From assembly GCF_020510705.1 (NCBI RefSeq), contig NZ_CP075184.1, positions 1-64,000 on the forward strand: a stretch of DNA of 64,000 nucleotides. The letters are read 5' to 3'. Below the pieces are notes generated by a model. That model made no database searches, was not told the origin of the DNA, and was given only the letters and a program-made list of their open reading frames with translations. This stretch comes from Acidovorax radicis (GTDB lineage: Bacteria > Pseudomonadota > Gammaproteobacteria > Burkholderiales > Burkholderiaceae_C). Made by a program: the position numbers and the translations under genes. Positions 1-64,000 of this stretch are shown piece by piece. How positions within the stretch are numbered: position 1 is the first letter of the stretch; each line of letters starts with the position of its first letter.

Positions 1-1425
1 ATGACCGAGGAATCCCCCCGCAGCCCGTCCCCACCACCCGGCGCCGATGCCGGTCAGGGCCTGTGGCAGGCCTGCGTAGAACAGCTGGTACAAGACCTTC
101 CTGAGCAGCAGTTCAACACCTGGATCAAGCCCCTGATTGCGCAGGTGGCCGAGGATTTTTCCAAAGTCACGTTGCTGGTGGGCAACCGCTTCAAGCTCGA
201 CTGGATCCGCGCCCAATACGCAGGCCGCATTGCGGCGTTGCTTGAGGGGCTCTATGGTCAACCGGTAACCTTGGAGTTAGCACTTGCTCAGCGGGAATCC
301 ATTGCACGTACTTATGTTCGCCCCAACACTGGCGAACCCACCAACGCTCCGGCTCCCGCCGAAGCTGCGCAAGGCAACAGCGATGAAGCCTCCGCAGGCG
401 CGTTCCGCAACCGGCTCAACGCAGCCCTCACGTTCGAGACGCTGGTGGAGGGCACGGCCAACCGCATGGCACGCTCAGCAGCCATGCATGTGGCGGGCAT
501 GCCCGGGCATCTCTACAACCCGTTGTTCATCTATGGCGGCGTGGGCCTGGGCAAGACCCATCTGGTGCACGCCGTGGGCAACCGTCTGTTGCAGGACCGC
601 CCCGATGCCAAAGTTCTCTACATCCATGCCGAGCAGTTTGTGTCGGATGTGGTTAAGGCCTACCAGCGGCGCACCTTCGACGAGTTCAAGGAACGCTACC
701 ATTCGCTCGACCTGCTGCTGATCGACGATGTGCAGTTCTTCGCCAACAAGGACCGCACGCAGGAAGAATTTTTTAACGCATTTGAGGCCTTGCTGGCCAA
801 GAAGTCGCACATTGTGATGACGTCGGACACCTACCCCAAGGGTCTGGCCAACATCCACGAGCGGCTGGTTTCGCGTTTTGACTCGGGCCTGACGGTGGCC
901 ATCGAGCCGCCCGAGCTGGAAATGCGCGTGGCCATTCTGATCAACAAGGCCCGCGTCGAAGGCACCGAGATGCCCGAAGAGGTGGCGTTCTTCGTCGCCA
1001 AGAACGTGCGCTCCAACGTGCGCGAGCTGGAAGGCGCGCTGCGCAAGATCCTGGCCTACTCGCGCTTCAACCAGAAGGAAATCTCCATCCAGCTGGCCCG
1101 CGAGGCGCTGCGCGACCTGCTGTCGATCCAGAACCGTCAGATCTCTGTGGAAAACATCCAGAAGACGGTGGCCGACTATTACAAGATCAAGGTCGCCGAC
1201 ATGTACAGCAAGAAGCGCCCGGCCAGCATTGCCCGCCCGCGCCAGATCGCGATGTACCTGGCCAAGGAGCTGACGCAAAAGAGTCTTCCCGAGATCGGAG
1301 AATTGTTTGGCGGGCGCGACCACACCACGGTGCTGCACGCTGTGCGCAAGATTTCGGGTGAACGCCAGCAGCTCACCGAGCTGAACCAGCAATTGCATGT
1401 GTTGGAGCAGACGCTCAAAGGCTGA
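1..1425 (+). CDS. dnaA: Chromosomal replication initiator DnaA
   Basis: 474-aa initiator that binds oriC DnaA boxes and melts the origin. An N-terminal DnaB/DiaA interaction domain (about 1-95) is followed by a Pro/Ala-rich linker. The AAA+ core has Walker [10 protein letters not shown] near residue 179 and Walker [11 protein letters not shown]. The C-terminal DNA-binding signature [15 protein letters not shown] is intact. Length matches the family. The window begins exactly at its ATG, so the upstream promoter and any origin boxes on that side are not visible. The 130 bp to dnaN contain no convincing DnaA box or terminator, so the two are probably co-transcribed. Confidence 0.98.
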
Positions 1426-1555
1426 GAACAGGGCGCAATGGCCCCGAACAGAGCAGGCCCCGTAAAAGGGCAAAATGACGGGTTGTGAGCAGGGGGAGGC
1501 ACTTGGTGTGCCGCTGTTTACGCACCGTCCCAAAAAACCACAAGAGGTTGATGAC

Positions 1556-2674
1556 ATGATCGTCCTGAAGGCAACACAAGACAAGGTTCTCGCGGTTCTG
1601 CAGTCCGTGGCTGGCATCGTGGAGCGCCGCCACACGCTGCCCATCCTGGCCAATGTGCTGATCCGCAAGACGGGCAACGCCCTGCAGCTGACGACCAGCG
1701 ACCTCGAAATCCAGATCCGCACCACCGCAGAGCTGGGTGGCGACACTGGCGACTTCACCACCACCGTGGGTGCGCGCAAGCTCATCGACATCCTGCGCAC
1801 CATGCCGGGCGACCAGACGGTGAGCCTCGAATCGGCCCAGTCCAAGCTGATCCTCAAGGGCGGCAAGAGCCGCTTCACGCTGCAAAGCCTGCCGGCCGAA
1901 GACTTCCCGCTGGTGCAAGAGTCGGCCGCCTTCGGCCCCGTGTTCGCCGTGCCGCAAAAGACGCTGAAGGACCTGCTGGGCCAGGTGTCGTTTGCGATGG
2001 CGGTGCAAGATATTCGCTACTACCTCAACGGCATTCTGTTCGTGGCCGAGGGCAAACAGCTGAGCCTGGTGGCCACCGACGGCCACCGCCTGGCGTTTGC
2101 CAGCGCCACGCTCGACGTCGAAGTGCCCAAGCAGGAAGTCATCCTGCCGCGCAAGACCGTGATCGAGCTGCAGCGCCTGCTGAGTGACGCCGGTGGCGAG
2201 AACCAGCCCCACATCGAGATGCAGTTCGCCAACAACCAGGCCAAGTTCACCTTTGGCGGCATGGAGTTCGTCACCAAGCTGGTGGAGGGCAAGTTCCCCG
2301 ACTACAACCGCGTGATTCCGAAGAACCACAAGAACGGCATCACTCTGGGCCGCGCACCGCTGCTGGCCAGCCTGCAGCGCACGGCCATCATGACCAGCGA
2401 CAAGTTCAAGGGCGTGCGCCTGAACCTGGAGCCCGGCACCCTGCGCGTGGCGTCCAACAACGCCGAGCAGGAAGAAGCCGTGGACGAGCTCGACATCGAC
2501 TACGGTGGCGACACCATTGAGATCGGCTTCAACGTCACCTATCTCATCGACGCCCTGGCCAACATGGGCCAGGACATGGTGAGGGTGGAGCTCTCGGACG
2601 GCAACAGTTCTGCATTGCTGACCATCCCCGACAACGACACCTTCAAATACGTCGTGATGCCCATGCGTATTTGA
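1556..2674 (+). CDS. dnaN: DNA polymerase III beta sliding clamp
   Basis: 372-aa beta clamp that encircles DNA and tethers Pol III. The start is ATG 1556 (MIVLKATQDKVLAVLQ), preceded by an AGAGG ribosome site about 10 bp upstream; an in-frame start further upstream would add an unrelated tail. Three repeated clamp domains span the full length and the protein ends with the family-typical C-terminus (YVVMPMRI). It lies 130 bp downstream of dnaA in the classic dnaA-dnaN-gyrB order. Confidence 0.98.
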   Translation: MIVLKATQDKVLAVLQSVAGIVERRHTLPILANVLIRKTGNALQLTTSDLEIQIRTTAELGGDTGDFTTTVGARKLIDILRTMPGDQTVSLESAQSKLILKGGKSRFTLQSLPAEDFPLVQESAAFGPVFAVPQKTLKDLLGQVSFAMAVQDIRYYLNGILFVAEGKQLSLVATDGHRLAFASATLDVEVPKQEVILPRKTVIELQRLLSDAGGENQPHIEMQFANNQAKFTFGGMEFVTKLVEGKFPDYNRVIPKNHKNGITLGRAPLLASLQRTAIMTSDKFKGVRLNLEPGTLRVASNNAEQEEAVDELDIDYGGDTIEIGFNVTYLIDALANMGQDMVRVELSDGNSSALLTIPDNDTFKYVVMPMRI

Positions 2675-2697
2675 CGCCCGTCCAGCGCCTTCACTAC

Positions 2698-2747
2698 ATT
2701 ATTGATAGCTGCTTGCGCTTATCACATAAGCGCTTGAAGCACATTTC
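2698..2747. repeat. AGCGCTTAT-type intergenic repeat, copy 1
   Basis: Imperfect palindrome around TGCGCTTATCACATAAGCGC with flanking GATAGCTGCT, between dnaN and gyrB. One of eight related intergenic copies seen here (others near 34050, 35970, 43441, 45085, 48549, 57534, 62599). Function unknown; it can fold into a hairpin. Confidence 0.75.
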
Positions 2748-2758
2748 ATTCATATTGA

Positions 2759-5414
<2,656 letters not shown>

Positions 5415-5416
<2 letters not shown>

Positions 5417-5419
5417 GCG
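5415..5419. repeat. Target site duplication, left copy (GAGCG)
   Basis: Five bases immediately before the left transposon end. The first two are the last two bases of the gyrB TGA stop codon. Identical to 28761-28765. Confidence 0.93.
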
Positions 5420-5538
5420 TGTAGGTTCTCAAAAATATTGCAAAAATTCTCATAATTTGCAAAAAGTCTAGCTCCATTGGGTCTTGCGTATGTTGCAGGT
5501 CTCATTGATCTTGCAAATATTCTCATTACTTGCAAATT
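5420..5538 (+). repeat. Transposon left end with four TnsB-site-like repeats
   Basis: The terminus TGTAGGTTCTCA is followed by repeats of the form TTCTCA-N4 to N6-TTGCAAA at 5426-5445, 5447-5465, 5500-5518 (first T replaced by G) and 5520-5538, all in the same orientation. Reiterated sites at each end are the known arrangement for TnsB binding in Tn7-like elements. Assignment as TnsB sites is inferred. Confidence 0.85.
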
Positions 5539-5710
5539 TCGCTAAGAACTCAATGGTGCTTTCCGCCCATAAGTGACTCGCGACCCTCTATGGCAGGGCG
5601 TGGGCGGAAGTCGCAGGCCTGTTGCTATCCTTGTTGTCACTCGAGGTGCGCTTTTCAGGCACGAACTGCACAGCCACCGTCGGAGAAGCTTTTCGCTGCA
5701 GGAATACCCC
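5539..5710. other. Non-coding stretch inside left transposon end
   Basis: No supported gene or clear structure was seen between the end repeats and the ImmA-like gene. It probably represents sub-terminal transposon sequence. Confidence 0.4.
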
Positions 5711-6301
5711 TTACTCAAACAATGCCGTTTGCTTTTGAGTAGCGCTACCCAGAGTGCTCTCGATAATTTTGAGTTGCTGCAAGCGGATTAACAGCGCCTG
5801 GACACTGACTTTCAGCTCCTTTGCCAGGCCTAGCGTCTGCTCGTCATCAGAAATGTCACGGATCAGCGCCTCGGCCGCTATCACCGAAGCAGGCATGAGT
5901 AGAGCAGCAGAAAACATGTTCGCTTCGCGCTCTTCTTGGGGTGTTGTTGTAGAGCCGCCAGTTGTGTACGCAGCAGATGTGGCCTCTCCAACGCGTTGAT
6001 AAACACGCAAGTCCTTATCCACGATCATTCTGTCGCCTGTATCGTGAAGGATCAGGTGCCCAAACTCATGCCCAATGGTGAAACGCTGTCGGGGTTCAGG
6101 ATGTTCGTCATTAACGAAAATATGTCGCTCTGCACCACGAACAACAAGGGCGCCTGAAACATCCGCCTCCATCTTTTCGTAGTGAATTTCTGCGTTGCAA
6201 AACCGTGCAATCTTGAACAGATCTACAGGCGTGCTCATAACACGCGCACCTCGCAAAAGTTCTTGCGCACGCTGTTCGATGACTTTTGGTGTGTGTGACA
6301 T
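5711..6301 (-). CDS. ImmA/IrrE-family metallopeptidase
   Basis: 196-aa zinc peptidase of the ImmA/IrrE family, which typically cleaves or antagonises a partner XRE repressor. The zinc motif HEFGHLILH and a downstream EREANMFSAALLMP helix (third ligand Glu) are present, giving the gluzincin arrangement. It lies 8 bp downstream of and co-directional with an XRE gene, the usual repressor/antirepressor pair. By analogy with ICEBs1 and phage modules it could derepress the adjacent cargo or transposition functions; that role is inferred. It is the first cargo gene from the gyrB-proximal end. Confidence 0.88.
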   Translation of the reverse strand: MSHTPKVIEQRAQELLRGARVMSTPVDLFKIARFCNAEIHYEKMEADVSGALVVRGAERHIFVNDEHPEPRQRFTIGHEFGHLILHDTGDRMIVDKDLRVYQRVGEATSAAYTTGGSTTTPQEEREANMFSAALLMPASVIAAEALIRDISDDEQTLGLAKELKVSVQALLIRLQQLKIIESTLGSATQKQTALFE

Positions 6302-6309
6302 TTGCTTTC

Positions 6310-6654
6310 TCAGGATGGCGTCAATACGCGCTCGATGGCGCTTCCTAACAATGGACTACCCGCAGAGCTCAACTGAGCTTTGATCGTCGCACCGTCAATC
6401 TCGGATTCACGACGTTCAGCGGACTCATCCACGTTTAATGACTCCAAGAGTTTTGTTGCACTCACATCGAGAGCGCCGCAGATGCGGAACAAAACGTGGA
6501 GCGGGACCTTCTGCACTCCCTTCTCGATGTTGGTAATCGAGGTACGTTCCAGCCCGACCTGCTCCGCCAGTTGTGCTTGCGTGAACTCAGCAAGCAACCG
6601 ACGAGAACGAATGATCTCGCCTAAGACAACGTACAGACGGCTCTCTTCAATCAC
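6310..6654 (-). CDS. XRE-family helix-turn-helix regulator
   Basis: 114-aa protein with a Cro/C1-type HTH (about residues 12-66, containing FTQAQLAEQVGLERTSITNIE). It lies directly upstream of the ImmA-like gene on the same strand, and the pair probably forms a two-gene operon. The divergent 390-bp space to the Ubl operon contains a good promoter, so this regulator may control that operon, itself, or both (inference). The C-terminal tail of about 45 residues has no recognised domain. Confidence 0.85.
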   Translation of the reverse strand: MIEESRLYVVLGEIIRSRRLLAEFTQAQLAEQVGLERTSITNIEKGVQKVPLHVLFRICGALDVSATKLLESLNVDESAERRESEIDGATIKAQLSSAGSPLLGSAIERVLTPS

Positions 6655-6756
6655 GTCAGTGACTCCAGTGAAATCAAAATCTAGCGAATGCAGCCAATCA
6701 TGTCAATGAGGCTGACAAAGTCAATGGATGGCACAAATGTTTTAGTGTTTGCCAGA

Positions 6757-6785
6757 TTGACACAGCAGCGCGCCCAGCATAAGAT
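6757..6785 (+). promoter_or_regulatory. Predicted sigma-70 promoter of the Ubl operon
   Basis: TTGACA (6757-6762), a 17-bp spacer, then TAAGAT (6780-6785), reading toward the ubiquitin-like operon that starts at 7044. A near-consensus -35 with ideal spacing makes this the best promoter in the 390-bp divergent region. Confidence 0.6.
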
Positions 6786-6842
6786 GCCAACATATTGCAC
6801 TTTCTAATATTTGTGCGATTTATTGACAAACAAGGAGGCGCT

Positions 6843-6892
6843 ATGAACATCACCGAATAAAACAAGGGGTCAAACCAGTGAAGGTTGACCCC
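6843..6892 (+). other. Five-codon mini-ORF plus hairpin ahead of the Ubl operon
   Basis: A strong AAGGAGG (6832-6838) precedes ATG 6843, which opens a five-codon reading frame (MNITE, stop at 6858-6860). Directly after it, GGGGTCAA (6866-6873) pairs with TTGACCCC (6885-6892). The stem is extended by an AACC/GGTT pairing with a bulge. This could be a leader with a regulatory hairpin, an operator, or a truncated gene start. No T-run follows, so it is not a classical terminator. Confidence 0.4.
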
Positions 6893-7043
6893 CTGAGTGA
6901 ACTCGCGCTAGAGCGCTCGTCCGGTGTGGAAGCCACGAGTGTCGCGTTTAGTACCTGAGGCTGTCAACTTTTCATTGCAAAGCTAGAGCGGAATGTGGGA
7001 ATTTTCCACATGACAAATACTGTTTGAATGAAAGGAAGTCAAC

Positions 7044-8132
7044 ATGGCTCCGAATGAAATCGCTCGCCCCGGCCAGGGGCAAACCGTTGAAGTGTGCGGC
7101 CTTGACCTGGAGCTGCGCACCGTCGAACTTCAAGATCAAACGCCTACGGGAACGCAGATCGCACTGGCAGCCGGGTTCAATCCCGAGCCCAATGTCTGTG
7201 TTTTGCAGTGGTTGGACCGGGGCGTGGAGGACATCAGTCCAACTGAAGTAGCTCGGCTGAAAGAAGGCCAGAACCGTTTCATCGTGTGCGAGAGCGATGG
7301 CCTGGAGCGCCTGACGGTGGATGGGCTGCGGTACGACTGGCCGGTTCCAACCGTCTCCGTGACCACCCTACGTAAGTTGGCGCATCTCCCACGCTCCAAG
7401 AGCTTCTACCTTGAGCACGAGCGCCAAGAAGACCGCCTTCTGGAAGATGACGAAATCGTCCGATTGGGTGAAGCTGGGGTGGAACAGCTGTTCACCCGCT
7501 GGGTCTTGAAGATTGGAGACAGCTTCTTCGGCTTCCGGACCCCGACAGTAAAGGTGCGTGATGCCTTGACCGTCGCGGGCATCAACCTCGATGCGGGATG
7601 GCAGATCTTCCTGAAGGTGAAGGATCAGCCCAAACAAACCATGGAGTTGGACGACGTCATTGATCTGACCACGCCCGGCATCGAGAAGCTGCGTGTGTCT
7701 CCAAAGGAAGTCAACAACGGCGAGGGGGTGCACCCGCTGCGGCAGTTCCGGCTGCTCGATGGCGATGAGCGCCACTTGGATACCCACTACCCGGGGTGGG
7801 TGGCCGTGCTGGAGGGAAGTGCCCGGTGGGTCATCCTGCTTAAGTACCAACTTCCTGAAGGCTTCTCGCCGGCGGTGGTGCAGATGGCGCTGAACATCCC
7901 GCCCACGTACCCTATGTCGGAAGTGGACATGTTTTACCTGTTCCCCGCTGCATCGCTCAACAGCGGTGTCACTATCCCCGCCACCGAAGCGCAGATTTCC
8001 GTACAAGGGCTGACCTTCCAGCGCTGGTCACGCCATCGTGGTTCGGCATCGCAGTGGCGACCTGGAGTCGACAGCATGGTCACGCATCTTGCCCTCGTAG
8101 AGGCTGCATTGCTGAACGAGGTGCAGAAATGA
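7044..8132 (+). CDS. Multi-ubiquitin-domain protein fused to an E2-like (Prok-E2_E) domain
   Basis: 362 aa. Roughly residues 12-78, 80-150 and 151-222 read as three beta-grasp multiubiquitin-type repeats; the last runs through the WVLKIGDSFFGF segment to VIDLTTPGIEKLRVSPKE. Residues 230-362 resemble the bacterial E2 family E (YPMSEVDMFYLFPA, then WSRH and WRPGVDSMVTHL). No cysteine occurs in this E2-like part, so a thioester E2 mechanism cannot be assumed. The start at ATG 7044 has AAAGGAAG 6 bp upstream. The stop overlaps the start of the JAB-E1 gene, giving a coupled operon with E1, deubiquitinase-like and DUF6527 partners. Such sets are predicted, and some reported, to conjugate Ubl proteins in phage defence. 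Confidence 0.85.
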   Translation: MAPNEIARPGQGQTVEVCGLDLELRTVELQDQTPTGTQIALAAGFNPEPNVCVLQWLDRGVEDISPTEVARLKEGQNRFIVCESDGLERLTVDGLRYDWPVPTVSVTTLRKLAHLPRSKSFYLEHERQEDRLLEDDEIVRLGEAGVEQLFTRWVLKIGDSFFGFRTPTVKVRDALTVAGINLDAGWQIFLKVKDQPKQTMELDDVIDLTTPGIEKLRVSPKEVNNGEGVHPLRQFRLLDGDERHLDTHYPGWVAVLEGSARWVILLKYQLPEGFSPAVVQMALNIPPTYPMSEVDMFYLFPAASLNSGVTIPATEAQISVQGLTFQRWSRHRGSASQWRPGVDSMVTHLALVEAALLNEVQK

Positions 8133-9511
8133 TGCCGGCCTCGTGTCTGACGCTTACGCATGAGGTGTATGCGCTTGCGCGCAAGCACCTCTTTCCTGGC
8201 GATGGACTCGAGGCTGCGGCGATCCTGGTGTGCTCCAGGGTCGCTGGTCCTCGTACCCGTCTACTCGCCCACGACATCGTGCTGGTACCCCACGCAGAAT
8301 GCCAGCGCGCAGCTGACTTTCTGCGCTGGCCCGGGGCTTCCATCGAGGATGGAATCGACAAGGCCGACGCAGCGGGGCACAGTCTCATCCTTCTGCACTC
8401 GCATCCAGGGGACCTCTTCGGATTCTCCCGGCTGGACGATCAAAGTGATCACGATGTCATCCCCTGCATCTACCATGCCGTGGATAGTCTGCACGGCTCC
8501 GCCATCATGGTGTCGTCAGGGGCAATGCTGGCCAGGATCTACTCGAAAGACATGCAGGTGAGCGTGCTCGAGGTGGTCACGATGGCCCATCACGACCTGC
8601 GTTTCTGGTGGGCGGATGGCGAATTCTCCACGCGGCCAATGGCCTTCACCAGCGAGTCCCGCCGCGAGCTTAGAAGGCTGTCGGCGTGTGTGGTGGGGGT
8701 GTCCGGCACTGGATCAATCGTCGCAGAACAGTTGGCCCGACTAGGCTTTGGCCAGGTCGTTTTGGTCGACTTTGATCGCGTTGAGCACAAGAATCTGAAC
8801 CGAATCTTGAATTCGACGCTGCTCGACGCCAAATCAAATGTACTGAAGGTAGAGTCAATTCGGCGAGCGATTGATTCCTATCGAGGCCCTGGCGTCGCCC
8901 GTGTTGTGCCGGAGACAATCCTTTCGCGCAGCGCGGTCTTGGAAGCGTGCCAGGCCGACGTGATCTTCAGTTGCGTGGATTCTCAAGAAGGCCGACAGAT
9001 CGTCGATCTGATCGCAGCTTTCTTCTTGATGCCCGCTTTTGATGTGGGCGTCACCATCCCCACGCGGAAGAACAAAAGCGGCGTGGCGATTCTCGACGTG
9101 TGTGCGCGTGTCGATTACGTGCGGCCTGGTGGGCCCATGCTCTACGAGCGTGGCGTGTATACCCAACAAGGCGTCCGTGCCGAGCAATTGAAGCGAACAG
9201 ATCCTGAGCAGTTCAAGGCCCAGATCGCGGACGGGTACATTCCCGGTGCGAATGAGGAGGCCCCATCGGTAATAGCGCTCAACATGAGCGCCTCAGCCGA
9301 CACCGTGCTCGAATTCATCGCCCGCATCCACCCATTTCGGCACGATGGCAATTCAGGCCATGCTCGCCGTAATCGATCTCTGGCTGCTGCAGAAGAGGAG
9401 TTTTTGGCGGAGAGCAGCTTTAAATCCGATCCATTTCCGCTGCTAGGGCACGGAGCTCGCGAGCCCTTGCTTGGTATGCCGCAACTCACTTCGCAGGCCG
9501 AGGTGCGGTAA
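8129..9511 (+). CDS. JAB/MPN isopeptidase-ThiF E1 fusion protein
   Basis: 460 aa. The N-terminal JAB domain has the JAMM motif: H90-S-H92-P, then S100 and D103, a deubiquitinase-type zinc site. The C-terminal half is a ThiF/E1 adenylation domain with a Rossmann GVSGTGSIVAEQLARLG near 190 and VDFDRVEHKNLNR. The region where canonical E1s place a catalytic Cys reads EEAPSVIALNMS, offering Ser380 instead. ATG 8129 overlaps the upstream TGA (ATGA). It activates and may also trim or remove the Ubl encoded upstream. The Ser at the crossover position and the Cys-free E2 domain together hint at oxyester chemistry (inference). Confidence 0.87.
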   Translation: MMPASCLTLTHEVYALARKHLFPGDGLEAAAILVCSRVAGPRTRLLAHDIVLVPHAECQRAADFLRWPGASIEDGIDKADAAGHSLILLHSHPGDLFGFSRLDDQSDHDVIPCIYHAVDSLHGSAIMVSSGAMLARIYSKDMQVSVLEVVTMAHHDLRFWWADGEFSTRPMAFTSESRRELRRLSACVVGVSGTGSIVAEQLARLGFGQVVLVDFDRVEHKNLNRILNSTLLDAKSNVLKVESIRRAIDSYRGPGVARVVPETILSRSAVLEACQADVIFSCVDSQEGRQIVDLIAAFFLMPAFDVGVTIPTRKNKSGVAILDVCARVDYVRPGGPMLYERGVYTQQGVRAEQLKRTDPEQFKAQIADGYIPGANEEAPSVIALNMSASADTVLEFIARIHPFRHDGNSGHARRNRSLAAAEEEFLAESSFKSDPFPLLGHGAREPLLGMPQLTSQAEVR

Positions 9512-9531
9512 CTTCAGCTTTGAGAACGTTT

Positions 9532-9897
9532 ATGCGAACCTTTACGCGGCGCATCATCAACTGGTATAGCGCATGGTGGGCCAGGCTGTGGAAAGGCCCC
9601 CCAGAGGCTCGGAGCCTTATCGTAGTCTCTGGCGACAGTCTTCCCAAGGAGCTACCCGACCGAGATCTTGTTCTTGCCCGAGACGGTGGCGAGGATTGGT
9701 GTGTCGGAATGAAGTGCCCCTGTGGCTGTGGACGCATTCTTGAGCTTCTGTTGATTCCTGAGGCCCACCCTCGCTGGAAACTGACGGTTGACTCGGGTGG
9801 CCGACCTACCTTGCATCCTTCTGTCTGGGTAAAGGACGGTTGCCGCTCTCATTTCTGGTTGAGACAGGGCCAAATAGAGTGGTGTCGCGACGACTAA
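9532..9897 (+). CDS. DUF6527-family protein of the Ubl operon
   Basis: 121-aa protein with paired metal-ligand-like clusters, KCPCGCG near residue 63 and DGCRSHFWL, plus HPSVW and a final IEWC. This is the pattern of DUF6527, which co-occurs with bacterial multi-ubiquitin/E1/E2 genes and which I recall being proposed as a Ubl-processing peptidase (recollection, unverified). It follows the E1 gene by 20 bp. ATG 9532 is preferred; an in-frame TTG at 9520 would add four residues. It completes a three-gene operon with no further gene on this strand before the convergent avcD module. Confidence 0.75.
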   Translation: MRTFTRRIINWYSAWWARLWKGPPEARSLIVVSGDSLPKELPDRDLVLARDGGEDWCVGMKCPCGCGRILELLLIPEAHPRWKLTVDSGGRPTLHPSVWVKDGCRSHFWLRQGQIEWCRDD

Positions 9898-10090
9898 ACG
9901 CGTGTGAATCGATCACCCATTCACTTTTGAAGGCTAGCTTGGAATCGATGAAAAAGGTGAACAAGCAGTGCCAGCTACCCTAGGGTGTTGGATGCCCTCC
10001 GGGGCTGTCAAAGAAAGCTGAATCCGAATTTTCTCGGCCGATCCTCAGGACCGCACCAATTTCAAAGGTGCAACACCCTCAAGAAGAAAA

Positions 10091-10300
10091 CTACTTGAAA
10101 TGCTGAACTCGACTGGTGATCCGCTCGATCAGCTTGGCGTCCTGTCCCTCTTTTTCGCGGACGCGACGTGAGCGAAGATATGCGTTGAAACAGATGACTA
10201 GAGCAGGCACTTGAGAACTTTGCGCCGGAAGTTCTTGCTCAGACGGCTCAACTACGCTTTCGAAATCGAACTCCAACTGCTCATTGGATGCACGGGTCAT
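10091..10300 (-). CDS. Small protein encoded downstream of avcD
   Basis: 69-aa acidic protein with an N-terminal low-complexity Glu/Ser part (EQLEFDFESVVEPSEQE) and a basic C-terminal helix (YLRSRRVREKEGQDAKLIERI). I do not recognise a family. ATG 10300 is chosen because GGAG lies 7 bp upstream; an in-frame earlier start at 10339 would add 13 residues. It is co-directional with the deaminase gene, 57 bp after its stop, so probably the second gene of that operon. It could be an accessory or regulatory partner. Confidence 0.55.
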   Translation of the reverse strand: MTRASNEQLEFDFESVVEPSEQELPAQSSQVPALVICFNAYLRSRRVREKEGQDAKLIERITSRVQHFK

Positions 10301-10357
10301 GGAAGGCTCCGGATCTGTTTTAGGCAGTAAATTGATCAACGAATTCTCGCTAAAACG

Positions 10358-11917
10358 CTATTGTAGAGACTTAATAGCGATGCCTTCAAGCGAAGAAACT
10401 GCTTCCATCGTGACGGCGGTCACTGGTCGAGCGATCTTCTTTCGCATCCTTCCTGTATGACCGTCTTTGCGGTCGTTGCCTTCAAAAAACTTGAGGAAGC
10501 GCGACGGCGCAACACCATCGAACGGCATGATCCTTACCTTAAAGGTGTTCGTTTCCTGCTCAGTTATCGCATCTTCATGAAGCTTAGTCGCCAAGCTCTT
10601 GCGGTAAGGCTCCAGGAAGTAGACCTCACGCACACCCGCCGCAACAATGTGTCGTGCACATGAATGGCATGGGTAGGTAGTGACGAATAGCTTTCCTCCG
10701 CGTACCTTCGAACCATGCTGCGCTCCCGCGTTTAAGAGAGCATGCATCTCAGCATGAACTGCGCGAGAGAATTCAATCAGACTGCGAAGCTGAGAATCGT
10801 GTCGAATGAGTTTCACGGCTTTTTCGGCCTTGTCTCTATCAACTATGCCCTCGGCGATCATCTTATCGATGACGGTATTTGCAATCAAATCCTTCTCTTC
10901 ATCGTTAAAGCATTTTCCTCCGTCCTTGTTGTAGCAACGATGATCTTCATCAGGCGACGCGCGCAAGTCTTGAATCTCATAGAGACCGCCAAACGCTCGT
11001 GGTACATCATTCCATCCGGTGGCGATCAACTCCCCGCTCGCGCTTGTCAATGCAGCTCCCACCTGGCGTGACAGGCAAGCCGAGTTCATGGCAGCGGACG
11101 ATGCAGCGTACATGGCGCGCTCTGCAACCGTTGGCGTGATGATTCTGGTACCAAGCATCAAGTCCAGGAAACGACGAACGCGTGATGTCAGTTGCGAATC
11201 GGTACCTGTGTCGACCCTCAGGAAAAAGTCCGAATGCGGGAAGGTGTCTTGTACTTGCTGTCCGTGATCCTGCTCTTCGCCGGAATCACGGTTGATTAGC
11301 GTGTGGATTTGCTCCGGTCTAGAAATTTTCTTCTGAAGTCGAGCAATTCGCTGTTCGATTGGGGCATATACGCCGACGATATGCAGCATGTCACCGTAAA
11401 CGAAACGCAGAAGTTCGAGTTCTTCTTCGTTCTTAATCGAATCAATAATGTGACAGGTCCATTCGATCGGTGTAGGGATAACAACGTCGCCCGACTCTTC
11501 AACGAAAAGTTTTGGCTGGTGAGTGAAATCAGCTTTTTCCTCACTCTTCTTCAAACGCGCAAGAGAAATTCGACGAATGGCGCGCTGGACCAGGACGGCA
11601 CGCCCATGCGCTTCGCGGAGATCGTTTCCCGCTTTGATGAGTGCTGCGATGTCTGCTTCGGGGGGTAGACCAACCATCTCCCGAATTTCACTGCTGAGCT
11701 TGATGATCTCTACCTGTTTGTATCCGTAGTCCTGGCCGCGAAGCAATTCTTGAAAGATCTTAGCCACGTCATGTAGCGGCGTACCCAACGGCCCACACAA
11801 AGCTACAACGATTTCAGGAGTATGGGTGCCCTTAATACGATCTTTGGCAGTTTTTTCATTTTGATCGTTGGCAGCACCGGTTTCAGGTACCGCATTCAGC
11901 GTAGGTACTGCACTCAT
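10358..11917 (-). CDS. avcD: Anti-phage dCTP deaminase (AvcD/DCD type)
   Basis: 519 aa. The N-terminal P-loop-kinase-like domain (IVVALCGPLGTPLHDVAK near residues 35-53) is fused to a zinc cytidine/dCMP-deaminase domain. The zinc site is HAE at 388-390 (His388 ligand, Glu390 proton shuttle) plus PCHSC with Cys417 and Cys420. This architecture and length match AvcD/DCD proteins, which deaminate dCTP during infection and starve phage of nucleotides. In the known AvcID system an RNA, AvcI, encoded just upstream keeps the enzyme inactive. Here 400 bp upstream lack a supported gene. The catalytic set is intact. Confidence 0.88.
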   Translation of the reverse strand: MSAVPTLNAVPETGAANDQNEKTAKDRIKGTHTPEIVVALCGPLGTPLHDVAKIFQELLRGQDYGYKQVEIIKLSSEIREMVGLPPEADIAALIKAGNDLREAHGRAVLVQRAIRRISLARLKKSEEKADFTHQPKLFVEESGDVVIPTPIEWTCHIIDSIKNEEELELLRFVYGDMLHIVGVYAPIEQRIARLQKKISRPEQIHTLINRDSGEEQDHGQQVQDTFPHSDFFLRVDTGTDSQLTSRVRRFLDLMLGTRIITPTVAERAMYAASSAAMNSACLSRQVGAALTSASGELIATGWNDVPRAFGGLYEIQDLRASPDEDHRCYNKDGGKCFNDEEKDLIANTVIDKMIAEGIVDRDKAEKAVKLIRHDSQLRSLIEFSRAVHAEMHALLNAGAQHGSKVRGGKLFVTTYPCHSCARHIVAAGVREVYFLEPYRKSLATKLHEDAITEQETNTFKVRIMPFDGVAPSRFLKFFEGNDRKDGHTGRMRKKIARPVTAVTMEAVSSLEGIAIKSLQ

Positions 11918-12317
11918 ACAACCACTTCGCTCCCCTTATGTTTAATGGGAATGCTATGCCAAGTTGTCACTCGCACAAATGCGTGAATACCAGTAACCAG
12001 TCTAGAACCTCGAAGTGCTTTCGGAGCGAACAAAGTTTGGTGAGCTTGAAGGGTTCGCATGCCGGATTAGTGATGACCAGTCGCAATGGGGGCGCATAGC
12101 GGACCTGGCACTTCCCTACGCTAGCAAACCCTCGCCTGAGGCGACTGCCGAGGTACCTGACCGAGTCTGGCGGAAATGGCACGGCTCTGGCCGGAAGGTG
12201 TCTGACTCGCGGCCATTGCAGTTGGCCTCCCCAGAATGGACACCGAGCTGCTGGTGCAACACCGTGTTCGATGGCCTCATGGTCACCTCCCAGGAAGCGC
12301 TTTCAGATCGCGCAGCA
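11918..12317. other. 400-bp gene-poor region upstream of avcD (candidate AvcI-like RNA locus)
   Basis: Between avcD and the CoiA-like gene, both on the minus strand. Short reading frames occur on both strands (for example 12015-12329 plus and 11967-12182 minus), but none has a ribosome site or recognisable product. An AvcI-type regulatory RNA would lie here. I see no decisive structure, so this is only a positional suggestion. AGGGGAG lies about 12 bp before the avcD start. Confidence 0.35.
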
Positions 12318-13184
12318 CTAAGCGGCTGAGGCAATCGCGCGCAACTGCAACCGGGCTGCCTGCGCCCTGAAGCGTGGAATGACCCAGTTGTGGTACGCCT
12401 CACGGTATCGCCCAGAATGCGCGCGTGCGACCGTTCGTACAACAGAGACAACATCTGGGTCGTATCGCACTGCTTTGATGGCGATGTCGCCGCTGGGCAG
12501 CTCCTTGACCGATATCCAACGTCCCTGGATCGTCACGATCTCCTCCAGAAGGAAATGTTGTTTAGGAGCGTTCTCAGCAGACAACTCCCCCGGCGTCTGA
12601 GCCTCAATGTTCTCGGGCCAGAGCCAGGTTTTTCCCGCGACGTCCTCCAAAATTGCGTGCGTGACCTTGACGACGTCAAAGGCCGTGGGTGTGAACGCAC
12701 GGAGATCGATCTCCAAGGCAGGCATTTGCAGTTGCTCGTACGCGTGGCACTTTTCCGCACTGCAAAAGGACGAGTAGGCGACTTCGATGGCCACGTTGAC
12801 CCCAGCCGTCGTCGCTGCCAACAAGTCGGGCCGCCGATTACCAACGTCAACCTCCTCCTCAATGTCCGTGCACGCTAGCAGGATCGAGGGATCTAACCTT
12901 CCGCCGAACCCCAGCGCTTGAGATGCTGCCAGACTCACGGGGACTACCAGCCCCCGGGCTTCGATGATTACCCGCTTGGCAAAGCGGTGCAGGTCTGATT
13001 CGTAGCTGGATGCGCAGGGATCGGCGTTCGAGCTGTGCGCGAAGTGGTGTTCCCTGAGTTCGCCCTGGCGGGCGATCACCGGCTCACCGCAAACGGCACA
13101 TCGGCAATCACAGGCCAAACCACGCTCGACCTCGCTCACATGAACAAAACGATTGGATTTGTGCAGCGCGAAAAGTGACAACAT
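12318..13184 (-). CDS. CoiA-like PD-(D/E)xK nuclease
   Basis: 288 aa. The N-terminal zinc-ribbon-like CDCRCAVCGEPVIARQ followed by REHHFAH is the typical CoiA opening, with a DLHRFAKR helix after it. The nuclease-like core shows NRRPDLLA and VAIEVAYSS, consistent with a PD-(D/E)xK fold although the second acidic/Lys pair is degenerate. ATG 13184 is chosen over an upstream in-frame TTG. CoiA proteins are known from competence, but a lone copy among defence genes on a transposon may be a restriction-type effector. It is divergently arranged with a membrane protein 33 bp away. Confidence 0.7.
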   Translation of the reverse strand: MLSLFALHKSNRFVHVSEVERGLACDCRCAVCGEPVIARQGELREHHFAHSSNADPCASSYESDLHRFAKRVIIEARGLVVPVSLAASQALGFGGRLDPSILLACTDIEEEVDVGNRRPDLLAATTAGVNVAIEVAYSSFCSAEKCHAYEQLQMPALEIDLRAFTPTAFDVVKVTHAILEDVAGKTWLWPENIEAQTPGELSAENAPKQHFLLEEIVTIQGRWISVKELPSGDIAIKAVRYDPDVVSVVRTVARAHSGRYREAYHNWVIPRFRAQAARLQLRAIASAA

Positions 13185-13217
13185 AGGGATTCCAAGAGTT
13201 GAGTGGAGGAAAACCAA

Positions 13218-14270
13218 GTGTTGCGATCCGAATCCCAGCCAACCAGCCCTGAACCGGTTGCCAACGGGTTGTCCGAGCCGTCATTGCGTGAGCTTTTGCC
13301 TTGTCTGAATGACTGGCTGGACAGTCAGCGCGATGAGGCGACGGCCTCGAAACTCATCCGTGCCTTAGTGAGTCAATCCATCACCCTGGGCACAAATTCC
13401 AAGGGGGCGCGGCAGCTGGAGTTCGATGCACAGGAGCTGACCGAGGCCAGTGGTATGCCAGAGCGGGATGACTACGAAGCATCCGCACAAAAGGTCAAAA
13501 ACGCTAATTTTGGTCGGTACCTTGAAAGTCGAAGAGCGAGCGTTGAAGCCTTCTTTGCGGAGCACGGTTTCCGCCATGCGTTACAGCTAAAAAAACACTC
13601 ACCGGGCGGACGGCATCGGGCGCAATGGTTCCTGGAGGTTTATTCCCTGGAGGGACAAGCAGACACGCCAGATGGACAACCCGGTGATCAACTGGTTGAA
13701 CCCCTGTCAGATGCCACAGCACATCAAATTCAGTACGACTATGCGGAAGCGGGCTTGGTGAGGTGCTCGTTCATCGCCAAGCCGCTGCTCGGCACAGGGT
13801 CGTTCAAGATCAGATCGGTTCGGGGCCTCGCCTTCGCCAGCACCATCATCGTGCCAGCGTTGTGCATGCTGCTGTTGACAGGGACTGGGTGGCTGCACCT
13901 CTATGTCCACCGTCCCCTTGCCACTTCTGACCTGGCCTTCGCCGTTCTGGCGGTTCTGGGCTGCTGGATCTTGTGGGGAACGATCCGCGACGGCTGGTGG
14001 TTGCTTGCAGATCGGATCGCTCCTGCCTCGGAGGTACTGGTCAGTTGGAAAGAAACACCCGCCCAACTGGAAAGCTTTAGGACAGGGGAGGAACGCGTTA
14101 TTGGCTTAGTCCGCTATACCGCCACCTGTCTGGAGTGCGCTGCTGCGATTGAGCTGCGCTACGGGGAGGGAAACGAGGGGCGTCGGCTGTTTGGCTGCTG
14201 TGTGGAATCTCCCCAGGAGCACGTGTTTACCTTTGATCGGGTCACCCGGCGCGGCAAGCGCTTTAGATAG
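13218..14270 (+). CDS. Membrane protein of unknown function, divergent from CoiA-like gene
   Basis: 350 aa, no family recognised. A soluble N-terminal region of about 190 residues precedes two hydrophobic segments (FASTIIVPALCMLLLTGTGW and ALAVLGCWILWGT-like). A C-terminal cytosolic tail has cysteine pairs (CLECAAAIEL, then FGCCVE) that suggest a small zinc ribbon. GTG 13218 is preferred, with GGAGG 8 bp upstream; an in-frame GTG at 13203 overlaps that site. The short divergent spacing to the CoiA-like nuclease suggests shared regulation and possibly a joint function. Confidence 0.65.
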   Translation: MLRSESQPTSPEPVANGLSEPSLRELLPCLNDWLDSQRDEATASKLIRALVSQSITLGTNSKGARQLEFDAQELTEASGMPERDDYEASAQKVKNANFGRYLESRRASVEAFFAEHGFRHALQLKKHSPGGRHRAQWFLEVYSLEGQADTPDGQPGDQLVEPLSDATAHQIQYDYAEAGLVRCSFIAKPLLGTGSFKIRSVRGLAFASTIIVPALCMLLLTGTGWLHLYVHRPLATSDLAFAVLAVLGCWILWGTIRDGWWLLADRIAPASEVLVSWKETPAQLESFRTGEERVIGLVRYTATCLECAAAIELRYGEGNEGRRLFGCCVESPQEHVFTFDRVTRRGKRFR

Positions 14271-14833
14271 CCACGATCAACGAAGCGATTGAGTGCTTCG
14301 AGCTAATCGACAGGATTTTTTGGCAGGTCACGTGTCAGCGGCCAAGGATCGTTTGCGCCATGTGTTTCTACGGGTGGGTCTGCGGAGAGTCGTTGTCAAG
14401 CTAACGCCGATGCTGACGCTTCTCTTCAATTGAACTGAAAGAAGCGTTCGCAACCTCCTGCTGTTCCCTGATGCGCTCTATGGTTTCACCCGCCTTCGTT
14501 ACGGCATCAAGTGCCCGATTCGTATACAAACCCCATTCTGGCCAAACCTGCCAGAAAAGGAAAGTCACGACCGTAGCACCGCATGCGTATAGCTACCTGA
14601 CCAACAATTTGTAGGCCGTCTTACCTGCGTATCTGCATTTATTAATTAATCTTTCTGGGGATGACGTTGGGCAACTTTTGCGGCAAAACCTAGTTGAGAA
14701 AAATACATGATTTTTTGCGACATTGAGCTTATAGATAAGCCGCCCCTCCACATGAAATCATAACTTCCCATCATTCCCGACATTAATCTAAAATTCAAAA
14801 ACAACATGTTCTAACTGCCTCTGCAAGTGTTAA
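14271..14833. other. AT-rich intergenic region before the tns module
   Basis: 563 bp, strongly AT-rich in its right half, which probably holds the promoter of the XRE gene at 14834. The left half contains the minus-strand ORF fragment at 14401-14568; otherwise nothing is supported. Confidence 0.5.
14401..14568 (-). pseudogene. Possible small membrane-protein gene or gene fragment
   Basis: A 55-codon minus-strand frame from GTG 14568 to TAG 14401-14403 encodes a hydrophobic start (MTFLFWQVWPEWGLYTN) then a charged helix (IERIREQQEVANAS). The composition looks protein-like rather than random. Upstream the frame stays open only to a TAG a few codons away and no ribosome site is visible, so a truncated remnant is as likely as a functional short gene. 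Confidence 0.3.
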
Positions 14834-15256
14834 ATGTCTAGCCCAATATCAGTCCATTTGCGCAACTTACGTCTACAAATCGGTATGACGCAATTGGACT
14901 TGGCACATTCAATGGGATACGAGCAGGCTTATCTTTCGTCGCTTGAACTAGGCACCAAAAGTCCAAGCAAAGAATTCTTGGACAAGCTTGTTGGTGTGAT
15001 GGAGCTAAGCGTCGAGGACCAGCAGAAACTGGAACTCGCTCTACAGGCATCTAAGAGGCGATTCGTGCTGCCACCAGATGCGTCAACAAGAACTTATCAG
15101 TTCTGCAACGATCTGTGGAACAAGCTAGAGAGACTCCATCCGGCCTTGCTGGAGGCCATGCATGTCATGCTTGATGTGGAAGATCGGGTGGCAGAGCGCC
15201 CCCGCTACCAGCCCACCCGACTGAAGCGGCGCACCAAACAGGAGGCTCCAATGTAA
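14834..15256 (+). CDS. XRE-family regulator upstream of tnsA
   Basis: 140 aa with an N-terminal XRE HTH (MTQLDLAHSMGYEQAYLSSLE, about residues 17-37 of a domain spanning 8-65). It ends in a basic tail (TRLKRRTKQ). It lies 266 bp before tnsA on the same strand, with a short inverted repeat just after its stop. The likely role is control of the tns operon, as small regulators often precede Tn7-like transposition genes; this is positional inference. Confidence 0.8.
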   Translation: MSSPISVHLRNLRLQIGMTQLDLAHSMGYEQAYLSSLELGTKSPSKEFLDKLVGVMELSVEDQQKLELALQASKRRFVLPPDASTRTYQFCNDLWNKLERLHPALLEAMHVMLDVEDRVAERPRYQPTRLKRRTKQEAPM

Positions 15257-15258
15257 AA

Positions 15259-15284
15259 CGGGACAAACCTTGCGGAATGTCCCG
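15259..15284 (+). promoter_or_regulatory. Inverted repeat CGGGACA...TGTCCCG
   Basis: Perfect 7-bp arms at 15259-15265 and 15278-15284, starting two bases after the XRE gene stop. No T-run follows. It is more likely an operator for the XRE protein in the tns leader, or a weak hairpin, than a terminator. Confidence 0.45.
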
Positions 15285-15522
15285 TCTACACAACCGCCAG
15301 AGCGATTGATACTGTCACCTGAGAATTTCAGTATCGCGCAACGCGATTACTAGGTCAAGACACTCCCCACCCATTTTCATCTCTGATCGCCTGACGCAAT
15401 TCTGGCGAGGGGCGTTTTCACGCCCAAAAATCGGCAATACCCAGTTATTAAATCTATGGCAAACAGGCCAGGGACGACTCACGCCCTGCGCATGCCTATC
15501 AACATTCGAGCAGGCAAATCGT

Positions 15523-16170
15523 ATGAGAGTCCGAAAAGTTGTCACGCGCAGCGGCAAGCGATTTAGAGGCAAATTTCCATCCCAAAAACTCGGCCGCATG
15601 GTGCATTGGGAGTCCCTTCTGGAGCGGGATGCAATTTTCCACTTCGAATACCACCCTCTGGTACTGAGCTACCAAGAACAGCCTTCTATTGAAATTTACT
15701 ACGACGAGAACGGTGAACAACACAGGTATTTTCCGGATTTCTGCCTGATTTTCCGTGACGGCAGCGAGCTGTACATAGAAGTCAAACCCAAGTGCGATTT
15801 ACAGACCCCGGAAGTGCGCAACAAGCTTCAGGCGGTTGCCAAACGGTTCGCCGAGCAAGGTCGCCGCTTCCACGTGATGGACGAGGACACCATTCGACGT
15901 CAACCTTTGTTGGAGAACTTGCGAGCATTGCACACGAGCAGTAAACGCGCGGCACGTGCAATTCCCAATTTAGAGTTGGTAAAGACATTGACAGGTGGCC
16001 CCTGCTGGAAGCTGGCTCAGCTCAGAGACCAGTTGCAGGGAATTCACAAGGTACTGCGCCTAGTGCAGTCCAACCACCTTCAGATTGACCTTGAGCAACC
16101 GTTGTCGGATGACAGCGATGTGTGGCCTCCAGAAATGCAAGGAGGCGCATATGGTTCGTTTCGCATTTAA
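15523..16170 (+). CDS. tnsA: TnsA endonuclease-like transposition protein
   Basis: 215-aa TnsA homologue. In Tn7, TnsA nicks the 5' ends of the transposon while TnsB processes the 3' ends, giving cut-and-paste excision. The restriction-endonuclease-type active site is visible: Glu30 (HWESLLERD), Asp72 (FPDFCLIF) and Glu86-x-Lys88 (YIEVKPK). The gene overlaps tnsB by 20 bp. Presence of TnsA separates the element from replicative Tn5053/Tn6022-style elements that lack it and predicts simple insertion, consistent with the clean 5-bp duplication. Confidence 0.88.
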   Translation: MRVRKVVTRSGKRFRGKFPSQKLGRMVHWESLLERDAIFHFEYHPLVLSYQEQPSIEIYYDENGEQHRYFPDFCLIFRDGSELYIEVKPKCDLQTPEVRNKLQAVAKRFAEQGRRFHVMDEDTIRRQPLLENLRALHTSSKRAARAIPNLELVKTLTGGPCWKLAQLRDQLQGIHKVLRLVQSNHLQIDLEQPLSDDSDVWPPEMQGGAYGSFRI

Positions 16171-18166
16171 GCAGGGGCTGCGATTCCTCCAAAAAACCCA
16201 TGCATTCACGCTGCTACGCCGTCTAGCCAATGGCAGTTTTCAGCTAGAAGATGAAGCAGGTGAACCCTGTAACTTGACCGAATCCGAGATCCATACACGG
16301 TGGAGTACAGGAGAGTGGCAAATTGACGAGGAGAGCCTGGGCCGGTCCAGCAATGTGTTTTACTTCACCACTGCGCTGGATCTACGAACGTATCCGCAAG
16401 AAGATCAAGACCTTGCAGCCCGCCGGATGAAATATGTCCGCCGCATCAAGGAGTTGTTCGCGCAAGACGAGTCTCCTCTCGTGTCATCACCATCCAAACT
16501 CCAGCCGAAGATTGCAGCCATCGCGCTAGAACTAGAGGATGCAAACCCTCCTTCCCCGGGCACTGTGTGGCGGTGGTGGAAGAAATATCTTCCAACCCAA
16601 TGCGCTACCAAACTATGCCCACGGCATCACCGTGCAGGACGCCGCCCGAACAAAGCTCAGCGAGCAATCTTTGACGAGGCCGTTTCAGAAGTTTTCTTAA
16701 CTCCGCAGAAGCGACCAGGGAAGGCTGTCGTCGAAGCTGTAGAAAGAAAAATCACCCGCGTCAATCAGTCCAGTCCTGCAGCTGAGCACATCGATATGCC
16801 CAGTCCGGCCAGCGTCTACCGTTGGCTAAATAAGCTCTATTACCAGGTGGTTTCGAACGCACGAGCGGGTCGAGCCGCCACCGCCAAAGAACTTCGCAGC
16901 GCCATTGATCGCCTCAAGGTAAGCAGGATACTGGAACGGATCGAGCTGGACCACAGCCCCATCGACGCGATGATCATCTGCAAGCTTACCCGGCTGGTTC
17001 TGGGAAGGCCATGGATCACCTTGGCGATCGACCGATACAGTCGAATGATTGTCGGGTTTTACATCAGTTTTCACACGCCATCGCAGGCGTCTGTGCTCTA
17101 CACGATGCGCATGATGATCATGCCCAAAGACACAATCTTGGCGCGATTTCCTGACGTCGTCGGACCATGGCCCGCTCGTGGTTTACCAGACACCGTTGTG
17201 AGCGATAACGGCATGGAATTGCACGGCGACACAGTCGAGGCAGTTGCCTTAGAGATGGGTATCAACTTGCACTACTGCGGGGTCGCCCACCCGGAAATGA
17301 AAGGGGGTATCGAAAGAGCCATTGGCACCCTCAATCGCGGATTGATCCATACCTTGCCCGGTACGACATTTTCGAACGTGGAACAACGCGGTGACTACGC
17401 TTCGGAAGCGCACGCAGCTATAGATATTGAAGACCTAACCCACATCATCATGAAGTGGATCGTCGATCAGTACAACAAACAGCCCCACCGAGGCTTGAAG
17501 GGTCGCACGCCGTTGCAGGCGTGGCAAGAGGGCGAAAACAACGCTGTCATTGAACTGCCTGCGTTTCCCCGGCAGCTGGACAACATCGTTGGCATTGACA
17601 GCACGCGCACCTTGTTCCACTACGGCTTGGAACATGACAACCTCATGTACAACTCCCCTCAGCTCCAGACGCTCAATAAGGGTACGAAGGGGACACGCAA
17701 GTTACAGCTTCGTGCGTTTGAACATGACGTTGGCTACATCGCCGTCTTCCATCCTGATCTTAAAGAGTTCATAGACGTCCCTGCCGTCGATTGCGACTAT
17801 GCATCCGGAGTCAATCGGTACACCCACCAGCTCATATGCGCCGAGACGCGACGGCGTTTTACCGACGCTTGGACTCATGCACAGCTCCTGGTCGTAAAAG
17901 CTGAAATTCAGGCCATTGTGGATGAAGCGATTCGGGCTCAGAAGAAGGCCACTCGAAAAAAAGTGGCCAAACTGAAACTCACGGACAGCGAACAGGTGAT
18001 CCACGGTGATTCGCAAGAAGCACTGCAGACCGCGAGACGACAGGTGGACCCAGCACCAAAACCAACTCGGCCATTGGATTCTGGGCATGGCGACGCCTTG
18101 CCAGCATTCAACGTCTCAACCCAGAAACAGATGGAAGCTCATGGCTACACGATCCTCCCTGGTTGA
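16151..18166 (+). CDS. tnsB: TnsB DDE transposase
   Basis: 671-aa Mu/Tn7-type transposase that binds the end repeats and joins 3' ends to target DNA. The RNase H-like core carries Asp267 (IELDHSP), Asp352 (VVSDNGMELHG) and Glu388 (GGIERAIGTLNR), an exact DD(35)E spacing. N-terminal HTH modules for end binding precede it, and a basic C-terminal part is expected to contact TnsC. ATG 16151 is chosen: GGAGG at 16141-16145 precedes it, and earlier in-frame starts lie within tnsA. It overlaps tnsC by 26 bp. Confidence 0.93.
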   Translation: MVRFAFKQGLRFLQKTHAFTLLRRLANGSFQLEDEAGEPCNLTESEIHTRWSTGEWQIDEESLGRSSNVFYFTTALDLRTYPQEDQDLAARRMKYVRRIKELFAQDESPLVSSPSKLQPKIAAIALELEDANPPSPGTVWRWWKKYLPTQCATKLCPRHHRAGRRPNKAQRAIFDEAVSEVFLTPQKRPGKAVVEAVERKITRVNQSSPAAEHIDMPSPASVYRWLNKLYYQVVSNARAGRAATAKELRSAIDRLKVSRILERIELDHSPIDAMIICKLTRLVLGRPWITLAIDRYSRMIVGFYISFHTPSQASVLYTMRMMIMPKDTILARFPDVVGPWPARGLPDTVVSDNGMELHGDTVEAVALEMGINLHYCGVAHPEMKGGIERAIGTLNRGLIHTLPGTTFSNVEQRGDYASEAHAAIDIEDLTHIIMKWIVDQYNKQPHRGLKGRTPLQAWQEGENNAVIELPAFPRQLDNIVGIDSTRTLFHYGLEHDNLMYNSPQLQTLNKGTKGTRKLQLRAFEHDVGYIAVFHPDLKEFIDVPAVDCDYASGVNRYTHQLICAETRRRFTDAWTHAQLLVVKAEIQAIVDEAIRAQKKATRKKVAKLKLTDSEQVIHGDSQEALQTARRQVDPAPKPTRPLDSGHGDALPAFNVSTQKQMEAHGYTILPG

Positions 18167-19226
18167 AATGTTGACCCTTGGACTCTCAGATGAATCCGTA
18201 TCCATCGCAGAATCCAAGGCGTCCAAATCGCCCGAATCCCTGGCGACGTTCACTCTGCGAAAGCAGATCATTGAACATCCTAAGTTCACCTTAGCCATCC
18301 GCGAAATCGCACGGCTGCATGAGCGCAGCAAGGTGGCGGGCGTCACGGAAGGCCTGCTGTTTGTTGCGCAGACAGGCAGTGGAAAAAGTACGGTGTTGAA
18401 GTACTACGAGGCTAAGTTTCCCCGGACCCATTCCAAAAGTGGCACTCGGATTCCTGTTCTGCGTGTGGACACCCCTGAATCCCCCACCGTTAAGACACTG
18501 GCGGAGGCCATCCTTTTTGCGCTGGGTGACCTTGCCGCCACGAAAGGCACAGCGGCCGCCAAAACAAACAGGATCATTCATTTTTTCAAAGAATGCGGCG
18601 TCGAGTTACTTCTAATCGATGAGTTTCAGCACTTCTATGACGGCCGACGGTCCACGGAATCCAGGCGGGTGTCCGATTGGCTGAAAAATCTAATCAATCA
18701 GGTTCAAGCGCCGGTGATTCTTGCCGGCCTCCCCCGTTCGATAGCGGTGGTCAATGCCAACCCTCAATTGAGGCGCAGATTTGGCACACCGCACTATATG
18801 CAGCCATTTGGCTTCGATACCGACGATGAAAGGCTTGAATTCAGAGCCGTCCTTAACAGCATTCAATCGCGCTTGCCGATACCCTGCATCTCATTGTCCG
18901 AAAATAACATGGCTCGATGCTTCTACTATGCGAGCCACGGCATATTGGACTATGTCGTCAAGATCATCGACGATGCTGTTTCACGGTCCAGCATGGACGT
19001 CGAAGGGATGTTGACGCAGCAATCTTTTGAAACTGCGTTCAAACGAGCGGTTTGGTTAGACGCTCCAGAGCACCTCAATCCATTTTCCAAGGATGCAACT
19101 TTACGCCTATTGAATGGGGTATTAGAGCCATTTGATATTTTTGATGACGTCACGCAGTACACCCAGGCAGACGGCTATCGGAAAGCCGGACGAAGTGTGA
19201 CAGCGGGCAAGATGGCATCGATATGA
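18141..19226 (+). CDS. tnsC: TnsC/TniB AAA+ regulator of transposition
   Basis: 361-aa AAA+ ATPase that links target selectors to the transposase and confers target immunity in Tn7 systems. Walker A QTGSGKST lies near residues 77-84, Walker B LLLIDEFQHF near 155-164, and the sensor region has LAGLPRS. ATG 18141 has GGAAG 6 bp upstream; the longer in-frame extension lies in tnsB and is unlike the family. The next gene overlaps by 4 bp (ATGA), so the tns genes are translationally coupled. Confidence 0.9.
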   Translation: MATRSSLVEMLTLGLSDESVSIAESKASKSPESLATFTLRKQIIEHPKFTLAIREIARLHERSKVAGVTEGLLFVAQTGSGKSTVLKYYEAKFPRTHSKSGTRIPVLRVDTPESPTVKTLAEAILFALGDLAATKGTAAAKTNRIIHFFKECGVELLLIDEFQHFYDGRRSTESRRVSDWLKNLINQVQAPVILAGLPRSIAVVNANPQLRRRFGTPHYMQPFGFDTDDERLEFRAVLNSIQSRLPIPCISLSENNMARCFYYASHGILDYVVKIIDDAVSRSSMDVEGMLTQQSFETAFKRAVWLDAPEHLNPFSKDATLRLLNGVLEPFDIFDDVTQYTQADGYRKAGRSVTAGKMASI

Positions 19227-20293
19227 ACATGCTCCCCTCAATCCCAGCGCGACTCCTCGTTCGCCCACAACCCGTCAAAAATGAAAGCCTTCGCGGATAT
19301 GTTTCGCGCGTATCAAGCCGGAACGGGTGGTCACCAATAGTCAAGCCATTTCTGGAGTCACTGCAAACCACTACAAAAGCAATCCCTGAGATCGCCACGC
19401 TGACCGGTTGCAGTGAAGCCCAACTTGAAACACATGGTTCATATATAAAAAACTGTGTTGGGGGTGGCTCCGGGGTGCTGTTCGGTACCGGTTTACTATC
19501 AACCAGACAGGTCCGATTAGAACGTCGGATGGTCTGCCCCATATGCATCGGAAAAAATCTGCCGATATCCGATTGCTGCTGGGAGTTGAAAGAATATGAC
19601 GTTTGTCATATACACAAATGCTTTCTTGTAAGTCACTGCAGTGGTTGCAATCGTCCCCTCAGCTGGTTCTCCATGCCACTGGAAAATTGTTCATGTGGCG
19701 TCCGATTTGCAAACATACCAGCACAAAAGGCATCACAACACCGAGTTTTAATATGCAAATTGGCTGCCAAGGCCATGGCGGCAACAATCGCTCCCCCGGA
19801 CAATATCGAAGTCATTTCAGGAGCGCTGACGCCGCTTAACTGGTTTCTCATTCTTCTAAATTTCACACGATCCATTCTGCTGCCAGAATTCTCCTTGGAG
19901 CACTTGAAATCCAGATCTCGATTGAATACCGTTGTTAGCGAAAAGCTGCTTCGGACGATACTCAATGACAGCGAATACTGCCAGCATCTGAGGCAGGTCA
20001 TTTTTCTTCATGCGGCCAAAAATCCTCTGACGCTAGCTCGCACGTTGAGATTGGACAACTGGGAAACGGGGGCTTTGGTTTTTTTCCGTCCATGCCTTAA
20101 GGAAATTGTGATTCACGATCACCTTACGGCTATCAAATTGAAGCGGAAAACAAACCGAAAACCCACGACACAATCATCATCCGAATTCACACGTGGACCC
20201 GATGAGCGTCGGCCGCTGTCTCATAGGGTTCAGTTGCAGCTTGCCACATTGACCTCAGTACTCTCATACGCTTTTAGTGAGGGGCACGAATGA
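19223..20293 (+). CDS. tniQ: TniQ-family target-selection protein, short form
   Basis: 356 aa. The TniQ N-terminal domain begins PARLLVRPQPVKNESLRGYV. It carries a zinc-binding region: CPIC near residue 109, then CHIHKCFLVSHCSGC, then CSCG. TniQ proteins bridge TnsC and a target-recognition factor. The protein lacks the long DNA-binding C-terminus of the next gene, so it may be the adaptor of the pair or serve a second, mobile-target pathway. It is coupled to tnsC and the next gene by 4-bp overlaps. Confidence 0.85.
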   Translation: MNMLPSIPARLLVRPQPVKNESLRGYVSRVSSRNGWSPIVKPFLESLQTTTKAIPEIATLTGCSEAQLETHGSYIKNCVGGGSGVLFGTGLLSTRQVRLERRMVCPICIGKNLPISDCCWELKEYDVCHIHKCFLVSHCSGCNRPLSWFSMPLENCSCGVRFANIPAQKASQHRVLICKLAAKAMAATIAPPDNIEVISGALTPLNWFLILLNFTRSILLPEFSLEHLKSRSRLNTVVSEKLLRTILNDSEYCQHLRQVIFLHAAKNPLTLARTLRLDNWETGALVFFRPCLKEIVIHDHLTAIKLKRKTNRKPTTQSSSEFTRGPDERRPLSHRVQLQLATLTSVLSYAFSEGHE

Positions 20294-22245
20294 GCTTGCT
20301 TGTCACCCCGGAGCGCATGGCTGATGAGGGACCACTTGGTTTTCGTTTCCGGCTGGCAGCAGCCAATCTCTTGTCCATTCGAGATCTTGCGGAGCTCGAA
20401 ACCAGTGGTGAGGTTGATCCGGTACAGGGCCGCGCCCCAAATCTGGCTGTCGGCGGCGAGGAAACATTCACCCCATGGGTGCGAAGATGGTCAAGGTTCT
20501 GCCCAGAATGTTTGAACCGCAGGCGATGCTGGTCGATCGGCTGGGAAATTTTGTTTGCAGATGCATGTTCGGCATGCGGTTTTTGGTTGGTGGACACCTG
20601 CAGCATCTGTAGCGCCCAAATACCGTGGCATCGGGACAACCTACTGCAATGCATTTGCGGCAACCACCTTACGGCGGAACAGGGCCGTACAGCACCAGTC
20701 TCCGTATTCGGCCTCAGCCGAGCACTTCAAAACGTAGCCCAAGGAACAGCCCCCATCAATATGCCGGTGTTCCATGGCTTGAGCCTGGGGCAATGCGTGC
20801 GACTTGTTCGATTACTGGGCACTTATGGCAACGGCCGTGACTCCGGGGTACCTCAGAAGGTGCTCAACATCGACAAACTAACTGTTTCTTGGCCCATCAC
20901 GAGCATGGCCGCCGAAATTCTTGCCGCTTGGCCCGCTGGGCTCCATACCCTGTTGGGAAATTTGCAAATGCAAGGAAACGCCGAAGAGAAAGGCAGCCTT
21001 CCCAAGGCATTCAGCGGCTTCTATGCGGCACTCTATCGCGGATTCAAGGACGCCGAATTCGACTTTCTCCGCACCGACTTCGAGAACTATGTAGCGGCGC
21101 ATTGGACAGGCGCCATCGGGAAACGTAACCGACGCCTTGATGCATCGGTATTGAAAGGCATGGCCTGGATTCCTGCTACCCATGCCTGTCGAATACTCCA
21201 CGTTTCTCGACGCCGCCTCACTGATTTGATCCAGGATGGAAGCGTGCAGGGTGAGGAACGTATGACGGCCGGGCACCGCAAGTTCGTCGTTGTGAAAAGG
21301 GCCGATGTCGAAAAGCTGGCCTTAACCCTAGACGATGGAATCTCCCTCCTAGATGTTTCCATTCGGCTCGGGCTGAAACGGCAACGACTGCTTGCGCTTC
21401 TACCCATTATTTGTCCCCAGGCAAAGAAGCTTGGCGTGCAGGGGTGCCCATGGGCGATCCCTAGCAACTGGATCGAATGCTGGGAAACACTGATTCAAAA
21501 CCAGGTTCAGGTCGTCTCCGCCGATTTAGGAACTACCACATTGGGACACTTGATCCGATACTGGCCTTGGACCACCGAGCAGGTCGGCCTTCTGCTGGCG
21601 GATATTTACAACGGTTCTCTTGTACCGGTGGGATCCGTCAAGTTCAGCAACGGTGTAGGTGCATTGGTACTTTGCGTCGCTCAGCTCGATGAGTGGTTCA
21701 CGGGCAAGCAGCGGCAAGCATGTCCCGAGTTGACGATTCCTGAGGTGGCCCTTCGACTTGGTGTCAAGCAAGAGGTTGTCTATGCACTTGTCCGGTCAGG
21801 TCTGGTTACAGCATCCCTGCGGCGTATTGGTCGCCGCTCGGTACAAAAGATCGGAGTCGCTGCGCTGCAGACATTTGAACAGCGATACATCCTGGGCCGA
21901 GACGTTGCACAGTCCCTCGGCCGATCGCCGCGCGCAATTGCCGATTTTTTGTTGGCGGCAGGGATACGACCGATCGCTGGACCAGGGGTCGATCGCTGCA
22001 GGCAACTTATTTATGACCGGGAAGTTATTGTCGAATGTCTACGCCGCAATGGACTCGAAAGACCAGCCTCCCCTGCTTCTGTGCCAGTGCGCTATCGGTG
22101 CGCGCACGCTTGTGAAGATCTTGCGCATTCCGGCCAGCAAAGCCCGCCACTCCAAGCCGAAAAAACCACCGATTCCGGTGCCGGACTTGCCCGTTATTCC
22201 GATTCAGAAGATCCACTCATTCCGATTTTCAATGGCTGTCATTAA
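20290..22245 (+). CDS. tnsD: TnsD-like TniQ protein with C-terminal HTH array
   Basis: 651 aa. The TniQ-like N-terminus includes a zinc region (FCPECLNRRRCW, CSACGFWLVDTC, CICG). Residues from about 295 on contain at least four HTH-like modules: ACRILHVSRRRLTDLI, DVSIRLGLKRQRLLALL, PEVALRLGVKQEVVYALV and DVAQSLGRSPRAIADFLL. That organisation fits a TnsD-type protein that reads a fixed chromosomal attachment site. Since the element sits at the end of gyrB, the conserved gyrB 3' coding sequence is the probable binding site (inference). Confidence 0.82.
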   Translation: MSLLVTPERMADEGPLGFRFRLAAANLLSIRDLAELETSGEVDPVQGRAPNLAVGGEETFTPWVRRWSRFCPECLNRRRCWSIGWEILFADACSACGFWLVDTCSICSAQIPWHRDNLLQCICGNHLTAEQGRTAPVSVFGLSRALQNVAQGTAPINMPVFHGLSLGQCVRLVRLLGTYGNGRDSGVPQKVLNIDKLTVSWPITSMAAEILAAWPAGLHTLLGNLQMQGNAEEKGSLPKAFSGFYAALYRGFKDAEFDFLRTDFENYVAAHWTGAIGKRNRRLDASVLKGMAWIPATHACRILHVSRRRLTDLIQDGSVQGEERMTAGHRKFVVVKRADVEKLALTLDDGISLLDVSIRLGLKRQRLLALLPIICPQAKKLGVQGCPWAIPSNWIECWETLIQNQVQVVSADLGTTTLGHLIRYWPWTTEQVGLLLADIYNGSLVPVGSVKFSNGVGALVLCVAQLDEWFTGKQRQACPELTIPEVALRLGVKQEVVYALVRSGLVTASLRRIGRRSVQKIGVAALQTFEQRYILGRDVAQSLGRSPRAIADFLLAAGIRPIAGPGVDRCRQLIYDREVIVECLRRNGLERPASPASVPVRYRCAHACEDLAHSGQQSPPLQAEKTTDSGAGLARYSDSEDPLIPIFNGCH

Positions 22246-22273
22246 AGTCCGCAACGGAAGATAGAGGTTTGAT

Positions 22274-22762
22274 ATGAGTACACCAGCTCCACCGACTAAT
22301 TTCCAGTCTTGGCTTGACTATGCAGTCGCAACCATGGACGCGCGAGGAGCATACCTGGACCGCCTCTTTAGTGAGGAGGGCACTCCATCTCAGGACGATA
22401 TCCGGGCTGCAGCCGAGGAGGAGCTTGATCATCTCAAGAAAAAGGCAGTCATGCCGTGGATCAGTATCCTGGAGAACTGGCAGATTGCTCTTTCAAAGAG
22501 GCTGAGCCGCTCTGCCGCAGACATTGTTGAAGACAACCTTTTGGCGGCAGATTTTTCAAATGACAGTGTTCACGTCCAATTTAAGGATGGCTCTGATCTG
22601 ACATTTCGGCGTGCGTTTTACCTAGGCGAAACACCCGCTGATGGGGCCATTCATCGAGTAGCAGTGTTTACAGAGCAATGCGGGTATCACGAGTTCTGGA
22701 TTGGCCCAGGTGATCAAATTTCGGCAACTTCAATATCCGGCGCTTCGTATAAATCCACTTAA
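22274..22762 (+). CDS. Unknown small protein downstream of the tns operon
   Basis: 162 aa, family not recognised. A helical N-terminal half (NFQSWLDYAVATMDARGAYL, then EEELDHLKKKAV) is followed by a beta-rich half (VHVQFKDGSDLTFRRAFYLG, then GYHEFWIGPGDQI). It lies 28 bp after the tnsD-like gene with AGAGG 6 bp before ATG 22274, so it is likely on the same transcript. It and the next two frames form a compact trio of small genes, perhaps an accessory or defence module. Confidence 0.7.
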   Translation: MSTPAPPTNFQSWLDYAVATMDARGAYLDRLFSEEGTPSQDDIRAAAEEELDHLKKKAVMPWISILENWQIALSKRLSRSAADIVEDNLLAADFSNDSVHVQFKDGSDLTFRRAFYLGETPADGAIHRVAVFTEQCGYHEFWIGPGDQISATSISGASYKST

Positions 22763-22773
22763 GAAGATTTTGC

Positions 22774-23031
22774 ATGGAACTCAATGGCCCAGTGGGTCTT
22801 GACTTTGGAAGTCCCGATTTCGACAAACGGATGGACGAAGACGCAAAAAAATTTGTGTCAGATTTGGCCCAGTAGATCCAACAACGCAGTGGCGCAAACG
22901 TGGCTTTGCAACTGGAGGAGGATGAGGCATCTTCCTCCCTGGAGCTGCATCCTAGAAGACGGCATGTAGGTGAACAAGTGCAAAATGCGGCTGGAGTTGC
23001 CATGGACTGGGACGGTCTGTTGGTGTCCTAG
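22774..23031 (+). pseudogene. Small gene interrupted by an in-frame amber stop
   Basis: A single reading frame from ATG 22774 to the stop at 23029-23031 is continuous except for TAG at 22873-22875 (codon 34), directly after a CAG codon. Before it the product reads DFGSPDFDKRMDEDAKKFVS; after it, IQQRSGANVALQLEEDEASS and so on for 51 more codons. The coding character on both sides suggests a CAG-to-TAG nonsense change, giving an 84-residue protein if repaired. It sits 11 bp after the 22274 gene and 23 bp before the next. No family recognised. Confidence 0.5.
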
Positions 23032-23054
23032 TCGCCAATCGCAAGGAGGCTTCA

Positions 23055-23435
23055 ATGCAGGTTCAGTTTCTGAACGATCGTTTAGCGCCTACCGTTGAGT
23101 CCCAGCCCTCAGTGGAACTCCATCACTGGCGCATCCTGAAGCGGGGCAATGGGGATCTGCATCTGGCCGCGCAGATGGATTCGGGATCTCTGCGGGTGAC
23201 TTCCAAGCTGCAATGTATGGAGCTTTCGCGTGGCATTATCAGAACGGATTCGGGGCGTAGCTATCAGCTATGCGCCCAGCCTGAAGACGATGAGGTACTC
23301 CATGCGATCATTCAGCTCAACGCCCTGATAAGCCTGCACATGATCTCTGGAGACGTGAGTCAGGTCATCTGGGATGCCATTAATGCAGGAGCGTGGCCAG
23401 TTGGCGGCACACCGCTCCTGCTGCCTCCGCAGTGA
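23055..23435 (+). CDS. Unknown small protein, third of a trio
   Basis: 126 aa, no family recognised. An excellent ribosome site (AAGGAGG) lies 6-8 bp before ATG 23055. Predicted beta strands (LHHWRILKRGNGDLHLAAQM, then LRVTSKLQCMELSRGII) precede a hydrophobic helix (LHAIIQLNALISLHMISG). It is co-directional with the two preceding small genes. The 249 bp to the convergent DUF4238 gene hold only a dubious 60-codon frame at 23481. Confidence 0.7.
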   Translation: MQVQFLNDRLAPTVESQPSVELHHWRILKRGNGDLHLAAQMDSGSLRVTSKLQCMELSRGIIRTDSGRSYQLCAQPEDDEVLHAIIQLNALISLHMISGDVSQVIWDAINAGAWPVGGTPLLLPPQ

Positions 23436-23684
23436 TTCGGCGCTTAGCCACTCAGCTACCTTGGTGAATGTCCAGACGCCATGCAGCCCATACCCAAGTT
23501 ACTAAGCGGGGAAGAGCTGTGGCGCGACAAATCTATCCACTTTTGCCAAGCAGCGCGAGGTCCAGTATCGCAGCGGTTGCTGTCCGTGGGCGCCTTCTTC
23601 TGTGTTCACCCTAATGGTAAAAAGCAGTCATTGCCAATGACAACCCGAGCGTTTCGGACTTAGACCACGCAACGTTCAACCGCC

Positions 23685-25790
23685 TTAGGAATCGCGCAGC
23701 ATATTGCTCGAATGACTGTGCTGTCTCCGCTCGGGAAATCTCGCACCACTGATCAGCTTTGTGAGCATAGCTAGCTCTTGGTCATTTCCCACATCCACTC
23801 GAATCTGGTTGCCCGCTGGCGACAAGTAAAACCCGAAGCCCCAAAGGATCCGCTCAGCGTGGACAGTCAAGAACTCTAGTTCGGCGAGGCTCGCCCAGGT
23901 ATCCCTGGCGACAAAGTACGAGTCCATATCGCGGGATAAGAGGTAGAACCAGTTCAAGAGACCCGCTGCTTCAAGTTTCTCGGCGCATTTCCCAGATTCC
24001 CAGTAAGTTGGATTGACATGGCGTAGTACGCAGCCAGACGCCGCTGTTGTAAAGAGCGCTTCTGTAAATACAGCAAGGGTGAGTAGTAGCTTGTCCACAT
24101 CGGGCTCAGCAAGGTACTGCTCCCGAACTCGGGAGAGTCCCTCTAGGCTCCAGCTCATAGCCTGGGACTGGAGCGCATCTGCCATCTGGAACTCCTGTGT
24201 CCCCATTTTTTGGGGAGATGACAGGCGTGCGCCAAAGTAGTGGGACGCCGCCAATTGCGCCATGCCGAGCAGTAGATTCTCCAGCTGACCTCGCGACTCT
24301 TGCACCTCCTGTTGCGACACGCTTCCCGCAAAAAAGTGCATGTATACGGCACGGCCAAGATGATGGCGCACAAGAGCGCTTGCGGAACGAGCGTGCTCGG
24401 CCTTGGCGTTGACCATGAGTTGTGCGAGTTCCGTGGGCACGAATACTTCGCAGACAAAGCCTTCAGGCGTGAAACTCGATTGGCATGCTCCGAATTGCAC
24501 TTGCTGCTGCCCGTACTCGTTGAGTGGCACGCCACGCTGCGTCAGAGCTGCGGCGACATCCGGGACGACAACGACTGCGCGCAGTTGGTCCAGATACGGC
24601 GCTAACTCAGGCGCGCGCATTTGCGCCCGAATTGCGGCCTCAACGGCACCGTTTTTGGGGCTCCCGGGCAAGAACTCAACAATCGGAACCAAAGATACCA
24701 GTCTTGCTGCCGTCGGTTCACTTCTTTCGGGGTAGGGGGAAGGCGCATCAAACGCATCCTTCTCTAACAGCCTCTGGGAGTGGTTCGACACCGCGTGCCC
24801 AATCTGCTGCGCGAGCCCGACCATCTCCATGTCGTTGCGAGAGCTGATGAAAAAGTCCAGCGAGGACTGTGCTAACAACGAATTGAGTTTTTTCCAGTCA
24901 ATGACTACATCTGTTCGGCTGCCAACAAGCACCCTGGATGAACTAACTGGCATCAGTACGCTCGCCAGAGTCTCGTCGTCGGCCAGGGTGTAGGGTATGG
25001 GGCGTGAAAGATCAGCATGGTCGCTGGCAAGCGCCAAGCAATCAGGCAATATCACATGTGAGTTCTCGGGCACCAAAACGAGCTTCCAGTGCAAGGACTT
25101 AAGTAGCTCAGTGCGCTTCAGCGGAACAATTTCCCTTTCCAGCATCCGGATGTGTCCGTTTTCAATAGCACTGGACGTGACCCCAACAAAGCGTTCTATC
25201 TGCATGTCGAACATGCCTGCCATGCTCGTGAAGTCAGCATGAAAGTGTTCCCGGAAGCGAAACCTCACCATCCTGCCAAGTCGGTGCCGTGCAGTTTCTG
25301 GGAGCATGGCCACATCCTCGGCAAGACTCTCATTAATAGTTTTTTCGATCATTGAGTCTTTTGAGACAGAGTCAATGCCCATGTACGCGCGAGCCGACTC
25401 ATCGGTGGCCAGGACCTGCGACATGTGATCTAGAAACTTCTTTGTTATTTCGCTGAAAGCGCCTCGCACAAATGCAGCCCTAATGGAAAGGTGGGACACG
25501 ACCGAAGCTGCGGCCTCGGGTTCTACTTGCCCTAGAGGTGCGTTTCGCAGTCCGTCTACAGCCGGTGTAAGGACGTCCTTCTCATACCGAGTAATGATGT
25601 TGTCGAGTGCATCCTCGTCAAGCGAAGGTTCGGAGTAGAAGTGCCGCTGCGCGGCAACGCCTTCTGTGGATGACTTGTAGGCCGCTTGTCCTTTGCGGAA
25701 TACCCACACTTGGGAGTGCTTACCCGACTTCGACGCTTCGAAGCCTCGCTGCAGAAGTTGTGGGATGAAATGTTGCTTGATTCCGGCCAT
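23685..25790 (-). CDS. DUF4238-family protein, large form
   Basis: 701 aa. The N-terminus has the DUF4238 signature: KQHFIPQLLQRGF, then VWVFRKG and HFYSEPSLDE. Further on, HVILPDCLALASD is typical of the family's central domain. DUF4238 proteins are usually about 300-400 aa, so the C-terminal 350 residues are an added domain I do not recognise. ATG 25790 (MAGIKQHF) is preferred over an in-frame TTG at 25808. It is transcribed opposite to the tns genes. The biochemical role is unknown; its location fits a defence cargo gene. Confidence 0.75.
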   Translation of the reverse strand: MAGIKQHFIPQLLQRGFEASKSGKHSQVWVFRKGQAAYKSSTEGVAAQRHFYSEPSLDEDALDNIITRYEKDVLTPAVDGLRNAPLGQVEPEAAASVVSHLSIRAAFVRGAFSEITKKFLDHMSQVLATDESARAYMGIDSVSKDSMIEKTINESLAEDVAMLPETARHRLGRMVRFRFREHFHADFTSMAGMFDMQIERFVGVTSSAIENGHIRMLEREIVPLKRTELLKSLHWKLVLVPENSHVILPDCLALASDHADLSRPIPYTLADDETLASVLMPVSSSRVLVGSRTDVVIDWKKLNSLLAQSSLDFFISSRNDMEMVGLAQQIGHAVSNHSQRLLEKDAFDAPSPYPERSEPTAARLVSLVPIVEFLPGSPKNGAVEAAIRAQMRAPELAPYLDQLRAVVVVPDVAAALTQRGVPLNEYGQQQVQFGACQSSFTPEGFVCEVFVPTELAQLMVNAKAEHARSASALVRHHLGRAVYMHFFAGSVSQQEVQESRGQLENLLLGMAQLAASHYFGARLSSPQKMGTQEFQMADALQSQAMSWSLEGLSRVREQYLAEPDVDKLLLTLAVFTEALFTTAASGCVLRHVNPTYWESGKCAEKLEAAGLLNWFYLLSRDMDSYFVARDTWASLAELEFLTVHAERILWGFGFYLSPAGNQIRVDVGNDQELAMLTKLISGARFPERRQHSHSSNMLRDS

Positions 25791-26009
25791 ATGCGTGCTT
25801 CGATTCAATTCCTGTGATGATCACCAAACTTGTTTCTCAGTATTGCCTTCGTTAGAATAGCGCTGCACACGTCGGTGCGCGCTGCTCACCATAGGCAGAC
25901 CCGGTCCGCTGGGACGACGCAAGATCAAGCCATCTCGAACCATTTGCACAGCCCAACCTCAATGGAGTGCAGCAGTGAGCACTGTGAATCTCCTGGTACG
26001 GAGCATGCA

Positions 26010-26813
26010 ATGGAAATTTTCCCCATTACCTATACACGCGCTCAAAAGATCGAGCGCGAAGCCAAGTCGCGCCGAAAATCTGATCCCAGCCTTGGTCGGC
26101 AAGATTCTCTGAATCTTGTTGCCCGGGGGCATGGCTTTCTACATTGGCACCATGCTTGTCTTTGCCGAGAGCGGGGGCGACAAGAGCCAAAGGCGCAGCC
26201 TATGACACGCCGAATGCAAAGCATCCTGACCGAGGCTCAAACTCGCTTCCCGGCGGCTGAGGCCACTGTAGAGGCCTTTGCCAAGGGGCTGGTCATTGCT
26301 GTAGACGTGGCCGATGCTGGACGATTGGGAGCAACACCGGATTACTGTGAGGTCTCTGATGGCTGGTATATCGCGGCGGCGGACATTTGGCCTGCGGTAC
26401 TGCAAGGTCGGTATGTCGAACTACCTAACGAGGATGACTCTCGACGAGACTTGGAGGTGATGGATGATTTCACTTGTCTACGCTTCTTCCATGTCTCAGC
26501 ATCAGGTCATCAGTCGCTCAAGAGCGCCTTGGAGTCGATTGCCGCGCCCGTGCAGTGGTGTTGGGTCGGCGGCTCTGCGACGCGTGTGACCCGAGAGCCA
26601 TGGGTGGGTCAAGCCCGCTCCCGATTGGATCGTTTTCGCCATCTGATCGACGCGGTGAGCATGTCCTTCGTCGTGAACGAAGAGCCTGACATCGCGGACG
26701 CTAGTGCGTTCATGTTTGAAAAGCAGACACCGCTCGGGCAGCTTCGATACCAATCCATTTCCGTGGCTGTGAGAACGTCCTGGGGAGAAGCCCAACGCGT
26801 GAAAGTCCGATAG
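26010..26813 (+). CDS. Unknown cargo protein, divergent from DUF4238 gene
   Basis: 267 aa. A basic N-terminal helix (TYTRAQKIEREAKSRRK) is followed by LNLVARGHGFLHWHHACL. This resembles short N-terminal segments seen in many mobile-element proteins. The remainder alternates strands and helices without a motif I can name. ATG 26010 is chosen because CGGAG lies 6 bp upstream; the longer frame from 25830 has an improbable leader. A strong terminator follows 19 bp after the stop, so it is a single-gene unit. Confidence 0.6.
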   Translation: MEIFPITYTRAQKIEREAKSRRKSDPSLGRQDSLNLVARGHGFLHWHHACLCRERGRQEPKAQPMTRRMQSILTEAQTRFPAAEATVEAFAKGLVIAVDVADAGRLGATPDYCEVSDGWYIAAADIWPAVLQGRYVELPNEDDSRRDLEVMDDFTCLRFFHVSASGHQSLKSALESIAAPVQWCWVGGSATRVTREPWVGQARSRLDRFRHLIDAVSMSFVVNEEPDIADASAFMFEKQTPLGQLRYQSISVAVRTSWGEAQRVKVR

Positions 26814-26831
26814 AGCTCTCGATGGCTTTGG

Positions 26832-26866
26832 AAAACTGAGGCACTGAACGGTGCCTCAGTTTTTCG
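26832..26866 (+). terminator. Intrinsic terminator
   Basis: AAAACTGAGGCAC (26832-26844) pairs perfectly with GTGCCTCAGTTTT (26851-26863) around a 6-nt loop, followed by more T. It ends the 26010-26813 transcript and works in both orientations. Confidence 0.88.
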
Positions 26867-27091
26867 GTGCATGTCTTGTTCAAGAGTGCGTAGGAATTCT
26901 GGTACCCCGCAAGCGGCTGTTTCATGGCGCAAAGCTGCCACGCTGTTCATTCCGGCGATTGACTGCACCAACCTGGAGCTGCCATTCCGAAGCGCCGTTT
27001 CGCAGCGAATGCAGTGATCCGCTCCCGCGTAGCCGAACCCGTACTATCGGCCAAATGCTGTCGTTCGGTGCGAGACCGCAAGCGGCGGGTC

Positions 27092-27467
27092 TAGGATGAA
27101 TGCGAACACGCTCTGCACGCCAAATCCCAGAAGCTGCAGTCCATTCCGCTGAATGACTCTGGCTTGTGGGACTTGGCGCAGATGGAGGCCAAAGGCAGCT
27201 CCCCCTATCTGTTCCCAAAACCGATAGCAGGCAACACCTACACAGCGATCACCCGGGCGTGATATCAGCTGCATGAAAAGGCCAGCGCCAATGTTCGCAT
27301 CCATGATCTGAGGAATACCTACGCCTAATTGCTGTCACTAGCGGGCGCAGCTTGTACGACGTTCCGCAGATACTCGGGCATAGACCCCGAGCCGACGATA
27401 TGGCACGCCCATCTCTCGGCCAAGGCGGTGAACGCGGGATCGATGATCATCACGAAAGCCGCGTAAT
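27092..27467 (+). pseudogene. Tyrosine recombinase (integrase) C-terminal relic
   Basis: Translated on the plus strand, the region gives SQKLQSIPLNDSGLWDLAQ, then YLFPKPIAGNTYTAITRA with a stop. It continues with QLHEKASANVRIHDLRNTYA, another stop, and ends WHAHLSAKAVNAGSMIITKA. IHDLRNTYA is the HxLR box and the final HAHLSAK matches the region before the catalytic Tyr, which is itself missing. At least two in-frame stops make it non-functional. The 225 bp before it (26867-27091) hold nothing else I can identify. It is probably debris of an integrative element captured by the transposon. Confidence 0.7.
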
Positions 27468-27531
27468 AGCGGTGCGACGTCCTGGTTTCATCTCTGGGTC
27501 TGGGGCGCTCTTTATTTAGTTTGGAGGAGTA

Positions 27532-28368
27532 ATGCAGAAAACCGACGAAGCGCATCAAAAGACAGTACAGATTGCGGATGCAAGTAGGGCCTCAGGCTAT
27601 GCTGAAAGCAGGACGGGAAGAGATGGAAGTGTATTGGCGCAGCTTGATCCCGCTCCAGATCAAGGCTCTCCCACTCCCTCGGAAAGAGACCCCAAGCTTC
27701 AACTTCTTTTAACCGTGCTTCCGGTTCTCTCCGCAGCGCTGTACCTGGTAGGCACGATGTATCAGGAGAGCTACTTGTTGGCCTTTGGTGTAGATAACTC
27801 CATGTTCCCACTGCCGCTCGATCGGGTATGGTTATACGGCTTCACATCTTTGTTGTCATTTGGTCTCGCACCAATGTTGATGGGTGTAATGATTGTGTTG
27901 CTGATCGTGATGGCGGTGATCATTGCCGCAGCTCTTTCTTCCTTCCCGAAGGTTCAGCGCGGTCAAGCTGTTTTTGCGCGATGCGCACGTAAACGGCTCG
28001 CTTCAATTCAAAATAAGCCTGCGCCTGCCATGGTGGCATTGGTAGACAAAGGGGGAGTGCTCTACTTTTATGTCGCGGGGTTTTTCTTTATTGTCGTAGC
28101 GCTTGTGTCCGCGGTACTTCTTTCGTCGCAGGCAGGAGCCAAGGCTGCCGAAAGAGACAAGGCCCGATGGGCAGAAGGGGCTCAGCGAACAGCGGTTGCC
28201 AGCGCCAAAGGTGAGCCGTCGTTTACTGCCTTCCAAGTAACCTGCGGGGCGATTCATTGTGCTTTTTGGACCGGCAGCGAAACGCGTATCTTGAGGCACG
28301 AGGAGGGGGTGAATCTGCGCGTCTATCCAGCAAAGAGGACTGTCGACCAGCGAAAGCGATCGGAGTAG
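27532..28368 (+). CDS. Membrane protein of unknown function (cargo)
   Basis: 278 aa. A disordered N-terminus of about 55 residues is followed by three hydrophobic spans (TVLPVLSAALYLVGTMY, LMGVMIVLLIVMAVIIAAAL and GVLYFYVAGFFFIVVALVSA). A C-terminal soluble tail holds two Cys residues (VTCGAIHCAFW). GGAGGAG 3 bp before ATG 27532 is a strong ribosome site. It lies between the integrase relic and the right transposon end and has no close partner, so its role is unknown. Confidence 0.7.
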   Translation: MQKTDEAHQKTVQIADASRASGYAESRTGRDGSVLAQLDPAPDQGSPTPSERDPKLQLLLTVLPVLSAALYLVGTMYQESYLLAFGVDNSMFPLPLDRVWLYGFTSLLSFGLAPMLMGVMIVLLIVMAVIIAAALSSFPKVQRGQAVFARCARKRLASIQNKPAPAMVALVDKGGVLYFYVAGFFFIVVALVSAVLLSSQAGAKAAERDKARWAEGAQRTAVASAKGEPSFTAFQVTCGAIHCAFWTGSETRILRHEEGVNLRVYPAKRTVDQRKRSE

Positions 28369-28656
28369 CCAAGTTGGGCAGGTGGCGCTGAGCGCGCATC
28401 GGCCATTTACGGACGGCGTGTAGAGAATGGGCGCCGGCAAAAAATCCATGGTCCAAATTGCATGCTAAAAGTCTCCCAGACAAGCACCTCAGCAAGAGAT
28501 AAACCAACCGACTACCGGTTGCGGATTCAACGGTTCGATAGCAGTACGATCATCTTCAGCGGTTAGCTGATCACGACTGATCGGTTGAAGTGATCAAACG
28601 CACCGGGGTTCGCCCCCGTATCGTACGGCGACGGAGGACTTTCTGAGCATGTAGGA
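28369..28656. other. Non-coding stretch before right transposon end
   Basis: No supported gene between the last cargo gene and the end repeats. Confidence 0.4.
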
Positions 28657-28760
28657 TTTTTTCAATGATTCTGAGAACGGCGACATTCCTATTCTTAGAA
28701 TCCGTGCAGAAGTTGTTGATTTTTCGTCCCTCACTTTTGCAATCATTCTGAGAACCTACA
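28657..28760 (-). repeat. Transposon right end with terminal repeats
   Basis: Read on the minus strand from 28760: TGTAGGTTCTCA, six bases, then TTGCAAAA, matching the left terminus. A second copy, GTTCTCAGAATCATTGAAAA, lies at 28659-28678, and a weaker one (ATTCTAAGAAT) near 28691. Fewer sites than the left end, as expected for asymmetric Tn7-like ends. Confidence 0.85.
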
Positions 28761-28765
28761 GAGCG
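28761..28765. repeat. Target site duplication, right copy (GAGCG)
   Basis: Identical to 5415-5419 and directly abuts the right terminus. Confidence 0.93.
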
Positions 28766-28798
28766 GCGGGCCTTGCCGTAACACACACGCTTTGCCAC

Positions 28799-28828
28799 AA
28801 AGGCTCCGTCATGGAGCCTTTGTTGTTT
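28799..28828 (+). terminator. Probable original gyrB terminator, displaced by the transposon
   Basis: AAAGGCTCC (28799-28807) pairs with GGAGCCTTT (28813-28821) around GTCAT, then GTTGTTT. Removing the transposon would place it about 38 bp after the gyrB stop, which is where a gyrB terminator is expected. Confidence 0.8.
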
Positions 28829-28881
28829 CCATCCTCTGCCTGCGCTCCCGCGCAGCCCTTTTTTCTGAAAGCCAACCCGTC

Positions 28882-30102
28882 ATGACCTGGCAAGAATTCA
28901 AACAACAGTACCTTGTGCGCTTCTGGTCGCCTGTGCCGGCCGTGATTGCCGCGGGCGTGCTCTCGGCCTACTACTTCGGCCTGACCGGTACCTTCTGGGC
29001 CGTCACGGGCGAATTCACACGATGGGGCGGACATGCGCTGCAGTTTGCGGGCGTGGACCTGTCGAACTGGGGGTACTTCAAGATCATCGGCCTGCAAGGC
29101 ACACCTCTGACACGCATCGACGGGGTGATGATCATCGGTATGTTTGTCGGCTGCTTTTCGGCGGCGCTGTGGGCCAATAACGTCAAGCTGCGCCACCCCA
29201 CGCACCGCATCCGGGTGTTCCAGGCGCTGGCGGGCGGCATCATTGCGGGCTTTGGCGCGCGCCTGGCCATGGGCTGCAATCTCGCGGCGTTCTTCACGGG
29301 TATTCCGCAGTTTTCGCTGCACGCCTGGTTTTTTGCCATTGCCACAGCCATCGGCTCGTTGGCCGGGGCCAAGGTCAGCCTGCTGCCCGTCTTTCGCATC
29401 CCCGTGAAGCTGCAAAAGGTGTCGGCACCGCAGCCGCTGTCGGCACACCAGGCGCAAGCCAAAAGACGCTTTCGCATCGGCATGGCGCTGTTTCTGGGCT
29501 TCATGGTCTGGGCTGTGGCCAAGATGTTCGATGCGCCCAAACTGGGCATTGCGGCCCTGTTTGGCCTGGCCTTTGGGCTGATCATCGAACGTGCCCAGGT
29601 GTGTTTCACCTCGGCGTTTCGTGATTTGTGGATCACCGGGCGCACGCAGATGGCCAAGGCCATCATCGCCGGCATGGCCGTGAGCACCATTGGCGTCTAC
29701 AGCTATGTGCAACTGGGGCTGGACCCCAAGATCTTCTGGGCCGGCCCCAATGCCGTGATCGGTGGGCTGCTGTTTGGCTTTGGCATCGTGCTGGCCGGCG
29801 GCTGCGAAACCGGCTGGATGTACCGCGCGGTCGAAGGCCAGGTGCACTACTGGTGGGTGGGCCTGGGCAATGTGATCGGCTCAACGCTGCTGGCGCTGGT
29901 GTGGGACGACCTGGCACCCGCCATTGCCATTAACTACGACAAGATCAACCTGCTCAAGACCTTGGGCCCCCAGGGCGGCCTGCTGGCCACCTATGGGATG
30001 CTGGGCCTGTCGCTGACGCTGGTCATCTGGTGGGAAAAGCACTTTTTTGCCAAGAAGGCCCGCCAGAACGCCGCCGCCACCAAGCTGCAAACCGCCCTTT
30101 GA
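28882..30102 (+). CDS. YeeE/YedE-family sulfur-compound transporter
   Basis: 406-aa inner-membrane protein with about ten hydrophobic segments and the paired YeeE/YedE repeats: RLAMGCNLAAFFTGIP and GFGIVLAGGCETGWMYRA, each with the conserved Gly-Cys that handles the sulfur substrate. Family members import thiosulfate or related sulfur species. ATG 28882 (MTWQEFKQQY) is chosen; the longer frame overlaps the terminator. A TusA-like sulfurtransferase follows 14 bp later, the standard partnership in which transported sulfur is received as a persulfide. Confidence 0.88.
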   Translation: MTWQEFKQQYLVRFWSPVPAVIAAGVLSAYYFGLTGTFWAVTGEFTRWGGHALQFAGVDLSNWGYFKIIGLQGTPLTRIDGVMIIGMFVGCFSAALWANNVKLRHPTHRIRVFQALAGGIIAGFGARLAMGCNLAAFFTGIPQFSLHAWFFAIATAIGSLAGAKVSLLPVFRIPVKLQKVSAPQPLSAHQAQAKRRFRIGMALFLGFMVWAVAKMFDAPKLGIAALFGLAFGLIIERAQVCFTSAFRDLWITGRTQMAKAIIAGMAVSTIGVYSYVQLGLDPKIFWAGPNAVIGGLLFGFGIVLAGGCETGWMYRAVEGQVHYWWVGLGNVIGSTLLALVWDDLAPAIAINYDKINLLKTLGPQGGLLATYGMLGLSLTLVIWWEKHFFAKKARQNAAATKLQTAL

Positions 30103-30116
30103 AACCGGAGCCCGCC

Positions 30117-30365
30117 ATGACACCCACCCCCACCAGCACCTACGTTCCCGACTTTCGCCTCGACATGGTCGGCGAGCCGTGCCCCTACCCGGCCGTCGCC
30201 ACGCTCGAAGCCATGCCCCAGCTCGCGCCCGGCCAGATTTTGGAGGTGATTTCGGACTGCCCTCAGTCGATCAACAACATCCCGCTGGATGCGAAAAATC
30301 ATGGCTACGAAGTGTTGGAGATTCAGCAGGACGGGCCCACCATCCGCTACCTGATCCGCCGCTGA
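30117..30365 (+). CDS. TusA/YedF-like sulfurtransferase
   Basis: 82-aa SirA/TusA-fold protein. The catalytic motif GEPCPYPAVATLEAM near residues 19-33 contains the CPxP cysteine that carries persulfide sulfur. The remainder (ILEVISDCPQSINNIPLDA) matches the family. GGAG lies 7 bp before ATG 30117. It forms an operon with the upstream YeeE-like transporter. Confidence 0.88.
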   Translation: MTPTPTSTYVPDFRLDMVGEPCPYPAVATLEAMPQLAPGQILEVISDCPQSINNIPLDAKNHGYEVLEIQQDGPTIRYLIRR

Positions 30366-30463
30366 CAGCCGCCGTGGGCGGCCGCGCGCGCACAACCCTG
30401 CGCTGATGCCAGCCCCCCAATCTATCTGAGCGCTTTCACAAACCCGCCCTCTTTTTCATCGGG

Positions 30464-31891
30464 ATGCACAAAGAACCGGACTTCCTCCACAACCTGCGCC
30501 AGGAACTCAAGGACGGCAGGCGTTGGCTGGATCGCAGCATCGTGCTCGCCTATGCGACTGCGGCGGGCTTGTGTGTGGTGGCATTCACGTTGTTGGTAGA
30601 TACCGCTTTTGGTGTGTTTCAGCGCATCTATCACTGGCAGGGTGGCTGGGCGGTGCTGGTCTGGACGCCCACCATCACAGCCGCAGCGGTATGGGCCACG
30701 CGACGCTGGGCGCCCGGCACCGCAGGGTCAGGAATTCCGCAGGTGATGGCCGCGCTGGAACCCTCGCTCGACACCACACAACGCGGGCGCCTTGTGTCGC
30801 TGTGGCTGTCATTTGCCAAGATGGTGTTGGCGGGAGCTGGCTTCATGGCGGGGCTGTCCATCGGTCGCGAAGGGCCGTCGGTGCAGGTGGCCGCCGGGGT
30901 CATGCACCATGCGCGCCGCTGGTTTGGCCCGCACTCGGGCATCACGTACCACGCACTGTTGGTGGCTGGTGGCGCAGCAGGTATCGCGGCGGCATTCAAT
31001 GCGCCCCTGGCGGGGGTTGTTTTTGCGATTGAAGAACTGTCACGCCGCATGGAGTCGCGCTCCAGCGGCCTCATCATCAGCGCCATCGTGCTGGCCGGTT
31101 TGATGGGGGTCTCGGTCTTTGGCAATCTGAGTTATTTTGGCCGCATCCAGGTGCCGCGCCTGACCTGGGACGCGTTGTTGCCCGGCCTGTGCGTCACGCT
31201 GACCTGCGGCGTGCTGGGCGGTCTGTTCGCCAAGTTGCTCGCCGCCTCGCTCACGTCCGCGCCCGAGCGCCTGAACCGGTTGCGTTCGCGTTTTCCCATC
31301 CGTTTTGCAGCAGCGGGAGCCTTGCTGATCGCCATCATTGGCCTCGTCACCGGGGGTGCCACGTTTGGTGCGGGCTCCGACGCCGTGAAACACATGCTGC
31401 AAGGGGAGGCCGATGTGCCGGCTTTCTACGTCACGCTCAAATTCATCGCCACCTGGTTGTCGGCCTGGGTGGGCATACCGGGCGGTATCTTTGCACCGTC
31501 GCTGTCCATCGGGGCGGGCGTGGGGCACAACGTGTCGATGCTGATGGGCGGCGACGTGGCCCCCGCACTGATCGCCATGGGCATGGCCGCCTTCCTGGCG
31601 GCGGTAACCCAGGCGCCGCTTACCGCGTTCATCATCGTGATGGAGATGGTCGACGGACACGCCATGGTGCTCAGCCTCATGTCGGCGGCCATGCTCGCCA
31701 GCCTGGTGTCGCGCATGCTGGCCCGGCCGCTGTATGAAACGCTGGCGCATTACATGGTGATCAGTGCGGCGCCAGCACCACCATCCTCAGAACCAGACCC
31801 CTCGTCATCGTCTACGGCAACGCCCCCCACCGTTTCGCCGGCGACACCGCAAGACAACGACACCCCGCCGAGCAGGGCGTCAGCAGTCTGA
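30464..31891 (+). CDS. clcB: ClC-family chloride channel/transporter (ClcB-like)
   Basis: 475 aa with about 10-12 membrane helices. The ClC signatures GSGIPQV near residue 89 and GREGPSVQ at 134-141 (Glu136 is the gating glutamate) are present, followed by AAFNAPLAGVVFAIEE and GIFAPSLSIGAG. A low-complexity Ser/Pro/Thr tail of about 40 residues follows the last helix. It moves chloride, possibly coupled to protons. It stands alone, 98 bp after the TusA-like gene. Confidence 0.88.
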   Translation: MHKEPDFLHNLRQELKDGRRWLDRSIVLAYATAAGLCVVAFTLLVDTAFGVFQRIYHWQGGWAVLVWTPTITAAAVWATRRWAPGTAGSGIPQVMAALEPSLDTTQRGRLVSLWLSFAKMVLAGAGFMAGLSIGREGPSVQVAAGVMHHARRWFGPHSGITYHALLVAGGAAGIAAAFNAPLAGVVFAIEELSRRMESRSSGLIISAIVLAGLMGVSVFGNLSYFGRIQVPRLTWDALLPGLCVTLTCGVLGGLFAKLLAASLTSAPERLNRLRSRFPIRFAAAGALLIAIIGLVTGGATFGAGSDAVKHMLQGEADVPAFYVTLKFIATWLSAWVGIPGGIFAPSLSIGAGVGHNVSMLMGGDVAPALIAMGMAAFLAAVTQAPLTAFIIVMEMVDGHAMVLSLMSAAMLASLVSRMLARPLYETLAHYMVISAAPAPPSSEPDPSSSSTATPPTVSPATPQDNDTPPSRASAV

Positions 31892-32079
31892 CGTGCCACC
31901 GGCTGATGCAGCAGTAACAATCTGCGGTCCGGCCGGATGCTGGTGGCTGCGTCGCTGAAGAAGTGTTGGCGACGCAGCGATGCCCGCGGAACACAAAGCA
32001 GGCCAAAAACCGCTGCAAAAGACAGAACGCGTACAAAATCGCAGCCATCCCTTCACCTTGTGCCATTGCCCTCACACCC

Positions 32080-32493
32080 ATGCGCTCGCCCATCGCCATC
32101 GTTGACGTAGACCGCCCAGACACCTGGACCCGCTACCGCGCAGGCCTGTGTGACACCTGCGCAGCCAACTGCTGCACGATGCCGCTGGAGGTGCAGCTTT
32201 CGGACCTGGTGCGACTGGGTCTGGTAGACCCGTTCGAGGCTGAACACGAGGAGCCCAGGCACATTGCCAAACGGCTGCAGAAGGCGCGGCTGATTGACCA
32301 CTTCAACCACAAGAACACGATCTTCACGATGGCGCGGCGCGCCAGTGGCGACTGCCATTTTCTGGACCCCAAGACGCGGCTGTGCACCGTGTATGACCAG
32401 CGGCCCGAAACGTGCCGCCTGCACCCCCAGAAGAAAAGCCCCAAGCCCGGTTACTGCGCGTATGGAGCGCGTGATTTGCAACGCAGAGGCTGA
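32080..32493 (+). CDS. YkgJ-family cysteine-cluster protein
   Basis: 137 aa with the YkgJ/CxxxCxxCC pattern: LCDTCAANCCTMPLEV near residues 23-38, then CHFLDP, LCTVYDQRPETCRLHP and YCAYG. Such proteins probably bind a zinc or iron-sulfur centre; their substrate is unknown. ATG 32080 is chosen because homologues begin close to the first Cys motif. Confidence 0.8.
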   Translation: MRSPIAIVDVDRPDTWTRYRAGLCDTCAANCCTMPLEVQLSDLVRLGLVDPFEAEHEEPRHIAKRLQKARLIDHFNHKNTIFTMARRASGDCHFLDPKTRLCTVYDQRPETCRLHPQKKSPKPGYCAYGARDLQRRG

Positions 32494-32580
32494 GCGCCGG
32501 GGCCAGTGGCGCGGCCCACCGGTGGGTGTCGATGCGACATGGCCGCCCGCCGCAGCGGTGGCCAGCCAGTCGCTCCATCT

Positions 32581-32889
32581 CTAGACCGTTTCCCTTTGAA
32601 CGAACCCTGCCAGGGGCTCCGCAGGCCCGGGCGCGGCCTGCACCTCCACCCCATCCACCCGCGCATGCGGCGGGCCATGGCGGGCCCAGCCGATGAGCGA
32701 TTGCACGGCGTCGGTGGGGCCCGTGACCAGGGCCTCCACGCTGCCATCGCTGCGGTTGCGCACCCAGCCTTGCACGCCATGCTGCTGGGCAGCTTGCACC
32801 ATGGACCAGCGATAACGGACGCCTTGTACCTGGCCACGGATGAGCAGGTGCCGGGTGATGGTGGGATTGTTGCTGCTGGCGGGGTGCAT
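32581..32889 (-). CDS. acyP: Acylphosphatase
   Basis: 102-aa acylphosphatase that hydrolyses the phosphate from acylphosphates. The phosphate-binding loop HLLIRGQVQGVRYRWSM (Arg of GxVQGVxYR) and the family's WVRNRSDGSVEA with the catalytic Asn are visible. The start at 32889 (MHPASSNN) is chosen; the longer frame adds 21 non-homologous residues. It is convergent with the YkgJ gene. Confidence 0.88.
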   Translation of the reverse strand: MHPASSNNPTITRHLLIRGQVQGVRYRWSMVQAAQQHGVQGWVRNRSDGSVEALVTGPTDAVQSLIGWARHGPPHARVDGVEVQAAPGPAEPLAGFVQRETV

Positions 32890-33047
32890 GGGCGCACTGT
32901 ATCGCCAGCGCACCGAGCAAGGTGCCGACGGCGCCCCGGCCACCATGGCCATGCTCGACCGTTGGAACGCTGCGCGCTAAGCTGCAGTTCAAACAGAAGT
33001 CTGGTCCCCAGTGACTCCCTTTGGTTGTGTGCCCCAACCCTCCGCCC

Positions 33048-33293
33048 ATGAATGCCCGACGCAAAGCGTTGCCCGCCATCGATACCGACCGCTGCACTGG
33101 CTGCGGGTGGTGTGTGGCGGTGTGCGCGCCCCATGTGTTGTCATTGCAGGTGCAAGGCACGGCCGACTGGGGGCCCAAGCGGTCTCGGTTGCACGATGCG
33201 GCGGGCTGCTCGGGATGCGCCCTGTGTGCGGTGCGGTGCCCGTTTGATGCGATTCGCATGGTGCGGATGGAGCCCATGGGAGACGGTATTTAG
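33048..33293 (+). CDS. 4Fe-4S ferredoxin-type protein
   Basis: 81 aa with two 4Fe-4S motifs: CTGCGWCVAVCAP and CSGCALCAVRCPFDAI. Both are CxxCxxCxxxCP-like; the first has Ala instead of Gly before its Pro. It is an electron carrier of unknown partner. ATG 33048 is selected over an upstream non-ATG start. Confidence 0.85.
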   Translation: MNARRKALPAIDTDRCTGCGWCVAVCAPHVLSLQVQGTADWGPKRSRLHDAAGCSGCALCAVRCPFDAIRMVRMEPMGDGI

Positions 33294-33439
33294 CTCCACG
33301 GCGTGCGGGCACAAGCGCTGTCCCCCTGCACTTGCACTTGCGGGGTGGACAGTGCAATGCGATGCTGTCCCACACGCCCGCGCAGCAGGGCGTGGTGATA
33401 TCAGTGGTTCACCCGATCCACCACCACAAGGAGCACACC

Positions 33440-33877
33440 ATGACGGAAAAGAAAGCCAGCGTTCACTGGGAAGGAGCCGGCAAGTCCGGCCAGGGGCAGA
33501 TCAGCACCGAGACCGGGGCGCTCGACAAGTACCCGTATGGTTTTGCCAGCCGGTTTGGCGATGACCGCAAAGGCACCAACCCCGAAGAAATCGTCGGCGC
33601 CGCGCATGCGGCCTGCTTCACCATGGCATTTGCCTTTGCCGCCGAAAAGGCCGGCATTGCCACCGAGACCATAGACACCACGGCCACCGTGCGGCTGAGC
33701 AAGGAGGGCGATGGCTTTGTGATCGACCGCATTGCCCTCACGCTCACCGCCAAGGTGCCGGGCACGGACGACGCGGCCTTTCAAAAATTGGCAGCAGACG
33801 CCAAGGCCAACTGCCCGCTGTCGAAAGCGCTGGCGTCGGTTCCCGAGATCACACTCACCGCCACACTGGCGAAATAG
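33440..33877 (+). CDS. osmC: OsmC-family peroxiredoxin
   Basis: 145-aa organic hydroperoxide peroxidase of the OsmC/Ohr family. The catalytic cysteines lie in HAACFTMAF (near residue 53) and KANCPLSKAL (near 124), the usual two-Cys pair, with an Arg in the ASRFGDDR segment. AAGGAG 7 bp before ATG 33440 fixes the start. A second OsmC-like gene lies at 36675. Confidence 0.88.
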   Translation: MTEKKASVHWEGAGKSGQGQISTETGALDKYPYGFASRFGDDRKGTNPEEIVGAAHAACFTMAFAFAAEKAGIATETIDTTATVRLSKEGDGFVIDRIALTLTAKVPGTDDAAFQKLAADAKANCPLSKALASVPEITLTATLAK

Positions 33878-34049
33878 CGGAGCGGCACGCGGCGCGGCGC
33901 AACGCACCGCTGCCAAAGTCCATTTGTCGAGGACCCATGACTGGAACTCGCTGCGGCCACCATCTGCGCCATGTGCTGGCGTCGATGCAACAGCTGGGCC
34001 TGAGGGGATAACAGCCACCAGTCAGGTACTGGTGGCATATGAAAATATA

Positions 34050-34109
34050 TGAACAAAAATGCCCGTAGCGCTTATCCATAAAGCGCTAACAGCTTCTGTT
34101 TTTATAGCA
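34050..34109. repeat. AGCGCTTAT-type intergenic repeat, copy 2
   Basis: TAGCGCTTATCCATAAAGCG with flanking TAACAGCTTCTG; a member of the eight-copy family. Confidence 0.75.
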
Positions 34110-34222
34110 ATCATCTGCCTGAAGCCGTGACGGTAATGCCACCTACGGTGCCCACCCGCAACGCCCCCTTTCGAAAGCAGGCTTGACGACAGCCCAAGCG
34201 CCTCAGTTACACTGACCGCCTC

Positions 34223-34351
34223 ATGTCGTACACCGCCATCCCCTTCACCGCACGCGCCACGGCCTCCCAAGGCATGTGCATGATGCTGCCCGCATTCACG
34301 CGGGCGATGGGTGCACGAATGATTACCACCATTACCCCCGCGGCCACCTGA
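34223..34351 (+). CDS. Threonine/isoleucine-rich leader peptide of hom
   Basis: A short frame ends ATG ATT ACC ACC ATT ACC CCC GCG GCC ACC TGA in three-base steps (34319-34351), giving MITTITPAAT, a Thr/Ile-rich run like enterobacterial thrL. The minimal ORF starts at 34319. The same frame is open back to ATG 34223 (42 aa, several more Thr). The stop codon lies inside the first arm of a switchable hairpin. Ribosome stalling at the Thr/Ile codons would report charged tRNA levels. Confidence 0.7.
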   Translation: MSYTAIPFTARATASQGMCMMLPAFTRAMGARMITTITPAAT

Positions 34352-34447
34352 GCACGCGCAGGTGGCCGTTTCGGCAGCCACCTGGTGATCGCTCTCTTCT
34401 CCCCAAGACGAATGAATGAAACCCAGCTCTGGCAGCTGGGTTTTTTT
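34319..34447 (+). promoter_or_regulatory. Transcription attenuator upstream of homoserine dehydrogenase
   Basis: Arm A CGGCCACCTG (34341-34350) is perfectly complementary to arm B CAGGTGGCCG (34359-34368). The first eight bases of arm B are also complementary to arm C GCCACCTG (34377-34384), so A-B and B-C are mutually exclusive. A terminator, AAACCCAGCT (34419-34428) with AGCTGGGTTT (34434-34443) and seven T, stands 42 bp before hom. Confidence 0.75.
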
Positions 34448-34488
34448 GTTTGTTCGTTTGATTGTTTTTCAGTCGTTTGGAGAAGTCC

Positions 34489-35868
<1,380 letters not shown>

Positions 35869-35882
35869 TTCGCCCAAAAACC

Positions 35883-35940
35883 CGTTCATGCTGAGCCGTT
35901 CGAAGCGCCGCGCACGACTTCGACAGGCTCAGCCCGAACG
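35883..35940. repeat. GCTGAGCC/TTCGAAG inverted repeat
   Basis: TTCATGCTGAGCCGTTCGAAG (first 20 bases shown would be TTCATGCTGAGCCGTTCGAA) faces CTTCGACAGGCTCAGCCCGA, so the segment folds on itself. Single arms of the same repeat occur at 47361 and 59192. Confidence 0.65.
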
Positions 35941-35969
35941 GTGGGGAATGATTTCAGCCACGGTCAGAA

Positions 35970-36024
35970 AATATGGTCAAAACAGGCTCTGGCGTTTATC
36001 CATCAAGCGCAAGCAGCTATGAAA
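35970..36024. repeat. AGCGCTTAT-type intergenic repeat, copy 3 (divergent)
   Basis: GGCGTTTATCCATCAAGCGC with the flank AAGCAGCTATGAAAT, between hom and the convergent paiB-like gene. Confidence 0.65.
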
Positions 36025-36046
36025 TTTGATCTTCTCAACACGCAAA

Positions 36047-36673
36047 TCACACGCCCCGCACCAGCGCCGCCATGTCCGCAGCCGCCGGTGTGCCCTCCGC
36101 CAGCAACCCCTGCACCACGCCCGCACGGTCGGTGTCGGTGCGGTTCTGGCTGACCTTCCAGATGCCTTCCCAGCGCTCCACCGCCAGCTCGATGCCCACG
36201 ATGGCGCGCAGCAGCTTGTCGATGTAGTCGGGCGGCGCATCGTCAATGCGCCACGGGTCGGGGCGGTGCGCCTCGTGCTGCTCGCTCAGGGTGTGCAGGA
36301 TGGCGCGCAGGCGCACCGGGTCGTCAAACGCACTCAGGGCGCCGTGGGCGTGCACGGTGGCGTAATTCCAGGTGGGCACCTGCTTGCCGTCGATGGCCTT
36401 GGACGGGTACCACGAGGGCGACACATAGGCCTGCGGGCCGTGGAACACCGCCACCGCCTGCTGGGGCAGCAGCGGCCACAGCGCGTTGGCGCGGGCCACA
36501 TGGCCGATGAGCGTGCCATGCGCGCCGCGCGTTGGGTCCAGGTACAACGGGATGTGGTTGACGTGCAGCGCGCCTGCATGGGCGATGACGAGTGTGGCCA
36601 GGGGCTGCACACGCACCAGCGCCTGCTGGGCGGCGGCATCGGTCACCTGAAACTGCCGGTTGGCGTTGGCCAT
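36047..36673 (-). CDS. PaiB-family FMN-binding protein
   Basis: 208 aa of the PaiB family, originally described as a negative regulator in Bacillus but structurally an FMN split-barrel protein. Family features include HVNHIPLYLDP, LIGHVARANALW, VFHGPQAYVSPSWYPSK and VPTWNYATVHAHG. The start at 36673 (MANANRQFQV) follows the osmC stop by one base, so the two are translationally linked. The probable role is flavin-dependent redox or regulation; the substrate is unknown. Confidence 0.85.
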   Translation of the reverse strand: MANANRQFQVTDAAAQQALVRVQPLATLVIAHAGALHVNHIPLYLDPTRGAHGTLIGHVARANALWPLLPQQAVAVFHGPQAYVSPSWYPSKAIDGKQVPTWNYATVHAHGALSAFDDPVRLRAILHTLSEQHEAHRPDPWRIDDAPPDYIDKLLRAIVGIELAVERWEGIWKVSQNRTDTDRAGVVQGLLAEGTPAAADMAALVRGV

Positions 36674-36674
36674 G

Positions 36675-37154
36675 TCAGCCCCCTTCCACTTCGAGCACTG
36701 GCGCGCAGTCGATCTGCGTCTTGACCGAGTTGGCCAGAAAACACGACGCGTGGGCGCGGTGGTGCAGGTCATCGAGTTGTGCGGCACTGGGCGCATGCGC
36801 CGCATCAAAGCGCGTGACGGGCTTGAGCTGTACATGGGTGACGACCAGCTGGCCCTGCGCGTTTTTGGCCATGGTGCCCACGGCCGCGTCGGTGTAGCTG
36901 TTGAGCCGAAGGCCCGCGCGGCTGGCGAAGTCCATGAACCACAGCATGTGGCAGCTCGACAGGGCCGCGACATAGGCTTCTTCCGGGTCCACCGCTGCCG
37001 CGTCGGAATACGGCAGCGGCACCACATGGGGCGACGACGACGCGGCCACGGTGGCGCCGCCATCGAACTGCCAGGTGTGAGCGCGGTGGTAGCGCTTGTC
37101 CAGAAAGTCGTCATTGCCACGGGACCAGGTGATGGTGGCGGTGTGCTCGGCCAT
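36675..37154 (-). CDS. OsmC-family protein
   Basis: 159-aa OsmC-like protein. Cysteines lie in ALSSCHMLWF (near residue 68) and HASCFLANSV (near 138), both at the expected peroxidatic/resolving positions. The N-terminus (ITWSRGNDDFLDKRYHRAHT) is typical of the YhfA/OsmC subgroup. It is cotranscribed with the paiB-like gene and divergent from the MocR regulator at 37255, which is a candidate controller of the pair. Confidence 0.85.
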   Translation of the reverse strand: MAEHTATITWSRGNDDFLDKRYHRAHTWQFDGGATVAASSSPHVVPLPYSDAAAVDPEEAYVAALSSCHMLWFMDFASRAGLRLNSYTDAAVGTMAKNAQGQLVVTHVQLKPVTRFDAAHAPSAAQLDDLHHRAHASCFLANSVKTQIDCAPVLEVEGG

Positions 37155-37254
37155 GGGGTCTTTCTTGTGGGTCCGGGCCTCGCAGGCGACCCGGATGGTT
37201 TCTACAATGGTTCTTCAGTTTATGGCTGCATTGCCACAACGAAGGGGCCAATTC

Positions 37255-38727
37255 ATGCCAGTTGCCGGAGCCAATCCCCAAACCACAGCCACCCGGGACG
37301 GGCGCCTGGGCCAGTTGCGCCAACGGGTGTACGAGCAGCTGCGCAGCGCCGTCGAGCAGGGCCGGCTGCCGGCGGGCACGCGCCTGCCGCCCTCGCGCGA
37401 GCACGCAGCCAGCCTGGGCGTGTCGCGCAACACCGTGCTGTGGGCCGTGCAGCGCCTGCAGGCCGAGGGCTATGTGGAAGCGCGCGTGGGTGATGGCACC
37501 TATGTCTCGCAGGCCGCAGGCGCGCCACCCACGCAAGGGCTGGTGGCACCGCCGCGTGGGCTGTCGCGGCGCGGGCAGCTGATTGCCGAGACGGCCGCGC
37601 GCTGGCGCCCGCCGCATGTGGCGGCACGCGCGTTCCGCATTGGCGCGCCCGAGGTGGATACGTTTCCGTTTGCCCTGTGGGACCGCCTCGCACGCCAGGC
37701 CCGCCCCGGCCAGCGCAGCGCCCGCGCGCAGTACCTGGACCCTGCGGGCGACCCCAACCTGCGCCAGGCCGTGGCGCAGTGGCTGTGGGCGTCGCGCGGC
37801 ATCCGCTGCGATGCGGCGCAGGTGGTGGTGTGCTCGGGCTCACAGCAGGGCATCGACCTGATGGCACGCCTGCTGCTGGACGTGGGCGACGAGGTGCTGG
37901 TGGAAGACCCGGGCTACCCCGGCATTCGCGCCAGCCTGCTGGGCCACGGTGTGCTGGCGCGGCCTGTGGCGCTGGACGCGCAGGGCCTGCGCATCGACGA
38001 GGGTGCGGCCCAATGGCCCGGCGCGCGCATGGCCGTGGTCACGCCCACGCACCAGTTCCCCACCGGCGCATGCATGGGCCTGGCGCGCAGGCAGGCGCTG
38101 CTGCAATGGGCGCGCACGCACGACGCCTGGGTGGTGGAAGACGACTACGACGGCGAATTCCAGTACGGCAAAAACGACGGCAAGGCCCAGCGCGTGCCTG
38201 CGCTGTGCAGCCTGCCGGGCTCGGAGCGCGTTTTGTATGTAGGCACCTTCAGCAAGACGCTGCACCCCGGCCTGCGCCTGGGTTTTGTGGTGGTGCCGCC
38301 CGCGCTGGTCGAGGCCTTTGCCATGGCCCGCGCCATCACCGACCGGCACGCACCGGGTGATACGCAGGCGGTGCTGGCGCGCTTCATTGCCGAAGGCCAC
38401 CTGCTGCGCCACCTGCGGCAGATGCGCGAGCTGTACCAGGCGCGCCAGCGGGTGCTGATCGATGCGCTGGCCGATGCCAGCGATGGCGCCTGGCAACTGC
38501 GACCCAGCGACCGGGGCATGCACCTGTTGCACGAAGCCGCGCTGGGCAGCGATGACGAGACCCTGAGCCGCCAGGCGCTCACGGCCGGGGTCATGCTGGC
38601 CCCACTGTCGCGCTACGCGATGCAGTCGCCGCGCAAGGGGTGGCTGCTGGGCTATGCAGGGTATGCCGAGGCGGAGATCCGCGCTGCGGCGCGGGTGGTG
38701 GGCGGGCTCGCGCGCAAGTTGCGATGA
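37255..38727 (+). CDS. MocR/PdxR-type regulator (GntR HTH plus aminotransferase fold)
   Basis: 490 aa. The N-terminal winged HTH of the GntR family (LRQRVYEQLRSAVEQGRLPA, then PPSREHAASLGVSRNTV) is joined to a type I aminotransferase domain. The latter shows VVVCSGSQQGIDL, EDPGYPG, TPTHQFPTG and the PLP-lysine segment YVGTFSKTLHPGLRLGF. MocR proteins sense PLP-linked ligands; the target is often the divergent operon. ATG 37255 has AAGGGG upstream and is favoured over the longer frames. Confidence 0.88.
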   Translation: MPVAGANPQTTATRDGRLGQLRQRVYEQLRSAVEQGRLPAGTRLPPSREHAASLGVSRNTVLWAVQRLQAEGYVEARVGDGTYVSQAAGAPPTQGLVAPPRGLSRRGQLIAETAARWRPPHVAARAFRIGAPEVDTFPFALWDRLARQARPGQRSARAQYLDPAGDPNLRQAVAQWLWASRGIRCDAAQVVVCSGSQQGIDLMARLLLDVGDEVLVEDPGYPGIRASLLGHGVLARPVALDAQGLRIDEGAAQWPGARMAVVTPTHQFPTGACMGLARRQALLQWARTHDAWVVEDDYDGEFQYGKNDGKAQRVPALCSLPGSERVLYVGTFSKTLHPGLRLGFVVVPPALVEAFAMARAITDRHAPGDTQAVLARFIAEGHLLRHLRQMRELYQARQRVLIDALADASDGAWQLRPSDRGMHLLHEAALGSDDETLSRQALTAGVMLAPLSRYAMQSPRKGWLLGYAGYAEAEIRAAARVVGGLARKLR

Positions 38728-38728
38728 A

Positions 38729-39928
38729 TCAATAGGCCTCAGGCTGCGGGGCCAGGGCAGCGCTGCGGTCTGCCAACGTCGAGGCCGCAGCCTGTGGCTC
38801 CACCTTGCGCCACCAGTGCGTGGACAGCGCAGGCGCGCGGACGTCCAGCCGCTCACCCATGATGGGCGCCACCAGCGGCACCTGCGCGGCAGCGGCCAGT
38901 GCGGTGATGCGCTCGAAGGGCTCCACCCACGGGTGCAACGACAGGTCGAACGTGCCGTTGTGGATGGGGAACAGATGGCGGCCTTTCACGTCGAGATGGG
39001 CCTGCAGGCTCTCCTCGGGGTGCATGTGGATGTCGGGCCAGTCGGCGTTGTAGGCGCCGGTTTCGATCAGCGTCAGATCAAACGGACCGAACCGCTCGCC
39101 AATGGCCTTGAAGCCGTCGAAGTAGCCCGTGTCGCCGCTGAAGAAGATGCGGATCGGGTCGGCGCCTTGACCCGCGATCAGCACCCACGATGCCCAGAGC
39201 GTGCTGTTGCCGTCCTGCAGGCCCCGACCCGAGAAATGCTGCGCGGGCGTGGCTACCAGCTGCAGCCCTGCGACGGTGGTGCCCTGCCACCAATCGAACT
39301 GCTGCACCTTGGCCGCCGGCACGCCCCAGCCGATGAGGCGGTCGCCCACGCCCAGCGGCGTAATGAAGTGCGCCACCTTGGGCGCCAGCTTCTGGATGGC
39401 CGCGTAGTCCAGGTGGTCGTAATGGTCGTGCGACAGGATCACGCCGGTGATGGGCGGCAGCTCTTCAATGGTGATGGGCGGCGCGTGGAAACGCTTGGGA
39501 CCCATGAACTGGAACGGCGAAGCGCGCTCGGAAAACACCGGATCGGTCAGCCAGAACTGGCCGTTGATCTTGAACAGCAGGGTGGAGTGCCCCAGGCGCC
39601 ACAGGCTCAGGTCGGGCGCGGCCAGCAGGTCCGAGCGCATCACGGCGTACACCGGCACAGGTTGGCGCGGCACCGAGTCATCGGGCTTGCCGGTGGCAAA
39701 GCGCCACATCACCTGCAGCATCTTGAGGGCACCGAGCGCGTGGCGGGGCGCCGCGTTGCGAAACTTGCCCCCCGCGAATTGCGGCGACTGTTCATAAGTG
39801 GCCACCGGCTGGGCGGCGCGCGAGAAGAGGCTGTAGGCCATGGCGATCAGTACAACGATGGCGACACAAAGTGCCGGGAGCAGGCGGCGGCGAAGGACAG
39901 CGGGGAGGGGGCCGGATCTGCGAGACAT
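38729..39928 (-). CDS. Metallo-beta-lactamase-fold hydrolase (NAPE-PLD-like)
   Basis: 399 aa. An N-terminal membrane anchor (LLPALCVAIVVLIAMAYSLF) is followed by an MBL domain. The metal motif SHDHYDHLD (HxHxDH-like), then HFSGRG, SGDTGYFDGF and HPEE with a late His are all present. The family includes phosphodiesterase/lactonase-like enzymes acting on lipids (NAPE-PLD-like, UlaG-like). It is divergent from a TetR regulator, with a perfect palindrome between them just before the start. Confidence 0.85.
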   Translation of the reverse strand: MSRRSGPLPAVLRRRLLPALCVAIVVLIAMAYSLFSRAAQPVATYEQSPQFAGGKFRNAAPRHALGALKMLQVMWRFATGKPDDSVPRQPVPVYAVMRSDLLAAPDLSLWRLGHSTLLFKINGQFWLTDPVFSERASPFQFMGPKRFHAPPITIEELPPITGVILSHDHYDHLDYAAIQKLAPKVAHFITPLGVGDRLIGWGVPAAKVQQFDWWQGTTVAGLQLVATPAQHFSGRGLQDGNSTLWASWVLIAGQGADPIRIFFSGDTGYFDGFKAIGERFGPFDLTLIETGAYNADWPDIHMHPEESLQAHLDVKGRHLFPIHNGTFDLSLHPWVEPFERITALAAAAQVPLVAPIMGERLDVRAPALSTHWWRKVEPQAAASTLADRSAALAPQPEAY

Positions 39929-39932
39929 TTAT

Positions 39933-39982
39933 TACACTGCACAGTGTAGTTCACTTTTATAAAAAGTACACTGCCGGGTGTA
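39933..39982. promoter_or_regulatory. Twin operator in the MBL/TetR divergent promoter
   Basis: TACACTGCACAGTGTA (39933-39948) is a perfect 16-bp palindrome. A second half-conserved copy, TACACTGCCGGGTGTA, lies at 39967-39982, 34 bp apart (centre to centre), ending 10 bp before the TetR start. The arrangement fits autoregulation by the TetR protein. Confidence 0.75.
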
Positions 39983-39992
39983 AAATCACCCG

Positions 39993-40727
39993 ATGACCGC
40001 CGCCCCGCCCACCCCCCGCCTGACCGACCGCAAGCGCGAGGCCATCGTGCTGGCCGCCATCGGCGAGTTCCGCGAACACGGCTTCAACGGCACCAGCATG
40101 GACCGCGTGGCCGCAGCGGCCGATGTGTCAAAACGCACGGTGTACAACCACTTTCCGAGCAAGGAAGAGCTGTTCGAAGCCATCCTGCTGCTGATGTGGG
40201 AGCGCAGCCAGTCGCCCGACGAGTTGGCCTACACCGCCGCCCGCCCGCTGCGCAAACAACTGATGGAGCTGCTCGCGCAAAAGATGCGCCTGCTCAACGA
40301 CGCGAGCTTCGTCGACCTGAGCCGCGTGGCCATGGCCGACATGATGCACACCCCCGAGCGCGCGCGCGCCATCACGGCCAAGCTCTCGGCCAAGGAAGAA
40401 GGCCTGCCGCGCTGGCTGCGCGCCGCCCAGCAGGACGGCCGCCTGCGCAGCACCATGGATGTGCCCTATGCCGCGCAACAACTGCAGGGCATGGTCAAGG
40501 CCTTCGCGTTCTGGCCCCAGCTGGCCATGGGCCAGCCGCCCTTGACCACCGCGCAGCAAACCCAAGTGGTGGGGGATGCGGTGGACATGTTCCTGGGGTT
40601 CTATGCCGCGCCCTCCCAAGAGGCCAAGGCGCCCGCAAATGCCAAGAGGCGAAGCACGGGCCAAGCGGTGGTAGGCCCGGCCGCCGCACCGGCAAAACCC
40701 GCCCCTCGCCGCGCCCCAGCGCGCTGA
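39993..40727 (+). CDS. TetR/AcrR-family regulator
   Basis: 244 aa. The N-terminal TetR HTH reads FREHGFNGTSMDRVAAAADV then SKRTVYNHFPSKEELF, the standard helix 2-3 signature (residues about 25-60). A ligand-binding helical domain follows and an Ala/Pro-rich basic tail of about 35 residues ends the protein. It most likely represses itself and the divergent MBL hydrolase through the palindromes between them. Confidence 0.88.
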   Translation: MTAAPPTPRLTDRKREAIVLAAIGEFREHGFNGTSMDRVAAAADVSKRTVYNHFPSKEELFEAILLLMWERSQSPDELAYTAARPLRKQLMELLAQKMRLLNDASFVDLSRVAMADMMHTPERARAITAKLSAKEEGLPRWLRAAQQDGRLRSTMDVPYAAQQLQGMVKAFAFWPQLAMGQPPLTTAQQTQVVGDAVDMFLGFYAAPSQEAKAPANAKRRSTGQAVVGPAAAPAKPAPRRAPAR

Positions 40728-40814
40728 TCAATGCAACCACCCTGGCCAGCAAGCCAGCGTGAGGAGCGATTTGCACTACGCTCGCCCGTTGTTTACACGC
40801 AGCCTGAAACCAAG

Positions 40815-41393
40815 ATGCCCATCGCTCCCTATCTCGACACCGCCCCGGTTCTGGACACCGGCGTTTTCATCCACGACTCTGCCCAGGTCATCGGCGACGT
40901 CACGCTGGGCCGCGACAGCTCGGTGTGGTGCAACGCCGTGCTGCGTGGCGATGTGAACCGCATCACCGTGGGCGTGTGCAGCAATGTGCAGGACCTGACC
41001 ATGGGCCATGTCTCGCACCGCAACGCCAGCAAGCCCGAAGGCTCGCCCCTGGTCATTGGCGACTACGTCACGGTGGGCCACTCGGTCATCCTGCACGGCT
41101 GCCGCATCGGCAACGAGTGCCTGATCGGCATGGGCTCCATCGTGATGGACGACGCCATCATCGAAGACCGCGTGATGCTGGGCGCGGGCAGCCTGGTCTC
41201 GCCCGGCAAGGTGCTGGAGAACGGTTACCTCTACATCGGCCGCCCCGCAGTGCGCCAACGCGCGCTGACCGAGGCCGAGATCGCGTACCTGAAGTACTCG
41301 GCCGAGCACTATGTGCGGGTGAAGAACAACTACCTGGCAGGCACCCCCGATGCACCGCTGCCAGCGACTGAACCGCCAGCGAGCAAGGGATAA
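40815..41393 (+). CDS. Gamma-class carbonic anhydrase-like protein
   Basis: 192 aa, left-handed beta-helix hexapeptide protein of the YrdA/PaaY group. It has the metal-binding histidines in MGHVSH and GHSVILHGC and the conserved DSSVWCNAVLRGD segment. ATG 40815 (MPIAPYLD) is chosen because upstream residues are unlike the family. Activity (carbonic anhydrase or metal-dependent hydrolase) is not certain from sequence. Confidence 0.88.
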   Translation: MPIAPYLDTAPVLDTGVFIHDSAQVIGDVTLGRDSSVWCNAVLRGDVNRITVGVCSNVQDLTMGHVSHRNASKPEGSPLVIGDYVTVGHSVILHGCRIGNECLIGMGSIVMDDAIIEDRVMLGAGSLVSPGKVLENGYLYIGRPAVRQRALTEAEIAYLKYSAEHYVRVKNNYLAGTPDAPLPATEPPASKG

Positions 41394-41468
41394 GGCTGCG
41401 CCGGGATAATCGGCGACTTCCACGCTCACCTGCGGCGGCACCGCATCGCCCTATTGCTTTTCCCCACC

Positions 41469-43406
41469 ATGTCCGCCGTCGCCCCTCCCGCCCCACCGCT
41501 GCGCGTGCTCTCCGTCATCCCCCCGATGACGCAGCTCAACACGCCGTACCCGTCCACCGCCTACCTCACGGGCTTTCTGCGCTCGCGCGGCGTCACCGCG
41601 TTTCAGGAAGACCTGGCACTGGCGCTGGTGCTGCAACTGCTCTCGCCCGAAGGGCTGCGTGCCGTGGCGGCCAAGGTGGATGCGCTGCCCACCAAAAAGC
41701 AGAGCCCCGCCGTGCAGAGCTTTGCGGCGCAGAAGGACAGGTACCTCGCCACCATCGGCCCTGCCATCGCCTTTTTGCAGGGGCGCGACAGCACGCTGGC
41801 GCACCGCATCGCAGGCCGCAACTACCTGCCCGAAGGCCCACGCTTCGCCACGCTGGATGTGTATGTGGACGACGAAGGCGGCGACCCGCTGGGCTGGGCC
41901 TTTGGTGCCCTGGGCCTGCACGATAAGGCCAAGCACCTGGCCACGCTGTACCTGAACGACCTGGCCGATGTGCTGCGCGAAGCGGTGGATGAGCGCTTTG
42001 CGTTTGTGCGTTATGCCGAATCGCTGGCGGGCAGCCAACCCACGTTTGACCCGCTGGCCAATGCACTCGCCGCCCCACCCACGCTGGTGGACGAGATGCT
42101 GCAGCAGCTCACGCACGAGGCGTTGGAGCGCCATGCGCCCGATGTGGTGCTGCTCTCTGTGCCGTTCCCGGGTTCGGTGTATGCGGCGTTTCGCATTGCG
42201 CAGGCCATCAAGGCACGGCACCCGCACATCACCACCGTGCTGGGCGGCGGCTTTGTGAACACCGAGCTGCGCGAGCTGGCCGACCCGCGCGTGTTCGACC
42301 ACTTTGACTACGTGACGCTGGACGCGGGCGAGCGCCCGTTGCTGGCGCTGCTGGAGCATGTGCGCGGCGAGCGCGGCCGCCAGCGCCTCGTGCGCACTTT
42401 TGTGCGCAACGATGGAGAAGGCGGCGACGGCGCGGTGCAGTACATCAACATGATGGAGGCCGACGTTGCCTTTGCCGAGGTGGGCACGCCCACCTGGGAC
42501 GGCTTGCCGCTGGACCGCTACCTGTCGCTCTTGGACATGCTCAACCCCATGCACCGCCTGTGGAGCGATGGGCGCTGGAACAAGCTGACGGTGGCCCACG
42601 GCTGCTACTGGAAGAAGTGCAGCTTCTGCGACGTGAGCCTGGACTACATCAGCCGCTACGAGGGCGCCAGCGCCGCCGTGCTGGCCGACCGCATCGAAGA
42701 GATCGTGCGCGAGACCGGGCAAACGGGCTTTCACTTCGTCGACGAGGCCGCGCCGCCCAAGGCGCTCAAGACCCTGGCCACCGAGCTGATCGCGCGCAAC
42801 GCGGGCATCAGCTGGTGGGGCAATGTACGGTTTGAAAAAACCTTCACCCCCGAGTTGGCCGAGCTGATGGCCGACAGCGGCTGTATTGCGATCTCAGGCG
42901 GGCTGGAGGTTGCATCGGACCGGCTGCTACAGCTTATGAAAAAAGGCGTGTCGGTAGACCAGGTGGCGCGCGTGACGCGGGCCTTCACCGACGCGGGCAT
43001 CCTGGTGCATGCCTACCTGATGTACGGCTTTCCGACGCAGACCGTGCAAGACACGGTGGATGCGCTCGAATATGTGCGCCAGTTGTTCGCCAACGGCTGC
43101 ATCCAGAGCGGGTTCTTTCACCGCTTTGCCTGCACCGTGCACTCGCCCGTCGGCCAGAACCCCGAGGAGTACGGTGTGACCCTGGCGCCCCTGCCCCCGG
43201 GCGACTTCGCCAAGAACGACGTGGCCTTCATCGACCCCACGGGCGTCGACCACGACGCGCTGGGCGGCGCGCTCAAGAAAGCCATCTACAACTACATGCA
43301 CGGCATTGGGCTCGAAGAAGACGTGCGCAGCTGGTTCCCGTTCAAGGTGCCCAAGACGACGGTGCGGCGCGACCGGATCGAGCGGGCGCTGCGCGAGCGG
43401 GGATGA
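41469..43406 (+). CDS. B12-binding-type radical SAM protein
   Basis: 645 aa. The N-terminal ~270 residues have a cobalamin-domain-like fold region (LGGGFVNTELREL near 255). The radical SAM core follows with GCYWKKCSFCDVSLDYI. Its cysteines are Cys379, Cys384 and Cys387, a C-x4-C-x2-C spacing rather than the usual C-x3-C-x2-C. After it come FHFVDEAAPPKAL and ISGGLEVASDRLLQLMKKG, typical of B12-dependent radical SAM enzymes. The substrate is unknown; the gene is monocistronic. Confidence 0.82.
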   Translation: MSAVAPPAPPLRVLSVIPPMTQLNTPYPSTAYLTGFLRSRGVTAFQEDLALALVLQLLSPEGLRAVAAKVDALPTKKQSPAVQSFAAQKDRYLATIGPAIAFLQGRDSTLAHRIAGRNYLPEGPRFATLDVYVDDEGGDPLGWAFGALGLHDKAKHLATLYLNDLADVLREAVDERFAFVRYAESLAGSQPTFDPLANALAAPPTLVDEMLQQLTHEALERHAPDVVLLSVPFPGSVYAAFRIAQAIKARHPHITTVLGGGFVNTELRELADPRVFDHFDYVTLDAGERPLLALLEHVRGERGRQRLVRTFVRNDGEGGDGAVQYINMMEADVAFAEVGTPTWDGLPLDRYLSLLDMLNPMHRLWSDGRWNKLTVAHGCYWKKCSFCDVSLDYISRYEGASAAVLADRIEEIVRETGQTGFHFVDEAAPPKALKTLATELIARNAGISWWGNVRFEKTFTPELAELMADSGCIAISGGLEVASDRLLQLMKKGVSVDQVARVTRAFTDAGILVHAYLMYGFPTQTVQDTVDALEYVRQLFANGCIQSGFFHRFACTVHSPVGQNPEEYGVTLAPLPPGDFAKNDVAFIDPTGVDHDALGGALKKAIYNYMHGIGLEEDVRSWFPFKVPKTTVRRDRIERALRERG

Positions 43407-43440
43407 GGGGCGCCGCGCAACGCAGGTAGTCCCCTCAAGA

Positions 43441-43490
43441 AAAAATGGCTGCTTGCGCTTATTCCATAAGCGTCAGCAGCTATCAATGAA
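43441..43490. repeat. AGCGCTTAT-type intergenic repeat, copy 4
   Basis: TGCGCTTATTCCATAAGCGT flanked by GGCTGCT and CAGCAGCTATCAATG. Confidence 0.75.
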
Positions 43491-43507
43491 GAAATAACGA
43501 CAAACCG

Positions 43508-43816
43508 TCAGCTCTTTTGTTTCTGATAGGCCTTGTCGGCGGGCGGCCCCCGGTCGGTGTCCTGCAGTCCACGCTGCACATCACGGTAAGCCTGCTCGAT
43601 TTGAACGTCCGGCTTCCCATGGGTCATGTCCACCGATTCATCGCGCTCGTGGGGGAGCTTGGGCTTTTCTTGCGCCTTTTCTTGCGCATTAGGCGGTGCA
43701 CCAGGCTCCCTCAGCAGCCCCTGCGTTTTTGGCCCCGGGGCCTGGCGTTTGGTGGTGTCTACCGAGGGTTCTGGCCCGGTGGGGGCGGGTGCAGGGGGGT
43801 TGGGGGTGCGGGGCAT
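43508..43816 (-). CDS. Small Pro-rich hypothetical protein
   Basis: 102 aa, low complexity. A Pro/Thr-rich N-terminus (MPRTPNPPAPAPTGPEPS) and charged Gln/Lys-rich remainder suggest a disordered protein. The start at 43816 is supported by AGGAGA 6 bp upstream; an extension to 43960 would run into the cas4 relic. No function can be assigned. Confidence 0.6.
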   Translation of the reverse strand: MPRTPNPPAPAPTGPEPSVDTTKRQAPGPKTQGLLREPGAPPNAQEKAQEKPKLPHERDESVDMTHGKPDVQIEQAYRDVQRGLQDTDRGPPADKAYQKQKS

Positions 43817-43923
43817 GGGGTCTCCTTGGGACGAGCGACATTTGTTGCCGCAACAGCTCCATCGTAAAAACGCGGACATCGTGGCCCGTGTAGGTCTATG
43901 CGCCATGTGGGCGCAGGGCTGTT

Positions 43924-44078
43924 GGCAGTCTCCACCCCAGGCTGGTCGGCCCGGGTGCACTGCCTGGCCGCGCAGGGTGTGCAGGTTGCCGCTCCAGATG
44001 GATCAACCCACACTGGCGTGGGCAGTATTGCCAGTGCTGCAGGGCAGACAGGGGAACGGGTTCAATGGCAGCCGTCAA
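43924..44078 (-). pseudogene. cas4: Degenerate cas4 fragment
   Basis: From TTG 44078 on the minus strand: VPLSALQHWQYCPRQCGLIH then LE. This is the N-terminal iron-sulfur and nuclease-family signature of Cas4. After a frameshift (bases 43991-43988) a second frame reads NLHTLRGQAVH. After another, a third frame reads RADQPGVETA. Together they follow the Cas4 order in three frames. About 11 bp between the first two blocks and 2 bp between the next appear deleted. The rest of the gene and any CRISPR array are missing. Confidence 0.7.
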
Positions 44079-44118
44079 CCACGGGCGGCTCCTGAGGTGA
44101 GTAAGGTTGCGCTATGCC

Positions 44119-45003
44119 CTACGCCTTCTTGGACGGCGCTTTGGTGACTTTGGCCGGTTTCACTGCCTTTGCCACCTTGGTCACTTTAGGCACAGCGGGG
44201 GGCAGGTAGTTGGACCCTGTCACCACCGATTTGCCGGTTTGGCTCTCCAGCTGGTTGCGGGCCTGGCGCGCGATGCGCCCGCCGGTCTTGGCAGCAGTCT
44301 TGTTCTCGGCCATTCCCGAGGCTTCCACGCTCTCGGCAATTTGCCGGGTTGATAGCTCGGCAAGGGCGGTAAAGATCAGCTCGGCCTCGCTCATGTGGTC
44401 GCGCAGGTTGTGGCTGGCCAGGCCCTTTAACTCCTTGTGCTGCGCCACGCTCAAACCCGCCCATTCCTGGTGAATGATGTTGGTGAGGATGGCGAACTCG
44501 CTGCCCGCCTTGATGTCATGCTCGCTCCAGTAGTCGGTGAGCTTGTTGCGGGTTTCCTGCCCCGTCATGCGCTGCTGAATCCACTTGTCGCTGCGGCCGT
44601 GCTGCTGCCAGGTCTGGCGGGCACGGTCCAGCGACAGGGCAGGGTCAGCCATCTCCTGCATGCGCTCGTAACCCACCTTGGCCAGCCAGAGCTTGATGGG
44701 TTCTGCCTTGGGGCTGGGGATGGATTGCACAATGCGCAGCAAAGTTTCTGCGGTTGCGCAATCGGTCTCACGCTTTTTGCCGTCTGGTGCAATCAATTTC
44801 AACGGTACGATTTTCTCGTACGGTTGCTCAGAACCAGCTTCTTGCATGAGCTTGCGTTTGAGGTCAGACCAGTAACGCCTAGCGTTGTTGCTATCCGTCA
44901 GCACTTGCACCACGTCAATCACCGAAAACCACCAGGTTTCCGTGCTGTCGTCGTACACACGGCGGATGGACTGACTATCGAATTCTGCGGGCAAGGTTTT
45001 CAT
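44119..45003 (-). CDS. BRO-N/DinD-like protein
   Basis: 294 aa. The N-terminal BRO domain (RRVYDDSTETWWFSVIDVVQ, then NNARRYWSDLKRKLM) is typical of phage antirepressors and DinD-type proteins. A long helical middle contains MTGQETRNKLTDYW and FAILTNIIHQEWAGLSV, as in DNA-damage-inducible protein D. The C-terminus is a lysine-rich tail with repeated KVTK/KVAK units that could bind DNA. It sits 40 bp upstream of the cas4 relic on the same strand, suggesting an old accessory patch. Confidence 0.8.
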   Translation of the reverse strand: MKTLPAEFDSQSIRRVYDDSTETWWFSVIDVVQVLTDSNNARRYWSDLKRKLMQEAGSEQPYEKIVPLKLIAPDGKKRETDCATAETLLRIVQSIPSPKAEPIKLWLAKVGYERMQEMADPALSLDRARQTWQQHGRSDKWIQQRMTGQETRNKLTDYWSEHDIKAGSEFAILTNIIHQEWAGLSVAQHKELKGLASHNLRDHMSEAELIFTALAELSTRQIAESVEASGMAENKTAAKTGGRIARQARNQLESQTGKSVVTGSNYLPPAVPKVTKVAKAVKPAKVTKAPSKKA

Positions 45004-45084
45004 GGGTGCTCCAGCATCGCTTTCGGGATATTACTGTATAAATCACCAGCCTCTAGATTCATCTCGATCCACCGAATGCTACAT

Positions 45085-45130
45085 AATAGATAGCTTATAG
45101 CGCTTATCTATCAAGCGCTACAGCCACTTT
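45085..45130. repeat. AGCGCTTAT-type intergenic repeat, copy 5
   Basis: TAGCGCTTATCTATCAAGCG then CTACAGCC, in the divergent space before dinG. Confidence 0.75.
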
Positions 45131-45136
45131 TTATCC

Positions 45137-47299
45137 ATGTCCTCCCCAGAATGGGCCGCCCAGGCCCTGCAGTCGTTTGATGCGGTGGTGTCAGCCACGC
45201 CGGGTTTCCGCAGCCGCCCCGGCCAGCGGCTGATGGCCGAGCAGGTGGCGCGCACCTTCAGCAGCGCCACGCTGGGCAAGGTGGATGAAGAAAGTGGCGA
45301 GGCCGCGCCCACGCGGTCCATCGCCGTCATCCAGGCGGGCACGGGTGTGGGCAAGTCGCTGGCGTACTGCGCGCCGGCCATTGCGCTGGCGCTGTCGCGC
45401 GGCACGCGGGTGCTGATCTCTACCGCCACGGTGGCGCTGCAAGAGCAGCTGGTCAACAAAGACCTGCCCGCGCTGGCCGCGCTGATGCCCCAGCCCTTCA
45501 AGTTTGCGCTGGCCAAGGGGCGCGGGCGCTATGTGTGCAAGCTCAAGCTCGACCGCCTGGCGGGCACGGGCGAGGCCGAGGAAGAGGGCGAAGACGACCT
45601 GTTTGCAGAAGAGGAAGCCGCCGCCCGCGCCAAGCGCCCCCGGCACGAGACCGAGGCGCGCATGCAGTTCTATTCAACGATGGCGCAGACGCTATCGAAA
45701 GGCGCGTGGGATGGCGACCGCGACAGCCTGGACACGCCGCCCGAGCCCGAGGTGTGGAGCCCCGTGGCGGCCGAGGGCGCATCGTGCACCGGCAAGCACT
45801 GTCCGGCCTTCAGCCAATGCACTTATTACGACAAGCGCAAGGAGCTGGTGGGCGCGCAGGTGATTGTGGCCAACCACGATTTGCTGCTGTCATCGCTGGG
45901 CGCCCGTGTGTTGCCCGAGCTGGACAACTGCCTCCTGGTGCTGGACGAAGCCCACCACCTGCCTGCCACCGCGCTCGACCAGTTTGCGTGCAGCATGGAC
46001 CTGTCGCGCATCACCTGGATCGAGCGCCTGTCCAGCCGGGGCCTGCGCATTGGCGCGCTGCTGGAGGTGGAGGAGATTGCCGACATCCCCAAACACTCCG
46101 CCCAACTGCGGCAGACGCTGCAGGACTTGGCGCGCATCGTGATGGAGGTGTATGGCGCGCAGCTCAAAAGCCAGCCCAGCGCCTGGGGCCCGGCGCGTGT
46201 GCGTGTGCCACGGGGTGAGTTGCCTGAACAGCTCATTGCCCCACTCGGGCTGCTGGCCGCGAGTGCCGAGGGCTTTCTCGACGCCCTGCGCGCCATCAGC
46301 AAAGCCCTGCGCGCCGAGATGCGCGACAAGCCCGACGAGGCCAAGCGCCTGTCCACGCTGTACGCGCAGATCGGCATGCTGGCCCCGCGCCTGGAAGAGC
46401 TGCACGCCACCGCACAACTGCTGCTGCAGGATGCACCCGAGGGCGCGGTGCCCGCCGCCAAATGGTTCACGCTGGAGGTGGATGGCGACTTCATTGTGGT
46501 CAAGGCCCACGCCAGCCCCATCCTGCCCGGCACCACGCTGCGCAACCACTTGTGGAGTGCGGTGCGCGGCGCGGTGCTGACATCGGCCACGCTCACCAGC
46601 TGCGGGCACTTCGACTTCTTCTTGCGAGAGGCAGGCCTGCATGGCGATGAAGCCACCACCACGCTGGAGGTGCCCAGCCCCTTCAACTACGCTGCACAAG
46701 GCACGCTGATTGCCGCCGAGACGCGCGCCGACCCCAAGAACGCCGCGCAATTCACGGCCGAGATGGTCGAGGCGCTGCTGCACGACATTGCCCGCGTGGA
46801 GTACGGCGCGCTGGTGCTGTTCACCTCGCGCGAGCAGATGCGCCAGGCCGTGGACGCGCTGCCCACCGCCATGCGCAGCGTGGTGCTGGTGCAAAACGCA
46901 CTGCCGCGCACACAGCTGCTGCGCCGCCACCGTGAGCGGGTGGAAAACGGCGAGCCCTCCGTCATCTTCGGCATGCAGTCGTTTGGCGAGGGGCTGGATT
47001 TGCCGGGGCGGCTGTGCGAATCGGTCTTCATCACCAAGCTACCCTTTGCCCCGCCTGACGACCCGGTGGGCGAGGCCCGCGCCGAGTGGCTGCGCGCCGT
47101 GGGCCGCGACCCCTTCAGCGAGCTGGTGGTGCCTGCCACCGCCATCCGGCTGGCGCAATGGGTGGGCCGCGCGATTCGCACCGAAGAAGACATGGCGCAT
47201 GTGTACTGCTACGACAAGCGCCTGACGCGCACCAGCTACGGCCAGCGGCTGCTCAAAGGGCTGCCGCCGTTTGCACTGGAGCAACGCGCGCCGCTATGA
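45137..47299 (+). CDS. dinG: ATP-dependent DNA helicase DinG-like
   Basis: 720-aa XPD/DinG-family superfamily 2 helicase. Walker A is IQAGTGVGKSLAYCAPA near residue 70. Cysteines for a 4Fe-4S cluster lie in GRYVCKLKL and CTGKHCPAFSQC. The DEAH box is VLDEAHHLP near residue 269, and the C-terminal motif VI is WVGRAIRTEEDMAH. It unwinds DNA and probably R-loops. It is monocistronic with a repeat in its leader. Confidence 0.9.
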   Translation: MSSPEWAAQALQSFDAVVSATPGFRSRPGQRLMAEQVARTFSSATLGKVDEESGEAAPTRSIAVIQAGTGVGKSLAYCAPAIALALSRGTRVLISTATVALQEQLVNKDLPALAALMPQPFKFALAKGRGRYVCKLKLDRLAGTGEAEEEGEDDLFAEEEAAARAKRPRHETEARMQFYSTMAQTLSKGAWDGDRDSLDTPPEPEVWSPVAAEGASCTGKHCPAFSQCTYYDKRKELVGAQVIVANHDLLLSSLGARVLPELDNCLLVLDEAHHLPATALDQFACSMDLSRITWIERLSSRGLRIGALLEVEEIADIPKHSAQLRQTLQDLARIVMEVYGAQLKSQPSAWGPARVRVPRGELPEQLIAPLGLLAASAEGFLDALRAISKALRAEMRDKPDEAKRLSTLYAQIGMLAPRLEELHATAQLLLQDAPEGAVPAAKWFTLEVDGDFIVVKAHASPILPGTTLRNHLWSAVRGAVLTSATLTSCGHFDFFLREAGLHGDEATTTLEVPSPFNYAAQGTLIAAETRADPKNAAQFTAEMVEALLHDIARVEYGALVLFTSREQMRQAVDALPTAMRSVVLVQNALPRTQLLRRHRERVENGEPSVIFGMQSFGEGLDLPGRLCESVFITKLPFAPPDDPVGEARAEWLRAVGRDPFSELVVPATAIRLAQWVGRAIRTEEDMAHVYCYDKRLTRTSYGQRLLKGLPPFALEQRAPL

Positions 47300-47360
47300 C
47301 ATGGCGACACTTCACACGTTCATTTTCAACCCCGCAGAGTCGGCATAGCCATTGAACCCA

Positions 47361-47381
47361 TTCGGGCTAAGCCTGTCGAAG
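47361..47381. repeat. GCTGAGCC/TTCGAAG repeat, single arm
   Basis: TTCGGGCTAAGCCTGTCGAA, related to the inverted pair at 35883-35940. Confidence 0.55.
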
Positions 47382-47438
47382 CGCCGGTTCGTGTTCAAAA
47401 ATACCCACTCAACAACAACCTACAGAGAGGACCTCACC

Positions 47439-47798
47439 ATGCCCCATACCGTCCCTGCCTGCCCCCAATGCGGCTTGGAGAACACCTACCCCGATGGCGC
47501 CAACTACGTGTGCCCCGACTGCGCGTTTGAATGGCCGCAGGCGGCCGATGCAGCCGACACCGATGCCGCAGAAGCCGGCGACGGCATCGTGCGTGATGCG
47601 AATGGCAACCCCCTGGCCGACGGCGACGCCGTGATCCTGGTGAAAGACCTCAAGGTCAAGGGCTCGTCGTCCACGCTCAAGAAGGGCACCAAGATCAAAA
47701 GCATCCGCCTGGTCGATGGCGCCGACGGCCACAACGTGGACTGCAAGACGGACCTGGGCAGCATGCTGCTGAAGTCGGAGTTCTTGAAAAAGGCCTGA
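47439..47798 (+). CDS. phnA: PhnA/YjdM-family zinc-ribbon protein
   Basis: 119 aa. An N-terminal zinc ribbon ([21 protein letters not shown], Cys pairs near residues 8-11 and 26-29) is followed by a variable acidic linker. The PhnA domain then reads [20 protein letters not shown]. The family is named for an alkylphosphonate locus, but no catalytic role is established for it here. ATG 47439 follows an AGAGAGGA ribosome site. Confidence 0.88.
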
Positions 47799-47887
47799 CA
47801 GGGGAGGGCGGCGCCCCCATGTCAGACAACGGCCCACAGGCATCGGCGCTCCCCGCCGACGCTCAGGCCTTGCGGTGGTGTCTAGAG

Positions 47888-47921
47888 TCAATCGGTTGCA
47901 GTGTTCGCACTGACCGATTGA
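47888..47921. promoter_or_regulatory. Long hairpin before the pyridoxamine-oxidase-like gene
   Basis: TCAATCGGT (47888-47896) pairs with ACCGATTGA (47913-47921), and inside it CAGTG (47899-47903) pairs with CACTG (47908-47912) around a TTCG loop. It ends 24 bp before the next start and has no T-run, so it is either a regulatory site or a very stable mRNA stem. Confidence 0.5.
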
Positions 47922-47945
47922 TTCCCACCACCTGCTGGAGGCCCC

Positions 47946-48449
47946 ATGCACCCCAACTCCCCCGCCCACGACACCTTGTGGAAGCTCATCAAGGACATTC
48001 GTTTCGGGATGCTCACGCACCGCACCGCCACAGGCATATTGCACGCGCACCCGCTGACCACCCAGAACAAAAATCTGGACACCAAGGCCGAGCTCTATTT
48101 CTTCATCTCGCAAAAAGGCGAGCTGTATGAACGGCTGCTGACCGATGGGGAAGTGAATGTGTCGTACGCCGACCCCGATGAGGACAGCTATGTCTCGTTG
48201 TCAGGCCAGGCCCGGTTTGTGGATGACCCGGCTCAAAAAGAAGCGCTGTGGACGCCCATGGCTGAGGCCTGGTTTCCCGGTGGGGTGAGCGACCCGGACC
48301 TGGCATTGCTGGCCGTGCGTATTCGGCACGCCGAATATTGGGATGTGGACGAAAGCAAGATGGTGCAGCTCTACAAAATGGCCAAAGCCGCCATCACGGG
48401 TGAGCAGCCGCGCGACCTGGGCGAACACAAAGAGCTGACCTTGAATTAA
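47946..48449 (+). CDS. Pyridoxamine 5'-phosphate oxidase-like general stress protein
   Basis: 167 aa, FMN split-barrel of the general-stress PNPOx group. Family motifs include FGMLTHRTATGILHAHPLTT, ELYFFISQKGELYERLL and VNVSYADPDEDSYVSLSGQA. Such proteins bind FMN or a related cofactor; the reaction is unknown. GGAGG lies 6 bp before ATG 47946. Confidence 0.85.
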   Translation: MHPNSPAHDTLWKLIKDIRFGMLTHRTATGILHAHPLTTQNKNLDTKAELYFFISQKGELYERLLTDGEVNVSYADPDEDSYVSLSGQARFVDDPAQKEALWTPMAEAWFPGGVSDPDLALLAVRIRHAEYWDVDESKMVQLYKMAKAAITGEQPRDLGEHKELTLN

Positions 48450-48548
48450 GCGGCTGGGGCGGGCTCAGCCTGCCCCAAGGTGGGGCGTCGGCTGGGCTTT
48501 GCTAACGCCACGGGCGCAACAAAGAGTGGTTCATCGAAGATGTATGAG

Positions 48549-48604
48549 CCAAATGGCCTCTAGCGCTTATGGTAAAAGCGCAAACAGCTACATATTTAAT
48601 AGCA
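48549..48604. repeat. AGCGCTTAT-type intergenic repeat, copy 6
   Basis: TAGCGCTTATGGTAAAAGCG then CAAACAGCTAC. Confidence 0.75.
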
Positions 48605-48618
48605 TTTTCTCCCGCCAC

Positions 48619-48641
48619 AGGAGCCTACGGGCTCCTTTTCT
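48619..48641 (+). terminator. Intrinsic terminator
   Basis: AGGAGCC (48619-48625), TACG loop, GGCTCCT (48630-48636), then a short T-run. It insulates the following regulator gene. Confidence 0.75.
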
Positions 48642-48673
48642 TTGGCCACTGGTCTTGAAAACCTGCCAAGCAG

Positions 48674-48709
48674 CATCCAATTGCCATCCATGCGCCATCC
48701 ATATGGATG
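48674..48709. promoter_or_regulatory. Triplicate CATCCA operator ahead of the RHH gene
   Basis: CATCCA occurs at 48674, 48685 and 48696, exactly 11 bp (one helical turn) apart. The last copy is part of the palindrome CATCCATATGGATG (48696-48709), which ends 18 bp before the start codon. Helically phased half-sites are typical of ribbon-helix-helix repressors. Confidence 0.6.
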
Positions 48710-48727
48710 TCTTATGGAGTTTTATTG

Positions 48728-49153
48728 ATGAGCAATATCGTTCCCATCACCCCGCCGCGCGGCAAGGTGCCCGAGTCCGAGAAGGTCACCATCAACCTCG
48801 GTTTTGTGGACCTGGGCCACATTGACCTGCTGGTGTCCGAAGGCTTTTACGCCAACCGCACCGACTTCATCCGCACCGCCATCCGCAACCAGCTGACGGC
48901 CCAGAACGACGCCGTGCGCCAGGTGGTGGCCCGCAAGATGCTTGTGCTGGGGCTGCAGCGTTTTGGCCGGGCCGAGCTGGAGGCCGTGCAGGCGGCTGGC
49001 CAGGCACTGGAGATCCGCGTGCTGGGCCTGGCCAGCATCGACGACGACGTGCCGCCCGCACTGGCGCAGGCCACGATCGCCTCGGTGACGGTACTGGGCG
49101 CATTCCATGCCAGCGCAGCGGTCAAAGCCGCACTGGCCGGGCGCATGGGCTGA
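48728..49153 (+). CDS. CopG/ribbon-helix-helix regulator
   Basis: 141 aa. Residues about 20-55 (VTINLGFVDLGHIDLLVSEG, then YANRTDFIRTAIRNQL) form a typical RHH domain with a beta strand followed by two helices. The C-terminal ~80 residues are an unassigned sensory or oligomerisation region. It lies 78 bp upstream of the depolymerase-like gene, is probably cotranscribed with it, and likely autoregulates through the CATCCA sites. Confidence 0.8.
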   Translation: MSNIVPITPPRGKVPESEKVTINLGFVDLGHIDLLVSEGFYANRTDFIRTAIRNQLTAQNDAVRQVVARKMLVLGLQRFGRAELEAVQAAGQALEIRVLGLASIDDDVPPALAQATIASVTVLGAFHASAAVKAALAGRMG

Positions 49154-49231
49154 GCCCCTGCGCCGAGACAACGCACGGACACGGACCGCAGCGCGCCGCC
49201 TAGCGCGCGCACCCACCACGAAGGAGTCCCC

Positions 49232-50515
49232 ATGGACTGGAATACCGACCTCAAGCGCCTGATGGGTGAAGCCACCCACCTGGTGCGCAGCGGCCAACTG
49301 GCCGATGCCACGCGCGCCATACAGCAGGCGCTGGGCGGGGCCGCGGCGCGCCACGGCGGCCCCCCGACACCCGCCCGCGCGGACGTCACACCCCCGTCTC
49401 ACACACCCCAGCCACACATGGCAGAGGCCCCTCTCTGGCGAAGAGCCGGCACGCCGCAAGAGGTGGCGGACGCCGTGGTCATCGACCGCAGCAGCCGTGC
49501 GCCCCAGGCGGAGGACGAAGCCCGGGCCTACGCCGCACCCCGCCCCGCTGCCAACCACAACCCACTGGCCGAACCGCCCGGCAGCTTCACGCGGGTGGCG
49601 TTCACCCACACCGCCACGCGGCACCAGACGCACCACTACCACCTGTATGTGCCCCCGGGTGCCACGGCAGGTAGCCCCATGCCCCTGGTGCTGATGCTGC
49701 ACGGCTGCACCCAAGACCCCGTGGACTTTGCCACCGGCACCGGCATGAACGCGGCGGCCACGCCTGCCAACGCGCTGGTGCTGTACCCCGAGCAGCCCCA
49801 CAGCGCCAACCCCAACGGCTGCTGGAACTGGTTTCGCCCTGGCGACCAACACCGTGGCAGCGGCGAGCCCGCACTGCTGGTCGCCATGCTGCACGACGTG
49901 GTGGCACGCCACTCGGTGGATGCACAACGCGTGTACGTGGCCGGCCTGTCGGCCGGTGGCGCCATGGCCGCACTGCTGGGCCGCGAATACCCCGACCTGT
50001 TTGCCGCCGTGGGCGTGCACTCGGGCTTGCAGGCGGGTGCAGCGCACAACGTGATGGGCGCGCTGTCGGCCATGAAAAACGGGGCCAAGCCCAGCGCCGC
50101 AGAACATCACACAGCCCACCGCCCAGCCAACGTGCCAGCCCTGCCCCCACCACCGATCATCGTGTTCCATGGCGATGCCGACACCACCGTGCATGCGCAC
50201 AATGGAGAGCAACTGATCGAGGCCACACTGGCCGCCCTGGCCGCTGCTGCAGGCGGCGCGCGTGAGACGGTAGAGGCCGTGCACACCGGCCAGTCCCCTG
50301 GCGGCAAAGGCTACACATGCACCGTGTATTCGACGGCCGCTGGCGCGTCGCCCGCCAACGCGCCACACGAACAGGTGGTGGCAGAACATTGGGTGCTGCA
50401 CGGTGCGGGCCACGCCTGGGCCGGCGGGCATGCGGACGGCAGCCATACCGACCCAGGCGGTGTGGGCGCCACGCACGCCATGCTGCAGTTTTTTCTGGCG
50501 CAACGCCGCAGTTGA
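49232..50515 (+). CDS. PHB depolymerase-family esterase
   Basis: 427 aa, alpha/beta hydrolase of the short-chain PHA depolymerase/LpqC esterase group. The oxyanion region is LVLMLHGCTQDPVDFATGTG; the nucleophile is Ser240 in the lipase box GLSAGGAMA. Cys/Trp-rich NPNGCWNWF and a late HGAGHAWAGG with the catalytic His are present. An N-terminal 130 residues is low complexity and no secretion signal is evident, so an intracellular role in PHB or ester turnover is plausible. Confidence 0.87.
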   Translation: MDWNTDLKRLMGEATHLVRSGQLADATRAIQQALGGAAARHGGPPTPARADVTPPSHTPQPHMAEAPLWRRAGTPQEVADAVVIDRSSRAPQAEDEARAYAAPRPAANHNPLAEPPGSFTRVAFTHTATRHQTHHYHLYVPPGATAGSPMPLVLMLHGCTQDPVDFATGTGMNAAATPANALVLYPEQPHSANPNGCWNWFRPGDQHRGSGEPALLVAMLHDVVARHSVDAQRVYVAGLSAGGAMAALLGREYPDLFAAVGVHSGLQAGAAHNVMGALSAMKNGAKPSAAEHHTAHRPANVPALPPPPIIVFHGDADTTVHAHNGEQLIEATLAALAAAAGGARETVEAVHTGQSPGGKGYTCTVYSTAAGASPANAPHEQVVAEHWVLHGAGHAWAGGHADGSHTDPGGVGATHAMLQFFLAQRRS

Positions 50516-50652
50516 CACACGGGGCAGGACCAACACCCACTTCAACGCCCCCGGCAAACCGGACCCTCGGCGGATCAACCCGCTCCAGCTGACGCGCCCA
50601 TGAGACCGTGCGGTGCGCCCAAACACCGCACAGTCGCTTCCCGGTGCCTCGC

Positions 50653-51129
50653 TTACGCGTACTCCAACGGCAAGGCAGTGGTGTACTTGATTTGCTCCAT
50701 GGCAAAGCTGGAGCTCACGTCCGACAGCTCGATCTCGCGAATCAACCGCTGGTACACCGCGTCGTAGCCCTTGATGTCGGGGACCACCACGCGCAACAGG
50801 TAATCCACGTCACCGCTCATGCGATAGAACTCGACGATCTGCGGGATCGCCGTAACCACCGCAGTGAAGCGCCGGACCCATTGCTCGTTGTGCTGGCTGG
50901 TACGGATGGACACGAACACCGTCACCCCCACGTTGAGCTTGGCGGGGTCCAGCAGGGCCACGCGCTGGCGGATATAGCCCTCGCGCTCCAGCCGTTGAAT
51001 GCGCCGCCAACAGGGCGTGGCCGAGAGGTTGACATGTTCGCTCACCTCTTGCAACGACGCGCTGGCATTGGCCTGCAGCAACGCCAGGATGGCTTTATCG
51101 ATCTTGTCGATGGAAGCGGTGGATTCCAT
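50653..51129 (-). CDS. Lrp/AsnC-family transcriptional regulator
   Basis: 158 aa. The N-terminal HTH (DKIDKAILALLQANASASLQ, then WRRIQRLEREGYIRQRVALL) and C-terminal RAM domain are both complete. It is divergent from the PLP-enzyme gene at 51228, the usual Lrp/AsnC layout. An 18-bp palindrome lies just upstream of its start. The likely effector is an amino acid or sulfur amino acid. Confidence 0.9.
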   Translation of the reverse strand: MESTASIDKIDKAILALLQANASASLQEVSEHVNLSATPCWRRIQRLEREGYIRQRVALLDPAKLNVGVTVFVSIRTSQHNEQWVRRFTAVVTAIPQIVEFYRMSGDVDYLLRVVVPDIKGYDAVYQRLIREIELSDVSSSFAMEQIKYTTALPLEYA

Positions 51130-51148
51130 GCATCACCTTTGAAAGGGA

Positions 51149-51166
51149 AAAGTTTTCTAAAACTTT
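51149..51166. promoter_or_regulatory. Palindromic candidate Lrp operator
   Basis: AAAGTTTTCTAAAACTTT is an 18-bp perfect inverted repeat with a 2-bp centre, 20 bp from the lrp start and in an AT-rich divergent region. Confidence 0.65.
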
Positions 51167-51227
51167 AACAAAACATAGCCTATTTTGGTAATTATTGCGC
51201 ATGCCACGTGCCTAGACTGCAGTGCAT

Positions 51228-52427
51228 ATGACAGCAGAAACCGCCATGGCACTCCCCCACACTTTCGACTGCGACACCCATCTGGTCCACGCGGGCCGCG
51301 ACCCTTCCAGCCATGCCGGCATGGTCAACACCCCCGCGTTTCGGGGCTCCACCATCATCTCGAAGTCGCTCAACGAATGGGAGTCACGCAAGCTGCCGGG
51401 CAACCCCTACGCCTCGTACGGCCGCTTTGGCACCCCCACCACGCGTGCGCTGGAAACCGCAGTCGCCGCCCTGGAAGGTGGGCACAACGCGCTGGTGTTC
51501 CCCTCGGGGCTGGCCGCCATCACCCACAGCTTGCTGGCACTGCTGCGCGCAGGCGACCACGCACTGTTCCCCGACAGCATCTACGGGCCCACGCGCAGTT
51601 TTGCGCTGGGCGTTCTGCAGCGCATGGGCGTACAGGTGGAGTTCTACGACCCATGCGCCGGGGCGGGCATTGCCACGCAACTGCAGCCCCACACCCGGGT
51701 GGTGTTCGTCGAGTCCCCGGGATCGGCCACTTTTGAGGTGCAGGACGTTCCCGCCATTGCGCTGGCAGCCCACCGCGTGGGCGCCTTCGTTGTCATGGAC
51801 AACACCTGGGCCAGCCCCTTGTTCTTCAAACCGTTTGAGCACGGGGTGGACCTGTCCATCCAGGCTGCCACCAAGTACATCGTGGGCCACTCCGACGCAC
51901 TGCTGGGCGTGGCCACCGCCAACGAGCGTACGTGGCGACTGCTGCAACAGGCCACCCATGACTTCGGCCAGACGGCGGGGCCCGACGACATTTACCTGGC
52001 CCTGCGGGGCCTGCGCAGCCTGTCTGTGCGGCTGCACCGGCACTGGGAGAACGGTGTGCTGTTGGCAGAGAGCATGGCGCGCCACCCCATGGTGGAGCGC
52101 GTGCTGCACCCCGCACTGCCCGGTGACCCGGGGCATGCGCTGTGGCGGCGCGACTTTCGGGGTGCCAGCGGGCTCTTTGCCGTGGCGCTTCGCCCCGTGC
52201 CCCGCGCCGCGCTGGAGGCGTTTTTCGACCATTTGGAGCTCTTTGGCATTGGCCTGTCCTGGGGGGGCTATGAGAGCCTGTGCCTGCCCATGGACACGCC
52301 GACGCGCACGGTGCGCCCGTGGACACACACGGGGCCGTTGCTGCGCATCCACGCCGGGCTGGAGTCCTGCAACGACTTGGTGCATGACATGCAAGCTGCG
52401 CTCAACCGGCTGCAGCACGTGGCGTGA
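51228..52427 (+). CDS. metC: Cys/Met-metabolism PLP-dependent enzyme (cystathionine beta-lyase-like)
   Basis: 399 aa, gamma-family PLP enzyme. Landmarks are YGRFGTPTTRALE near residue 65, FPSGLAAITHSLLAL, MDNTWASPLFFKP, the PLP lysine in ATKYIVGHSDALLG (Lys216), and SWGGYESL. Most similar in form to cystathionine beta-lyase (cystathionine to homocysteine, pyruvate, ammonia), but lyase, gamma-lyase or synthase cannot be separated by eye. ATG 51228 is chosen; ATG 51246 is also possible. Probably controlled by the divergent Lrp protein. Confidence 0.82.
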   Translation: MTAETAMALPHTFDCDTHLVHAGRDPSSHAGMVNTPAFRGSTIISKSLNEWESRKLPGNPYASYGRFGTPTTRALETAVAALEGGHNALVFPSGLAAITHSLLALLRAGDHALFPDSIYGPTRSFALGVLQRMGVQVEFYDPCAGAGIATQLQPHTRVVFVESPGSATFEVQDVPAIALAAHRVGAFVVMDNTWASPLFFKPFEHGVDLSIQAATKYIVGHSDALLGVATANERTWRLLQQATHDFGQTAGPDDIYLALRGLRSLSVRLHRHWENGVLLAESMARHPMVERVLHPALPGDPGHALWRRDFRGASGLFAVALRPVPRAALEAFFDHLELFGIGLSWGGYESLCLPMDTPTRTVRPWTHTGPLLRIHAGLESCNDLVHDMQAALNRLQHVA

Positions 52428-52605
52428 AGCCCCGCGCCAATTCCTGCCATGGCGCAGCCCTTCATTTCTTGCTCTCGCAAAATTATTCTTTCGAATGAGC
52501 TAATAGGAAAAGAATTGCTAAATTTCATGGGTTTTGCACCAACATTGCACTCTTTGGCACAGCGTTTGCGTTGATGGCTCGCATTTAACCCACTGAAGGA
52601 TTTTC

Positions 52606-53610
52606 ATGTTGCACCCCTCCAAGACACGCCCCCTGATCGCATCTTTGTGGATGGCCGCAGGACTGGCGCTCAGCACCACGGCGGCGCAAGCCGAGGGCGA
52701 TTGGCCTGCGAAGCCCATCACCCTCATCATGACCTTCCCGGCCGGTTCGGGGGTGGACGTGGTGGGCCGCTCCATCCAGGAGCCCCTGGGCAAGCTGCTG
52801 GGCCAGCCGGTCATCATCGACTACAAGACGGGCGCCGCAGGCAACATTGCCAGCGAGTTCGTGGCACGCGCCAAGCCCGACGGCTACACCTTGGTCTTTG
52901 GCACCGCAGCCACCCACGGCAGCAACGCAGCGCTGTACAAGAAATTGCCGTTTGACGTGGAAAACGATTTTGTGCCCGTGGCCCCGGTGCTGGATGTGTC
53001 GAACGTGCTGATGGTCAACCCTGACGTGGTGCAGGCCAAGACCCTCAAGGAATTCGTCGAGCTCATCAAGGCCAACCCCGGAAAATACAACTACGCCTCC
53101 ACCGGCAACGGCACGGGCACGCACATGGCGTTTGCCGAGTTCAACGCACGCCTGGGCCTGAACATGGTGCATGTGCCCTACAAGGGCGGGCCCGAGGCGC
53201 TGACCTCGGTGGTGCGCGGCGAAACCTGCTGCATCATGAACCAGGTGCAAACCGCGCTGCCCCAGTACAAGGCGGGCAAGGTGCGCCTGCTGGGCGTGAC
53301 CACCGCCAAGCCCGTGGCCGCCGTTTCTGAAGTGCCCACCATCGCCTCCAGTGGCGTGGCCGGTACACAAGGCTTTGACAGCTCGATCTGGTTTGGGGTG
53401 TTCGCCCCCCATGGCACAGACGCAGCCATTGTGGCCAAGCTCAACAGCGCCATCGCCACCGTGGTGCAACAGCCCGAAGTGCGCGCCAAGTTCGAGGCCA
53501 TGGGCAACAGCATCCGGGTGGAATCGCCCGCGCAGTTCAAGAAGACCGTGCACGACAACCGCGTCAAGTGGGCCGAGGTCGTGAAGGCTGCGGGCATCGA
53601 GCTGAACTGA
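52606..53610 (+). CDS. Bug/TctC-type tripartite tricarboxylate receptor
   Basis: 334 aa. A signal peptide (PLIASLWMAAGLALSTTAA, cleavage near AQA-EG) is followed by the Bug-receptor fold. Typical motifs are WPAKPITLIMTFPAGSGVDV, IIDYKTGAAGNIASEFVA, KPDGYTLVFGTAATHG and MVHVPYKGG. It is a periplasmic solute-binding protein for a carboxylate-like ligand. No TctA/TctB membrane genes are adjacent, as is common in this family. It lies 35 bp upstream of the flavoprotein and likely shares its transcript. Confidence 0.9.
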   Translation: MLHPSKTRPLIASLWMAAGLALSTTAAQAEGDWPAKPITLIMTFPAGSGVDVVGRSIQEPLGKLLGQPVIIDYKTGAAGNIASEFVARAKPDGYTLVFGTAATHGSNAALYKKLPFDVENDFVPVAPVLDVSNVLMVNPDVVQAKTLKEFVELIKANPGKYNYASTGNGTGTHMAFAEFNARLGLNMVHVPYKGGPEALTSVVRGETCCIMNQVQTALPQYKAGKVRLLGVTTAKPVAAVSEVPTIASSGVAGTQGFDSSIWFGVFAPHGTDAAIVAKLNSAIATVVQQPEVRAKFEAMGNSIRVESPAQFKKTVHDNRVKWAEVVKAAGIELN

Positions 53611-53645
53611 CCTTCCTTTTTTTCTATCCCCCTCTGCCAAGCACC

Positions 53646-55127
53646 ATGTCCACTGCCGCACAAGCCCCCGTCACCTGTCCACACGCCATCGGCCTGCCCG
53701 CGCTGGAGCAGCGCCTGGCGCAAGACATGCTCTTCCTGGGCCTGCCGCCCCGCGCCTGGATGCGGCCCCGCCTTTGCAATGGGGACAAGGTGCTGGACGT
53801 GGCCATCATCGGTGGCGGGCAAGCGGGCCTGGCGGCGGCCGTGGGCCTGGCGCACCAAGGCATCGAGGCCGTGGTGCTGGACCGCGCCCCGAAGGACCTG
53901 GAAGGCCCGTGGGCCACCACCGCGCGCATGGAGACCCTGCGCTCGCCCAAGGAACTGGTCGGCCCGGCGATGGGGCAACCGGCCCTCACGTTCCGCGCCT
54001 GGTTCGTCGCGCAGTTCGGCATGCCCGCATGGGACGCCCTGGACAAGATACCGCGCCTGCAGTGGATGGACTACCTGCGCTGGTTCCGCCGCGTGAACCA
54101 GGTGGACGTGCGCAACGGCACCACGGTCACCCGCATCGAGCCCCGCGCCGACGGCCTGGTGCAGCTGCAACTGAGCACCGAGAGCGGGCCCGGCACACTG
54201 CTGGCGCGCCGTGTGGTGGTAGCCACCGGGCGCGACGGTCTGGGGGGTCCTGCGATTCCCGGCTTCATGCAGGAATTGCCGCGCCACCTGTGGGCACACT
54301 CGTCCGACCCCAACGACTACACCTTGCTGAAGGGCCAACGCGTGGGCGTGATCGGCGCAGGTTCGTCGGCCATGGACAGTGCCGCCACGGCGCTGGAGTC
54401 TGGCGCCGCCCGCGTTGATTTGCTGATCCGCCGCACCGACCTGCCGCGCATCAACAAGAGCAAGGGCTCCGGCGTCGCGGGCCTGACCCACGGCCACCAC
54501 GACCTGCCCGACGCCGACAAATGGCGGCTGCGCCAGTACATCAACAGCGCCCAGGTGCCGCCGCCACGGGGCAGCACGCTGCGCGTGTCACGCCACACCA
54601 ACGCGCACTTTCACCTGGGCTGCCCAGTGCAGTCCGTGCATGCCGAGGGCGATACCGTGGTGGTTCGCACGCCCAAGGGGCGGTTCACGTTCGACTTTCT
54701 GATCGTCTCCACCGGCTTCGTCATCGACTGGAGCCAGCGCCCCGAGTTCGCGGCCATTGCCCCCCACCTGCAGGTGTGGTCGCAGCGCTACCAGCCCCCG
54801 GCGGGCCAGGCCGACCAGGAGCTGGCCGATTCGCCCGTGCTGGGCCCCGCGTTCGAGTTCCAAGAGGCCACCCCGGGCGCCTGCCCCGGCCTGTCGCGGG
54901 TGCACTGCTTTTGTTATCCCGCCACCTTGTCGCACGGCGCGGTGGCAGGCGACATCCCCAACATCAGCGACGGCGCTCGCCGCCTGGCCCAGGGCATCGC
55001 CAGCCACTTCTATGGCGAGGATTTTGAGCAGCACTTTGCCACCCTGCAAGCCTATGAAGAGCCTGAACTGCAAGGCGACGAATGGGTGCCCGCCCCGCCC
55101 CTGGCAGTGACCGAGGCGGCTTGCTGA
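53646..55127 (+). CDS. FAD/NAD(P)-dependent flavoprotein monooxygenase-like
   Basis: 493 aa. The FAD dinucleotide-binding motif is DVAIIGGGQAGLAAAVGLA near residues 53-71, and a second Rossmann GVIGAGSSAMDSAATAL for NAD(P)H lies near 239. Together they place it near class B flavin monooxygenases or thioredoxin-reductase-like flavoproteins. ATG 53646 is chosen over a longer frame overlapping the Bug gene. Its operon partners (a CMD peroxidase-like protein and a lipoyl carrier) suggest oxidation of a small organic or sulfur substrate. Confidence 0.8.
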   Translation: MSTAAQAPVTCPHAIGLPALEQRLAQDMLFLGLPPRAWMRPRLCNGDKVLDVAIIGGGQAGLAAAVGLAHQGIEAVVLDRAPKDLEGPWATTARMETLRSPKELVGPAMGQPALTFRAWFVAQFGMPAWDALDKIPRLQWMDYLRWFRRVNQVDVRNGTTVTRIEPRADGLVQLQLSTESGPGTLLARRVVVATGRDGLGGPAIPGFMQELPRHLWAHSSDPNDYTLLKGQRVGVIGAGSSAMDSAATALESGAARVDLLIRRTDLPRINKSKGSGVAGLTHGHHDLPDADKWRLRQYINSAQVPPPRGSTLRVSRHTNAHFHLGCPVQSVHAEGDTVVVRTPKGRFTFDFLIVSTGFVIDWSQRPEFAAIAPHLQVWSQRYQPPAGQADQELADSPVLGPAFEFQEATPGACPGLSRVHCFCYPATLSHGAVAGDIPNISDGARRLAQGIASHFYGEDFEQHFATLQAYEEPELQGDEWVPAPPLAVTEAAC

Positions 55128-55187
55128 AGCCCCCTGCAGCCCTTTTTTCAGACGCCACACCCACCCCACAAAGGAAGACAAAGCTCC

Positions 55188-56363
55188 ATGACCCTCCCGC
55201 CCACAGACTTCGACGTGATCGACCAGAGCGTGCCCCTGGCACCCGACGACGCAGTGCATGCCCTGCGCCGCCAGCGCCCCAAAATCGTCGATGCCACTCA
55301 GGGCAGCTACACCGCCATGTTCGCCCCCAGCGTGGCGGGGGTGACGGTGGCGGAGCGCCTGGCCGTTGCATTGCATGCCTGCCAGGTGAGCGGGTCTGCG
55401 CCCCTGGCGGCGCACTACCGCGAGCGGCTGCTGGCGGAAGGCGCCAGTGCTGCCACCCTGGCAGCAGCCGATGACACAACCGGCACCACCACCGCACCCG
55501 ACGCCCGGCTCGCGGCGCTGCTGGACTTCACCCGCAAACTCACGCACAAGCCGATCGAAGGCGGCCAACAGGCCGTGCAGGCACTGCAGGCCGTGGGCCT
55601 GGCACCGTCGGCCATCGTTGCTGTGGGCCAGCTCATTGCGTTCCTGTCCTACCAAATCAGGCTGCACGCAGGCCTGCGGGCTCTGGTGGCCGCAGGCCCG
55701 GCGCCCGAGACCACGGCGGCGCCCCGTGCGCCCGCCCCCGTGGGCCAATCGCTGCCCAACCCGCTGCGCATCCACGGCTTCACCAACGAGGTGCTCGATT
55801 GGCGCCCCTGGGTGGAGCCCTTGCGCCTTGAAGACGCCACGCCCGAACAGCTGGCGGCACTGGAGGCCATGAACCCGACCGCCAAAGACCAGGCCTACTT
55901 CCGCCTGCTTGCGCACCAGCCCGAAATGCTGCTGCAGCGCTCCATCGCCTTCAACGCCATCATGTTTGCCCCGGGCGGCATGCCCCGCGCAGAGCGCGAG
56001 CTGGGCGCCACCGTGGAGTCGCGCCTGAACGGCTGCGTGTACTGCGCCTCGGTGCATGCGCAGCGCTTTGAGCAGCTGGCCAAACGCAACGATGTCATCG
56101 CCCAGCTCTTTGAAGACCCGGCCAGCGCAGGCACCACCGAGCGCGAACAATGCATCGTGCGCTTGTCCGCCGTGCTGGGCCTGGCACCGGCCGAGCTGGA
56201 TGCGCACCATGTCCATGCCGCACGCGCCGTGGGCCTGACCGACGCCGAAACACTCGACCTGGTGCACGCCGTGGCTTTGTTCGCCTGGGCCAACCGCCTC
56301 ATGCTCAACCTGGGCGAGCCCATTCATCTGGACGGCACACTCGCCGAGAAGGGACGCCTGTGA
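55188..56363 (+). CDS. Double CMD/AhpD-like protein
   Basis: 391 aa carrying two carboxymuconolactone-decarboxylase/AhpD-type regions. The N-terminal half has a helical CMD-like fold lacking CxxC. The C-terminal half has the redox motif GCVYCASVH with Cys283, Cys286 and His290, preceded by Glu, matching the AhpD peroxidase pattern. It resembles paired alkylhydroperoxidase-domain proteins fused into one chain. It overlaps the lipoyl-carrier gene by 4 bp. AhpD proteins accept electrons from lipoyl groups, which fits that neighbour. Confidence 0.8.
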   Translation: MTLPPTDFDVIDQSVPLAPDDAVHALRRQRPKIVDATQGSYTAMFAPSVAGVTVAERLAVALHACQVSGSAPLAAHYRERLLAEGASAATLAAADDTTGTTTAPDARLAALLDFTRKLTHKPIEGGQQAVQALQAVGLAPSAIVAVGQLIAFLSYQIRLHAGLRALVAAGPAPETTAAPRAPAPVGQSLPNPLRIHGFTNEVLDWRPWVEPLRLEDATPEQLAALEAMNPTAKDQAYFRLLAHQPEMLLQRSIAFNAIMFAPGGMPRAERELGATVESRLNGCVYCASVHAQRFEQLAKRNDVIAQLFEDPASAGTTEREQCIVRLSAVLGLAPAELDAHHVHAARAVGLTDAETLDLVHAVALFAWANRLMLNLGEPIHLDGTLAEKGRL

Positions 56364-56728
56364 TTCGCTACACCGCAGAGCACCTTTGGGTGCGACTGGA
56401 GGAGGGAGGGCAGAGCGCCATCGCGGGCATCACCCGCCATGCGCAAGACACCCTGGGCGACATCGTCCTGGTGGACGTGAACGCCCGAGGCGCCCAGCCC
56501 GAAAACACTGTCATCGGCACGGTCGAGTCGGTGAAAACCGCGTCGGACCTGCACATGCCGCTGAACGGAGACATCGTGGAGGTCAACGCGGCACTGCAAG
56601 ACAACCCGGGGCTGGTGAACGAAGACCCCGAGGGCGCGGGCTGGATGCTGCGGATCGCCCACGTGGACCCGGCGCACTTTGCCGCACTGATGGACGAAGC
56701 GGCCTACCAGGCCCACACCGGCGCCTGA
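56360..56728 (+). CDS. GcvH-like lipoyl carrier protein
   Basis: 122-aa glycine-cleavage H-type protein. The lipoylation site is TVESVKTASDLHMPLNGDIV with Lys59 as target. The remaining GcvH features (DIVLVDV, LVNEDPEGAGWMLRI) are present. The GTG start overlaps the preceding stop (GTGA), so translation is coupled. No gcvP/gcvT genes are adjacent, so it probably serves a dedicated redox or carrier role rather than glycine cleavage. Confidence 0.85.
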   Translation: MIRYTAEHLWVRLEEGGQSAIAGITRHAQDTLGDIVLVDVNARGAQPENTVIGTVESVKTASDLHMPLNGDIVEVNAALQDNPGLVNEDPEGAGWMLRIAHVDPAHFAALMDEAAYQAHTGA

Positions 56729-56743
56729 CGCCGCACCGCTTTC

Positions 56744-56776
56744 GCGGCGGGGCCACTGCATGGGTGGCCCCGCCGC
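56744..56776. terminator. Strong hairpin after the lipoyl-carrier operon
   Basis: GCGGCGGGGCCAC (56744-56756) pairs perfectly with GTGGCCCCGCCGC (56764-56776), loop of 7. There is no T-run on the plus strand; on the minus strand a T-rich stretch follows. It probably marks the end of the operon. Confidence 0.6.
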
Positions 56777-56884
56777 AAGAAAGCAAGGCCTTCCAGACCC
56801 GGCGCCGCAGTGACCAGACAGCGGGGCATAAAGCAGGGGCGCGGCACAATCGACCGTTGCCCTCGTTTTACTCACTTCGCACCC

Positions 56885-57496
56885 ATGCCGCCCATCGCCG
56901 TCATCGACTTTGAAACCACCGGCATCTCGCCCGGCCAGGGCGCGCGTGCGACCGAGGTGGCGATCGTGCTGCTGGAGAGAGGCCAGGTGGTGGACCGGTT
57001 CCAGAGCCTCATGAAAACCGGGGTGTGGATTCCGTCCTTCATCACCCAGCTCACCGGCATCACCAACGCCATGGTGAACGCCGCGCCCGATGCGGCCGGG
57101 GTGATGGCGGACGCAGCGCGGTTTGTGGGCGATGCGCCCATGGTGGCGCACAACGCGTCGTTCGACAGCAAGTTCTGGCAGGCCGAGCTGGCCCTGGCCG
57201 GGCTGCCCGCACCGCAGCCGTTTGCATGCACGGTGCTGCTGTCGCGGCGGCTGTACCCGCAGGCGCCCAGCCACAAGCTCGGTACGCTGGTGGACTACCA
57301 CGGCCTGCCGCGCACGGGCCAGGCCCACCGGGCACTGGCCGATGCCGAGATGGCCGCTGCGCTGCTGGCGCGCATGCAGCACGACCTGCGCACACAGTGG
57401 CGCGTGGCAGAGCCCAGCTATGCGCTGCTGCAACAAGTGCAGCGCTGCGCCAAGCCCAAGGTGGGCGCGCTTTTGGCCCAACACGCAGTGGCGTGA
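56885..57496 (+). CDS. DnaQ-type 3'-5' exonuclease
   Basis: 203 aa of the DEDDh exonuclease family: VIDFETTG (ExoI motif, Asp7 and Glu9), HNASFDSKFW (ExoII) and HRALADAEM (ExoIII with His). It resembles proofreading epsilon subunits but is short and lacks the Pol III-binding tail, so it is probably a general DNA or RNA repair exonuclease. ATG 56885 is the family-like start. Confidence 0.87.
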   Translation: MPPIAVIDFETTGISPGQGARATEVAIVLLERGQVVDRFQSLMKTGVWIPSFITQLTGITNAMVNAAPDAAGVMADAARFVGDAPMVAHNASFDSKFWQAELALAGLPAPQPFACTVLLSRRLYPQAPSHKLGTLVDYHGLPRTGQAHRALADAEMAAALLARMQHDLRTQWRVAEPSYALLQQVQRCAKPKVGALLAQHAVA

Positions 57497-57533
57497 TGGT
57501 GCGCTGACCTGGCGCACAGGCAGGCCACTACAC

Positions 57534-57590
57534 AATTGATAGCTGTCAGCGATTGATACATAAGCGCTACAAGCCATTTTTATTCAAACT
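57534..57590. repeat. AGCGCTTAT-type intergenic repeat, copy 7
   Basis: GATAGCTGTCAGCGATTGAT then ACATAAGCGCTACAAGCCAT, slightly degenerate. Confidence 0.7.
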
Positions 57591-57683
57591 ATCACCCAAC
57601 GGGCGGCATACTCGCGGTGGGCACTGTGGGAACCCTCGGCAAACAGTGGCCACTCCCTTTGCCCCCCGATGAAAGGCTCTACC

Positions 57684-58265
57684 ATGTGGTTTCTGGTTCT
57701 TGGACTCGTTGTGTTTTTGGGCGTGCACTCGGTGCGCATCGTGGCCGACGGCTGGCGCACGCAGACGCTGGCGCGCATGGGCGAGATGCCGTGGAAGGGG
57801 CTGTATTCGCTGGTGTCTGCCGTGGGCCTGGCGCTCATCGTGTGGGGCTATGGCCTGGCGCGGCAGGCGCCCATGGTGCTGTGGGTGCCGCCTGTCGGCA
57901 TGCGGCACGCCGCAGCGCTGCTGACACTGATCGCCTTTGTGCTGCTGGCCGCCACCTATGTGCCGCGCAATGCGATCAAGGCAAGGCTGCACCACCCCAT
58001 GGTGCTGGGCGTGAAGGTGTGGGCGCTGGCGCACCTGCTGTCCAACGGCAACCTGGCCGATGTGCTGCTGTTTGGCAGTTTCTTGCTATGGGCGGTGCTG
58101 AGCTTTCGGGCGGCGCGGCAGCGCGACCGGGCGCAAGGCGCGGTGTATGCGGCCGGTAGCGCAGCGGGCACGGCAGCAGCCGTGGTGGTGGGCTTGGTGG
58201 CCTGGGCGGGCTTTGCGTTCTGGGGCCATGCGTGGCTGATTGGCGTGGCGCCGTTGGGGCGGTGA
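57684..58265 (+). CDS. NnrU-family membrane protein
   Basis: 193 aa with about five hydrophobic helices. It has the NnrU start (MWFLVLGLVVFLGVHSVRI) and the HHPMVLGVKVWALAHLLSNG motif. Family members are linked to nitrogen oxide metabolism and methyltransferase-like NnrU/isoprenylcysteine-type folds. ATG 57684 is preferred because AAAGG lies 8 bp upstream; ATG 57669 would add five residues. Confidence 0.85.
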   Translation: MWFLVLGLVVFLGVHSVRIVADGWRTQTLARMGEMPWKGLYSLVSAVGLALIVWGYGLARQAPMVLWVPPVGMRHAAALLTLIAFVLLAATYVPRNAIKARLHHPMVLGVKVWALAHLLSNGNLADVLLFGSFLLWAVLSFRAARQRDRAQGAVYAAGSAAGTAAAVVVGLVAWAGFAFWGHAWLIGVAPLGR

Positions 58266-58354
58266 CGAGGTGCTGATCGGACACCAATGCGGCCAGCGCG
58301 CCAAATGCCGGAGAATCCGCGCTTTGCGTTTTCTCCTTTCTCGCTGAGACCTCT

Positions 58355-58618
58355 ATGACCGAAGCCAACACCCCCAACACCCCCGCCCAGCCGCCCCTGC
58401 CTGACCACCTGTCGGTCAACCCCCGCAGCCCGCACCATGTGGCCGCCGTGTTCGAGCACGACATCGGTATCCGCCTGAACGGCAAGGAGCGTTTTGATGT
58501 GGAGGAATACTGCATCAGCGAAGGCTGGGTGAAGGTGCCCGCCGGCAAGACGGTGGACCGCAAGGGCCAGCCGCTGCTCATCAAGATCAAGGGCACGGTC
58601 GAAGCGTTCTACAAGTGA
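58355..58618 (+). CDS. DUF3297-family protein
   Basis: 87 aa with the family core ERFDVEEYCISEGWVKVPAG and the ending IKIKGTVEAFYK. The biochemical role is unknown. Its stop overlaps the start of the RNase HI-like gene by 4 bp (GTGA), so the two are translationally coupled. Confidence 0.85.
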   Translation: MTEANTPNTPAQPPLPDHLSVNPRSPHHVAAVFEHDIGIRLNGKERFDVEEYCISEGWVKVPAGKTVDRKGQPLLIKIKGTVEAFYK

Positions 58619-59121
58619 CCACCGCTCGGGCGGCAGCGCCGCTCGCCCCCGGCGCCTGGGTGATCCACTGTGATGGCAGCGCCTGGCCCAACCCCGGGCG
58701 CATGGGCCTGGGGGCGGTGCTGACGGGGCCCGACGGGACCGTGCAGCACCAGATTTCCGAAGCCACCACCTTCACCGGCTGCAACAACGAGGCCGAGCTG
58801 CGCGCCCTGATGCAGGCGCTGCAGTGGCTGGCGCAGCAAGGGCTGGCGGCATCGACCCCGGTGCAGGTGTTCAGCGACAACAGCGTGCTGGTGGAGCAGC
58901 TGGGCTCGTTGTCTGCCGCAGCCCCCATCGTGCGGCTGGCAACGCTGTTTGATGAGGCGCGCCAGGCACTGCAGCGATTCGAAAATGTCCGCCTGCAATG
59001 GATTCCGCGCCACCGCAATGGCGCCGCCGATACGTTGGCGCGCGCCGCGCTGGGGCTGGCGCCCAAGGCGGCCACACCGCCGGGCCACCACCATACAAAG
59101 AAGAAAAAGCGGCGCTGCTGA
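58615..59121 (+). CDS. Ribonuclease HI-like protein
   Basis: 168 aa, RNase H fold. Acidic residues are placed as expected: HCDGSAWPNPG (first Asp near residue 20), NNEAELRALMQAL (Glu near 60), VFSDNSVLVEQL and PRHRNGAADTLARAAL (last Asp). It belongs to the RnhA-like group that processes RNA/DNA hybrids. The C-terminus ends in a Lys/Arg-rich tail. GTG start 58615 is coupled to the DUF3297 gene. Confidence 0.85.
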   Translation: MTTARAAAPLAPGAWVIHCDGSAWPNPGRMGLGAVLTGPDGTVQHQISEATTFTGCNNEAELRALMQALQWLAQQGLAASTPVQVFSDNSVLVEQLGSLSAAAPIVRLATLFDEARQALQRFENVRLQWIPRHRNGAADTLARAALGLAPKAATPPGHHHTKKKKRRC

Positions 59122-59191
59122 GCGGGCTTGAGCCGGGTCTGTTCTGGGCTTGTCCCAACATCTGCTCACAAAGCCGCAGCCCTGCGCGTGG

Positions 59192-59215
59192 CTTCGACAA
59201 GCTCGGCCTGAACGG
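59192..59215. repeat. GCTGAGCC/TTCGAAG repeat, single arm
   Basis: CTTCGACAAGCTCGGCCTGA then ACGG, the inverse orientation of the copy at 47361. Confidence 0.5.
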
Positions 59216-59247
59216 TTGGGGATGGTTGGGCGCCAATCCGTATCAGA

Positions 59248-60540
59248 TCATGCGCCCGCACGGGCCAGCAGCAGCGCCTTTTCCTGCGCGTTGCGGGTGA
59301 GGCTGGCTGCGCGCTTGAACTCGGCGCGGGCTTCATCCCCCCGGCCCAGCTTGGCCAGCAGGTCGCCGCGCACGCTGGGCAGCCAGTGGTAGTGGCGCAG
59401 GCTGGCTTCTGCGGCCAGTTCATCCACCAAGGCCAGCGCGGCGGCAGGCCCCAGGGCCATGCCCACCGCCACCGCGCGGTTGAGCGCCACCACGGGCGAG
59501 GGCGCCACCTGCAGCAGCGCGTCGTACAGCGCCACGATGTGGTGCCAGTCGGTGTCCTCGGCACGGCGGGCGCGCGCATGGCAGGCGGCAATGGCGCCCT
59601 GCAGCGCGTAGGGGCCCCAGGCGTGGCCTGCGCGCGCTAGCTGCTCGGCCTTGTCCAGCGCCACCAGCCCCCGGCGCACGAGCAGGTGGTCCCAGCGCGC
59701 GCGGTCCTGGTCCATCAGCAGCACGGGCTGGCCCTGCGCGTTGGTGCGTGCAGGCAGGCGTGAGGCCTGGATCTCCAGCAGCGCCACCAGCCCCTGCACT
59801 TCGGGCTCGTCGGGCACCAGGCTGGCCAGCACACGCACCAGTCGCTGGGCCTCGCCGCACAGCGCGGGGCGCATCCAGTCGTCGCCTGCTGTGGCGGCAT
59901 AGCCTTCGTTGAAGATGAGGTAGATCACCTCCAGCACCGACGCCAGGCGCGGCGCGCGCTCGGCTGTGCCGGGCACCTCGAACGGCACCTGCGCGGCCGT
60001 GAGGCTGCGCTTGGCACGCACGATGCGCTGGGCCACGGTGGGCTCGTGCACCAGAAAGGCGCGCGCGATCTCGGCCGTGGTGAGGCCGCCCAGCAGCCGC
60101 AGCGTGAGCGCCACCCTTCCTTCAGTGGGCAGCACGGGGTGGCAGGCGGTGAAGATGAGGCGCAGCAAGTCGTCGCCGATGTCGTCTTGCTCGGCGTGCA
60201 GGAGGGTGTCCACCACATCGGGCGCGTACTGGGCTTCGAGTGCTTCGAGGTCCTGGCCCAGCGCCTCGTGCTCACGGGCGTGCAGCGCCTGCTGGCGCAG
60301 GTGGTCGATGGCGCGGCGCTTGGCGGTGGTCATCAGCCATGCCGCCGGATTGGCGGGCAGGCCGGTGGTGGGCCAGTGCTCCAGCGCGGCCACCAGGGCG
60401 TCCTGCGCCAGCTCTTCAGCCCGGCCCACGTCGCGCGTCATGCGCGCCACGCTGGCGATGATGCGCGCGGCCTCGATGCGCCACACCGAGTCGATGCTGC
60501 GGTGCAGGGCATCACGGTCGGGCAGGGCGGGCTCGCTCAC
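59248..60540 (-). CDS. ECF42-type RNA polymerase sigma factor
   Basis: 430 aa. Sigma2 is recognisable by VGRAEELAQDALVAALEHWP and AAWLMTTAKRRAIDHLRQQ; sigma4 follows (TTAEIARAFLVHEPTVAQRI). The C-terminal ~200 residues form the long extension (YAATAGDDWMRPALCGEAQR) typical of ECF42 sigma factors. ECF42 genes lie with DGPF/YciI proteins, as here. No classical anti-sigma factor is nearby, consistent with control by the C-terminal domain. Confidence 0.88.
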   Translation of the reverse strand: MSEPALPDRDALHRSIDSVWRIEAARIIASVARMTRDVGRAEELAQDALVAALEHWPTTGLPANPAAWLMTTAKRRAIDHLRQQALHAREHEALGQDLEALEAQYAPDVVDTLLHAEQDDIGDDLLRLIFTACHPVLPTEGRVALTLRLLGGLTTAEIARAFLVHEPTVAQRIVRAKRSLTAAQVPFEVPGTAERAPRLASVLEVIYLIFNEGYAATAGDDWMRPALCGEAQRLVRVLASLVPDEPEVQGLVALLEIQASRLPARTNAQGQPVLLMDQDRARWDHLLVRRGLVALDKAEQLARAGHAWGPYALQGAIAACHARARRAEDTDWHHIVALYDALLQVAPSPVVALNRAVAVGMALGPAAALALVDELAAEASLRHYHWLPSVRGDLLAKLGRGDEARAEFKRAASLTRNAQEKALLLARAGA

Positions 60541-60546
60541 CTGCAG

Positions 60547-60954
60547 TCAGCCCTGGGCTTGGCTTGCGTCCACCATGTGCACAAACTCCCAGGTGTGGCC
60601 ATCCAGGTCGTCAAAGCTGCGCGAGTACATGAAGCCCAGGTCCTGCACCGGGCGGGGCGTGGTGGCGCCTGCCGCGACGGCCTTTTCGGCCAAGGCATCG
60701 ACCTCCTCACGGCTGTTGCACGAGAAGCACACCAGCACCTCCGATGTGGTGCGCGCATCGGCAATCGTCTTGCTGGTGAAGGTCTGGTAGAAATCCTTGA
60801 CCAGCAGCATCACGAAGAGGTTTTCGCCCACCACCAGGCAGGCGCCCTGGTCGTTGGTGAACTGGGGGTTGAACTCGTAGCCCAGCGCACGGAAGAACGC
60901 CTGCGAGCGGGCCATGTTCTCGATGGGCAGGTTCACGAAGATTTGTTGGTGCAT
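60547..60954 (-). CDS. VOC/glyoxalase-family protein
   Basis: 135 aa with the VOC fold pattern: NLPIENMARSQAFFRALGYE, DDLDGHTWEFVHM with a metal-type His/Glu. It is a possible lyase/dioxygenase-like or binding protein. The start at 60954 has an AGGAG ribosome site; the frame extending to 61020 is discounted. It lies 6 bp upstream of the sigma gene, in the ECF42 operon. Confidence 0.85.
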   Translation of the reverse strand: MHQQIFVNLPIENMARSQAFFRALGYEFNPQFTNDQGACLVVGENLFVMLLVKDFYQTFTSKTIADARTTSEVLVCFSCNSREEVDALAEKAVAAGATTPRPVQDLGFMYSRSFDDLDGHTWEFVHMVDASQAQG

Positions 60955-61019
60955 GAAAAACTCCTGAGGGGTAGAAACGGTAAGGGGAAACAGCGGTTTC
61001 GCAAAGCACGTGGCAGCCA

Positions 61020-61556
61020 TCAGCCTGCCGGCTTTTGGGCCACGGCCTGCAGGTTGGCCAGGCCGTCTTCAAAGTCCTGCCCCACCATGCGGTCCATGTT
61101 GAACACCAGGTGGGCGATCTTGGCCAGATAGGGCACCGGGCCTTGCATCGCCCAGGTGACGCGGGTGGCACCCGCGCCCTCGGGCTGCAACGTGAATTCC
61201 ACCTGGTTGTGCGCTTCAAAGGGTTTCACAAAGTCGAGCTGCATGCCCACGCGGCGGGGCGCGGTGGCCTCCACGATCTCCATGCTGCCCACACCCACCT
61301 TGTCGCCCCGCCAGGCGTAGCGCGCGCCAGGGCCGGTGGTGGTGGCGCTGTATTCGCCCTGGATGGCCGGGTCCTTGCGCTCGTAGGGGTTCCAGGTGTT
61401 GAACTGGCGCAGGTCGTGGATGAGCCCATACAGGCGCTCAGGCGGTGCAGAGATCACGCGGCTGCGCTCCACGCGGAAGGTGTCGGGGCGGGTGGCGGCA
61501 AACGCCAGCAGCAGAGCCAGCGCCGCCAGCAACACGAGGGCAATGGTCTTGATCAT
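61020..61556 (-). CDS. SRPBCC/START-like protein with N-terminal membrane anchor
   Basis: 178 aa. A hydrophobic N-terminal segment (IALVLLAALALLLAFAATR) anchors or exports a polyketide-cyclase/SRPBCC domain (VISAPPERLYGLIHDLRQFN, then NPYERKDP). Ligand unknown; hydrophobic small molecules are typical for the fold. The start 61556 is favoured over an upstream frame. Part of the ECF42 operon. Confidence 0.83.
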   Translation of the reverse strand: MIKTIALVLLAALALLLAFAATRPDTFRVERSRVISAPPERLYGLIHDLRQFNTWNPYERKDPAIQGEYSATTTGPGARYAWRGDKVGVGSMEIVEATAPRRVGMQLDFVKPFEAHNQVEFTLQPEGAGATRVTWAMQGPVPYLAKIAHLVFNMDRMVGQDFEDGLANLQAVAQKPAG

Positions 61557-61581
61557 GGAGGGTGTCCTTCGTGCCATGGCA

Positions 61582-61995
61582 TCAGCCGCGCAGGGCTTCG
61601 AGGTCGCGAAACTGCTCGACGCCGTCCACCCCGGCAAAGTCTTCCATCTCATAGAGCTGGCGCACTTCGATCTCGGCGTCGAGCCCCTCGCCGCGCGGGT
61701 TGGGAAAGCGGCGCGTCCATTCCAGCGCCTCGTCGCGGCTGCGCACCTGGATCAGGGTGTAGCCCGCGATCAGCTCCTTGGTTTCGGTGAAAGGGCCGTC
61801 GGTGACGGTGCGGCCAGCGGCGCTGTAGCGCACGCGCCAGCCCTTGGAGGTGGGCTGCAGGCCGCTGCCATCAAGCAGCACACCGGCGCGGTCCAGTGCC
61901 TCGTGGTAGCGGGCCATGTCGGCCATCAAGGCGCTGCTGGGCATGCCGCCTTGTTCGGTTTCGGCCGTGGCTTTGATGATGATCATGAATCGCAT
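61582..61995 (-). CDS. YciI/DGPF-family protein
   Basis: 137 aa with the DGPF signature TVTDGPFTETKELIAGYTLI and N-terminal MRFMIIIKATAETEQG. These ferredoxin-like proteins are the standard partners of ECF42 sigma factors, presumably sensors or effectors. CAGGAGA 6 bp before the start supports 61995. Confidence 0.88.
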   Translation of the reverse strand: MRFMIIIKATAETEQGGMPSSALMADMARYHEALDRAGVLLDGSGLQPTSKGWRVRYSAAGRTVTDGPFTETKELIAGYTLIQVRSRDEALEWTRRFPNPRGEGLDAEIEVRQLYEMEDFAGVDGVEQFRDLEALRG

Positions 61996-62142
61996 GGGGT
62001 TCTCCTGGTTCAGATGGGGAGCCACAGGGGAATCTGCGGCCTTCAACCACACGACGAACAAGAACCTGCCAGATCGACAAACGCCCTTGAAAAAAAACGA
62101 TGACCGGATGCGGGGCGGCGCAGGCCACAGGCCTGCCGACGT

Positions 62143-62508
62143 TCAACCCACCGCGCCGTGGTAGCAGGGCGCCAGCTCGCGCACCTCTACCGTGGCCCAT
62201 TCTGCGGCGGGGCACTCGCGGGCAATGGCCACCGCCTCATCGCGCGTGGCGCAGTCGATCAGAAAAAAGCCGCCCACCATCTCCTTGGTCTCGGTGAACG
62301 GGCCGTCCACCAGGCGGGCGTGGCCCTCGCGCACCTGCAGCCGCACCGCCTGCTCGGTAGAGGCCAGGGATTCAGTGGCGCGCAGCAGGCCCCGGGCCTT
62401 CAGGCCCTCGCCAAAACGCTGCATGCGGGCATAGGCCTCTTGCCCGCCAACCAGCCCCCTTTCGGCCCGCTGGCCGTGGGGTTCCATGATGAGCAGCATG
62501 TAGGGCAT
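62143..62508 (-). CDS. YciI/DGPF-family protein, second copy
   Basis: 121 aa with LVDGPFTETKEMVGGFFLID. It is the promoter-proximal gene of the ECF42 operon (YciI, YciI, SRPBCC, VOC, sigma). The paralogue at 61582 shares the DGPFTETKE core. Confidence 0.88.
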   Translation of the reverse strand: MPYMLLIMEPHGQRAERGLVGGQEAYARMQRFGEGLKARGLLRATESLASTEQAVRLQVREGHARLVDGPFTETKEMVGGFFLIDCATRDEAVAIARECPAAEWATVEVRELAPCYHGAVG

Positions 62509-62598
62509 GGGGTCTCCTGAAGAGGGGGTAGGTGGCCGTTGAAGGGCGGTTCAAGGGTGGGGCAAGGGCGGCGTTTGCCATCCTACCATCGGTCATTA

Positions 62599-62660
62599 CT
62601 ATCAATTCGATAGCTGTCAGCGCTTATCCTAAAAGCGCTAGAGGCATTTTTCGTTCAAAT
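62599..62660. repeat. AGCGCTTAT-type intergenic repeat, copy 8
   Basis: GATAGCTGTCAGCGCTTATC then CTAAAAGCGCTAGAGGCATT, in the divergent space between the YciI operon and the leu leader. Confidence 0.75.
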
Positions 62661-62700
62661 TGTTGCGTACTGCAGCAAGCCTGTGCTATCTTCGACCGCT

Positions 62701-62787
62701 ATGCAACGCAGCATGCTCCTATCCACCCTATCGCTAGGCCTAGTGCCTGGCCGGGGTCTGCCTGCGTTCGCCACCCTCGTTGCCTGA
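62701..62787 (+). CDS. leuL: Leucine-rich leader peptide of leuA
   Basis: 28-codon frame, ATG 62701 to TGA 62785-62787. It begins MQRSMLLSTLSLGLVPGRGL. Seven of 28 residues are Leu and four are encoded by CTA, a very rare codon in this high-GC backbone. E. coli leuL likewise uses consecutive rare CUA codons to sense leucyl-tRNA. It sits 159 bp upstream of leuA. Confidence 0.75.
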   Translation: MQRSMLLSTLSLGLVPGRGLPAFATLVA

Positions 62788-62858
62788 TTCGCTCAGCGCA
62801 ACACCTGATCTCCCCCTGACCCCGGCCCGCGAACCAGCCTTTGCACACATGCAAAGGG
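62749..62858 (+). promoter_or_regulatory. Candidate leu attenuator structures
   Basis: GGCCGGGGTC (62749-62758), inside the leader ORF, is perfectly complementary to GACCCCGGCC (62818-62827). A second perfect hairpin, CCTTTGCA (62839-62846) with TGCAAAGG (62851-62858), lies downstream. Stalling at the CTA codons would alter the first pairing. A clear T-run terminator is not seen, so the exact mechanism is open. Confidence 0.6.
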
Positions 62859-62946
62859 CTGCAGGGGATGTCATTCGTTTCTATTTCGTCTGACCCGTGC
62901 ACCGTGCTTGTTTTGCACACCGCACACACCGTTCGTGGAGCCTCTC

Positions 62947-64000
62947 ATGATTGCCAAGCCCGCTACCAAATACCAGCCCATCGCCCCTGTCGCGTTGACC
63001 GACCGCCAGTGGCCGTCGCGCAGCATCACCCGCGCGCCCGTGTGGCTCTCCACCGACCTGCGCGACGGCAACCAGGCCTTGTTCGAGCCCATGAATGGCG
63101 AGCGCAAGATGAAGCTCTTTCACGAACTGGTGCGCATCGGCTTCAAGGAGATCGAGGTCGGCTTTCCGGCCGCGTCACAAATCGACTTTGACTTTGTGCG
63201 CCGCCTCATCGACGAGAACCTGATCCCCGACGACGTGACCATCATGGTCATGACCCAGTCGCGCGAGGACCTGATCACGCGCACGGTCGAGGCCGTCAAG
63301 GGCGCCCCCAAGGCCATCGTGCACCTCTACAACGCCACCGCGCCCGCCTGGCGGCGCATCGTGTTCGGCATGAACGTGACGCAGGTGATGCAACTCATCA
63401 GCCACCACGTGGGCTACCTCAAGCAGCTCACCGACGCCCAGCCCGAAACGCAGTGGACCTTGCAGTATTCGCCCGAGACCTTCAGCGCCACCGAGCTCGA
63501 CGTCTCGCTCAAGGCCTGCCAGACGGCCATCGCGGCCTGGAATGCCGGCCCCGGCCGCCCCATCATCATCAACCTGCCCACCACGGTGGAAAACGCCACG
63601 CCCAACGTGTTTGCCGACCAGATCGAATGGATGGACCGCCGCCTGTCGCCACGCGAGCACATCGTGCTGTCGGTGCACCCACACAACGACCGGGGCACGG
63701 GCGTGGCGGCGGCAGAACTTGCGATGATGGCCGGTGCCGACCGTGTGGAAGGCTGCCTCTTTGGCAACGGCGAGCGCTGCGGCAATGTGGACATCGTGAC
63801 GCTGGCGCTCAACATGTACACACAGGGCGTGCACCCGAACCTCGACTTTTCGGACATCACCTCGGTCGCGCGCATTGCAGAGGAATGCACCTCGCTGCCC
63901 GTGCATCCGCGCCACCCGTATGCGGGCGACCTGGTGTTCACCGCGTTCTCGGGCTCGCACCAGGACGCGATCAAGAAAGGCTTTGCGGCACAAGACCCTC
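62947..64000 (+). CDS. leuA: 2-isopropylmalate synthase, 3' truncated by window end
   Basis: 351 codons visible; the gene runs off the window. It condenses acetyl-CoA with 2-oxoisovalerate, the first committed step of leucine synthesis. The catalytic motif [15 protein letters not shown] near residue 35 and [20 protein letters not shown] with metal-binding His/His are present. The start [15 protein letters not shown] region and spacing match the long (fungal-like) LeuA subgroup. ATG 62947 follows the leuL leader region. Confidence 0.95.

What the first reader, a model, noticed from the sequence alone, without database searches (positions are those of the whole stretch)
5415..28765. Complete Tn7-like transposon defined to the base by inverted ends and a 5-bp target duplication
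TGTAGGTTCTCA at 5420 and its inverse ending at 28760, with GAGCG on both sides, delimit the element exactly. TnsA, TnsB (DD35E), TnsC and two TniQ proteins are all intact, so it may still be mobile.
Basis: seen in the sequence. Interest (0 to 1): 0.85.

Follow-up and report, generated by a model that had tools for sequence, protein, structure and literature searches.

The report
Tn7-like transposon that homes beside gyrB
This is a complete 23-kb Tn7-like jumping element, carrying anti-phage genes, that sits just behind the DNA gyrase gene gyrB; relatives in many other bacteria sit at the same spot, so gyrB looks like their landing site, and I found no description of it in the papers I could search.

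Summary
In detail: a 23,341-bp Tn7-like element (5420-28760) with matching TGTAGGTTCTCA ends, a GAGCG duplication on both sides, and intact-looking TnsA, TnsB, TnsC and two TniQ proteins. The element starts 3 nt after the gyrB stop codon. A genome scan with the long TniQ (TniQ2, 651 aa) gave 29 loci. In 21 the gene lies on the gyrB contig, downstream, same strand; in 7 more the gyrB end carries an element terminus. In 13 of 27 loci examined the far end carries the same 5-bp duplication; in 4 others a far end was seen without it. TniQ2 is modelled as a TniQ core plus about five winged helices. Distant sisters (about 25% identity) sit behind lysS (two) and a histidine-phosphatase gene (two). Some elements stack in tandem, and 16 of 27 gyrB ends have a terminator-like hairpin inside the element. 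My reading: TniQ2 is a TnsD-type selector for the gyrB 3' end, a new attachment site for a known kind of transposon. No transposition was tested; no exact empty site was found.

The parts
2801..5416 (+). gyrB; its last codons and stop are the proposed attachment site
   Evidence: Pfam DNA_gyraseB and DNA_gyraseB_C; element end 3 nt after the stop
5415..5419 (.). target-site duplication GAGCG, gyrB side
5420..5540 (.). gyrB-proximal end of the element, TGTAGGTTCTCA plus four TnsB-site-like repeats (5426-5444, 5447-5463, 5520-5536 by pattern; 5500-5517 by eye)
5711..6654 (-). cargo: IrrE-type peptidase (5711-6301) and Xre-type regulator (6310-6654)
7044..9897 (+). cargo: ubiquitin-like operon: multiubiquitin-E2 (7044-8132), JAB-E1/ThiF (8054-9511), DUF6527 (9520-9897)
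   Evidence: PADLOC E1-E2 for the second gene only
10358..11917 (-). cargo: anti-phage dCTP deaminase
   Evidence: NF041025 3.2e-139, above its cut-off; PADLOC dCTPase 1.1e-166
12318..14270 (.). cargo: CoiA-like protein (12318-13217 -) and an unknown protein with hydrophobic stretches by eye (13203-14270 +)
14834..15256 (+). Xre-type regulator upstream of tnsA
15523..16170 (+). tnsA
   Evidence: PF08722 4.8e-15
16085..18166 (+). tnsB, DDE transposase D289, D374, E410 (real start probably 16151)
   Evidence: start inferred from the G057 relative
18006..19226 (+). tnsC, AAA ATPase (real start probably near 18141, inferred)
   Evidence: TniB 4.1e-33; Walker A and B
19223..20293 (+). tniQ1, short TniQ (356 aa)
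   Evidence: PF06527 2.8e-12
20290..22245 (+). tniQ2, long TnsD-type TniQ (651 aa): TniQ core about 1-280 plus about five winged-HTH modules 286-586; proposed gyrB selector
22274..28368 (.). second cargo block: small ORFs, DUF4238 protein (23685-25808 -), ORFs 25830-26813 + and 27532-28368 +
28640..28760 (.). gyrB-distal end, inverse of TGTAGGTTCTCA at 28749-28760 plus a second TnsB-like site (28659-28677)
28761..28765 (.). target-site duplication GAGCG, far side
28797..28823 (+). hairpin followed by a T-rich tail, possibly the original gyrB terminator, now 23 kb from gyrB

Best explanation
A Tn7-like cut-and-paste transposon. TnsB, with TnsA, recognises and cuts the ends, and TnsC links them to the target. 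The long TniQ2 acts as a TnsD-type selector: its row of winged-helix modules reads the last codons of gyrB and its TniQ core recruits TnsC, so that the element inserts in one orientation, most often 3 nt after the stop codon, making a 5-bp duplication and leaving GyrB intact. The anatomy, the site and the link with the TniQ2 family across genera are shown by sequence. DNA reading by TniQ2, recruitment of TnsC and present mobility are inferred from Tn7 and other TnsD systems.
For: Ends and duplication. A scan with a TniQ2 alignment gave 29 loci. In 7 of the other 8 genomes the gyrB end carries a TGT[AC]GG terminus; the eighth is a Bacteroidota MAG, unresolved. The far end with the identical 5-bp duplication was found in 13 of 27 loci examined, including 4 where the assembly had split element and gyrB. 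Over 91 gyrB ends, a TGT[AC]GG terminus within 16 nt of the stop was found by script in 33 of 39 with TniQ2 at gyrB, in 9 of 10 with TniQ2 on another contig, and in 3 of 42 without TniQ2 at gyrB; the commonest distance was 3 nt, 20 of 42. Control: 12 genus genomes carry more distant TnsB-type transposases; in 12 of 12 the transposase is on another contig (8) or over 200 kb from gyrB (4), and 11 of 12 gyrB ends lack such a terminus. Family and order samples mostly agree. Sister TniQ2 proteins sit behind lysS (two) or a histidine-phosphatase gene (two), so the site goes with the TniQ2 type. A second TniQ was seen in only 7 of 29 loci. The fold model gives a TniQ core plus winged helices.
Against: No binding or transposition was tested. 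The exact empty site was not found in 47 genus genomes. In four loci (G065, G068, G074, G080) a far end was seen next to TniQ2 whose following bases do not match the gyrB-side duplication; stacked elements could explain this but were not resolved. For G057, and for G015 (listed as G060), no far end was found in the sequence held. Seven TniQ2-profile hits scoring between 1e-20 and 1e-85 lie away from gyrB: G413, G115, G744, G688, both G825 copies and the main G495 copy, so the wider family is not gyrB-specific. G009 and G013 carry this end type at gyrB without any TniQ2 match. The tree is a quick one with several long branches. Of the five modelled winged helices only two (292-348, 478-534) had structural matches.
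Confidence: 0.87

Rival explanations
1. The short TniQ1, alone or with TniQ2, selects gyrB, and TniQ2 serves another route.
For: Both genes are in the operon; TniQ1 has the TniQ domain.
Against: A separate TniQ1-like gene was matched in only 4 of 29 related loci and a second TniQ-type match in 3 more, while all 29 have TniQ2, by which they were found (a diverged TniQ1 or one off the contig would be missed). The site changes with TniQ2 subclade. TniQ1 is only 356 aa.
Confidence: 0.07
2. The region behind gyrB is just a tolerant hotspot in which any mobile DNA accumulates.
For: Downstream DNA differs among the genus genomes printed.
Against: The insertion point is nearly constant (+3 nt in 20 of 42 counted, range 1 to 12), with one orientation and 5-bp duplications matching in 13 of 27. 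Elements with distant TnsB and without this TniQ2 were not found there.
Confidence: 0.03
3. The element is an immobile relic kept for its defence cargo (this can be true together with the best explanation of its past).
For: No movement was observed and no empty site found.
Against: The core genes are open with their catalytic motifs and both ends and the duplication are exact.
Confidence: 0.2

Closest known systems
Tn7 (TnsABC plus TnsD, attTn7 behind glmS)
   Same: TnsA, TnsB, TnsC and a TniQ-core selector; insertion just behind a conserved gene (abstract of PMC2918618 as shown in the listing: TnsD binds the end of the glmS coding region; single orientation and 5-bp duplication of Tn7 are recalled)
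   Different: Site is gyrB, not glmS. The TniQ2 tail is modelled as a row of MerR/Xis-like winged helices. A large cargo block lies between the gyrB-side end and tnsA. No TnsE was recognised.
Tn7017, type I-F3 CRISPR-associated transposon with a parE-targeting TniQ
   Same: Dual TniQ; one TniQ directs insertion beside parE, the gene of another topoisomerase B subunit (PMC11406308, passages seen; the kinship of ParE and GyrB is recalled)
   Different: Target there is parE; here gyrB. No CRISPR-Cas was recognised here. Whether the two selectors are related was not tested.
Tn6022 with TnsF, comM site
   Same: Tn7-like core with a short TniQ (PMC10293859, section 11 read)
   Different: There a separate TnsF reads comM; here the long TniQ2 appears to read gyrB.
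Dual TniQ-TnsD loci surveyed by Faure et al. 2023
   Same: 998 dual loci, usually one protein over 400 aa and one smaller; TnsD tails made of several HTH domains (PMC10293859, sections 10 and 11 read)
   Different: The words gyrase and gyr do not occur in its main text; its supplements were not available.

Membership tests
Tn7-like transposons | TnsA-type endonuclease | tested here: met
   PF08722 4.8e-15; candidate catalytic motifs found
Tn7-like transposons | TnsB DDE transposase | tested here: met
   rve match below the Pfam cut-off, but D289, D374, E410 with 35 residues between the last two
Tn7-like transposons | TnsC AAA ATPase | tested here: met
   TniB 4.1e-33
Tn7-like transposons | TniQ-family selector | tested here: met
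   TniQ1 PF06527; TniQ2 profile matches solved TniQ 7u5d 2.6e-11 and, weakly, TnsD 8v32 0.0036
Tn7-like transposons | TGT...ACA ends with several transposase sites, 5-bp duplication | tested here: met
Tn7-like transposons | Insertion behind a conserved gene, fixed orientation | tested here: met
TnsD-type target selector | TniQ core plus long C-terminal DNA-binding extension | tested here: met
   model with about five winged HTH modules, mean pLDDT 80; TniQ core and two Xis/MerR-type modules matched
TnsD-type target selector | Binds the attachment site and recruits TnsC | not testable with these tools
   needs biochemistry
Tn7 sensu stricto | attTn7 behind glmS | tested here: not met
   element lies behind gyrB
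CRISPR-associated transposon | Cas effector genes or CRISPR array in the element | tested here: not met
   no Cas family among the 19 element ORFs that I chose for Pfam, no Rfam match, no CRISPR-like array among the repeats shown
Tn7 TnsE pathway | TnsE protein | tested here: inconclusive
   no TnsE match, but four of the ORFs after tniQ2 have no Pfam family

The most novel reading that the evidence does not exclude
TniQ2 belongs to a broad family of modular selectors that read the 3' ends of conserved genes through a row of about five winged helices. gyrB is the main site; subfamilies were re-aimed to lysS and to a histidine-phosphatase gene. Different elements pile up in tandem at gyrB, without exclusion between diverged elements, and many bring their own terminator to keep gyrB transcription insulated.
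Probability: 0.5. Interest if true: 0.75.

Novelty: new variant of a known kind. Interest (0 to 1): 0.62.

Why it matters
It adds an essential, conserved gene to the list of Tn7-like landing sites, with natural variants apparently re-aimed to two other genes. That makes the question of how a TnsD-type protein reads its site testable by swapping modules between the gyrB, lysS and phosphatase types, and it suggests a protein-guided insertion site behind gyrB in Betaproteobacteria. It may also explain how defence genes come to lie behind gyrB in some genomes; only the cargo of this one element was examined here.

Tried and rejected
Empty site: the joined flanks were searched in 47 genus genomes. 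34 match, this genome's two flanks included, but no match crosses the junction; the right flank alone gave no gyrB-linked match in the relatives either.

A parE link: in the 12 genomes searched, parE is on another contig or far from the TnsB or TniQ hits, so no parE-homing sister was found among them.

Terminator in this element: none was found by pattern scan within 5380-5760, although 16 of 27 gyrB ends with elements (26 genomes) have a terminator-like hairpin within 220 nt of the stop, against 1.2 expected from shuffles (own simple script; G075, with only 99 nt of sequence, was left out).

Far ends: in 14 of 27 loci no far end with the matching duplication was found; some loci end at a contig end. 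In G065, G068, G074 and G080 a far end without the matching duplication was seen.

Fold search: no match covers the whole TniQ2; the best cover the TniQ core or single winged-helix modules.

Literature: searches in the held open-access library. The listings shown hold no paper that, by title and abstract start, names gyrB as a Tn7-like site, but they are partial (20 of 3,551 papers shown, 20 of 27, 30 of 135) and I opened only five relevant papers. lysS as a Tn7 site: three papers listed, none on this subject by title and abstract start. Subscription papers and supplements were not searched. A search for the ubiquitin-like cargo gave nothing useful in 8 rows of 1,188.
Full report
WHAT IS THERE. 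The window starts with dnaA, dnaN and gyrB. Three bases after the gyrB stop begins TGTAGGTTCTCA (5420); its inverse ends at 28760; GAGCG stands on both sides. The arms pair over 26 nt at 88%. Repeated TTCTCA-N-TTGCAAA sites lie at both ends. The element has lower G+C than the rest of the window (0.54 against 0.65). Its core operon is tnsA, tnsB, tnsC, tniQ1, tniQ2, with D289, D374 and E410 in TnsB and Walker motifs in TnsC. The cargo includes two known or likely defence modules: a ubiquitin-like operon (multiubiquitin-E2, JAB-E1, DUF6527) and an anti-phage dCTP deaminase.

THE SITE. I asked whether the position behind gyrB is chance. Among 47 genus genomes, full-length TniQ2 relatives occur in this genome, G015 and G057, and both relatives have a TGTAGGTT end 4-5 nt behind the gyrB stop although their TnsB is only about 45% identical to the one here. 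The fourth genus hit, G053, matched only 67 residues. A scan of genome contigs with a TniQ2 alignment gave 29 loci, mostly Betaproteobacteria plus Pseudomonas. gyrB was located in all 29 genomes. In 7 more the gyrB end carries a terminus but the assembly is split (G060, G070, G071, G072, G075, G077, G086; G060 has the same gyrB place as G015 and is taken as the same genome). The remaining one is a Bacteroidota MAG (G067), whose TniQ2 contig is only 13 kb long and holds no gyrB; unresolved. In 13 of 27 loci examined, the far end plus the identical 5-bp duplication was found in sequence already held, including G070, G071, G072 and G077, which ties those split cases to gyrB (the G072 duplication is AAAAA and so weak). 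G067 and G086 were left out of that count. Of the 14 misses, G065, G068, G074 and G080 do show a far end beside TniQ2 but with other bases after it.

CONTROLS. Among 47 genus genomes, 15 have a TnsB match; 3 are the elements with this kind of TniQ2, and the other 12 have more distant transposases (25-33% identity). In all 12, gyrB was located: the transposase is on another contig in 8 (G013, G016, G042, G045, G053, G055, G056, G058) and over 200 kb away on the same contig in 4 (G007, G044, G054, and G038, which has a second copy on another contig). Their gyrB ends lack a TGT[AC]GG terminus in 11 of 12, G013 being the exception. In a family sample of 399 genomes, 12 matched the TniQ2 profile at E up to 1e-20: this genome, G015 and 8 others lie at gyrB by contig or terminus; G413 and G115 do not, and their gyrB ends carry no terminus. 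In an order sample of 399, 18 genomes matched; of the 10 with E below 1e-90 (this one included), all are at gyrB. Of the other 8, G583, G623 and one partial copy in G495 are at gyrB; G825 (two copies), G744, G688 and the main copy in G495 are not; G616 and G545 have TniQ2 on other contigs, and G616 has a terminus at gyrB while G545 has none. Samples overlap: G739 has the same gyrB place as G066 and G800 the same as G080, and I counted each once. Over 91 gyrB ends, the script found TGT[AC]GG within 16 nt of the stop in 33 of 39 with TniQ2 at gyrB, 9 of 10 with TniQ2 on another contig (9 genomes, G086 has two gyrB genes) and 3 of 42 others. Of the six misses, G083 is a frame error of the script (its end is visible), four show TGTAGAG or TGTTG-type ends, and G353 shows none clearly. 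Two of the three positives among the 42 (G009, G013) have the full end sequence of this element type but no TniQ2 match; the third (G006) is only six bases.

RE-AIMED SISTERS. The TniQ2-family operons in G825 (one copy) and G744 follow a class II aminoacyl-tRNA synthetase gene of 502 aa (Pfam tRNA-synt_2 and anticodon domain; I call it lysS from its size and first residues, from memory), and those in G825 (other copy) and G495 follow a histidine-phosphatase gene. The ends of these four were not mapped. On a quick tree of 50 TniQ2-family proteins the two lysS rows and the two phosphatase rows each form a supported pair among gyrB-type rows, and the site changes at least 3 times. Four partial rows were left out. 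Long branches make the deep order uncertain.

HOW IT PROBABLY WORKS. TniQ2 matches solved TniQ and TnsD proteins in its core. The AlphaFold model (53 sequences, mean pLDDT 80, pTM 0.57) shows the core and then, by my reading of its secondary structure, about five winged-helix modules; the modules at 292-348 and 478-534 resemble MerR-type, phage Xis and BldC proteins, the others were not matched. This is the expected build of a TnsD-type reader (PMC10293859, section 10). In Tn7, TnsD binds the end of the glmS coding region (abstract of PMC2918618 as listed). I infer that TniQ2 binds the last codons of gyrB and recruits TnsC.

TWO FURTHER PATTERNS. First, stacking: in 6 of the 13 elements with both ends (G064, G066, G070, G072, G079, G082) the far duplication is followed directly by another TGT[AC]GG, and in 2 more (G061, G084) such a terminus overlaps the duplication by 3 bases, as if a newer element had landed between gyrB and an older one. 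Second, terminators: 16 of 27 gyrB ends with elements have a terminator-like hairpin within 220 nt behind the gyrB stop, inside the element (1.2 expected). This element has none there; a hairpin with a T-rich tail, possibly the original gyrB terminator, lies beyond its far end at 28797-28823.

WHAT IS KNOWN. The open-access library gives glmS, comM, yhiN and parE (PMC10201428, one passage seen), tRNA genes, and guide-RNA sites guaC, yciA, ffs and rsmJ (PMC11406308, passages seen) as Tn7-like or CAST sites. The main text of the largest selector survey I found has no mention of gyrase (PMC10293859, outline, passages, sections 10 and 11), nor has that of the cargo survey (PMC8649781, passages). 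PMC12452197 uses gyrB only for host phylogeny and strain identity (passages). Searches: the longer listings cut at 20 to 30 rows. Subscription papers and supplements could not be checked, so an earlier mention is possible. The parE site of Tn7017 is the nearest parallel.

LIMITS. No experiment; no exact empty site; the selector role of TniQ2 rests on association and structure prediction; stacked elements were not resolved one by one; present mobility is inferred.

Noticed in passing
window 5500-5545: A second pair of TnsB-like sites inside the gyrB-side end is by eye nearly identical to the outermost end sequence of the relatives in G057, G015, G009, G013 and G275, and may be a recombined end of another element.
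   Followed up: partly
L041:1209-1484 (G005): About 1.1 kb behind gyrB in one genus relative lies a second, partial gyrB C-terminal piece (75% identity, residues about 775-866, with a stop inside).
   Followed up: no
L048 (G009) and L050 (G013): The same end type stands 3 nt behind gyrB, yet no TniQ2 or close TnsB match was found in either genome; possible relics or cargo-only elements. In G013 a CATAAG/CGAAA type of repeat follows closely.
   Followed up: partly
L169 (G044) and L170 (G045): Behind gyrB stands TGTCAAA with repeats like those of the TGTCGG-type ends in other genomes; possibly a worn element end that the TGT[AC]GG script does not count.
   Followed up: no
L038 (G002), L177 (G364), L183 (G303): A different end family, TGTAGAGC with CATAAG and GAAA repeats, stands behind gyrB; G364 and G303 have distant TniQ2 relatives on the gyrB contig, G002 shows none in 40 kb.
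   Followed up: partly
window 14241-14267 and 15541-15567: The end of ORF 13203-14270 encodes VTRRGKRFR, much like the start of TnsA (VTRSGKRFR), 23 of 27 bases alike; possibly a trace of an older tnsA junction.
   Followed up: no
L196:10402-15869: A conjugative Pseudomonas putida plasmid carries tnsABC and a TniQ2 relative (28% identity), which fits plasmids as carriers between hosts.
   Followed up: partly
L188 (G453): Only a fragment of TniQ2 was found about 3.5 kb behind gyrB, with a TGTCGG terminus near the gyrB stop and no TnsABC match within the 7 kb held: probably a decayed element.
   Followed up: partly
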